DNA of 50,172 bases, from NCBI RefSeq assembly GCF_000003605.2, contig NW_003112467.1, forward strand, positions 214,965 through 265,136, given 5' to 3'. Below the pieces are notes generated by a model. It did no database searches. It saw only the letters and a list, made by a program, of their open reading frames with translations, and was not told the origin of the DNA. Positions 1-50,172 of the stretch are shown piece by piece. Source of the stretch: Saccoglossus kowalevskii. Taxonomy: Eukaryota > Hemichordata > Enteropneusta > Harrimaniidae. Within the stretch, counting starts at the first letter, position 1, and each line of letters starts with the position of its first letter. Position numbers and translations under genes: made by a program.

Positions 1-540
1 ATTCCAGCACATGACGACCAGTTTTCAGGTCCAAGACCTGTCATTTTTGGTAAAAAGTGATATTTTCGACTTCTTGTTAAAAACCGCAAGTGCAATTGCT
101 TTGATACTACATATATAGGTACTAAATGTGGACCTCTCTCAGATTTGTTCATTTTGTGATGATATCTTCAATTCTCTAATTTTGGTGAATATTTTTGTAA
201 CTTTTGGTAAAAAGTGATATTTTCGACTTCTTGTTAAAAACCAATAGTCCGATTGCTTTGATATTACATATATAGGTACTACATGTGGACCTCTCTCAGA
301 TTTGTCCATTTTGTGATGATATCTTCAATTCTCTAATTAATTTATTTTGGTGAATATTTTTGTAATTTTTGGTAAAAAGTGATATTTTCGACTTCTTGTT
401 AAAAACTGTAAGTCCGATTGCTTTGATACTATTCATATTGTTCATTTTCTAATGATGTCTTCAGTTCTTTAATTGAAATGTGCATTGCTAACAGCGGAGC
501 TATCTCAGCCGATAGGCTGCTTGTTTTAAATTATATTTTA
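1..540. repeat. ~160-bp tandem repeat, dispersed family
   Basis: Three copies of an AT-rich unit are visible, anchored by the string ggtaaaaagtgatattttcg at about 49, 206 and 371, so the spacing is 157-165 bp. Each copy continues into a shared stretch with 'attgctttgata' and 'atataggtac'. The 3' edge carries 'ggagctatctcagccgataggctgcttg' (about 495-522). Diverged relatives occur at about 2260-2440 and 3960-4370, the latter with a similar 3' edge, so this is a dispersed non-coding element family. It lies in the last intron of the eEF1G gene. No coding potential is seen. Confidence 0.75.
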
Positions 541-619
541 CGGACGATTTTTTAGATTTGTTGGTTGGGGAAACAAATAAATACGCTAGACATAGACAGG
601 AAGTTATTGGTCTTCATAT

Positions 620-1735
620 GACCGTCTCCAAGTTCCCGGAGTGGCAAAAGTCATGCCACGAAACAGGTTCGTCAAAATTAGCCAGTATCTCCATCTCAGT
701 GATTCTGTTAGCGAACCTGATCGGACTGACCCAAACCGCGATCGTCTTTACAAAGTTCGGCCTATCATCGACCTTGTGTAAATTTACAGGCAGGTCTCGT
801 ATGGTCCAATATATGCCCGGGAAGCCAGTAAAGTAGGGCTTCAAAATATGGTCTGTCGGATGTCCCAGAACAGGCTACACATTTCATATGTCCCCATACA
901 CTGGCAAGAAAAGCACTCCTGAGAAAGGTCTTGGTTACCAGGTTGTCTGTGATTTAACACAGCAATATTTTAATTTTGGTCGCCATATTTATTATAATTT
1001 TTTCAGTTCTGTACAGATAGCATTAGATTTATATTCCAAAGACACATATATTTGTAGCACCATTCGTAAAAATAGTAAAGGGCTGCCAGGGGAAATAAAG
1101 AATTCTGTGAAAATGAAAAAAGGTGACTATATTGTACGTCAGAGTCAGAAAGTTGTTGCTTGTACCTGGTATGATAAACGTGAAGTTCGAATGCTGACAA
1201 CAAATTGTTCACCAGGTGGGAGAGATGTCACCAGGGGTGGGAAAACATTTTTTACTCCTTTTTCTGTTTTGCAATATAATCTGAGTGACCAGTTGGCATC
1301 TTACTATTCCATTAGTAAAAAGTATATGAAATATTGGAAGTATCTTTTTTTCTTCTTTATCCAATGAATGATTGTTAATTCTTTTATTTTATATTCAATT
1401 GCTCACTCCCCTAACCCAAGAAGAAGGTATAGGCAACTAGATTTTCGTCTTGATTTATCAAGTCAGCTCATTGCTGGGTACTGTAGTCGTAAAAAACGTG
1501 GGCCACAACCACAGTCACTTGGTGTTGAAAACAGCTTGAGTTGCGCAAACCTCCCTACTCATAAGTGTGAAATGATGCAACCAAATTCCAAGCGAAAGAA
1601 ACGTTCTTGTAAATATTGTTCTAGAATTGGTAAGAAAACTCCTAAGGGTTATTCTGTGGGTGCAAGTTTTGTAATGTATTTCTGTGTAAAGATGACTGCT
1701 TTATCAGGTACCATGCCTGTATGCTACAGCATTGA
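620..1735 (+). pseudogene. Decayed piggyBac (PGBD4-like) transposase
   Basis: This is a dead DDE transposase of the piggyBac superfamily. In frame 2 from about 620 to 775 there is a stretch with VMPRNRFVKISQYLHLSD and DRLYKVRPIIDLV, the piggyBac N-terminal DDE-fold region. It hits a stop and jumps to frame 0, where GRSRMVQYMPGKPVK is followed by an in-frame TAG (834-836), then YTGKK, EKGLGYQVV, NFFSSVQIALDL, GLPGEIKN, KKGDYIVRQS and LSDQLASYYS. A second in-frame stop, TGA, is at 1365-1367. Beyond it come NSFILYS and LDFRLDL. The C-terminal Cys-rich domain opens with CKYCSRIGKK; after about 1655 it is readable only in another frame (CGCKFCNVFLCKDDCFIRYH). The segment expected between IIDLV and the GRS motif, which holds the first catalytic Asp, is missing. 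The element is on the same strand as the host gene eEF1G, within its intron, and cannot be active. Confidence 0.9.
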
Positions 1736-1940
1736 GTAATATTTTTTATAATAAATTAGAAAGCAAGTGAATTGTAAATGTGTGTTTTTTTAAATGAAAT
1801 GAAACTACAGTGTCCTAGTCTTCTTTTCCCTGTGTACATGTCAACCTACCTGGCTCACACTGAATTGGTAAAAAGTTTTGGGTAATGGGAGTACAAATAT
1901 GCAAATTAGTAATGGGCCCTGCAACATTGTTACAACAAAG

Positions 1941-1964
1941 TATCTAAGGTGTGCAAAGGGTTAA
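1941..1964 (+). mobile_element. piggyBac right end with TTAA target site
   Basis: About 210 bp after the transposase remnant the sequence reads tatctaaggtgtgcaaaggg followed by TTAA at 1961-1964. piggyBac elements insert at TTAA and their ends begin with CCC next to it; here the reverse complement reads TTAACCCTTTGCACACC, as expected. No matching left end is seen in 1-640. It was therefore lost, overwritten by the ~160-bp repeat, or lies before the window. Confidence 0.65.
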
Positions 1965-3074
1965 CAGAGCATTTTTTATTAATATTTCATGCTTCTTCTT
2001 ACCTTGCTTTGAGATACTACTTGATTATGTTTACTATTTCATGATTGGGACTGTATCATGTCATTGATTTGTTCTTGCTTTTCAATTATTACAACATCAG
2101 AACAGAACCTCAACCCCGATGATTGAATGGTAACATTGACAATTCCAAACACCCTTGAGGGCGCACTTTATCTTACATGCATACTTTTGACACGCATTTT
2201 CAAATGACTTGGCTATAAAAGCTTATCCTGTCTGAACATCTGAACAAAGCATTTCTGCAAACCTCAGACAATTTTTTTTTTTTTCAACTTTTTTAGCATT
2301 ATTGATATTGACTTTCTCTTGAAAACAACCAGCCTTGATTGCTTTGATACTTGGTATGTACATGTATGTACGTTAGGTAGACGCGCATCAATCAGTCATA
2401 CCTGCAATCTTCTAATTTTATTAGAGAATATTTCTGTTTTTTGGTTATTTTTGTATTCAACATTCAAGATTTAAAGAGCTGTGATTTTGTTCAAATATAT
2501 ATCCACATAAAGATGCCAGTTCAGACAGAAATGTCTAACATGAACGCAGCTACTCTTACCAATCAGTGTCTAGAGTGTATACCACACCACACCACACTCA
2601 ATACTTCATTAATTTACAATTGGATATTCAAATATTTTGAAATGTTGCCAAGTTTGTGTTGGTTTAATTGCAATGTGCCAATCTGGTGTGTTGTACAATC
2701 CGCCAACAGAAAGAAATCATGTTCATATGCATATGCAACTCAAATTGTTTGACAATAATATTTATTAAGCAGTATGTTTTTCATTTGACTCTGAACTTGC
2801 TTTCAGTCTGTGAATTAGTGCTCTGTTTGTCTGCAATACAATCAAGATTGCAGTTTTGACTACTCAACTGTTTGTCATGTGCAGGTATACACTCCCTATA
2901 AATTCATTGAGTCAACTAAGAAAATCCATGCCACACGCTCAACAAATTAGTGCTGTAGGGGAGTTGGGTGTAGGGAATAATGTGTTCTGTAATATGTTAA
3001 GCAGGTTGAAATTATTCTACATGATTACGTATAGTAGACAAAAAGCTATAAAGGTTTGCTTTTTTTTTTTTCAG
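1965..3074. other. Rest of the last eEF1G intron
   Basis: This is AT-rich non-coding intron sequence. A diverged copy of the ~160-bp repeat family lies at about 2260-2440 ('ttgattgctttgatacttggtatgtac'). It ends in a strong polypyrimidine tract (3060-3071) and an AG at 3073-3074, the acceptor for the eEF1G terminal exon. No earlier eEF1G exon is recognisable in the window, so the intron extends past position 1. Confidence 0.6.
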
Positions 3075-3227
3075 TTGTCTGATGACTGGCAAATTGACTA
3101 TGAATCCTACAGCTGGAAGAAACTTGACCCAGATGCAGAAGAAACTAAAACATTAGTCAAAGAATATTTTGCTTGGGAAGGAGACTTTGAAGGCAAGAAA
3201 GTCAACCAGGGCAAAGTGTTCAAATAA
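3075..3227 (+). CDS. Elongation factor 1-gamma (eEF1B-gamma), terminal coding exon
   Basis: The exon encodes the last 50 residues of eEF1-gamma, beginning [20 protein letters not shown] and ending [13 protein letters not shown] before TAA. The W-x-(V/I)-DYESY-x-W-(R/K)-KLDP pattern, the ETxTLV(R/K)EYF(A/S)WEG block and the terminal NQGK(V/I)FK are the signature of the conserved C-terminal domain of eEF1G in animals. eEF1G is the glutathione-transferase-fold scaffold subunit of the eEF1B complex, which reloads eEF1A with GTP during translation elongation in the cytoplasm. The exon starts in phase 0 after a polypyrimidine tract and tttcag. Only this exon is in the window; upstream exons lie beyond position 1. 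The residue pattern is intact, so this is the functional gene copy and not a processed pseudogene, which would lack the intron boundary. It lies head-to-tail with the AHNAK/periaxin-like gene downstream. Confidence 0.95.
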
Positions 3228-3569
3228 AGACGTATTTCATCTGTATTTCAGGCTTAACTACATCCATTATGCAGTCTTTTATTTTATTTTACAACTCTTT
3301 AACAGACATTAGAAGCAAATATCTAATATCTGTGTAATTAAATTTATTGTCATCCCTCCTTCAAACAAAATCAAATATGTAATCAAACTGTTCTACATAA
3401 ATCTGGGATTTGCCTCTCACAGGCTGGATGAAAATTCACTTGTGCATGGTGAACTTCCTACTAGCAGATAATTTGCATGTAGGTGACTGCCGTGATAGAG
3501 AACGTTACACATGTTTGTTGTTGATCAAGCCACTGCTTTGTACGTGCATGGTACATTGCTAACAATAAA
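3228..3569 (+). promoter_or_regulatory. eEF1G 3' UTR with candidate polyadenylation signals
   Basis: Downstream of the eEF1G stop codon are ATTAAA at 3337-3342 and a canonical AATAAA at 3564-3569. Either could direct 3' end formation, and which one is used cannot be decided from the sequence. Confidence 0.45.
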
Positions 3570-3959
3570 GGCAATCTCCCGTGCACCTAACAAATGAGTC
3601 ATTTGTTTGTCGCTGTCTATCTGAATGGACTGTGTGTGATATAATGCAGCTTTTATGCTTATGGCATGCGAGTTGTACAGTGTTTAGAAATGCCCTCTTA
3701 TTGTATTGATAAATGTGTAATAACCACAGTACGTGTACATTGTACTTGCAGCAGAACATTTCAAATGCATAATACAATCTCTTGGTCACGTATCAAAACA
3801 AGTAAAACAGCCACAGAATATTTTCAATGTCTCCCCCCCCCCCTATATCTCACTTGCACACAATTCAAGACAATAACGTTGCTGACCAATAATCTACAAG
3901 GCCAAACGTTAGCTCCACTATCAACGTAGATATAGCTGTTCATCTTGGCAAGTCGTTAG

Positions 3960-4370
3960 TTGAGTTTTCAACTCCTAGAAATTGATTTGATATCTGGTAT
4001 GTCAAAACCTTGTGTGGATATTTGTCAAATTTGGTGAAGATATCTAAATTTCCCAATTTTTAGCGAATATTTGTGGTTAAAAAAAATGCCATTTTCAACT
4101 TGTACTAGAAAACCACTCGATCAATTGCTTTGATACTTGGCATATAGGTACTTTACGTAGATTTGTCCATTTCTTATCGATTTCTTCAATGCTATTTTTG
4201 ACTCCTAGAAAACTAATTTATTAATACTGGTATACGTTTACCTTGGATGGACACGAGATTAGTTTGTTCTGTGCATTAGGGCTCGGACAACTAATAAATG
4301 TTATTAGTTGTCTGAGATTGGGGAGGGGTACCCAAGACAGCAGAAACAGTGGAGCTATTTTGACAGGTCA
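3960..4370. repeat. Diverged copy of the dispersed repeat, with a perfect-looking hairpin
   Basis: Shared strings with the family at 1-540 include 'attgctttgatacttggcatataggtac' (about 4125-4152) and the 3' edge 'acagtggagctattttgacaggtcacttgttt' (about 4345-4376), which parallels the edge at about 491-526. Inside it, 4282-4297 and 4301-4316 form a 16-bp stem (15 of 16 paired) around a 3-base loop. Confidence 0.6.
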
Positions 4371-4376
4371 CTTGTT

Positions 4377-6480
4377 TGATAACTACAAAATGTTTTGGCG
4401 ATAATTGTCTGAAATTTGGTGAATTTGAATGTTTCTGCGATATTTCAGTCGCTAGTTTTTTTGCACTCGCAGTGTCTAATTATCTCCAACTGTGCTATTA
4501 TCTCTAAGTATGCATTACCAGTGATAAAATTATGAAAGGATGCTATAATCAGAAATGTATACTCCATAAATAATTTAATTGCAGGTAATCAGCTGATGGT
4601 AAAACTGTTACCGACTAGCTAATAAGATTTGGACATGCACAAAAGGGTTGAAAGTGATGTTGCTTTCTGCTGTTTAGGAAATGATTGGATATGTGTTATA
4701 AATTGAATAATACAATTTGTGACCCATGATGGCAAACTTGGTCTTTTTTGGAAGCACACGAGGACTTGTTTTGATGCATGTGCGTCTCAATCTGTATCTG
4801 AAAACAATCTCATTCAAACTCCACAAATGCACCATGCATTATGGATGACGTGCATGTCCATTCATTTTGTGATCTGATGCAAGATACCATGTTTAAAGAA
4901 TATTAGAATTCCCCTATGCTGAGGTTATTTGGAGGCATGAAGTACAAATAAGGAATACTGTATTTACTTTATTAAAACCATTTCAATCATTGAAATGGTT
5001 CATTTCGAGTATATATTATATGCCTCTTGCATTTAAAAATGTAACTGAAAGTTGTGATCAGGCGGTTCCAAGTGGCCATGTTATACAATTTAAAATATTT
5101 AATGATGAAATTATGATCATTCCCTTTGAGACTAACACCTTATCGTTGGTGGGGGTGTTTGCATGCTTCAATGACCTGGAGATTTGTGGGAAGGTCAACA
5201 GGTAGAAGACAGATAAAGTATAGTCCCTCGGGCTATGGGCTGACAACCCATTCCTACAAAAAATGATTATTACAGAAACCATAGGCTGAACGAATATTAC
5301 TGAACCTAACATTTTGGGGGAAGCCATGACCCCTCCCCCTCACAGGAGTGAGATTAGGATGCGTCTGGGTGAAAACTGAGAGAAGCTATGCATTGTTGAG
5401 AAGGAAAGAAACGGGGCTGGATGGAAGTCATGGGCTGAAACCAGAGTAGCAGAAGCTGATAGGACAGAATGGAGACGTTTATTGGAGGCCCCATTTGCCA
5501 CTAGGTATCTGGAGGATAGATATATGATGATTGATATTTCAGTCATCTTTGTCTGATGCCTTAAAGTACTGTTTCCATGTCACTATCTGCAGTGCTTAGT
5601 ACATTGCAGTTATGCATATTATCCGGTCACATGACCATATTTGGTTATCTGATACATTTGTCATATCTTTTACCAAATACTTTTGTTATAGCACTGGTTG
5701 AATTGGGTCACGTGAATTCATTTATACTCAATGTTATCAAATATGCAAATTAGGTAATTATGCATGGATTACAGCCATAATTTAGCCAAGTCTGCGCATA
5801 ATTTTAGACCGTCTATGTATCAAGTTTAATTGAAATATGTTGGGGAGTTCTTGGGAACACGCACACGAAGTTGTACGTACCCACTAACTGAAAAAAAAAA
5901 AAAAGACTCATTTTGGGCGCTGCACACTGGAGCCAATCATCAAAACCAAGTATTTCTGTCATTCCGGAGCCAGATCTCTTGTGTATGGACGGATTTTTTT
6001 CAAACTTGATAGAAACTTCAGACATTATGGGACCTTGATGTACGTCATTTTGTTTCTCATCAGATTCAAAATGGCCGACTGGTGGTCATTTTGTTATAAT
6101 GAATGCTGTTCTATAACTATATCTGACATGCCTTGACCAATCATGTTCAAATAACAATCGTTAAGTACTGTGACCTGCCATGCTCTCTTAAACAGTAGTT
6201 GCTAAAAAGGTATGTTAAAAATGCCACAGCCCATTCCAGGGTGCTAAAAGTGGGCGTGTGGTCTTTCGTAATTCATATATAGGGTTAATATCTCGTATAT
6301 ACAGTCATAGTTTTCGATACAGTATGTTAAAGGTATGTTAGTATGTCCACCATAGTAGTTGGTAAACAGTTCTTTTATTAAGAAAGTTGGCGACTGTTAC
6401 TTGGCAACGTTTTTACAGTTGCCTTAGATGGCGACCACCTGACGAGAATATAAAGTATGTTGTCATTTATTAACCACATT
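4377..6480. other. Non-coding region between eEF1G and the next exon
   Basis: No gene is supported here. The region is AT-rich, with only short random reading frames. At 5830-6100 there is repeat-like sequence, including an imperfect hairpin 'caaaatggccgac...gtggtcattttg' (about 6067-6094). At 5741-5765 there is 'atgcaaattaggtaattatgcat'; 'atgcaaatta' also occurs near 1900 and 20850, suggesting a dispersed element. Confidence 0.4.
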
Positions 6481-6494
6481 TTACATTATGCGTG

Positions 6495-7215
6495 TTCTAT
6501 TTTACATTGGGTATCTAGATGAGTTGTTTGTATATGAATTGTTCTCTTTACTTATTCTACCTGTACGCCGACATATGTTTTACATTTGTCACTGGACATC
6601 TAGACACGTGTTGTCCATACAAGAATTGTTCACTACTTATTCTACCTGTGCATAAACATATGTGTTTCATGTTGTCATTGGATATCTGGATGAGTTGTCC
6701 ATGCAATAATCGTTATCTCTACTGTACTTATTCTACCTATACATATATACAGAAGGAGAGCAAAAAAAAACGGCGTTTTACGTTTTTACAGAAAAAAATG
6801 AAAGCTCCATTTACAGTAAAAAAACACTTTACAGATAAAGCAAATTCCTAATTACATTTTACTTTTTTATAATATTTTTGATAATTTGAGTTTAGGAATC
6901 AAAATTTCAAATTGCGTACGAATACTACATTTTATTCGGGAAATGTTTTATATGCTTACAAAAAATAATATATTACGAACGAATAAAATAGATGATTACA
7001 TTTTACACCTTGCCCATGTTTACAAATTTGCGTTTTCTATTTATTTAAATTTCATTATTACATATATTATAAAATAAAAACAATTGATTACTGCTTACGA
7101 AAATATCCCTTGCAGACATTCCATACATGTGTGTTCTATTTATCACTGGGTGAGTTGTCCATACAAGAATTATTCATTCTACTTATTCTACCTGTGCATT
7201 TCAGATTTATGTATA
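6495..7215. repeat. ~90-bp degenerate tandem repeat split by an inserted element
   Basis: Copies of 'gtatctagatgagttgtttgtatatgaattgttctctttacttattctacctgt' recur at about 6508, 6595 and 6680 and again at about 7145, each with 'cttattctacctgtgca' or similar. The last copy is separated from the others by an AT-rich insertion (about 6768-7047), so the insertion happened after the tandem array formed. Confidence 0.6.
6768..7047 (+). mobile_element. Dispersed AT-rich element, copy A (inverted partner at 26741-27005)
   Basis: This block matches the reverse complement of 26741-27005 along nearly all its length. Shared strings include 'ttttacgtttttacag', 'cactttacagataaagcaaattcct', 'gaacgaataaaatag' and 'cattttacaccttgccc'. 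It has no coding capacity and no clear terminal inverted repeats of its own, so it is a non-autonomous element of unknown class. Confidence 0.7.
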
Positions 7216-7752
7216 CGTTGATTATAGAGAATGTACGTATGATTGAGAATATAATATTGACGTGTTATGGTACAAAGTGTCATGTACATTTCAATATGTC
7301 ATCGATATTTGATATGCGATAGACCAACGGAAAGGCAGAGACATTGATTTATTGATCGATTGATAGATTGTGAATTGCCCAATAAAAGTCTGTATGCTTA
7401 GTTATGTAGGTTTTCTTCGTGATTCGGACTTGACTTACACATGCACGTTATTATTGTCTCAAAATAAACGTTAATGCAATCATTGTCATTGTCATTGTAG
7501 CCCGACAACGACCCATGCGTACGTTGCCTTTGTGAGACCAAAGTCGAAGAAATCACTGATATTGTGACTGCATTTATATGCAAATATCGACCCTATGCCA
7601 CTGCGTATAGCTGCGTGTTCCTAAACGCATTCCTATGCTCCTTCTATTCAACGCTAAAATGAATGGAGGCGAGGGAATCGTCAACAGCCAACAAGTGGGT
7701 CTTTGAAACGTGACCGAATCTCGTCAAGTGTGTGAATTTTCACTTTGTGGAC

Positions 7753-7936
7753 ATGGCGTTCGTCCTAAGCCATTTGATTTGGTTGTTGAGCCTGCCGTTA
7801 CTGGCCGTGGCACAAAATTGCGACGAGAACTGTACTGGTACGATTGTTGGGGTAGCGATTGGGTGTGTTCTGGGCACCTTAGTTATTGTCGGCATCGCCA
7901 TTTTATTATTCATGCTGTATAGAAAGCGAGTGAAGG
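7753..7936 (+). CDS. Exon encoding signal peptide plus transmembrane helix (possible first exon of the PDZ gene)
   Basis: The ATG at 7753 has a good context (gacATGG). The reading frame starts with a signal peptide (MAFVLSHLIWLLSLPLLAVA). A very short ectodomain with two cysteines follows (QNCDENCTG; NCT is an N-glycosylation sequon). Then comes one hydrophobic helix with small-residue spacing (TIVGVAIGCVLGTLVIVGIA...) and a stop-transfer cluster (YRKRVK). It ends at a consensus donor, gaagg|gtaagt, in phase 1. The exon at 9039-9131 continues in the matching phase. The product is predicted to be a type I single-pass protein with about 10 extracellular residues, like disulfide-linked signalling adaptors, but I recognise no family. 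It could be the start of the giant PDZ gene (phases agree) or a separate small gene. Confidence 0.6.
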
Positions 7937-9038
7937 GTAAGTGTAAACGAGGCTAATTTATACGAGTTGTTGAAGTTTAAAACCAGAGGTGTGTCACCGA
8001 ACCAACTCACGCTGATACTACGTTGCGACTTCCTCCTTAGCATCGTCTTTGTTCGTTAAAATACACGCCGATTAACTTAAGTGAATTTGAGAAAGTGGGC
8101 AAGGTCGGCAAGAAAACTCGCATGCGGAAGACATATGAGCTCCCGTGCTACTACGTCTTACGACAGGAGGACTGTTTGCCCCGTTCTGTCGTGCTAATAT
8201 GCCACTTGTTATATGTGACACACCTTGTGAACACATTTTACGTTTTTTAATGCGATCGACGGCGACGTCTTGCGATAAACTGCTTTATGGCGGCAGTCAA
8301 TACTTCAGTGCAACAATACAACAAATCCCCAATCAGAACACGGGTCCAGGGGATGTTAATGAATTGCGAAGGTGTCAATTGTATGCTCTGCGCCGACCGT
8401 CAAACCAGTTCACATGCTCAAAACAGTACAATGTGTCAAGCAAACCCTTTTTTATACCAGCGTATAACAATGAAAAGTCATATAATAGAGCGAATGGACA
8501 ATGGCTGTGTAAAGCGTACTTGTATTTATCGACTTAACTAGGCGGTACACAAAGCAGGTTGTTATAAATCTACACGTAAACGTGTAGAACAGAGTCACAG
8601 TGCTAATGTCCCATACACATACATGTCTTGTCCAACTCAATATTATGTATATGCGATATTCGTATCTAATTTTGCCATGTGCCTTACATGAGTTATTGCA
8701 TGGACACTATTGTGTGGGACATGTATATACTTTTAACTGCTGCCATTCTTTGATTGACTCAAGGCTGCGGTATAATGAATCTTTGTGGGTAATTATGTAA
8801 CCCTGTTCATTATAATCCATTCCATGTCTTATTTAAATGCATCTAACGTATACAATAGCGCCTGCATGTATGGGTTATAGTTATTCTACAGCAAACCATC
8901 TAGAAATGCTAGAAACGAAAGCGGGAAATGCAATCAGCCACTTCTCGTTATTCGCCTTTGTCAGAAAATTAACTTCCTCATGCCGCCACGTATATTGAAA
9001 TGTACAATTCAAGAATGGATGTATTTTATATTTTTTAG

Positions 9039-9131
9039 CTCGTAGAGACCACCAAACTACACTGGGCACCATCGCTAACCCCAACGTTGTACCAGATATA
9101 CAGCACACACAAAATTCGAATATCGAGCAAG
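9039..9131 (+). CDS. Cytoplasmic-tail exon following the transmembrane exon
   Basis: The acceptor is tattttttag|ct and the donor is caag|gtatgt. The 93-nt exon is phase 1 at both ends, so it can be spliced in or skipped without changing frame. Joined to 7936 it reads A-RRDHQTTLGTIANPNVVPD then IQHTQNSNIEQ, a polar stretch typical of a juxtamembrane tail. The next phase-1-compatible exon that I can support is 27230-27324, 18 kb away. Other exons between them may have been missed. Confidence 0.5.
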
Positions 9132-9765
9132 GTATGTTGTGTATAATAGTACTAATCAAATTTCGGAAATCAGTTCCATCTTCGGTAAACTTAATTTATT
9201 TTATTATCTATATGGTCCTTATCATAAATGGACACTTGAAAGTACGCAAATTAATGCAGATACTTTTATGTGACCAAATGGGAATTGGATTGATAATATC
9301 GATTTATATAAATAAAATAATTAATATTTTGTCCGATGTTTTCAGAATATGATTAATAGATTCCGAAATTCGTTTTGACGCACGAATTCAGTATACAAGT
9401 AACAGAATATGTTACATGCCCCGGAGTCTGTAATTAGAAATCTAAAATAGAAGTAGAGAAAACAGTTCCCGCCAAGCGTCATTGTTATCGCAATGCGTAA
9501 TAAAATTCAGTAGTTACAGAAATAACTTAGTTACGGTGATAGTAAATACTATGTCAATCAAAGTAGACGCATGTCGTGTGTCTGGCTGCATGCCTATATA
9601 GATGTGACGTCCATGCTTTACTTCTTATGTTAGCAGCACGGTATATTAATAATATTCATATGGACGCCGAGTTATCTGCAACCAGATTTATGCCGAAAAG
9701 ACACAAGTACCCATACATGGTGATGTACATTTAGACATTTCGGCGACTATCGGCGTATTAGTAAC

Positions 9766-9960
9766 ATGCGATTATCTGCATTCTCGTGCTTTGCGATTAT
9801 CTGGGTTTTCGCGATACGATTATCTGGATTCTCGCCATGCGATTATCCGGGTTTACGGGCTATGTGTTTATCTGAGTTCCCGCGTCATGTTATCTTGGTT
9901 CTCGTGGCATGTAATTATCTTGTTTGTTTTTTTTTTTGCGACATGCGATAATCTGCGTTA
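9766..9960. repeat. ~25-bp degenerate minisatellite
   Basis: About seven copies of a unit like 'gcgattatctgggttctcgcgat' are seen, recognisable by 'gattatctg' or a variant at the start of each. Copies are well diverged, so this is an old array. It lies in the intron after 9131. Confidence 0.65.
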
Positions 9961-10565
9961 TAGCTCCGATGCGCTAAACTTACAGGCCAACAAAATACTT
10001 TTTTCTAGTCAGTGATCGGTTCCTGAAAAACCATTATAAAAAACTCAAAAAACAAACAAACAAACGAGAAACATGACGCGTCATCGCACAATTTGTTTAA
10101 ACATCCCAAGACCAGAAAAAAGTGTTTCGACGGCATGTTTTACCATATCATCTTTTTTTGACTTGGTATTAATTTGTTGTGTACCACGATGCATTTACAG
10201 AATAATATTGCCTTCAGTTCGCGAAGCTGATTCGTGACGTAATTTAACACATTTGGACATGCACTATGTAGTTCTGTTTCCACGTTTCAACATAGATAGT
10301 TCTATTTTTAACTTTCATGATTTTATAAACGTTTTTTTTTTCATTATATAAAATAAGGTAATGCGTGAAAACCAGACGGCGATCAGCAACATGGTGACGT
10401 GAAATGTCCGTATTGATTGGTCAACCAGTCACACATAGTTGTGAATATCATTCATATGTCATTTATACAATTAACGTCATTTATACAATTAACAATGAGA
10501 AAATTATAATGCCCAACTACATTTCGCTGTATCACAAAAAAGTTTTTTTAGATATTTATTCCATG

Positions 10566-10843
10566 GTAGTGTAGTAGTAGTAGTAATAATAATAATAATA
10601 ATAAACCCAAGTCTGCAAGAGATACAGAAAATTGTTCTTAATACACTGCACACCTGCTGAGAAAAGCGTTATCGATTCAGACTTTCTACGTGTTGTTGTT
10701 AATGATTTGGTACAATGTGTGTATGATTATCGTTTTGTGCCATCCTTCCTTTTAGCCTCAGGTCTTTTGGTAAGACCCGGCATTAGGACTGTAAACAGCA
10801 GATCAAAAGAACATACTAGAAAACATAATAAAAATAACAATAA

Positions 10844-10874
<31 letters not shown>

Positions 10875-10875
10875 G
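10566..10875. repeat. Two microsatellites, (TAG/TAA)n and (AAC)n
   Basis: 10571-10603 is a run of tag triplets passing into taa triplets, and about 10845-10875 is a run of aac triplets. The sequence between and around them (9961-11280) is non-coding; no gene is seen. Confidence 0.85.
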
Positions 10876-11284
10876 TTAATTATGATTGTAATGTAAATAT
10901 TCTGTGGTACACGGAAATAGTTTCTTCAAATTAGTCGAGCCTATGCCTCCTAATAGATACAAATAAGAATGTGATCTGTGGCCAACTCACTGGTACTAAA
11001 ACTGCAACGTCACACAAATATGCAGATAACGAGATAACAAATAGCAAGATCTAAGCTGGAATCCAAGCACTCACTTGTTGTACGAATAAAAATGGCGCAT
11101 TGTCAACAGAGGCGAAGCCGAGTTTCACATTGGTAATATTATCACTGAAATGCAGAGCATTTCGAATTGAGCCCCACTTTCATACAACTATCCAACATAC
11201 TATCAATACAATTACATGGAATAAACAAGTAATGAACTCGCACCCATCATTATATATTCTTACGATGTAACATTTCTTCAGATA

Positions 11285-13340
11285 AGACTAGGCGAATGGC
11301 ATTGTAATTTGGGAGACAACCATTCCTTCAAGTTGGATATGACTTGGTCAATGTCATTATAACTTTGTATACAGCAATTTCTTGAATATGACTTGGTCAA
11401 TGTCATTATAATTTTGATTACAACCATTCCCCAGATACGACTAGGCCAATGTCATTGTAACTTGGGATACAACCATTCCTCAGATACGACTAGGCCAATG
11501 TCACTGTAACTTGGGATACAACCATTCCTCAGATACGACTAGGCCAATGTCACTGTAACTTGGGATACAACCATTCCCCAGATAAGACTAGGCCAATGTC
11601 ATTGTAACTTGGGATACAACCATTTCACAGATAAGACTAAGCCGATGTCACTATAACTTGGGATACAACCATTTCTCAGATACGACTAGGCCAATATCCT
11701 TGTAACTTCGGATACAACCATTCCTCAGACAAGACAAGACCAATGTCACAGTAACTTGGGATACAACCATTCCTCAGATACGACTAGGCCAATGTCACTG
11801 CAACTTGGGTTACAACCATTCCTCAGATACGACTAGGCCAATGTCATAGTACCTTGGGGTACAACCATTCCTCAGATACGACTAGGCCAATGTCACTGCA
11901 ACTTGGGTTACAACCATTCCTCAGATACGACTAGGCCAATGTCATAGTAACTTGGGGTACAACCATTCCTCAGATACGACTAGGCCAATGTCATAGTAAC
12001 TTGGGGTACAACCATTCCTCAGATACGACTAGGCCAATGTTACTGTAAGTCGGGTTACGACCATTCCTCAGATAAGACTAGGCCAATGTCATTGTAACTT
12101 GGGATACAACCATTCCTCAGATACGACTAGGTTAATGTCCTTGTAACTTGGGATACAGCCATTTCTCAGATACGACTAGGCCAATGTCATAGTAACTTGG
12201 GGTACAACCATTCCTCAGATACGACTAGGCCAATGTTACTGTAACTCGGGATACGACCATTCCTCAGATAAGACTAGGCCAATGTCATTGTAACTTGGGA
12301 TACAACCATTCCTCAGATACGACTAGGTTAATGTCCTTGTAACTTGGGATACAACCATTTCTCAGATACGACTAGGCCAATGTCATTGTAACTTGGGATA
12401 CAACCATTCCTCAGATACGACTAGGTCAATATCCTTGTAACTTGGGATACAACCATTCCTCAGATACGACTAGGCCAATGTCACTGTAACTTGGGAAACA
12501 ACCATTCCTCGGATAAGACCAGGCAAATGTCACTGTAACTTGAGATACATCCATTCCTCAGATACGACTAGGCCAATGTCATTGTAACTTGGGATACAAC
12601 CATTCCTCAGATAAGACTAGGCCAATGTCATTATAACTTGGGAAACAACCATTCCTCGGATAAGACCAGGCAAATGTCACTGTAACTTGAGATACAAGCA
12701 TTCCTCAGATACGACTAGGCCAATGTCATTGTAACTTGGGATACAACCATTCCTCAGACACGACTAGGCCAATGTCACTGTAATTTGGGATACAACCATT
12801 CCTCAGATAAGACTAGGCCAATATCCTTGTAACTTCGGATACAGCCATTCCTCGGATAGAGCTAGGCCAATTTCACTGTAACTTGGGATACAACCATTCC
12901 TCGGATACGACTAGGCCAATGTCATTGTGACTTCGGATACAGCCATTCCTCAGATAAGACTAGGCCAATGTCACTGCAACTTGGGTTACAACCATTCCTT
13001 AGATACGACTAGGCCAATGTCATTGTGACTTCGGATACAGCCATTCCTCAGATAAGACTAGGCCAATGTCATTGTAACTTGGGATACAACCATTCTCCAG
13101 GTAAGACTAGGCCAATGTCACTGCAACTTGGGTTACAACCATTCCTCAGATACGACTAGGCCAATGTCATTGTGACTTCGGATACAGCCATTCCTCAGAT
13201 AAGACTAGGCCAATGTCACAGTAACTTGGGATACAACCATTTTCCAGGTAAGACTAGGCCAATGTCATTGTAATTTGGAATATAGCAATTCCTCAGATAC
13301 GATTTGGCCAATGTCATTGTAATTTGAGTTGCAACCATTT
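11285..13340. repeat. 49-bp minisatellite, about 42 copies
   Basis: The unit is 'cagatacgactaggccaatgtcattgtaacttgggatacaaccattcct'; spacing was checked between 11481 and 11530 as 49 bp. Copies at both edges (11285-11440 and 13240-13340) are clearly more diverged than those in the middle, as expected when unequal exchange homogenises the centre. Variants such as 'tcactgcaacttgggtt' and 'gtgacttcggatacag' recur in blocks, which suggests higher-order duplication. Confidence 0.95.
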
Positions 13341-13344
13341 CTAA

Positions 13345-14210
13345 CCAATTATTTGATTGACGCCGTTGTGGCCGCCTTCTTCTGTACATGGGTCATGTAC
13401 GCCAATTACATTATGATCATAAAAAAAGAATGTTTGCAAGAAAGCTGTTTGTAGTGTACTAAATATGTATTTATTGACACAGCACTGATTCTGGATACTA
13501 CTGCAGTATGGTCACAGAAAACGAACTGCAAAACACTAATTAACTGAACACAGTGTGAAGCAAAAACCACACACAAACTTCAAATTACAAAGTTATTTTT
13601 ACAAAGCCAATTACACAAATTACGTTATTGACACGCGTTCACGTGCCCTAGCGTATACAATAAGGAGGTACTGAAAATGCAATATTTATTCATCGGGTTT
13701 CAAATTCACTATTTAGTTAAACCCACGAGAACATGTAAAGTAACAGTGGAACTCGTTGTTTCTTGGACAAATGCATGAACTCAAAACCAATTGAATATGC
13801 TCAAAACATCAAAATAAAATAAATGATTTTAGAATATTTTAGTTTTCTTTTATTGCACACTGAGATTGTAATTCATTTGCAAAAATATGCCCTCAACATA
13901 ATGTTCATGCGAATAAAATAATATAACATTTAGGGGATGTTCCTAGTGTTTCCAATTGAAAATATTATCCTAAGAACTTGAATACATAGACAAATGTATA
14001 CAGCGTCGGACGAGGCACATGTACCTGTGAATTCTTAAATGATTTAGTGTCATTGCTAAAGTATTTCTAATGACGACATGTCGGTTCAATGTGGTCTAAC
14101 TGTTGATTACATATGTGTATCTCAAGTGAAGGACAAGAAACGTTTACACAGTGATAATTCATTTGACAGTGGTAACGTCACTTACTATGAGGTGGGTGGA
14201 ATATGCACAC
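13345..14210. other. Non-coding intron or intergenic DNA
   Basis: AT-rich sequence without supported genes, splice-bounded exons or repeats that I can identify. Confidence 0.4.
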
Positions 14211-14254
14211 GATCAGCGTTCCTCTCTGATGACGTGGAATCCGGATACTGTCAT

Positions 14255-14600
14255 TAGGAATTCAAAGCTATAGCTCTCTCCCGACGAGTACTCACACTGT
14301 GAATTCAAAACTGTTTTACCCTGCCGAGAAGTATTCCTACTGAGAATTCAAAGTTTTCCTCCTCCTAATGAGTACCCTCACTTGGCATTTGAAGCTTTTC
14401 CTCCCTCCTTCCAGAAGAAGAAAACTTCCACTAGGAATTCAAAGCAATTCATATCGTCCTTCCTACCGTGGAGTTCTCCAACTGGGAGAATACTGCTCTC
14501 CTCCCCAGTCCTCTCGAGGAATACTACAACTGGGAACTCAATACGTTCGCCTATTCTCTCGATAACTGTCAACTCTCTTATTATAATTCTCCACAAGAGA
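14255..14600. repeat. Degenerate ~43-48-bp tandem repeat
   Basis: The string gaattcaaag or a close variant recurs at about 14258, 14301, 14344, 14385 and 14435, each followed by a pyrimidine-rich stretch and 'gagtacnctcact'-like sequence. Later copies keep only 'gaatact...aactggga'. It is pyrimidine-rich on +, so several frames stay open by chance. It is not coding. Confidence 0.55.
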
Positions 14601-15584
14601 AGCGATATTTCTACAATTTGAAATTATTACTAATATTTGTATTACTAGTATCTTGTACAGTCATATTGGAATCCCAATACTGAAACCTATTCCACGGGCA
14701 GTATACTCATTAAAATGTAGGGACGAAATGTACAACGCGATAATAGTAGTAATACAAACATAATCTGCTGCTAATTCGAGTTGATTTCATCGACAACGTA
14801 ATCCTAATAAATACAACAATAGTTCGGTCTTAACTTATTGAAACAACCACATATGCGGGATACAAGCCATCATATCATGGGAGGTATCGTTTAGAGTGTT
14901 GATAAAATGTCCGCTATAATATAATCTGAGAATGGTCATTACACAATATTATTAGAACACGACATCCGAGAATAGATGTTAGTAGAATATAATTCAGAGA
15001 ATAGTCACTATAACACAATATCTGAAAGATGTTTAAGGTGATTCAATTCGTTTAGGCTATCATGTTTATATATATACAAAGATAACACATAAATTCTGTT
15101 TCCCATTTTTATAGAGCACTTGTGAGGGGCTGGGCGATATTTTCAAAGCACTGAGTATACTTAATCTTCATGTTAATCTAACACTCCCTCGTTCTCTCCA
15201 ACTACGATAATAACCTAAGCAACACTAGATAAAGATAAGACTCAATGAGTATGTATACGTGTTCCCTTCTATGTGAATAACCAGATTTGACCCATGATTT
15301 GCACTGTGTCAGCCATTCTCGTGTATAACACTACACACACAAATTGTATTTAGTCTTATTCTCATACGCGTACATTTTCAATAATATTAAATAAGTTTAT
15401 AATATATATAAATAATATTTAATAAATTCTGATAATAATAATAAAATGATCGCATCCTTAGAAATATTTTACAATGGTCGACAGCAATAAAATGTTTGTG
15501 ATAAAATACAATATGTACACCAAAATACATATGGTATGTGCACCACACACCTGGGTATTGTATCGTAACAACCCGACACTATGG
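14601..15584. other. AT-rich non-coding DNA
   Basis: No gene is supported. Loose repeats of 'gagaatagtcactataacacaatat' type occur at about 14920-15030. 15380-15450 is a very AT-rich tract with ataata runs. Confidence 0.35.
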
Positions 15585-15589
15585 GTGTT

Positions 15590-17795
15590 GTACGCAACCC
15601 TGACACTACTATAGGTGATTGACGCAACCCTGACACTACTATAGGTGATTGTCACAACTCTGACACTACTATAGGTGATTGACACAACTCTGACACTACT
15701 ATAGGTGATTGTCACAACTCTGACACTACTATAGGTGATTGACACAACTCTGACACTACTATAGGTGATTGACACAACTCTGACACTACTATAGGTGATT
15801 GACACAACTCTGACACTACTATAGGTGATTGACACAACTCTGACACTACTATAGGTGATTGACGCAACTCTGACACTACTATTGGTGGTTTACGCAACTC
15901 TGACACTACTATTGGTGATTGACACAACCCTGACACTACTATAGGTGATTGACACAACCCTGACACTACGATGGGTAATGTTCGCAACCCTGAAACTACT
16001 ATAGGTTTTGTACACAACCATGCCATTACTACGGACATTGTACGCAACATTGACACTACTATTGATGTTTTTGATCCAAATAAAATTTGTGTTTTAAATA
16101 GAAAAAGAAACATGACACGACTACGGGCATTGTACGCAACCCTGACACTACGATGGGTATTGTACGCAACCCCGGCACTACGATGGGTATTGTACGCAAC
16201 CCTGACACTACGATGTGAATTGTACGCAACCCGGACACTACGATGGGTATTTTACTAAACCCTGACACTACGATGGGTATTGTACGCAACCCTGACACTA
16301 CGATGGTATTGTACGCAACCCCGACACTACGATGGTATTGTACGCAACCCTGACACTACTATGGGCATTGTACGCAACCCTGACACTACGATGGGTATTG
16401 TGTGCAACCCTGACACTACGATGGGTGTTGTGTGCAACCCTGACACTACGATGGGTATTGTGTGCAACCCTGACACTACGATGTGAATTGTACGCAACCC
16501 GGACACTACGATGGGTATTTTACTCAACCCTGACACCACGATGGGTATTGTACGCAACCCTGACACTACGATGGTATTGTACGCAACCCTGACACTACGA
16601 TGGGTATTTTACTCAACCCTGACACTACGATGGGTATTGTACGCAACCCTGACACTACGATGGTATTGTACGCAACCCCGACACTACGAGGGTATTGTAC
16701 GCAACCCCNNNNNNNNNNNNNNNNNNNNNNNNNNNNNNNNNNNNNNNNNNNNNNNNNNNNNNNNNNNNNNNNNNNNNNNNNNNNNNNNNNNNNNNNNNNN
16801 NNNNNNNNNNNNNNNNNNNNNNNNNNNNNNNNNNNNNNNNNNNNNNNNNNNNNNNNNNNNNNNNNNNNNNNNNNNNNNNNNNNNNNNNNNNNNNNNNNNN
16901 NNNNNNNNNNNNNNNNNNNNNNNNNNNNNNNNNNNNNNNNNNNNNNNNNNNNNNNNNNNNNNNNNNNNNNNNNNNNNNNNNNNNNNNNNNNNNNNNNNNN
17001 NNNNNNNNNNNNNNNNNNNNNNNNNNNNNNNNNNNNNNNNNNNNNNNNNNNNNNNNNNNNNNNNNNNNNNNNNNNNNNNNNNNNNNNNNNNNNNNNNNNN
17101 NNNNNNNNNNNNNNNNNNNNNNNNNNNNNNNNNNNNNNNNNNNNNNNNNNNNNNNNNNNNNNNNNNNNNNNNNNNNNNNNNNNNNNNNNNNNNNNNNNNN
17201 NNNNNNNNNNNNNNNNNNNNNNNNNNNNNNNNNNNNNNNNNNNNNNNNNNNNNNNNNNNNNNNNNNNNNNNNNNNNNNNNNNNNNNNNNNNNNNNNNNNN
17301 NNNNNNNNNNNNNNNNNNNNNNNNNNNNTATGGGTATTGTACGCAACCCTGACACTACGATGGGTATTGTACGCAACCCTGACACTACGATGGGTATTGT
17401 GTGCAACCCTGACACTACGATGGGTATTGTGTGCAACCCTGACACCACTATGGGTGTTGTGCGCAATCCTGACACCACTATGGGTATTGTGCGCAACCCT
17501 GACACCACTATGGGTATTGTGCGCAACCCTGACACCACTATGGGTATTGTACGCAACCCTGACACCACTATGGGTATTGTACGCAACCCTGACACTACGA
17601 TGGTATTGTACGCAACCCTGACACTACTATGGGCATTGTACGCAACCCTGACACTACGATGGGTATTGTGCGCAACCCTGACACCACTATGGGTAATGTA
17701 CGCAACCCTGACACCACTATGGGTATTGTGCGCAACCCTGACACCACTATGGGTATTGTGCGCAACCCTGACACCACTATGAGTATTGTACTCAA
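15590..17795. repeat. 30-bp minisatellite in two subfamilies, containing an assembly gap
   Basis: Subfamily 1 (15590-15990) has unit 'tgacactactataggtgattgacacaactc'. Subfamily 2 (16115-17795) has unit 'tgacactacgatgggtattgtacgcaaccc'. Both are exactly 30 bp apart from scattered indels. A non-repeat spacer with 'ttttgatccaaataaaatttgtgt' (16070-16110) separates them. Because 30 is a multiple of 3 and the unit has no stop in several frames, it yields decapeptide-repeat reading frames on both strands; these are artefacts. The array is interrupted by Ns at 16709-17328, so its true length is unknown. Confidence 0.95.
16709..17328. other. Assembly gap (620 N) inside the 30-bp array
   Basis: A run of N flanked on both sides by identical 30-bp repeat units. 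The gap most likely contains more of the same array, and its stated size may be only an estimate. Confidence 0.98.
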
Positions 17796-18311
17796 ACTTT
17801 AATTTCCAACTGCGTGAATGTCCCGTCGTTTGTGTTTGCCTACGGTGAGCCACCACAAAATTTGAGAAGGAATTTGAAATGACACGAATTTTACATTTGC
17901 CCTATGGCAATATAAACCGAGAAAAGCGTGAAATAGTGGATGGATAACCAATTGCATATTTACGACGTTGAAAACTAGATCATCTGCGGTCTTTATCAGA
18001 TATTCTGCCTTTCATCGGATGACCTGGAAGATTTGGATTGTTTTATAGTTTCTCGTAAATCTTCCTCGTATTGTTCACTAAGTTCACCATGTCGCATACC
18101 TCATCGAATCTGAAAAGAATCACGGTCACTGTTTTGCATGTTTTACCAACCACACCATAGGTCATTCTGACTGCGTGGACAAACATTTTATTCGTGCCAG
18201 TCATACATGTTGCACCCAGGGAGTTACCAACCCCTTGTGTATACGTACTAATCATTGAAGCTACTGAATAAGGTGTGTCCATTCGCGGACGGAGTATCAA
18301 TACTCGGCGTG
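17796..18311. other. Non-coding DNA
   Basis: No supported gene. A minus-strand open frame at 18043-18300 (85 codons) has no recognisable domain, motif or splice context. Confidence 0.35.
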
Positions 18312-18389
18312 TATATATAACGCCAGTATGTGGAAGTATACGTAGAGGCGATATACGGAGCGGAGTTGACCGACTGAAACTAAGTCAAG
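18312..18389 (+). promoter_or_regulatory. Candidate TATA promoter with short noncoding first exon
   Basis: TATATATAA at 18312-18320 is followed about 70 bp later by a consensus donor, gtcaag|gtacgt, at 18389/18390. The intervening DNA is more GC-rich than its surroundings and has no in-frame protein. This fits a short 5' UTR exon that could splice to the acceptor at 27230, giving a transcript that starts translation at the ATG at 27253. It is a pattern match only. Confidence 0.25.
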
Positions 18390-19484
18390 GTACGTAACTG
18401 AAATGTAAAGCATGAAAAGGGCGTTAACGGGCATCTCCGTAAGGAACCTACATTAGCTGAAACATGCGTGCTTGTTAATCAACCACAGTGCCAGCTTAAT
18501 GTACTATAAAGAAAGACTATTCTGGTCAATGTCGATTATCGCTTATAGATACGACATAGGCTGCTATGGGTTGACTAACGACCAAATGGATTCCATTTAC
18601 GCATGCCTTCAGATTAGTATTTCGAGGTCTTGCATGACGAATCATCTACGACAGCAGTCGAAGGTGTAACGGAAAAATTGTTTTCGTCATGCAATGTCAG
18701 TCTCTCGGAATCTGTCATTATGTGACTCTACGAGTGTCTCTTTATTTAAAAATCGTCAACTATGTATCAAAGTTTTTCAGGGTGCGTATGCAACAAAAAA
18801 GGTTACTGTGTATATGTTAAGTGGGAAGGTTCGTTGTTTCATTGGTTGTTCGCTTAATAGAAAATACGATAGTTCAGAAATAACCCAATAGGTTATATAC
18901 ATTGCTGCCACACTATCATCCTGACTAAACCCTTGGTTATTGTAATCGTGGACACGAGCGATACATCGTTGTAATTGGTCCAAACACGAAACCGTAATGC
19001 CAACAAATAGATCACGGGGTTAAATAACTCAATTCACATCCCATCAGACCACGTGACCACCTGTTGACTGTCTTCTGCACAGTTGGACTCTCGAGTTATT
19101 GAAAGTATGGTTGATAAGCGCGAATAAGAGTGTGGATTTCATCCGAGAAAAATACATGACCTCCGTGAAAGCCACGCAGTTCACTCGTTCAAGGACGCTT
19201 GTAGAATTGTTTGTTCAATTCACAGCAGTTATTTGGCGGGTATAATAGCATGCGTTAGTTGCGTTCCTCTTTGTTGATACCATATACACTATTAAACTAA
19301 TCTAAGATATAGTATGTTGATAAACTGATAGATATCAAGTTTAATCTTATTAAAGTTTTTATATGTGCATTGCAAATCATTTATTTTAACGACGCTACTC
19401 TTGGCATATGTAGTAATCATCCATGTACTAATTGGACATCTGTTTATTTACATTATTACTCTATCTCAATGGTATGTGTGCCAT
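18390..19484. other. Non-coding DNA
   Basis: No supported gene or repeat; short open frames on both strands lack any recognisable feature. Confidence 0.35.
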
Positions 19485-20635
19485 GTCGTTGATTTGTAAT
19501 AATACACTATTTTGTACTCGTACATTGGTATTAATACGCTCTTTTGTACTCGTACATTAGTAATATTACAATATTTTGTACTCGTACATTAGTATTAATA
19601 CGCTATTTTGTACTCTTCGATTAGTAATAATACGCTATTTTGTACTCTTATATTAGTATTAATACGCTATTTTGTACTCGTACATTAGTAATAATACGCT
19701 ATTTTGTACTCGTACGTTAGTAATAATACGCTATTTTGTACTCGTACATTAGTATTAATACGCTATTTTGTACTCTTCGATTAGTAATAATACGTTATTT
19801 TGTACTCGTACATTAGTAATAATACGCTATTTTGTACTCGTACATTAGTATTAATACGCTATTTTGTACTCGTCGATTAGTAATGATACACTATTTTGTA
19901 CTCGTACATTAGTATTAATACGTTAATTTGTACTCGTCGATTAATAATAATACGATATTTTGTACTCGTACATTGGTATTAATACACTAATTTGTACTCG
20001 TCGATTAGTAATGATACGTTATTTTGTACTCGTACATTATTATTAATACGCTATTTTATACTCGTACATTAGTAATAATACGATATTTTGTTCTTGTACA
20101 TTAGTATTAATACACTATTTTGTACTCGTACATTAGTATTAATACGCTATTTTGTACTCGTCGATTAGTAATAATACGATATTTTGTACTCGTACATTGG
20201 TATTAATACACTAATTTGTATTCGTACATTAGTAATAATACGATATTTTGTACTCGTCGATTAGTAATAATACGATATTTTGTACTCGTACATTAGTAAT
20301 AATTTTGTATTCGTACATTGGTATTAATACGCTATTTTGTACTCGTACATTGGTATTAATACGCTATTTTGTACTCGTACATTAGTAATAATTTTGTATT
20401 CGTACATTGGTATTAATACGCTATTTTGTACTCGTACATTGGTATTAATACGCTATTTTGTACTCGTACATTAGTATTAATACGCTATTTTGTATTCGTA
20501 CATTAGTAATAATTTTGTATTCGTACATTGGTATTAATACGCTATTTTGTACTCGTACATTGGTATTAATACGCTATTTTGTACTCGTACATTGGTATTA
20601 ATACGCTATTTTGTACTCGTACATTGGTATTAATA
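19485..20635. repeat. 32-bp minisatellite, about 35 copies
   Basis: The unit is 'attagtaataatacgctattttgtactcgtac'; spacing of 32 bp was checked between 19684 and 19716. Two alternating variants, 'taataata' and 'tattaata', and a 'gtcgattag' variant recur in order, so multi-unit blocks have been duplicated. Several 3' copies lack the 'cgctat' segment ('taataattttgtattcg'). Confidence 0.95.
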
Positions 20636-21255
20636 AGGAAAAATAAGGTGAAATATCATGAACAAAATTTGTATAAGATTGGTAACTCAGGATGTCATGA
20701 ATAAATATGTCTCGGATTATTATTTATTTTTCATGAATCCCTGAAAATTGACCCAAAATTGCTAAGTTTTGGCATTTGGTAATACGATTTCCTATAAAAA
20801 ACATTATTTGTACCGGGTAAAACACCCAAGATGCTACCATGGCATATATGCAAATTACCTATAATGGAGTAGTACATAAATATAGATTAATACGTTGTTT
20901 TGTAATCATACATTGAGCATTTACCAAAGACATTTACTGAATTGTAATGATAACAGTTTTACAACAACAGCAAACATTTTTATTAATGGTTTAAGACAAC
21001 CAAAGTGTGCACCTCGCTGATTGCCCCCCCCCCCCAGCGGACGTGATATCTTATCTGGATAATTTACAACCACTTTAATAAAAAATGTTCGCTGAAAACT
21101 ATGTCGATGGTAAATAGTACGAATTGTTTAACAGTTTATTACACTCGTTTAAAACTCGTAAATTTTATACATATTTGATCTTTATCGATCTGTCCACTCC
21201 AATTTAGTTTCGGCCATTTCACGGGAACAGGTGTATTTTTGTTGTATATTGGAAA
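20636..21255. other. Non-coding DNA
   Basis: AT-rich, with a C13 run near 21027-21039 and no supported gene. Confidence 0.35.
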
Positions 21256-21415
21256 TATATATATAACTGATAAAACATGACAGGCAAATAAATTTACCTG
21301 CGATGAAAACAGTTTAGGTAGCTAGATACAACAAGTACAGGTAGAGACAGGGACGTAGTGTTTCAGGCGACTTGGCGGACATACTAGACCGATTTTGAAA
21401 GAGTTGAGTTTTAAG
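21256..21415 (+). promoter_or_regulatory. Second candidate TATA promoter / noncoding first exon
   Basis: An AT tract tatatatataac at about 21256-21266 precedes about 125 bp of mixed-composition sequence that ends at a good donor, ttttaag|gtatgt (21415/21416). Like the 18.3-kb candidate, it could supply a 5' UTR for the PDZ exons at 27230 onward. No coding sequence is seen in it. Confidence 0.2.
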
Positions 21416-23904
21416 GTATGTTGTTTTACTGTTCTTTTGTTATTCAGATGCCAATCTAACATTCACTACAATGACATGCCCCCTGGCATAAATAGATGAA
21501 ATAGACAGGAAGTCACATGACCTGACTTTAAACTACAACGAAACACATCATCATTTCAATGTTTTGAAATATTTGTATGTGTTTGTTTGAAGCAAACAAT
21601 ATGAACTTTTAACTCGGCAACAAAGTATGTCAGGATACTTGAATGACAAAAAAGTTTAAAATAGGGTTATTATGACGCGTTTATACGTGTGCATCTGTTA
21701 AAAGTAGCATAACACTAGTACGTATAAGGCACACATCTAAAAGAAAATACAGGGAATGTAAAACGTCTGGTAAGCCATTCTGTTAAAGAAAAAGAAATGG
21801 CCCGCCTTTAACACGGGTCTTTGTTGTTTTTCACATCCAAGTGGTTTCAAATTCTAATAGCAACAAGGCAATCCCGTAAACTCGCGTCAAGAAAAAAAAA
21901 CTGAATTCCAGCTTAAAATTACTTTTTTTTAAGTCTTCATGAAACCTGGAAAACAAAAAAAGGATTATTTAAATTCGACCCAAGAGACGTGCTTGAGTGG
22001 CTCGGTATTCTATCTATCAACTCTAGCATGGCACTTAATAGGACCAGATCAAAGCATAGTTAGTATCCATTCATGCATACAAAACCAATCGGAGTTTACC
22101 ACTACTTGTGCGCGCTTTGAGCTCGCTGTGCAAATAAATATTAGAACCATTTTGAAACTGACTTGTTACCCAGCATGAAAGAAATCCATATCAGGATTGT
22201 ACTAACGCAAAAGTAGTAAGTGTCTTCAACAATTATCATTCTCAACAATTGGGTCGTTGGTCGGCTGTGTCACGTGATCTCACACAACGCATACCTTTAC
22301 GACGTTGTTCATTTTATTGCACATGCCACGCATTTTAATGAAGTGAAAACAACGTTACCCAGAAGCAAACGGCAAAGAAAGACTTTTTGTGTGCTATTTA
22401 CGAAAAGGATTTCCACGTTTTAAACTGTCTGAGTCGACAAATTGGAAAATGTGCCGTACTTAAAACCATAAATTAGCAGGTAAGACCAAATTACAAAAAT
22501 ACGTTTTTTGATCTCTTAACCCCTCCTAAACCACTCCTCGTACATTCTTCGTCACTGCGACACTCCCTGTTCGTGTCCACAACAGGTGTCCCTATTTACA
22601 ACTTCAATGGTCAAGGCAAACCCCCACTTCGAGATTCAGTGTGCTTGTTGTACTTGTACAGTAATTGACAAAAGAAATATATGGTGACTGCCTGGAAATA
22701 GACAAACCAGCAGCATGTAGAAGTAAATTAGATCTATCCGTTTCAAGGCTCCGTGTAAGTTTCCACTCAAGCTGGGTGACCCAAATGCATTGTATGTTCA
22801 GCATAATAGGTATGGCTTGTTGGCGTATATACGTGATTTACCTTTAAGTTGTCCTTGTATAGTGCACAACAGACGCAACTCTTTATTGAAAGTAAGTGTA
22901 CCGGGACATGCCAAGTTCGTGATATGCCAGAGTTACATGGGACGGTACTCGCAAAATCGCAATGAGTAAACGAATGTTCAGCGTTTTGGGCATATTACAA
23001 TTGTATTGTAGTAAGTAAAGGTGCGCATGGAATTCCTCACCTGGTCATACCCTGTCCGACTAGTGACTCAATAAGACAATAATTCTCTGTGGGTGCAGCT
23101 ATTAGTATAATACTTTTAAGCAAGCAGAAATCCTGTTATCAATAGAAAACTGTGGCAATTGTTGATTTGAACCATTTCAAACAATAATATACAAACATTG
23201 TTCCTTGAGTTCCCTCGTCAACGTCTGGTTCATCGACATTCATTTTATATATTCTTTTATAGGACTTATAAGACTTATTTAATAGGCAACTTCAATTTCC
23301 CACTATTGAAACAGTTTTATGTGCCATTTTCTTCAGTAATTATCAGATTGCCCAGTGTGATTAAATGTTTGTTTTTATGATACTTGACTTGGTGTCAGGT
23401 TAGTCATTTCATGTATTCATTGTCTTTTGAATGTATGTTGTTGAGTTGTATCTGTTTTCTTATCCTTTATTTGGCTATTTTGTCAATCCATTCCGTGTTA
23501 CAATAAACATTGCTAAACCATAAACTGTAAGAGTTAACAACGAGTAATCGTGCGTATTGTCACGTCCATTCGTCCTTGACTTACTTAACGCATTTTCGAC
23601 AATTTATACTGTAGTGTAAGATAAAACAATGTTATGTCGCCTTTAATTGAGACACATAGAGCTTGATGTCGTATAGTCGGTATGATCAGGATATGCGGTA
23701 GTTTTCGCTGTTCATTTTTCCATTTCTACAAACTGCCGTGACCTCTGTTTTAATTATTCGTTCTTGGTCGACCGTGGAGCAATAGCTGAAACATGCCAAG
23801 TACACCAAATACACGGCTGTTGATCAGTGGTCTGAACAGCAATGATACACACCGTGGTCAAAGTGTGTATCATGATTGCAAATAAATATGCTGTAAAAAT
23901 ATAT
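21416..23904. other. Non-coding DNA
   Basis: No gene supported. Only short, unspliceable open frames are present, without recognisable domains. Confidence 0.35.
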
Positions 23905-24300
23905 ATGTAAAAATACACATTAAGTGTAACATAGATACATTGAATGTGATATCGACACATTAAGTGTAACATAGATACATTGAATGTGATATCGACACAT
24001 TAAGTGTAACATAGATACATTGAATGTGATATCGACACATTAAGTGTAACATAGATACATTTAATGTGATATCGACACATTGAGTGTAACATAGATACAT
24101 TGAATGTGATATCGACACATTGAGTGTAACATAGATACATTGAATGTGATATCGACACATTAATTGTAACATAGATACATTGAATGTGATATCGACACAT
24201 TAAGTGTAACATAGATACATTGAATGTGATATCGACACATTAAGTGTAAAATGGATACATTGAATGTGATATCGACACATTAAGTGTAAAATTGATACAT
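23905..24300. repeat. 40-bp minisatellite built from two 20-bp half-units
   Basis: The unit joins 'cattaagtgtaacatagata' and 'cattgaatgtgatatcgaca'. The halves are related to each other, so the 40-bp unit is a dimer of an ancestral 20-mer. About ten copies are present. The array abuts the decayed reverse transcriptase that follows. Confidence 0.95.
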
Positions 24301-24319
24301 GTGTAATGTCGATAAACTG

Positions 24320-24945
24320 AATGTACTGTGTGTTAGATGGGCGTCTATGTCCCGCCCATTCAATGAATCTAGTGGAGTCAGACAGGTGGTGGGTGTTTTG
24401 TCGCCATCTGTGCTCAATGTGTATGTAGATGACCTAAATGTGCAGTTAAATAAACTTGCAATGTCTTATTGGCAACAAAGTAATTAAAAACAGTAGTTTT
24501 GTGGGTGACATGTGCCTCAGCGCCCTCAATAAAAAGAGCTTTGAAAATGCTATGCTACTAATTACGATACGCTCTGTAAAGTGTATGCATTTTGCCGCCA
24601 AGGCTAAACTTAATATTCTGCCCCCGGTCAACCTGATTCATCGTCGCAGTTTACGTATCTGTGCCATAGGGCCACGCGGGACATATTGATATTGCGGACT
24701 TCGACCAGCGACATCGCTTATTGTGTTAGAGCTAACCTCGTTCTTAAAAAAAATGAGAACTGCAGCTATGATGTTTAATCTATTTAAAACTTACTGTTAT
24801 AATAAATGTATTGTTCCCAACTCTGGTTCTATTTTTAACAAAAGGACTCTCAATGAATTTAAGGTTTCCTTTTATAACATTGTCCATAATCCGTACGATC
24901 ACAGTCGATACATTAGGTGCGATATCGAGACATCACCTGTAATAT
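24320..24945 (+). pseudogene. Decayed non-LTR retrotransposon reverse transcriptase
   Basis: These are broken pieces of the 3' half of a LINE-type reverse transcriptase. The first frame gives RPFNESSGVRQ..GVLSP..LNVYVDDLNVQLNKL, the conserved 'GVRQGGVLSP' block and the following helix. After a frameshift near 24450 comes CLIGNKVIKNSSFVGDMCL, where the catalytic YADD box has become F-V-G-D, so a catalytic Asp is lost. Further on, LFKTYC..FNKRTLNEFKVSFYNIV matches the C-terminal region that follows the RT domain in such elements. Several frameshifts make it inactive. It is embedded between arrays of the same 20-bp repeat. Confidence 0.8.
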
Positions 24946-24995
24946 CGACACTTTAGATGCGATATCGATACGTCGCGTGTAATATCGAGACATTG
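24895..24995. repeat. Diverged 20-bp repeats after the RT remnant
   Basis: Units such as 'cattaggtgcgatatcgaga', 'catcacctgtaatatcgaca' and 'cgtcgcgtgtaatatcgaga' are clear relatives of the half-units of the 23905-24300 array. About five copies are present. Confidence 0.75.
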
Positions 24996-25142
24996 AAAGT
25001 CTTCAGAATGTTGGCTGGCGCCGAGACTCACCAGTCACGTGGTTTAGAATGATAGTATATGCAAGATTGCCCTTGGAGTTGATTTCTCAATACATCTAGG
25101 TGTAACAAGTTGGATTGAGTGATGGCTGTTGTTAATTCTATT

Positions 25143-25144
<2 letters not shown>

Positions 25145-25204
<60 letters not shown>
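25145..25204. repeat. (TAA)n microsatellite, about 20 copies
   Basis: A pure run of taa/ata triplets. It produces poly-Ile reading frames on both strands that are not genes. Confidence 0.98.
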
Positions 25205-26740
25205 TTTTAATTCGAGAACCAGCTCATTACACAAAATTAAAAGTTACTTTAAGGAACATGAAAGCAAAACAGAAGTTAAAAACAGGGTGCCGGAGAAACA
25301 TCAGGAAAGACCCATTTGGCTGCCGCAATTAAACAATTCTCACTAGCAGTCAATCTTGTGTAAAAGCCAACTTTAGACATGCGCAGAACACACATGTTAA
25401 ATGGAGCATGTACAATGACAATACATACGACTTCAATTCTGATAGTTGACTTGGCAAACAAACTGCGCGTCTATTTATTTACATTGGACGCTATAATTTT
25501 CAAACACAAGATAAGCAATGTCAGCACGTATTGTTGTAAGGTTTTGACATTCATGTTGATCAAACTGAAAACAGTGCACTTGGCGTCCCAACTACTTATT
25601 CAATACAATAGTGTAATTGTTATATAGCTTATGTGAAACCTTCATTACTAAAGATTTTCACAGTGAACCACAGTGACGAGATAACATAATTGTAGAATGA
25701 CAGACCAAAATAGTTTGAGATAGGTAGTCGTGGCATTTATTGAGCAAGGCCATAGTTTACATTGCCACCACAAAGCTAAACAAGACACTCGTTAATTATT
25801 ACGCCTTTGACGATCTTCGTGTGTGGTTAGAACTGTTCTCAAATTGTCAACGTTCCTCAAAAAACAAAAGGCATTTCGTTCGGACGGGAGTCGAAGAGCT
25901 ATTTTGTCTTGGTAGCGAATATCGATTACCAATTTTCGACGTTTTCTTTTGCGTTATACAAATGATTGTTACGTAATAATACAATTGTACTGTGATATCA
26001 TTATATAGGTCACTGTAAGATCATTATACAACTACACTGTAATATAATACGACGTTATTAGAGAATATCACAAAGTATAGATGACCGTATTAACGCAGAG
26101 CGTTCCTGTAGCCCTCGAACAGGTCAAAGGTCAAAGTTCTCCCAATTCTTTCCAGCGCAGCCACAAATCAGAAAAATAGAGAGCGAGAAAAAAACGAACT
26201 GTAATCACTAAACCATTCTTAGAACCACATGTTGAAAATATACGTGGGAAAAAACTAGGAAGAGAAAATATTTTATTTTGCTACAATGAAGCCAAAAACT
26301 CTAAATTTACAGTAGAAGTGGTTATATCTGATAAAGCGGTAATATTCATGGAATTATCAGTAATACCAGAAGGCCTTATGGGGTTGGGTTTGGAATTGTA
26401 ATGTAATGTAATATAATGTAAGAATACATTTGCACTTTTAATAGTGTCATTATATATGTGCACAATACAGTGCTATATAGTCATTGTATTCAAATATGTA
26501 TTATGACGCCATTATAGTTATACAGTTCTCCACAGAAGACATTGTAAACAGACTTTGACTAGTAGTTTTAAATAGTTAAATGGTCCACACTAAAGCCGAC
26601 TTACTTACACATATACTGACAATATTAGAAAAGTTGGCCCTCACCCATTACTCACCTTATTGTATCATTGAGCCACTTCATGAGACTTTGGTTTTCAGTA
26701 AAACCCCACTAAAAACCTAATGAATCGTAATAATGTAATT
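25205..26740. other. Non-coding DNA upstream of the PDZ exons
   Basis: No gene is supported. The only notable site is a perfect direct repeat at 26121-26133, listed separately. Confidence 0.35.
26121..26133 (+). promoter_or_regulatory. Perfect DR1 nuclear-receptor element
   Basis: AGGTCA-A-AGGTCA is an exact direct repeat with one spacer base, the consensus for RXR/HNF4-type receptors. It is 1.1 kb upstream of the exon at 27230. An exact 13-mer is not expected by chance in 50 kb, but function is unproven. Confidence 0.4.
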
Positions 26741-27005
26741 TAAATAAACAAAAAACATAAATTCGTAGATATGGGCAAGGTGTACAATGTAATCAGCTAT
26801 TTTATTCGTTTGTAATTTGTGCAAAGATCTCATTTTTTTTTGTAAGCGTATAAAGTATTTTCCACATTAAATGTCGTAATTTTAATTCTTAAACGCAAAT
26901 TATCAAATATATTATAAAAATGTAATAAGGAATTTGCTTTATCTGTAAAGTGTAAACAATTTCCATTTTATTTCCTGTAAAAACGTAAAAGGCATTTTTT
27001 ATTTC
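26741..27005 (-). mobile_element. Dispersed AT-rich element, copy B (inverted relative to 6768-7047)
   Basis: This is the reverse complement of copy A, with shared strings such as 'gggcaaggtgta', 'aaggaatttgctttatctgtaaagtg' and 'cctgtaaaaacgtaaaa'. It ends about 225 bp before the acceptor of the 27230 exon. Confidence 0.7.
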
Positions 27006-27229
27006 CTGTAACCTGTACCAGCTATCCCCACTTACCCCTGGTTAATGTCACGTCAGTGTGCAATTTCTTATTATAGCGTGTAACCTATAGTTGTATCAGA
27101 TTGAATCATTGTACACAGTATCCCAAAATGTACTACTTGGTGCTACTCCTTTTTATTATTAAATTCATGTTAATTACTACATTAATTCCCATCTCGTTTA
27201 TATAATAAACATGTCGTGTATTTTTACAG

Positions 27230-27324
27230 AGTGCACGGCTTACCAAGTATTCATGTCAAGTTTGAATAGTCAAGACATGGAAGGAACAGCAGTAATGGAA
27301 AATGAATATGCAAAAGTTATAGAG
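27230..27324 (+). CDS. AHNAK/periaxin-like gene: exon before the PDZ domain
   Basis: The acceptor is tttttacag|ag and the donor atagag|gtaggc. The exon is phase 1 in and phase 0 out. The frame is open from the acceptor (..CTAYQVFMSSLNSQDMEG). It contains an ATG at 27253 that could start a soluble form (MSSLNSQDMEG), or the exon could continue the phase-1 transmembrane exons 7753-7936 and 9039-9131. The peptide ends MENEYAKVIE, with a tyrosine in an acidic YxxV context resembling an SH2 or endocytic motif. The downstream phase-0 junction to 29223 gives VIE-DEPDGMNPE. Confidence in the exon rests on both splice sites, phase agreement and position just before the PDZ exon. Confidence 0.65.
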
Positions 27325-27344
27325 GTAGGCAGACATCATATAAA

Positions 27345-28590
27345 TATAGAACTATGCTTAGTTCACCTAGAGATGGTTGTTGTCTGTACTTGGTTCACTC
27401 AGAATTAGGTTCTTTCTGAACTTGGCTCCCTCAGACGTAGATATTGTCTTTACTTGAATCACTCAGAGTTTGGTCTTTTCTGAACTTGGTTCCCTCAGAC
27501 GTAGATACTGTCTGTACTTGGTTCACTCAGAGTTCGGTCTTTTCCGAACTTGGCTCCCTCAGAGGTAGATGTTGTCTGTACTTGAATCACTCAGAGTTTG
27601 GCCTTTTTCGAACTTGGCTCCCTCAGAGATAGATATTGTCTTTACTTGAATCACTCAGAGTTTGGTCTTTTCTGAACTTGGCTCCCTCAGACGTAGATAT
27701 TGTCTGTACTTGGTTATTTTAGAATTTGGTCTTTTCCAAACTTGGCTCCCTCAGAGGTAGATGTTGTCTGTACTTGATTCACTCAGAGTTTGGTCTTTTT
27801 TGAACTAGGCTCTCTCATAGGTAGATGTTGTCTGTACTTGGTTCACTCAGAATTAAGTCCTTTCCGAGGTTGGCTCCCCAGACGTAGATGCTGTCTGTAG
27901 TTGAATCACTCAGAGTTAGGTCCTTTCTGAACTTGGCTCCCTCAGACGTAGATATTGTCTGTACTTGGTTCACTCAGAGTTAGGTTCTTTCTGAACTTGG
28001 CTCCCTCAGACGTAGATACTGTCTGTACTTGGTTCACTCAGAGTTCGGTCAGAGGTAGATGTTGTCTGTACTTGGTTCACTCAGCGTTAGGTCTTTTCCG
28101 AACTTGGCTCCCTCAGAGGTAGATGTTGTCTGTACTTGGTTTATTCAGAATTAGGTTCTTTCCGAACTTGGCTCCCTCAGACGTGGATATGGTCTGCACT
28201 TGGTTCACTCAGAGTTAGTTAATTTCTGAACTTGGCTCCCTCAGACGTAGATATTGTCTGTACTTGGTTAACCCAGAGTTAGGTACTTTCTGAATTTGGC
28301 TCCCTCAGAGGTAGAAGGTGTCTACTTGGTTCACTCAGAGTTAGATCTTTTCCGAACTTGGCTCCCTAAGAGGTAGATATTGTCTGTACTTGAATCACTC
28401 AGAGTTCGGTCCTTTCTGAACTTGGCTCCCTCAGAGGTAGATGTTGTCTGTACTTGGTTCACTCAGAGTTAGGTCTTTTCTGAACTTGGTTCCCTCAGAG
28501 GTAGATGTTGTCTGTACTTGAATCACTCTGAGTTTGGTCTTTTCCGAACTTGGCTCCCTCAGAGGTAGATATTGTCTGTACTTGAATCAC
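27345..28590. repeat. 64-bp minisatellite filling the intron
   Basis: The unit is 'ggctccctcagacgtagatattgtctgtacttggttcactcagagttaggtcttttctgaactt'; 64-bp spacing was checked at 27424 and 27488. About 19 copies are present. The first diverged copy begins within about 20-40 bp of the splice donor at 27325. Confidence 0.95.
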
Positions 28591-29160
28591 TCACATATGA
28601 TACACATATATTCTGTATCTGGATATTCCATCTGATACACATATATTATGTATCTGGATATTCCATCTGATACACATATGTTTTGTATCTGGATATTCCA
28701 TCTGATACACATATATTATGTATCTGGATATTCCATCTGATACACATATGTTCTGTATCTGGATATTCCATCTGATACACATATATTATGTATCTGGATA
28801 TTCAAACTAATACACATATGTTCTGTATCTGGATATTCCATCTGATACACATATATTATGTGTCTGGATATTCCAACTGATACACATATGTTCTGTATCT
28901 GGATATTCCATCTGATACACATATGTTCTGTATCTGGATATTCCATCTGATACACATATATTATGTATCTGGATATTCCATCTGATACACATATATTATG
29001 TATCTGGATATTCCATCTGATACACATATGTTGTGTATCTGGATATTCCATCTGATACACATATATTATGTATCTGAATATTCCAACTGATACACATATA
29101 GTATGTATCTGGATATTTCAACTGAGACACTTATGCTCTGTGTCTGGATATTCCAACTGA
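28591..29160. repeat. 35-bp minisatellite directly following the 64-bp array
   Basis: The unit is 'tgatacacatatattatgtatctggatattccatc'; 35-bp spacing was checked at 28621 and 28656. About 16 copies are present. The array ends about 60 bp before the acceptor of the PDZ exon at 29223. Confidence 0.95.
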
Positions 29161-29222
29161 CACACATACACTTAATATACATACATTTAATAAACAATAC
29201 TCTTGTTTGGTTGTATTGACAG

Positions 29223-29445
29223 GATGAACCAGATGGTATGAATCCAGAAATAGCACGTCCTACTTTCAATCCAAATTATGATGTTGGGCCTATTAAGAAA
29301 TGTAAGACCCTAAAAGTCCTTTTAAATGAAAATCTAACAGAGACGTCACTTGGATTGAATATAGCTGGTAGTCAGCAGCATGGTATATTTATCAACAAAG
29401 TAACATCAGGTGGAGCTGCTGAACAGTCAGGAGTTGTTGAAAAAG
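29223..29445 (+). CDS. AHNAK/periaxin-like gene: first part of the PDZ domain
   Basis: The acceptor is ttgacag|gat (phase 0) and the donor gaaaaag|gttagt (phase 1). After a linker (DEPDGMNPEIARPTFNPNYD) the PDZ fold starts at about 29304 with KTLKVLLNENLTETSLGLNI. SLGLNI is the carboxylate-binding GLGF-type loop. AG..QHGIFINKVTSGGAAEQ is strand B to helix A, and SGVVEK runs into G-D-K-I in the next exon. The loop-strand pattern GLNIAG...GIF and the following GD(K/Q)xxxxxVxFD are those of the periaxin/AHNAK PDZ, which in those proteins binds partners and can dimerise by strand exchange. The intron splits the PDZ between the Lys and the Gly-Asp. Confidence 0.85.
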
Positions 29446-29990
29446 GTTAGTAACCATTGTTTAAAATGACTACTCGTACATCGCATATGTTTAATTTTCC
29501 CGGCTGGTAAAAATTCAAACTTTCATGTCAGGTGTCTCCTTTAAGTACAATTTTAGACATTCAAATTTACTTCAGTTGAATGCCACCCTCATCCAGTGAC
29601 TGATTAAAAGAGTGTGAAACAGATAACACAATAATTTGAAGTGATAATAATGATAAATCAAATGTCTTAGTGATGACCAAATATACCCTGAAATCATTGA
29701 AACCATTGTTGTCATTGTCTACGCCTGCTAAACAAAGTGACTTAGTGTGGTTACTGGGAATGAAAACGAAAGTATATAATAATAATCTTTAATGCATGGC
29801 TGGTCAATTTCTGTTGAAAGTTACCCGCCTTGGCAGACTTTTAGTAACCTCATGTACCACTCACAAAGTGTTCATGTATGTAACACATGGCTGTAATTTA
29901 ATGAAATAGTAAATGGCAGGTCTGAATGAATACCAATAGGTACAGGATCATCGAATATTAACTCATTTCCTCATTATTCTTTATCACTAG
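29446..29990. other. Intron between the PDZ exons
   Basis: GTTAGT donor and TTATCACTAG acceptor, phase 1. The 545-bp interior holds no repeat or gene that I can see. Confidence 0.8.
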
Positions 29991-32900
29991 GTGACAAGAT
30001 TCGAAGTGTGACAGTACATTTTGACAAAATTGCTTACGAAGACGCCCTGACTATCTTAAGTTATGCTGCAAGATATAAAGTTGGAATGGAGTTAGAACGT
30101 GAATTTGGACAGGCAAAACTGTCATTAGAAGATCCAATGGTTGCTAAATCTCAGTTTCCACAAACACTTATGCTGCCAAAGGATATTCTCAGCTTCTCTC
30201 ATACCGAAGATGACTTTGATCTACAGAAACACAGCTCACTGCCCAATGTTGTTAGTGTGGGAGAGGATACAAATGAACAAAATCTTGAAAGGGGAAATTC
30301 TCTTCCCAGAGATTTTCAAACCTCAGAAAGCAAACATCAACGGGGAGATTCAATTGACAGTGGTGCTGTTTTGAGTGACAATGCCATATCCCCCAGTCCT
30401 CATGAACAAATAATTGATAAAAAGAATAACCAAATACCTCACGATGACTACACAATTGACGCTGATGATTCTATATTTGATTATGATGTACCAGACAGTG
30501 ATTATGATGTGAATCCTGGTCTACAAGAAGCACATACATCTGATGATGATGTCAGTCAAGCATCAGACGGACCTGATACTACATATGTCACACTATCTCA
30601 AGAGAATGAGCAAAGCTACATTGTCGCAGAACATATATCTTATGTTGATAACTCTGTCACCCATAAGAAAATCAGGACTACTTCTTCTTCTTCTTCTGAT
30701 TCCTCATTGTGTGATCATGAAGTAAAATTGATGGAAATAAACAATCATCATGGAAATGAGCTGCATGGTATTTCATCAATGCATTTGTCAGAAAAAATTG
30801 ATGTAATCGAAACACATGGTGATAATGTAATTCTAGCTGCCAGTGATGATGTGGATTTCGTGAGCGAAATTGACGATGCTCTTCAGGAAAAACAGATGTT
30901 TGAACTTCAACAAGCAGAACTTAAGGAAGAAGGTGATCCAGCTGTCATATCAATTAAACGAAAGGATAGTAGCAGCAGCAGTAGTAGTAGTAACAGTAGT
31001 AGCAGCAGTTTGGCGAGTGACAAAGTAAAAAATGATGTATCACAAACATTTGACACTCCATCAGCTGAGTTAACGAAAACAGCACAAATGATTCAAGTTG
31101 AGTCACAATCACCAATGATTGGTACTGTACACATTAACAACGATGACAACATGGGGAGTGACAAACGCGAAAATATTGTAATTGAAACATATGATGGAGA
31201 AAAAACGGAAGAAACTACATTATCCATCACCACAACAATCACAAGAAAATACAGCAGTGGAAGTAGTAGAAGTTCAGATCCAGCATATGTAGTAATGGGA
31301 GAAATAGACAACTTGGCCACTAATGAGATGATAGTCACCTCAGACCATGTACATAACACTTCACAAACCAATGAATGTACCAATGCAGGAGTGAATATTA
31401 TTGATGTAACTAGACATGAGTCTGAAAATGGAACAGTGAAAGAGATAGAAAAAAAATCACGAAGTAGTAGCACTGCAAGCAACAATTCAGATAATGATGA
31501 ATTTGTGTCTCGTGTCAACATTGAACTGGAAACAAGACATAGCAGGAGTTTCAGTAGTAGTAGTAGTAGCTCTACAAGTTGTGATGAAAATAGTCATGTT
31601 GCTGGTTCATATGATATCAATCCACTCCTGGATGACAACATACCTGATAAATGTGATCATTCAAGCATGGTGACCATATTGGCTGTCAGGAAAACACCAG
31701 AATTTGAAGAACCTGTTTCTGATGTCTTGACTGAAGATGCAGTTAAACAGAATGATAGTAGCTGTAGTACTGCAACTGCACGTTTCGATGATGTAGCTAC
31801 TGAAATGTATGTATCGACAGTTAATGTTGAAGAACCAGATGACAGTAAAGTTACCAATGAAACATCTCACACTATTCACACTAGTGTCAGCATCAATTCC
31901 GAAAATAGCAAATTGTTGACTCCAGCTCAATCAAACATTACAGTTAGTAATGCCGAGTTCACAGAACTGTCGATTAAATGTGATGTGGAACAACCTGATA
32001 TAAACACAAATGGATCTCACCATGATAGCATGAATGAAAGAAATGAATACACAGTTTCAGAAATATCGCACAATGTACCGATTGAGAGGAGTCAGATTAG
32101 TGAAGCGCCTGTTGAAGGGCCTGAGTTGCGTATTGAAACTGTTAGCAGTACGAGTAGAAGGGAACAAATATCTGAAAAAGATATTACAGATGCAGCAGAC
32201 ACAAAAGCGGGGAAAAGGAAAAGTTTTAAATTATTTGGAAAGAAAAACAAGGAGTCAAAGCAGACAAAAGAAAACAAAGACCAATCAAAGGAGAAAACTG
32301 GGCCAAAGCATTTCTTTAAAAAGAAGCATAAAGAACATAATACTGTTAACTTGGCAGTAGTAGATGCGTCCCTGAAAGATGAAACAGAATTCAAAGATTC
32401 AGAAAACACATATCCAAAGAAATCAAAGGCAAAAAAGAAAAGTGATCGAAAGAAAACACCAGTCACACTATCACATGAAGATGATTTAGGTATTGCAGCT
32501 GATGAAACTGATGCTCAACCTGTTATTGCTGATGGTGACATACAGTCAACAGAACAGTTAAATACACTTATCCCAGTATATTCAGCAGAAGAAGAAAGGC
32601 ATGACACATTTGAAGCTAGAAAATATGCCTCACCAGAAGCTGCAATAAAAAAATCTACATTTAATGAAGAAAGTGAAAAAGAACAAGAAAGAAAGGAAGA
32701 CACAGAACATCTTGAAATAAAGCAAGAGCTGCATCTAGTGACAACAAGTGAAAAGAATACAGAACAAACTTTATTGCCAATAATAGCTGATGTGAAACAT
32801 ATCAGCGACCTCAGCAGTAGTAGTAGCAGTAGCAGCAGCAGCAGTGATGAGAGTGATCAAAATGACAACTTTTCATTTGAAAACCAGTCTGCTGAGCTTC

Positions 32901-35900
32901 ATAATATTGAACAAACACCTGTGAAAGAAACTATAACTGCAGTGTATATTAATCCAGATGATACATCTTTCAATTTGGAACAACAATTAGTCAAATTACA
33001 AGGCGATGCCGACAAACAAGTTGTGGAAAAGGAGACATTAGGTGCTGACAATGTATCTTTCTCCTCTTCAAGTGAGACTGATAGTGATAGTCTTAATGCT
33101 CTAGCAGAGAGCAAAGACGAACTGGTGCCCAGAACCCCAATAAACGAATCTGTAGAGAAAACAGGGAAAACAGATTTTAATGGTTTAGATAATTTTTGGA
33201 ATGCAATTAATAAATTAGAAAGCAGTAGTACTAGCATTGAATCAGAAGATGTTGCAGACTCTCAGGTAGTACGCACAGACATTATTTCAGACAATTGTTC
33301 AGCAGAGAAACACAACATCACAGTGGACCTGAACCTTGAAACTAATGTCCCAACTCAATTGCAAACTTATGATACTAAATCTGAAATAATAAAAATTGAA
33401 AATTGCTCATCCTCCCCAAAAGAGGAAAATGAATGTTGTTATACAATTGAACATGAACATCAAAAAGAGCAAATAATATCCATTTCGATGCCAAAATATG
33501 TCATAAAAAAGGAAGTTTGTGATACAAAACATGTTATTGTTGATGATATAAAATCCTCTTTTTCTCCAGCAACAGAATTAGGCACGACAGAAGAAAAGGT
33601 GAAAGTAGAAATGGATGAGAAAGCAGATGCTAATTTGATAATGTCATCACAAGTAATACTCGGAGAAATCATAAGTACTAAACATATTACATGCTCAACA
33701 AACACTGAAACAAAAGAAACTCATCCTGGAAATGTAGCAATTGTCGAAGAGAAAATAGAAATCTTTGATTCGCCAAAGGATATGATGACCACAGAAAAAG
33801 TCACTCCAACTAGTGTGCTAGAGAATACAAATGATGACAATAGTACAGCTAATAATGAAGCATTGGGGTCATCAGCCATTCCGATTTCTACACAGATAGA
33901 TATCAGTGATGGCGAGAGTGAAACAAAAGAAAAAGAACATGTAAAAAAAAGCCAATTTAATCCTTTTCGAAGGAAAAAGAAGGATTACCAGATCAAACCT
34001 CCAACTGGTGGCACTAAGGATTCAGTAATAGCAGAACCAAATATTATTGTGGTAAAAGATCAAGACCCAAGCACTGATATAAAAATGATGGGTAAAAAGG
34101 TCAAGAAGGGACACAAGAAGAAGCTAAGTAGAGATATATCCAATGAACTAAACAAAAATGAGGAGGAATGCAACAAAGAACATGATGCAAATGGAAAGAA
34201 GGGCAAGAAAGGAAAAAAGGGACACGAGAAACAACACAGCAGGGATGTAGCATCTGAAGAGCTGAAATTAGAAGCTGTCAAAAAGGAAAGTTTCTTGAAA
34301 CAAAATGTGGATGAACAACCACAACTAAAGGCAAGTACAAACAGTGATATACCACCACAACATAAAGATGATGTCAAACACATGGAAGCTTTCTACATTG
34401 AAAGTGGAAAGAAAATAAAAAAAGAAAGAAAAGGACACAGGAAAAAGAAAAGCAGGGACATATCATCAGATGAAGTAAAAGAATATGATATCACTTTGAA
34501 TGTTGTACAACATGAAAAAGACGCAACACCAATGTACCAAGAGAGTAAAGAAGTAGAACAATCTGGGAAAAAAGAAAAAGGTCTGTTCAAATTCTTCAAA
34601 ATAGAACATTCCAAGTGTGGAAAGTATGAGAAAAGTGACGATGTTGAAAAGATAAATAAGGATTACCATGTAAAGTCAGTGGAAGGCCATGATGGATTGG
34701 TAGTTGAAACTGATATATCATGTGATCAGGTAAACAATGAAACTGTCCATGATGGTTTGGCAACAGCAAACAAGCATAAGTTAGGTACCCAACAAGATAC
34801 CATGGACGATTCTGTGTTACCTATACCAATGCCAGAAAATATGTCACTCCAAATATGTAATACCAATGACAATGTGTATGCCATTGATGAACGAATACAG
34901 ATTCAAATGCAAGAAAAAGATGAGCCATATCAAGACAAGTCGAATAGTAGTGTAAGAATAGAGAAAGATGTTGAACATCTAAACAATATGCAGATAGACT
35001 CATGTGACCGTAATCCAAGTGAAACACTGGAGGCTAGAAACATTGAAAAGCATGCAACAAATGTAGGAATGTTTGGTATTTTGAAGAAAGATACTGAAGA
35101 ATCTGAATTGCAAACAGAAATGATGGTCGACGAAAACCACCATAATGACCATGTTGTTTCCATAAGTTTAGATGAGAAGCCAGGTTTTCTGCCAGACAAA
35201 ACTGTACATAAGTCTACAGAAATACATGTTGCAGATAGTATTGATCAAGGCGAATTACCATTTAATGCAAGTGCAAATGAGGAGGGCGTACTAGATACAA
35301 AAAACAACATGAAGTATCCGGATAGCAAACTCAGTAACAGTAAATCACTAACAGATGCAGAATGTAATGAAGATGATGACCGAGATAAGACAGTGGATGT
35401 TGAATTGGATATTAGTTCAAAAGTGGATGGAAATGAAGAAGTTATTGAAAATGAATCACAACTTATATCACCAACTTTGATAAAGGATGATACAAAAGCC
35501 AATCAAGATATTACTACTAAAGTTCATCAACCAAATGAGAAAAAAAACGTGGTATATGGCGGATTACAGCCCAATACTGGTTCAACAGAACTAAATTATG
35601 AAGTTTCCGATATCCCATGTAAAGGAGAGTACAACATACAAAAACAGTCCAAATTACATGTAGAGTATGTTGCTGATAATGGAGATGAAGAAGAAATAGA
35701 AAAACAACAACATGCTTCATCTGATAATGATAAAGATAAAACAGGCAGTGTAATGAAGGATAAGTGGGATGTTGTTCGTCGATTTTTCAAAAGAAAGCGC
35801 AAAGACAAAAAAGAACACAAAATTAAGAGCTCAGATTCAACAAGTACTGAGCACACAGACCATGATGAAGAAGATTTTGATGATTCGCACACATCTTTAC

Positions 35901-38900
35901 ATACAGACACATCAAGTCTGTCAATTGAAGAAGATCATAAAGATATTATAATCAGAAGAAAGGAAGGAAGGAAAGGTCTTAAAAGTTTCTTTTCAAAACG
36001 AAAATCAAAAGAGTTCACACTAGGTGAAGTAACAATTGATGGTGATCAAGATGCTGAAGAGTTCAAAGAAGTAGATGTAACCCTTCAAATAGAAACAAAA
36101 CCTCCAGAAGTGGAAAGCCAATATGCAAATGATGCATTAAATCCTGATACCAGTGACATGACTGACATTCCACTATCATCATCAACAAACAAAAACACTC
36201 CTTTACCTGAAGGGAAAAGTGATGGGACAGATGTTTTTGATGAAAGGGAAGTTGAAATGACAATAACAGCTATAACACCAATTTCTGAAGTGGATATGAA
36301 AACTGAAGTGCTGTCAGAAGATTATAATCACAGTATGAGTAAGGACAAGGAAATAAAGAAAGAAAGTAGGACAGGTTTGAAAAGTTTCTTTGCAAAACGC
36401 AAGTCAAAAGAATTCCCACTGGGGGAAGTAACAAGTGATGTTAATCGAGAGGAAGTCTTCAAAGAAGTGGATGTAAATCCTGAAATAGAAACAGAACCTT
36501 CATTAGAAGTTAGAGACCAGAGTGAATGTTCGTCCATAAATCTTGAAGTCAGTGATCTGACTGAATTTCAACCATCTTCAACAAATAATAAAGCTGATTT
36601 ACCTGGAGAAAACATTGAAGTGAAACTAATTACAAAAGAAACAGCTGTACCAAAAATGTGTGAAGCTCAAATACAAACTGGTGTTACTTTAGATCTTAAT
36701 GACAGTAAAACTAAAAACAAGAAAGAGAAAAAGAAAGAGAAAAAGAAGGGTTTTAAAAATCCATTTGGTAAACAGAAGTCATATGATTTTAAACTTGACC
36801 ATGAAGACCAAGTAGATGTAATCGTTGAGACTATAAGACCTTCTGGATTGATAGAACACAGTATTCACACTTCAGATAATCTTGATGATACTGATCATGC
36901 ATTAACCCAACAATCTTCAAGTCAAGAAGCAAGCTTCACTGTGGAAAATGTCCATGAAATGGATGTGTCTGAAGATGTATTATCTGAGGATAAAGTTGTA
37001 AAAGATATAATAACAGATGAAGCTGTTACAGAAATATGTGAAGCCCAGGCAGATTTAGTGCCAGAACATGATGTAAAAGAAAAGAAAAAAGAACTTAGGA
37101 AAGGAAAGAAGGGTCTTAAAAGTCTGTTCGCAAAACGGAAGTCAAAAGACTTTACACTGGATGCAGAGAAAATTCATGTGGACCATGATAATGACTTCAA
37201 GATTATTGAAACGATACCAAACTTAGAAATGAATCAAAGTGAGAATTCTTCTCTGAATCACGAGATCGTCGGTGAAACTGATGTACATTTAGAAACGACG
37301 ATAAAAGATGAATCTACAGAAAAAACACTTTCACCAAAAACTCATGATGATAATAGACTAGCTGAAGTAATTCCAGAAAATCCAAAAGACAATAAGACAA
37401 AGAAAAAAGTATCTAAGAAGGATGGCAGGAAAAGTCTCCATAATATCTTTGCAAAACGAAAGTCAAAAGATCTGGATAAGTGTTTGAAGGAAGTGGGTGT
37501 AAACTCTGAAATGGAAAGGATATCTTCTTTAGAAGCAGCAGATCAAAGTGAAACTGGTCCTTTAAATCATAATGTCACCATTCAAGTTGATGTTCCACTA
37601 CATTCATCAAGTAATATAATGGATGTCACTGACGAGAAGGAGACTGCCTCAGATGTTTTGGAAGGTAAACAATCTAATGACCAAAAGCTTGAACCAGAAA
37701 TGTTGAATGTTTCAAAACAACTAGAAGTGTCTCCAGATGAATCATTACATCAAAATGAAGAAGTTACAATGCTAGATCCAACACAGCAAGGCAATTATTT
37801 TTTAGTTGAAGCAGGTGGCACTGGCAACATTCTCCAAGGGGATGTGTCACCTGTAGTATCAGTAATATCCCCTGACATTGCAGTTGACAACAGTTCAAAA
37901 GAAAACATTACATCAGACATAACTAAGCTAAATAAGAATAGTCAAGATGGGACAGACAACAAAGATGATGAAGCAAGCACTTCTGAAAGTATTGACTCAA
38001 ATGTTCCAAAGTTTGTAGATGTAACCAGTATAGTTAAGTTTAACAGTTACGTTCATGCAACTGATATTGAAGAAGGTGGCACTGCCCATGAATGTAGCAA
38101 AGCAGACACTGATGAGTCATCACAAATTGGGAAAATGACAGTTAAAAGCAGAATGAACACAGAAGAAACGTGTGTGCAAGTTATTAGAACAGAAACTGAT
38201 GATGTAGAGGACTCCATTAAAAAGATAAGCCTATATGTACCTATATTGTGTCACACAGAACACAATGAAGGATCTAATAGTCTTTTGTTATTAGAAAGGA
38301 AATCTGAACAGGAACACTCAGCTCCAAAACAAGCGGATGATTTAACACCATCTACCATACAGCTTGAACAAATGACTTTGGATAATACTGATGCTGAAAC
38401 TGTTGGACAATTCACAACTGTTGATGATGAGTTTGTTATTAGCAATGAATTTCATGAAAGTATTTATAACAATCCAAGCACTGGTAGTCTTCTCATCTCA
38501 AATATGCCAGAGTTACTAGTGACAACTGAAAGGGATGGACTGTCAGGCACCTTAGAATCAAATGAAAAGAGTGTAGCTGCTGAACAGTCAGACAAATTAC
38601 AATCAAGTGGATGGAATGTAGCTGCTGAACAGTCAGACAAATTACAATCAAGTGAAGGGAGTGTAGCTGTTGTACTGTCAGACACAATAGAATCATGTGA
38701 AGAGAGTGTAGCCACTAAACTGTCTGACCCAATAGAATCAAGTGGAGATGGTTTACCTGCTGAACAGTCAGACAAATTAAAATCAAGTGAGGAAAATGTA
38801 CTTGTTGTACTGTCCAACACCTTAGAATCAATTGCAGAAAGTGTAGCTGTTGTACTTTCGGACACCTTAGAATCAAGTGAAGAGAGTGTAGCTGCTGAAC

Positions 38901-41900
38901 TGCTCGACACCTTAGAATCAAGTGGAGACAGTGCAGCTGCTGAACAGACAGACAAATTAGAACCAAGTGGAAGGAATTTAACTGTTGGATTCTCTGACAC
39001 CATAGAATCAATGGAAGAGGCTGTAGATGTTGAACAGTCAGACGAATTAGAATCAAGTGGAGGGAGTGTAGCTGTTGTACTGTCAGACACCATAGAATCA
39101 AGTGGAGACAGTGTGGCTGCTGGACTGTTTGACACCTTAGAATCAAGTGAAGGGAGTGTAGCTGTTCTACTGCCAGACACCATTGAATCATGTGGAGATA
39201 GTGTAGCTGCTGAACTGACTGACCTCTTAGAATCAAGTGGAGGATGTATATCTGTTGGATTGACAGGCACCTTAGAATCAAGTGGAGGGAGTGTAACTGC
39301 TGAACTGCCTGACAATTTAGAATCAAGTGGCAGTAATGTAGCTGCTGAACTAGTCGACACCTTAGAATCAAGTGGAGATGGTGTATCTGCTGAGCAGTCG
39401 AGCAAATTAGAATCAGGTGAAGGGAATGTACCTGTTGTATTGTTCAACACCTCAGAATCAAGAGTGGGTTTAACTTTTGGAGTGCCAGATACCATAGAAT
39501 CAAACGAAGAGAATGTAGCTGCCAGACAGTCAAACACTTTGAAATTAAGAGGAAAANNNNNNNNNNNNNNNNNNNNNNNNNNNNNNNNNNNNNNNNNNNN
39601 NNNNNNNNNNNNNNNNNNNNNNNNNNNNNNNNNNNNNNNNNNNNNNNNNNNNNNNNNNNNNNNNNNNNNNNNNNNNNNNNNNNNNNNNNNNNNNNNNNNN
39701 NNNNNNNNNNNNNNNNNNNNNNNNNNNNNNNNNNNNNNNNNNNNNNNNNNNNNNNNNNNNNNNNNNNNNNNNNNNNNNNNNNNNNNNNNNNNNNAAAGTG
39801 TTCTGAGATGAATCCTATGGTTGGCTCATCATCACATGACATAACAATAAAGGATGAAGATATCAATCGGGAAATACAAGTCAATGCAGATGTCACAACT
39901 GAACCATCAACAACATCAAATAATGGTGGGCTGAATAAAGTACAGTTGAATACAGACGGTGATGATAGGGAAGACACAATGCAAATGGAGTTAGAATTAA
40001 CACACTATTCTGAATTATCAATGGAAAACACAAAGCAAATGTATCCATCTTCATCTGAAGAAGCAGCAACAGAGTATCTTGATAATGCTAGTCAAATATC
40101 TACACTAGTGGCTACTGCAGATGCAAAAGTCCAAATTGCAGTGATAGAGACACAGAATATCGAAGCCAGTAGCATGATTGAATACGCAGATGATATAGAT
40201 GGTATACAATATATTGTTGATGACAAGAAAGTAGAACACAATGCAGTGGTAGAAGTTCTAAAAACAGACGATTCTGAAGCAGATTTGCCTCAAATAGGAA
40301 ATATATATCACATAGATATGCACGAGTCCTTACAAGAACTTAATTTTCTCCCTGATTCAGCATCACCAATTGCATCATCTTCATCTTCGTCAATATCATC
40401 TGATTCAACTCTTATTGCAATAGAAAGGGGAACTGTTGGCAGAACAGGTGATTTTCAAGATCTGGAATTTGATGATAATCAGCCACCACCGGTGCCAACT
40501 TGCTCGCCTCCTGAATCAGACAGTGAAGAAATTGATATGGAGCCCACAACACGGCCTGAAAATCCGAATGATATTTGTGAAAATGAGAATGTACAGAATG
40601 ACTATGGGTCGCTTAATACTGCATTCGAAACTCAGATCAAATCAGAAACAGAAATCATTTCACCAGTACCTCCTCCACTGCATTTTCAAGATGAGTTTCA
40701 AGAACAGCAACACAAACTTGAAAGTGGGTCCTCTGAAGAAGATGATGCTCAACTTGACATTGGAACAAATGAGACCAAAATGCCTGTTGAAACAACACAA
40801 GAGGATATTACCCGGTCATCAGAGATTATTAAAACTGAAATTGAGTATCAACGAATGACAACTGTGATGGAGTTCAGTGTAAATGACAAATCAGTAAATG
40901 CAGAATGGAATCCAACTACAGAAGCTCAGCAGGAAATCCATTCAGTCATTGGACAACCATGTTTACTCCAGGTAACAATCCCACAATCAGATGGTAGGTG
41001 TGAGACGTCAGTAGAACAAACCCAAGTAGCAAGTGTGAGCATGATGACCGAAAAGAATGTATATGAAATTCAGGATTTCAAAGAAAATATAACATTACCA
41101 ACTGTAGAAATAGAAAATGATGTTCCGTCTACCCATGAAGAGCATATTTCATCAAATGTGACAGAAGGAGATGTAGTTCACCATGGATATACTGTACAGT
41201 CACTGACATTAGAACATACAGCAGTTGAATCAACAGTGGTAGAATATATTGAATATAACCAAAACAACAATGCTAGACATACAATTGTTTCTGGTCACAA
41301 AGGCAGCTATGATATCACTCCAGTTGAAGAAAATACTGATGATGCACTCTCAACTTCATCCTCCACTGAGAAAAGTGAATATTCAAAAAAGAAAGACAAG
41401 GACTGGAAAGGATTTAAGCTGTTTAAAAAGAAGAAACCTGAAACACTTAGTAAATCTAAGAAGCAAGAAGAAAAAGAAGAAACAAACATTCATGATGGGG
41501 CTACTGTCATGGGACAAGAAACTGACATTGCATTTACTGATGACAATGTTGTAGTGCAACATGACTGTGGAGTTGAGGATGGAGAATTTATAACTGATGT
41601 CTCAGTTGATGGCGATGAGAACCAAAACAAAGAAAATGACAAGTCAGCTACACAAACGAGTAAAGATCAACAGATAGATTATGACATTCAGTGTACAGAA
41701 GAACTGCTAAGTGTAGCTAAAACTGGAATTGACACTAAACAGTCCAAAAAGAAGGGTGGAACACTTAGTAAACTGTTCAAACGAAAGTCCCATACACGTG
41801 ATGGGTTTGAAGATGGTGAGGAAAAGGACAAAGGAAAGAAAAAAGAATTACAAGATGAGAAAAAGAAGAAAAAACTAAAAACTGAGAAAAAGGGAAAGAA

Positions 41901-44367
41901 AAATGAAGTGCCCATAAGTGATTATTTGTTTTCTCTTCAGCCATTTGATGAGAAATCAATTGAAATGACACATACAATGACTGCCGAAAAGCTTACAGAA
42001 GAGTCACCTGTTACACCTCACACCAAAAATATATCGCCACGTTTGAGACCAAGTACTAAAAAGAAAAGAGCTCCTTTGCCACCTGCAGCAGTTACAAAAA
42101 AACCTACAGCTGCCGTTATGTACAAAGAAAAAGCAGATCAACAGACACAGCCTTCAACACAAGCAACTGGAATACCTATTGGTATCACAGAAAATGACTC
42201 GGTGACAAAATGCCTGACATTGGATTCTTCTGCTAGTAAAGAGGAAGAAGAAAAGAAAACCCATGATGTGTCAACAATGAAAACACGGAAAAGAGCGCCA
42301 CCACCACCACCACCGCCAGCACTATCATCATCACCGTCAACTATTTCAGATGAAGAAAGCACAGTTATTGCTCCAGTGGAAATAAAAAATGAGGAAATGG
42401 ACAATAATCACATACAAGAACTAGAGCTGTCAGGTAGTAGTGATAACTACAATACAAATTGTATGCAGATTGAAAATGAAGACACACATGATGGTAATGC
42501 ATGCGATAGTTCTCAATTGTTTGATGCATTTGCCATGGACATTTCCACCATATCAAAAGTAGTACATGAAATGCCCCTTCCAGAAGGCATGCCACCACCT
42601 AAGCCAAAACGTTCATCATTAGACCTAGTCAACTACAATCCAGGAGATTTCAAAAAATCTGATCCATTTTTTGCATCACCAATTACTTCACAAGAGCTAT
42701 TAACTTCACCAAATGCAACCAACATGGAAGGTGATGTTACAGCAGTCAGCATTGCCAATCAACCTGAAGAATCAGGTCAAATTCAAATGGAAGAAGTGTT
42801 GGAAACTGTAGCAGCAGTTACAGTGAACTACAGTACTGATGATCAACAAAATAATACAGGTATTATTGAAGACACTGTGCAAGAACATCCCAATCAGCCC
42901 ACAGAAGCTAAAGAAAGAGGCCATACAGTGGACTTAGGGCATACAAATGAGACCGAAACAGACATGAATAAAAATATGGAGTGGGCTGATGTGAAAAGGA
43001 GACCGAGTGCTGCACAGAAGAGGAGACCAAGACCAGTGTCCATGGACGAGAGTTTTGCACCATCCCAAAAATACAGTGATGTTCGTATGAGGACAAAGAC
43101 AATATTGGCAGGTCTCAATAGTAACCACAAAGACAAAGAAGCTAACCGACGACATACCATTCATGGGGATAACTTAGTCAAGGATGATAATAAAAGAACA
43201 TTTATGTATGTTGACACTGAAACAACACACGGGAATGGTGGTAAACATTCTTTCAAACGTAATGAAAAAAAAAGTGATCCATCAATCTTTCAAGACTACG
43301 AAAATCTAATTGCATCTGCAAATAAAGCATTATCTCGTGTACATAGTGATCAAGAAATGAGCTGCACAGATTTGGATTCAGCGTGTAATAATAGATTAGA
43401 GACAGAGAAGCTGAGCGATGATAGAGCACAAGAAAATCTAAATCTTACTGAAGGACCTAACTCTTCGAATTCAGAAAATGGTAAGAAGATGTATAAGGCA
43501 CAAAGTGTGGTGTCTGTAGCTCCATTGAGTAGACATGATAAGGAGAGACACAGACCAGATGATGATTCAGTGGTTTCTCTTTCATTTGCAGCTGCACCTA
43601 TTGAAGTTGGGGAGAGAGCCACATCACCAATAACAAATGAACACCAATCAGTAGACATTCCCTCTGTAGTTGGCCTATCAAAGGTCAAGATACGATTACG
43701 AAGTCCAACTAGGCTGAAAAGACGAAAAAGGGAAGAAGAAACGAAAACCCAACCTGTGACAAGCAAAAAAGAAGAGTGGGTACCATCATGGAATACAAAA
43801 GAGCGTACTAAAGAACATGATGATGATGAAATGATCATGGTACATGCAAAGCCCATATTTATTGAGGAGTCACCTGAACTTCTGGAATCAACGCTGGCAA
43901 ATGCTGCAACTTCTGAAATTTCACAACCGCCACCTCTGCAAAACCCATCAGCAGAATATGACCAACCGCTCAAAGAACAATTTTGGAAAATGGCACCAAT
44001 TGAGCTCCAAGAGCTGATACAAGAGCAGCAAAGAAAAATGGAAGATTTGCAGGATCAGATGAATAGATTCCAGTCATCGTCATCAACAACAGAACAATAT
44101 CCAGTGCCTATGTCTATGTATGGTTCAACTGTTCATAGCAGTCAACCACAAATGTATCTCAACAGTGCAGGACATATAATACATTCTCCACAACCAGTAT
44201 ATACAATGCAACCAACAATTTCTGTACAAGGTGTAGTGCCAATACAAGTTATGACACCGCAAGTACCAATGCAGACTGTAGAAATGCATCCATCATTTAC
44301 TGCAATACACATGCAAGGACAAATTCCAGAAAGCTTGTCACGGCAAACAAATAGAAAAGATTTATAA
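29991..44367 (+). CDS. AHNAK/periaxin-like giant protein: rest of PDZ plus ~4,700-residue body (giant terminal exon)
   Basis: The acceptor TTATCACTAG|gtgac restores G-DKIRSVTVHFDKIAYEDALTIL; VxFDxxxYEDALxxL is the periaxin/AHNAK PDZ signature and the domain ends near MELERE (about 30100). Without a stop until the gap at 39557, and again from 39795 to TAA at 44365-44367, the exon encodes an acidic, Ser/Thr/Glu/Asp/Lys-rich, largely disordered protein. Visible features: poly-Ser runs (about 30967-31010 and 32810-32845); at least twelve basic-aromatic motifs of the type K-G-L-K-x-F-F-x-K-R-K-S-K; three KKGHxKKxSRD motifs (about 34090-34475); a 15-residue tandem repeat (38546-39556); two KRAP proline motifs (42061-42084, 42288-42321) and PLPEGMPPPKPKR (about 42571), all possible SH3 ligands; a short Gln/Glu coiled coil (about 43975-44070); and a Met/Gln/Pro/Val tail. 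One uninterrupted giant 3' exon is also the layout of vertebrate AHNAK and periaxin. By family analogy it is a submembrane or cytoskeletal scaffold. Confidence 0.85.
35975..37560 (+). repeat. Five long protein repeats (~107-133 aa) with a basic-aromatic core
   Basis: The cores start at 35975 (GLKSFFSKRKSKEF), 36374 (GLKSFFAKRKSKEF), 36749 (GFKNPFGKQKSYDF), 37112 (GLKSLFAKRKSKDF) and 37433 (SLHNIFAKRKSKDL), spaced 133, 125, 121 and 107 codons apart. Between them, acidic segments share weaker landmarks such as FKEVDV..EIET, DQSE...LN.E and VLSED. They are degenerate tandem duplications inside the exon. Confidence 0.75.
38546..39556 (+). repeat. 45-bp coding repeat (15 residues), about 22 copies
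   Basis: The consensus is SDTLESSGDSVAAEL in single-letter code. Units alternate between a VAAEQ/SDKL type and a VAVVL/SDTI type, hinting at higher-order units. Length is kept at 45 bp except for one irregular copy near 39455-39475, so the frame has been protected while the array expanded. The array runs into the assembly gap at 39557. Confidence 0.95.
39557..39794. other. Assembly gap (238 N) inside the giant exon
   Basis: The frame to the left has a codon boundary exactly at 39557. The frame to the right uses 39795 as the last base of a codon. A continuous exon therefore needs a gap length of 2 modulo 3, whereas 238 is 1 modulo 3. The stated gap size is thus probably wrong, and the apparent TGA at 39809-39811 in the left-hand frame is an artefact. 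A hidden intron is a less likely alternative. Confidence 0.9.
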
Positions 44368-46760
44368 ATGTAATCCACCTTACAGTAGTGTCAAGTTCGT
44401 TTCTATGATTGCTGGCGATAGTGAATATGTCTTTGCTAATACGTATTTGTATGTAAGATAAAAAGGATGTCTTATTACAATTAAACAGTCATAAAAACGC
44501 TCACACCACTGTAAGGAGGAATAGTCAACTTGTCATCAAATTATAACGATACTATTTTTCAGTAATTTTCGGGAAATGTTTACATGTATGTTGGGCCAGT
44601 ACTACTCAGGACAGTTTTTTTTTTTTATATTTCGATGAAAAACATTCAAAAATACCTTGTATGGGACAGTTAATTAGTTCCTGTATATATCATAAAATAA
44701 AACAATACACGCATATAAGGCATTGAACCATGTCTGATATTCTGATAAAGTTTAACATTAATTTCATATACGAGAAAGTCATTTAACAAGGAAATTGATG
44801 ATTGATTTCTTTTAATTTACATCAAGAATGCGCAAGAACTGTTCATAGAACAGGTTGAAAACCATTTTATGGATATGACCTTCAATATTCGATACTCAAG
44901 TATTTCAAAATCACATGCTGGTATATTATTTTAGCAATTAGGGTTTATAGAATTTCAATATCGATATTGTATAGCTAGTTTTAAATTTTAAAATACTGAA
45001 AATTTGATCATGTCTCGATTTTAAACATTTTAGACAAAAAAATGAATGTTGATGCTAAATTAATAATATGGCTCCAATACTGCCTGTGTGTATATTTAAT
45101 AATAATGTAAAAATGGAATGACTATTTACAATACCAAATCATATCAAACATATGTATTAAGCTATACAGTATTAATAACAAAACAAAAAATAAGTTATTC
45201 TAAATCTATGACATTTACCCAACACTTCTTTACTATGCAATATTACTCTTTAGCAATATATACATAACTTTTTATTCCCTGATACTATATTTTGGGTATC
45301 AGAAATCTGTTTAAGCCAGAAATACGTTTCATCTCATTTTTCACTTATACCTGAAATAGAATATTTTTTAGTAATTTTCAAAGATGTGCATGTTAAAAAG
45401 CAAGATTCTAAAACACAGGATCAAACACAAATTTAACATATTCTTTCTACATTTCTATTATGCAGAAAGAGATCACCCTGTGGTTTCATTGTGTATCTTT
45501 TTTATCTTTTTTATCTTTGGTTTCATATATATCTTAAGAATGTATACTATTTTATATATAATGTATTTTTTTAGATTTCTAAGGCAAGCAGCAGTAAAAG
45601 GAATGTGACAGAAGACCTAAATCAAAAATGACATCAGCTTTTGTTTGACAAGAAATAGCTAAATAGAATGATCTCAGTGGAAGCTGAGATTAACAGGGGG
45701 TTGGGCAAGGGGATAAATTTGTAAATTTGAAACTAACATATTAAATATTTCAAGTTAATTTGTATTTTATTTGTACATTTGTACTCCCTAGTATTTATTC
45801 GTCAAAATTTAAAAACCTTTGGGTGTCATATTTTTTCCAGCCAAATTTTGGTACATTTTTACTATTTTATTTGATAATTTTAAGCTAAATGAACATACAC
45901 CATATTGGTTATGGGACTCCATCAAAATTTGAGAAAAAGATGAAAATTATGTTGTGGTTTTTTTTTGGTTTTTTTTGTATAGGATGGCTAAAGTTTACTC
46001 AAAAGGTGAATCTTGTAATTTTGTTAAATTTCTAAACACTGAACATAAAGAAAATTGAACGAGACCTCCTCACCTAGCAGAATGTTTTGAATGAAGATAA
46101 CTCATTTTGCAGTCTAATGGCTACAAGTTTTTTCGGGTGATTACTATGGTCAAAGTATATCTTCATATTTTGAAAAATTCATCGAGTATAGCTTAACACT
46201 TCAGGAAATTGATATTTTAGTAAATTTCTATTAAGATTAATATTTTAACTATTACATTCATTCTCTCAATTCCGTATGTTCAAAGGTTAGAACTCTTTTA
46301 ACAAATCAATGTTAAGCAATTGCCATAGAATGTATTTTAATATAGAATTTCTGAGACATGCACATATTACCAAGACTTTAACCATTCACACTGTGTAACA
46401 AACAGGAAATGTATTCAATTTTTTTTAATTGAAATGCATGCACTGTGAAGCTTTAAAATTAGGATTCTTAAATATTTCTATATGATGACTTTTTTAAGAA
46501 GTCACTTTTTTGAATATCTGTTACTTACTGTTAATTTTGTACCATAAATTCCTCAATTTGCAATCATCAGTTTTGGTATAATTCGAGATAGTAGGCTAAA
46601 CAAAGGCAACACTTTGTTTTTTAGTGCATGCCAACCTCATTCATCCATATATTTTTTTATTTGTTGGTAATAATATTTTATCAATACTATTTGCTGGTAC
46701 AACAACATTAGACTTACCAAGATATTATCTGTAAGCTCTATATAAGTCAAAAGTAATAAC
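44368..46760. other. 3' UTR and downstream non-coding DNA
   Basis: Very AT-rich sequence with poly-T tracts and no supported gene. The 3' UTR of the giant gene covers at least its start. Confidence 0.45.
44696..44701 (+). promoter_or_regulatory. Candidate polyadenylation signal of the giant gene
   Basis: AATAAA lies 329 bp after the stop codon in AT-rich 3' flank. Alternative downstream signals cannot be excluded. Confidence 0.4.
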
Positions 46761-46963
46761 TACTGTGAAATACTTTATTTTCGTTCGAATTAATTTTTGC
46801 TGAAAAGGCTTTTTGGGCGTTTTGTATGGAATTTATTTTCATGAATTTTGATGAGTTTAATGTGAAATATAGGAAAAATGTATATTCGCTAGATTTTATT
46901 TTTTTACGGAATCATCCCTTCAGCGAAAATAAATTCCAAGCGAAAATAAAGTATTCTACAGTA
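46761..46963. mobile_element. 203-bp MITE with ~46-bp terminal inverted repeats
   Basis: The left end 'tactgtgaaatactttattttcgttcgaattaatttttgctgaa' (46761-46805) matches the reverse complement of the right end (46916-46963), which reads 'tactgtagaatactttattttcgcttggaatttattttcgctgaagg'. The interior of about 110 bp has no coding capacity. This is the structure of a miniature inverted-repeat DNA transposon. A clear target-site duplication is not obvious. Confidence 0.85.
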
Positions 46964-48095
46964 ATACACATAACTCAATAATTCCTATTTCATAGATTGA
47001 ACGACTAAATGATTGTAAATGACAATAACAAATCAAAAATACGCATTTGTATGTAGTAAAAACCTTGCAAATCTGCACTTCAGACAAATACCTTTTTAAA
47101 TATCAGAAATATGGAAATGCATATTTAACTTTAATTCTCTGAGCCCCAAAATCCACTTTTGTCACCTTCCAAAAAATCTGCATACAAGTTTCCATATTTT
47201 TTCAAATAGGTCCAAAATTACCGTTAAAAAAAAATGTCACAAAATTTTGGCAGGAAAAATTATGAAGTTCAAAGGAATAATATATCACGATTAGTGGTAG
47301 TTGCTGCTTCGTTCAAATATGGAGCTCACAGAAAATAGTAAATGTAGCTCATTTGTATAGTAAACTGAAGCATTTTTATATTATTTTATGTAATCAGCGA
47401 GTTCTAACACATTACTTTTTATTGTAAGATTTGTGTTCAAAGTTGGGGCTGAATCCTGTAACGAATCCATTATTTTACTCTTTATTACAATCATTTCCAT
47501 AAATATATTACTATTATTCTAGCTATAACATAGAATCAAAAATTTGGTTTTCTGTGTAGATTAGTTACCGTTCTTTCACTACCGACGTCTTTCCCACCAC
47601 TTTTTTTAAAATAGATTTTTATTACTTTTTTTTTTAATTGGAACACAAATAATTGTGTTGTGATATGGTAATGTGGGGGGAAAGAGGGATAATTTGAGGG
47701 TCAGTGAACACATATACTCAATGTAACAACAATTATGTATTTATTACCAACAACTGATTGAAAATGAATTTAAGTCTTTTTTTTTTACTAACTCAATGCA
47801 CATTATTTTATACAGCTTATTGTTCAATTAATCATGGCAAACATTGTTAGTGCTGGAGATCTTGGAGCTTTCACTATTATTGTCAACGTCAATATTGTCA
47901 CCTTCCACAAGTAGTCCTCTTCCACTGAATGAATTATTATTACCATATTTGCACTATTAGAAGTGCATCTAAGTAAGTAAGCAACTATGTGAGATTGATT
48001 CAACACAACACTAAATTATAGAATGATTTTATAATCTGGTCCTAGAAAAGATATGTTGAGAAAGATAGATATAACTTGATATGACTGCAAACTTC
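46964..48095. other. Non-coding DNA
   Basis: AT-rich, with no supported gene or repeat. Confidence 0.4.
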
Positions 48096-48098
48096 TTC

Positions 48099-48655
48099 AT
48101 GACTGTATAGGTACCTCTACTCTACACCATTCTACATGACTTAGGTACCTCTACTGTACACCATTCTCCATGACTTAGGTACCTCTACTCTACACCATTC
48201 TCCATGACTTAGGTACCTCTACTGTACACCATTCTCCATGACTTGGGTACCTCTACTCTACACCATTCTCCATGACTTAGTACCTCTACTGTACACCATT
48301 CTACATGACTTGGGTACCTCTACTCTACACCATTCTCCATGACTTGGGTACCTCTACTCTACACCATTCTCCATGACTTGGGTACCTCTACTCTACACCA
48401 TTCTACATGACTTAGGTACCTCTACTGTACACCATTCTACATGACTTAGGTACCTCTACTCTACACCATTCTCCACGACTTAGGTACCTCTACTGTACAC
48501 CATTCTACATGACTTAGGTACCTCTACTCTACACCATTCTCCACGACTTAGGTACCTCTACTGTACACCATTCTCCATGGCTTGGGTACCTCTACTGTAC
48601 ACCATTCTCCATGACTTAGGTACCTCTACTCTACACCATTCTCCATGACTTGGGT
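48099..48655. repeat. 34-bp minisatellite, about 16 copies, with dimer order
   Basis: The unit is 'gacttaggtacctctactctacaccattctccat'. Copies alternate for most of the array between 'ctactctacacc' and 'ctactgtacacc', so the working unit is a 68-bp dimer. Each unit holds the palindrome GGTACC; one copy near 48276 lacks a G. Confidence 0.95.
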
Positions 48656-49384
48656 AATGCAACATTTTGATTATTACAAATGTAATTTTAAGATGAAACT
48701 ATAAGCAAGGTGACAAAGTTGGTCATTGTAGGGTTAAAACAGAATACCAAGTTTGATAATAACAATAATCACATTGATATCCATGGTTGCCAACCAAAAA
48801 CTATGAATTGTAACTTTTTTTTTAGTATTTATTTTTTTTTTGCTGGTACAATGTAAATCATGAAAAATTGGTGAATGGTACTCTGCTAAAGAAAATGGGA
48901 TGATGATTTGAGGCATTTACTACTTATGGTATATCACAATTTGCAGGCTGAGATCATTCCTATTGAGGTCTTGATGACTTATGTGATATATGCGCAATTA
49001 GTGAGAAATATTTTGGAATATAACATTGTACCCAATTACTGCACAGTAATAGAAGGTGGAATCTACATACAATAAAACACTAGCAAATAAACGAATGGAA
49101 ATTCAAACCATTCTGAAAATCGTTGAAAATTTTTGTCCCACAATTCAAACCTTAATGCATCACCTGTTGGGGCCATTTGTTCGCATTCATTTCGACTATC
49201 CATTATAGCTTTAGCAGGTGATGTATTAATAATATTTTACATAATAGTCTCAATACCCCAATAAAACTATACAAATGATCTTGGAGTGTAACTTTCATAA
49301 CAAAATTTGCTCATATTTATGTATTTTAAGCAATAAACTATTTTTAACCTGAATATATAATCAAACCTGATTGGCTGTACATTT
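48656..49384. other. Non-coding DNA
   Basis: AT-rich, with no supported gene. Confidence 0.4.
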
Positions 49385-50172
49385 TCTGTATGTGTGGACT
49401 GTAATGTTTGGGAAGGACCTTGATTCTGTATGTGTGGACTGTAATGTTTGGGAAGGACCTTGATTCTGTAGGTGTGGACTGTAATGTTTGGGAAGAACCT
49501 TGATTCTGTAGGTGTGGACTGTAATGTTTGGGAAGGACCTTGATTCTGTATGTGTGGACTGTAATGTTTGGGAAGGACCTTGATTCTGTATGTGTGGACT
49601 GTAATGTTTGGGAAGAACCTTGATTCTGTATGTGTGGACTGTAATGTTTGGGAAGGACCTTGATTCTGTATGTGTGGACTGTAATGTTTGGGAAGGACCT
49701 TGATTCTGTAGGTGTGGACTGTAATGTTTGGGAAGAACCTTGATTCTGTAGGTGTGGACTGTAATGTTTGGGAAGGACCTTGATTCTGTATGTGTGGACT
49801 GTAATGTTTGGGAAGGACCTTGATTCTGTATGTGTGGACTGTAATGTTTGGGAAGAACCTTGATTCTGTATGTGTGGACTGTAATGTTTGGGAAGAACCT
49901 TGATTCTGTATGTGTGGACTGTAATGTTTGGGAAGAACCTTGATTCTGTATGTGTGGACTGTAATGTTTGGGAAGAACCTTGATTCTGTATGTGTGGACT
50001 GTAATGTTTGGGAAGAACCTTGATTCTGTAGGTGTGGACTGTAATGTTTGGGAAGGACCTTGATTCTGCATGTGTGGACTGTAATGTTTGGGAAGGATCT
50101 TGATTATGTAGGTGTGGACTGTAATGTTTGGGAAGGACCTTGATTCTGTAGGTGTGGACTGTAATGTTTGGG
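49385..50172. repeat. 40-bp minisatellite running off the window end
   Basis: The unit is 'tgattctgtatgtgtggactgtaatgtttgggaaggacct', about 20 copies, very uniform. Variants are tatg/tagg and aaggacc/aagaacc. It continues past position 50172. Its minus strand is open for 236 codons because 40-bp units read in rotating frames happen to lack stops; this is not taken as a gene. Confidence 0.97.

Follow-up and report, generated by a model that had tools for sequence, protein, structure and literature searches.

A probable single-copy relative of AHNAK, AHNAK2 and periaxin downstream of eEF1G in the acorn worm Saccoglossus kowalevskii

The AHNAK/periaxin giant scaffold proteins are familiar above all from the nerve sheaths, muscle and lens of vertebrates, and the locus described here raises the question of whether this family, together with the place of AHNAK beside EEF1G, is older than the vertebrates. 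The periaxin (PRX) PDZ homodimerises and is required for membrane appositions, and the long, mostly disordered tail of the protein joins membrane complexes (PMC3482659, PMC6465933, PMC7072810). This PDZ is N-terminal and forms an intertwined dimer, and AHNAK2 has been described as the sole sequence relative of PRX (PMC7072810). Our search of the open-licence PubMed Central literature found, among the titles and abstract openings listed, no earlier report of an invertebrate AHNAK or EEF1G-AHNAK linkage, which is weak evidence of absence. The DNA studied is a stretch of 50,172 nucleotides from the hemichordate S. kowalevskii (hereafter the window), in which a first-pass annotation had claimed a terminal exon of eEF1G and, behind it in the same orientation, a gene with a PDZ and a giant 3' exon. 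Both parts of that claim hold, as described below, and the family placement of the PDZ, the nature of the protein body and the age of the gene pair are then considered.

The eEF1G exon and the next gene downstream

The terminal coding exon of eEF1G, including its stop codon, occupies 3075-3227 on the + strand and was recognised by phmmer, tblastn and splice signals; its acceptor AG (3073-3074) stands behind a run of T, and the stop reads TAA. It matches elongation factor 1-gamma in the PDB (1pbu; phmmer, 3.7e-20, 50/50 residues), and a human EEF1G query of provisional sequence matches it in tblastn with an E-value of 2.1e-19 and 68.5% identity. Genome-wide, this provisional human query has 3075-3227 as its one match at E up to 0.01, and no second eEF1G copy was seen in that protein search of the whole genome. 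The Pfam eEF1G model gave 0 matches in the genome, probably because introns split the gene. The flank adjoining the exon upstream reads N, and only the terminal exon of eEF1G is visible.

The interval between eEF1G and the PDZ gene measures 25,995 bases, of which 7,395 are tandem repeat. Its longest open reading frame outside repeats has 132 aa. In 50 base shuffles the corresponding length averaged 120 and reached 173 at most, and no intergenic frame above chance length was found in the non-repeat sequence by comparison with these shuffles, a measure that short exons would escape. When the 75 non-repeat frames of at least 58 residues were scanned with Pfam, a single borderline match stayed within the limit of E up to 0.001 (DUF4446, 9.9e-4), and this is about the chance yield of 75 scans. 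The next gene found 3' of eEF1G is the PDZ gene, 26 kb downstream of the eEF1G exon and on the same strand, as in the AHNAK locus.

The PDZ gene was modelled as two exons. The first (29223-29445, + strand), matched by Pfam PDZ and by AHNAK2 and PRX in the PDB, encodes the first half of the PDZ in 74 codons plus one base and ends in phase 1 at a GT donor. It begins 27 codons ahead of the PDZ core, and reading of the sequence upstream of 29223 found neither a start codon nor further exons of the gene. A phase-1 GT...AG intron (29446-29990, +) follows and splits the Gly codon of the GD motif. Behind the AG acceptor, the giant exon (29991-44367, +), delimited from the sequence and by reciprocal PDZ searches, encodes the second half of the PDZ, followed by a tail that extends for 4.6 thousand residues or more up to the stop. 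Splicing 29445 to 29991 in silico yields a single open frame, in which Pfam recognises the PDZ at 2.4e-9, and the two exons together give 4,786 readable residues with no stop. The second half of the PDZ and the tail share one exon in the window, and the open frame needs no second intron. Scanning two frames of the giant exon with Pfam revealed no families at E up to 1. A PDZ combined with a giant, domain-free and disorder-prone 3' exon, which is a feature of the family, is present in the window gene.

The giant frame might instead belong to a separate long gene into which the PDZ frame merely runs. Our gene model derives from the sequence only, and the giant exon is broken by one run of 238 N beyond which the reading frame differs, a shift that a gap of unknown length allows. 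Against this, 9.5 kb of uninterrupted open frame connect the PDZ acceptor at 29991 with the run of N, beyond which an open frame of similar composition reaches 44367. We consider a separate gene extremely unlikely, and a single gene made of a PDZ and a giant exon is the structure retained below.

Family placement of the PDZ

The spliced PDZ (127 residues) was compared by phmmer with the PDB. Among the best 60 of 196 matches, the top single-domain matches are AHNAK2 (4cn0; 8e-11, ungapped alignment) and periaxin (4cmz; 4.3e-10, single gap near the start), while other single-PDZ chains score 8.7e-7 or weaker and two-PDZ chains 2.8e-8 or weaker. By whole-chain E-value the list is headed by DLG4 (2xkx, 5.3e-13), a value that sums several domains, the best of which reaches 1.8e-4. 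Reciprocal searches of the 572 Mb genome lead back to the window: the AHNAK2 PDZ finds the giant exon first (8.9e-5, the next match being at 0.25; at least 3 matches), and the PRX PDZ has the giant exon as its only match among the matches listed (at least 1), with a weak score of 0.03. The window PDZ itself retrieves its own exons (1.6e-25 and 4.1e-19) ahead of a next match at 8.1e-4 (at least 8 matches), and with this query no second PDZ of the periaxin/AHNAK type was found in the genome among the matches listed. The Pfam PDZ model has at least 35 matches in the genome; the window PDZ is not among the matches listed, probably because each half is too short by itself.

A separate candidate for a second giant PDZ gene, on another contig (C3223) and with an apparent frame of 21,655 residues, was rejected. 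The length of this frame equals the distance to the contig start, so it most simply runs through N; the PDZ, PICK1-like by eye, is immediately preceded by a stretch of N, which fills 1,199 of the 3,000 bases inspected there. A second piece from that contig (L041) contains no N.

Over 74 positions, the window PDZ shares 26 identities with AHNAK2 and 26 with PRX. For human AHNAK, whose PDZ sequence was provisional in our comparisons, the same 74 positions give 21 identities with AHNAK2 and 24 with PRX; the window PDZ therefore falls inside the spread of the vertebrate family. A tree of 17 rows was built from the window PDZ, AHNAK2 and PRX (letters from the PDB), the provisional AHNAK, seven other vertebrate PDZs (provisional sequences, partly checked against the PDB search) and six PDZs of the Saccoglossus genome. 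Here the window joins AHNAK (provisional), AHNAK2 and PRX in one clade with a support of 93/97, not starred. An 11-row tree, from which six rows were dropped (the provisional AHNAK and five others picked for long branches), unites the window with AHNAK2 and PRX at 90/94, again not starred. In addition, one residue is absent at the V-N-G turn after GD in 4/4 family rows and in 0/13 others of the 17-row alignment, the AHNAK row being provisional and the deletion being a feature derived in the present analysis.

These data have to be weighed against the view of an unrelated PDZ of the DLG/ZO type which converged on the periaxin/AHNAK form and was joined to an independent giant disordered exon. 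Besides the first rank of DLG4 by whole-chain E-value, the top identity of the window in the tree alignment is with DLG4 PDZ3 (35% over 78 columns, not below AHNAK2 or PRX), and constraining the tree to unite the window and DLG4 PDZ3 costs 12.9 log units with a p-AU of 0.077, so that this rival tree is not rejected at 0.05. The best single-domain match and the reciprocal searches in both cases agree on the periaxin/AHNAK family, as do the shared deletion and the neighbour gene, and such a convergence appears very unlikely to us. Thus, the forward and reciprocal searches, the tree, whose support is good without being decisive, and the shared deletion bear out the periaxin/AHNAK type claimed for this PDZ, and the evidence for membership of the PRX/AHNAK family is strong, not decisive. 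Our confidence in the main reading, given below, is slightly lower because of the weak PRX reciprocal score and because the rival DLG4 tree was not rejected.

The tree suggests a placement at the level of the group and does not resolve which of AHNAK, AHNAK2 and PRX is closest. The term pro-orthologue of the three therefore fits better than orthologue of AHNAK: the first-pass annotation had proposed the latter, and what stands of it is membership of the AHNAK/AHNAK2/PRX group, orthology to AHNAK alone being given up in view of the tree.

The protein body and its vertebrate counterparts

The tail, counted from residue 150, has 4,637 readable residues and is rich in S, E, D, K and T. Its net charge is negative in 22/24 blocks of 200 residues, and disorder-promoting residues make up 75% of it by a crude composition measure. 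Against this background, short basic-aromatic clusters recur: the pattern F-x(0-2)-[KR][KRQ][KR] has 10 sites, compared with a mean of 0.5 and a maximum of 4 in 500 composition shuffles, a comparison that overstates the surprise since the pattern was picked after viewing the sequence. Eight of the ten, with the typical form GLKSFFAKRKSKEF, lie at 32312-37470 and the remaining two at about 41422-41800, all on the + strand; they come from a pattern search, and their coordinates were converted by hand from protein positions. The clusters might bear some likeness to a basic region close to the C-terminal end of AHNAK. A C-terminal peptide of AHNAK forms a complex with S100A10/annexin A2 (PMC7072810).

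The giant exon also contains a tandem array with a 45/90-bp unit (38539-39462, +; Tandem Repeats Finder, 73-74% matches), which codes for repeats of 15/30 residues; a blastp self-comparison of the protein body returned no rows. The hydrophobic-P-K/E-hydrophobic pattern of the vertebrate type shows no excess in the tail (7 occurrences against 6.8 in 500 shuffles), in agreement with the earlier claim that the body has no obvious repeats in common with vertebrate AHNAK, and the gene is therefore not to be called AHNAK proper.

PRX has the same type of PDZ as the window; its PDZ intron may lie at the same Gly codon as the intron of the window gene, and PRX is not known to adjoin EEF1G. The mouse PRX PDZ is encoded by two exons, 5 and 6 (PMC3482659), and the window PDZ likewise consists of two exons with one intron. 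The 3' exon 7 of PRX, which carries the repeats and the C-terminal part, is separate from the PDZ exons (PMC3482659), whereas in the window the giant exon takes in the second half of the PDZ. The long tail of PRX is predicted to be disordered (PMC7072810), and that of the window protein is similarly long and disorder-prone by composition. Human PRX has 1,461 residues with a PEVK-rich region (PMC7072810), unlike the window protein. AHNAK (desmoyokin) combines a giant exon with a PDZ (PMC10682155) and neighbours EEF1G at 11q12.3 (PMC6365579), two features found again in the window, but has central repeats of about 128 residues (PMC10682155), which were not seen in the window body. The giant exon of about 17.6 kb in AHNAK2 also has its counterpart here, in contrast to the 24 central repeats of 165 residues and the 14q32 locus of that gene (PMC10682155). 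The giant ankyrins of Bilateria offer a precedent, in that their overlong exon was first regarded as specific to vertebrates and later traced to a bilaterian origin (PMC5135030), although the protein is unrelated to the window gene.

Wider neighbourhood and age of the gene pair

Human EEF1G and AHNAK both lie on the reverse strand, EEF1G being the upstream gene. The two genes adjoin in a list of the 11q12.3 genes (PMC6365579), and the order claimed for the window, the same as for human EEF1G-AHNAK, is consistent with this list.

The flanks were scanned over about 100 kb per side, where N accounts for 96,295 of 250,171 bases. Pfam was run on 400/408 non-repeat frames of at least 58 residues (8 crossing piece ends were dropped, and the giant-exon region was excluded). 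At E up to 0.001, the scan recovered bestrophin in 7 frames, two families of ANAPC1 (3 and 2 frames), the DDE_Tnp_1_7 transposase in 2 frames, one of them at 837-1364 of the window, an EF-hand in 1 frame (a calcineurin B-like exon, judged by eye), ADP-dependent glucokinase in 1 frame (L032:3967-4647) and a further two weak DUF matches. The bestrophin exons form two genes on the contig, and more occur on four additional contigs (22 matches in the genome). Human BEST1 maps to 11q12.3 (PMC9756692); it is absent from the 11q12.3 list used here (PMC6365579) and shares the band only. The two bestrophin genes are thus a suggestive further link to 11q12.3. The calcineurin B-like EF-hand, ADP-dependent glucokinase and ANAPC1 are outside the same list (PMC6365579). 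GANAB is a member of that list (PMC6365579), and 0 of 38 genome matches to the GANAB-type glycosidase family fall on the contig. As far as tested, the eEF1G-PDZ gene pair is kept and the wider 11q12.3 block is not kept within the contig.

A family member may also have come to lie beside eEF1G by a recent or chance rearrangement, its place not being ancestral. The adjacency was examined in one invertebrate genome, and both the absence of the GANAB family from the contig and the presence there of families from outside the 11q12.3 list speak for this explanation. A chance placement in the same orientation next downstream of eEF1G has, however, a probability of about 1 in 50,000 (assuming about 25,000 genes), and the two bestrophin genes add a link to 11q12.3. 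We regard a recent rearrangement as unlikely. Our main reading, which we consider highly probable, is that the window gene is a single-copy pro-orthologue of AHNAK/AHNAK2/periaxin in a hemichordate, in the ancestral position directly downstream of eEF1G. The mitochondrial contig of the genome (17,037 bases) points to such a host. It has atp6-cox3-nad3-nad4L-nad4-nad5-cytb in a single direction, nad6 reversed and followed by a Phe tRNA, and Leu-nad2-Leu-nad1 at some distance, while cox1 is reversed (all genes but cox1 and nad5 were named by eye). Along 413 positions aligned with a mammalian ND5 (PDB 5cod, bovine), ATA faces Ile at 9 and Met at 3 of 19 sites, and AAA faces Lys at 4 and Asn at 1 of 7 sites. 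This gene order is of the chordate/hemichordate type, and the code agrees neither with chordates nor with echinoderms; by these data a hemichordate is highly probable and a deuterostome more so. Since the host is a hemichordate, the family would already have existed in the last ancestor that the hemichordate lineage shared with the vertebrates; the age of the linkage between eEF1G and the PDZ gene is also something that we infer.

By homology with the strand swapping of PRX and AHNAK2, the PDZ-like domain may dimerise the protein. Each subunit would then bear a tail over 4,600 residues long that is mostly acidic and, from its composition, predicted to be disordered. The ten short basic-aromatic clusters, again judging by composition, might provide a series of contact sites, the likely targets being acidic lipids of the membrane or partners in the cell cortex. 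The outcome would be a long, flexible and multivalent scaffold beneath the plasma membrane. With less assurance than for the main reading, we lean towards an eEF1G-AHNAK/PRX pair that is inherited and of at least deuterostome age. The gene would in that case represent what existed before AHNAK, AHNAK2 and periaxin arose by genome duplication in vertebrates, namely a dimeric PDZ scaffold with basic-aromatic contact clusters, in place of which vertebrates later acquired long proline-spaced repeats.

To conclude, an AHNAK/periaxin-type gene beside its human neighbour gene suggests that the family predates vertebrates and myelin. The body of the window protein carries no recognisable family signature; members of this sort may be missed by whole-protein searches, and the neighbour gene together with the PDZ offers a practical route to them. 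A single-copy invertebrate member would provide an outgroup for AHNAK/AHNAK2/PRX and make the age of the family testable genome by genome. Moreover, the scaffold's original role could be studied in the acorn worm, which has no myelin. If our reading is true, the membrane-organising role of this family would be older than myelin, lens and heart.

Transposase fragment and minisatellites

A partial transposase of the DDE_Tnp_1_7 (piggyBac) family lies on the forward strand at 837-1364 (Pfam, 6.9e-21), upstream of the terminal exon of eEF1G, and therefore probably within the last intron of that gene. One further ORF of this family was found by the Pfam scan of the non-repeat ORFs of the window and its flanks. 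Outside the coding exons of the window, Tandem Repeats Finder revealed numerous long minisatellite arrays with units of about 30-64 bp (11274-13339, 15581-16707, 17329-17795, 19492-20635, 27380-29168, 48108-48656 and 49384-50172, the last reaching the window end).

Other genes on the contig and the mitochondrial contig

In the flanks, a reverse-strand exon (flank piece L024, 2206-2544; Pfam EF-hand, 5.7e-15) encodes part of an EF-hand protein resembling calcineurin B, a likeness assigned by eye. The genome search also placed a tandem bestrophin pair on the contig carrying the window (C641, 112858-122822 and 158306-168314, both forward). On the mitochondrial contig (C4830, pieces L037-L039), cox1 adjoins tRNA-Gln and tRNA-Ala and is encoded on the strand opposite to that of most other protein genes, and nad2, named by eye, is flanked on each side by a tRNA-Leu gene.

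Proline-rich stretches in the tail

The disorder-prone tail of the PDZ protein carries, on the forward strand, the proline-rich stretches KKKRAPLPP (42058-42084) and KRAPPPPPPP (42289-42318), which we take to be of the type bound by SH3 domains.
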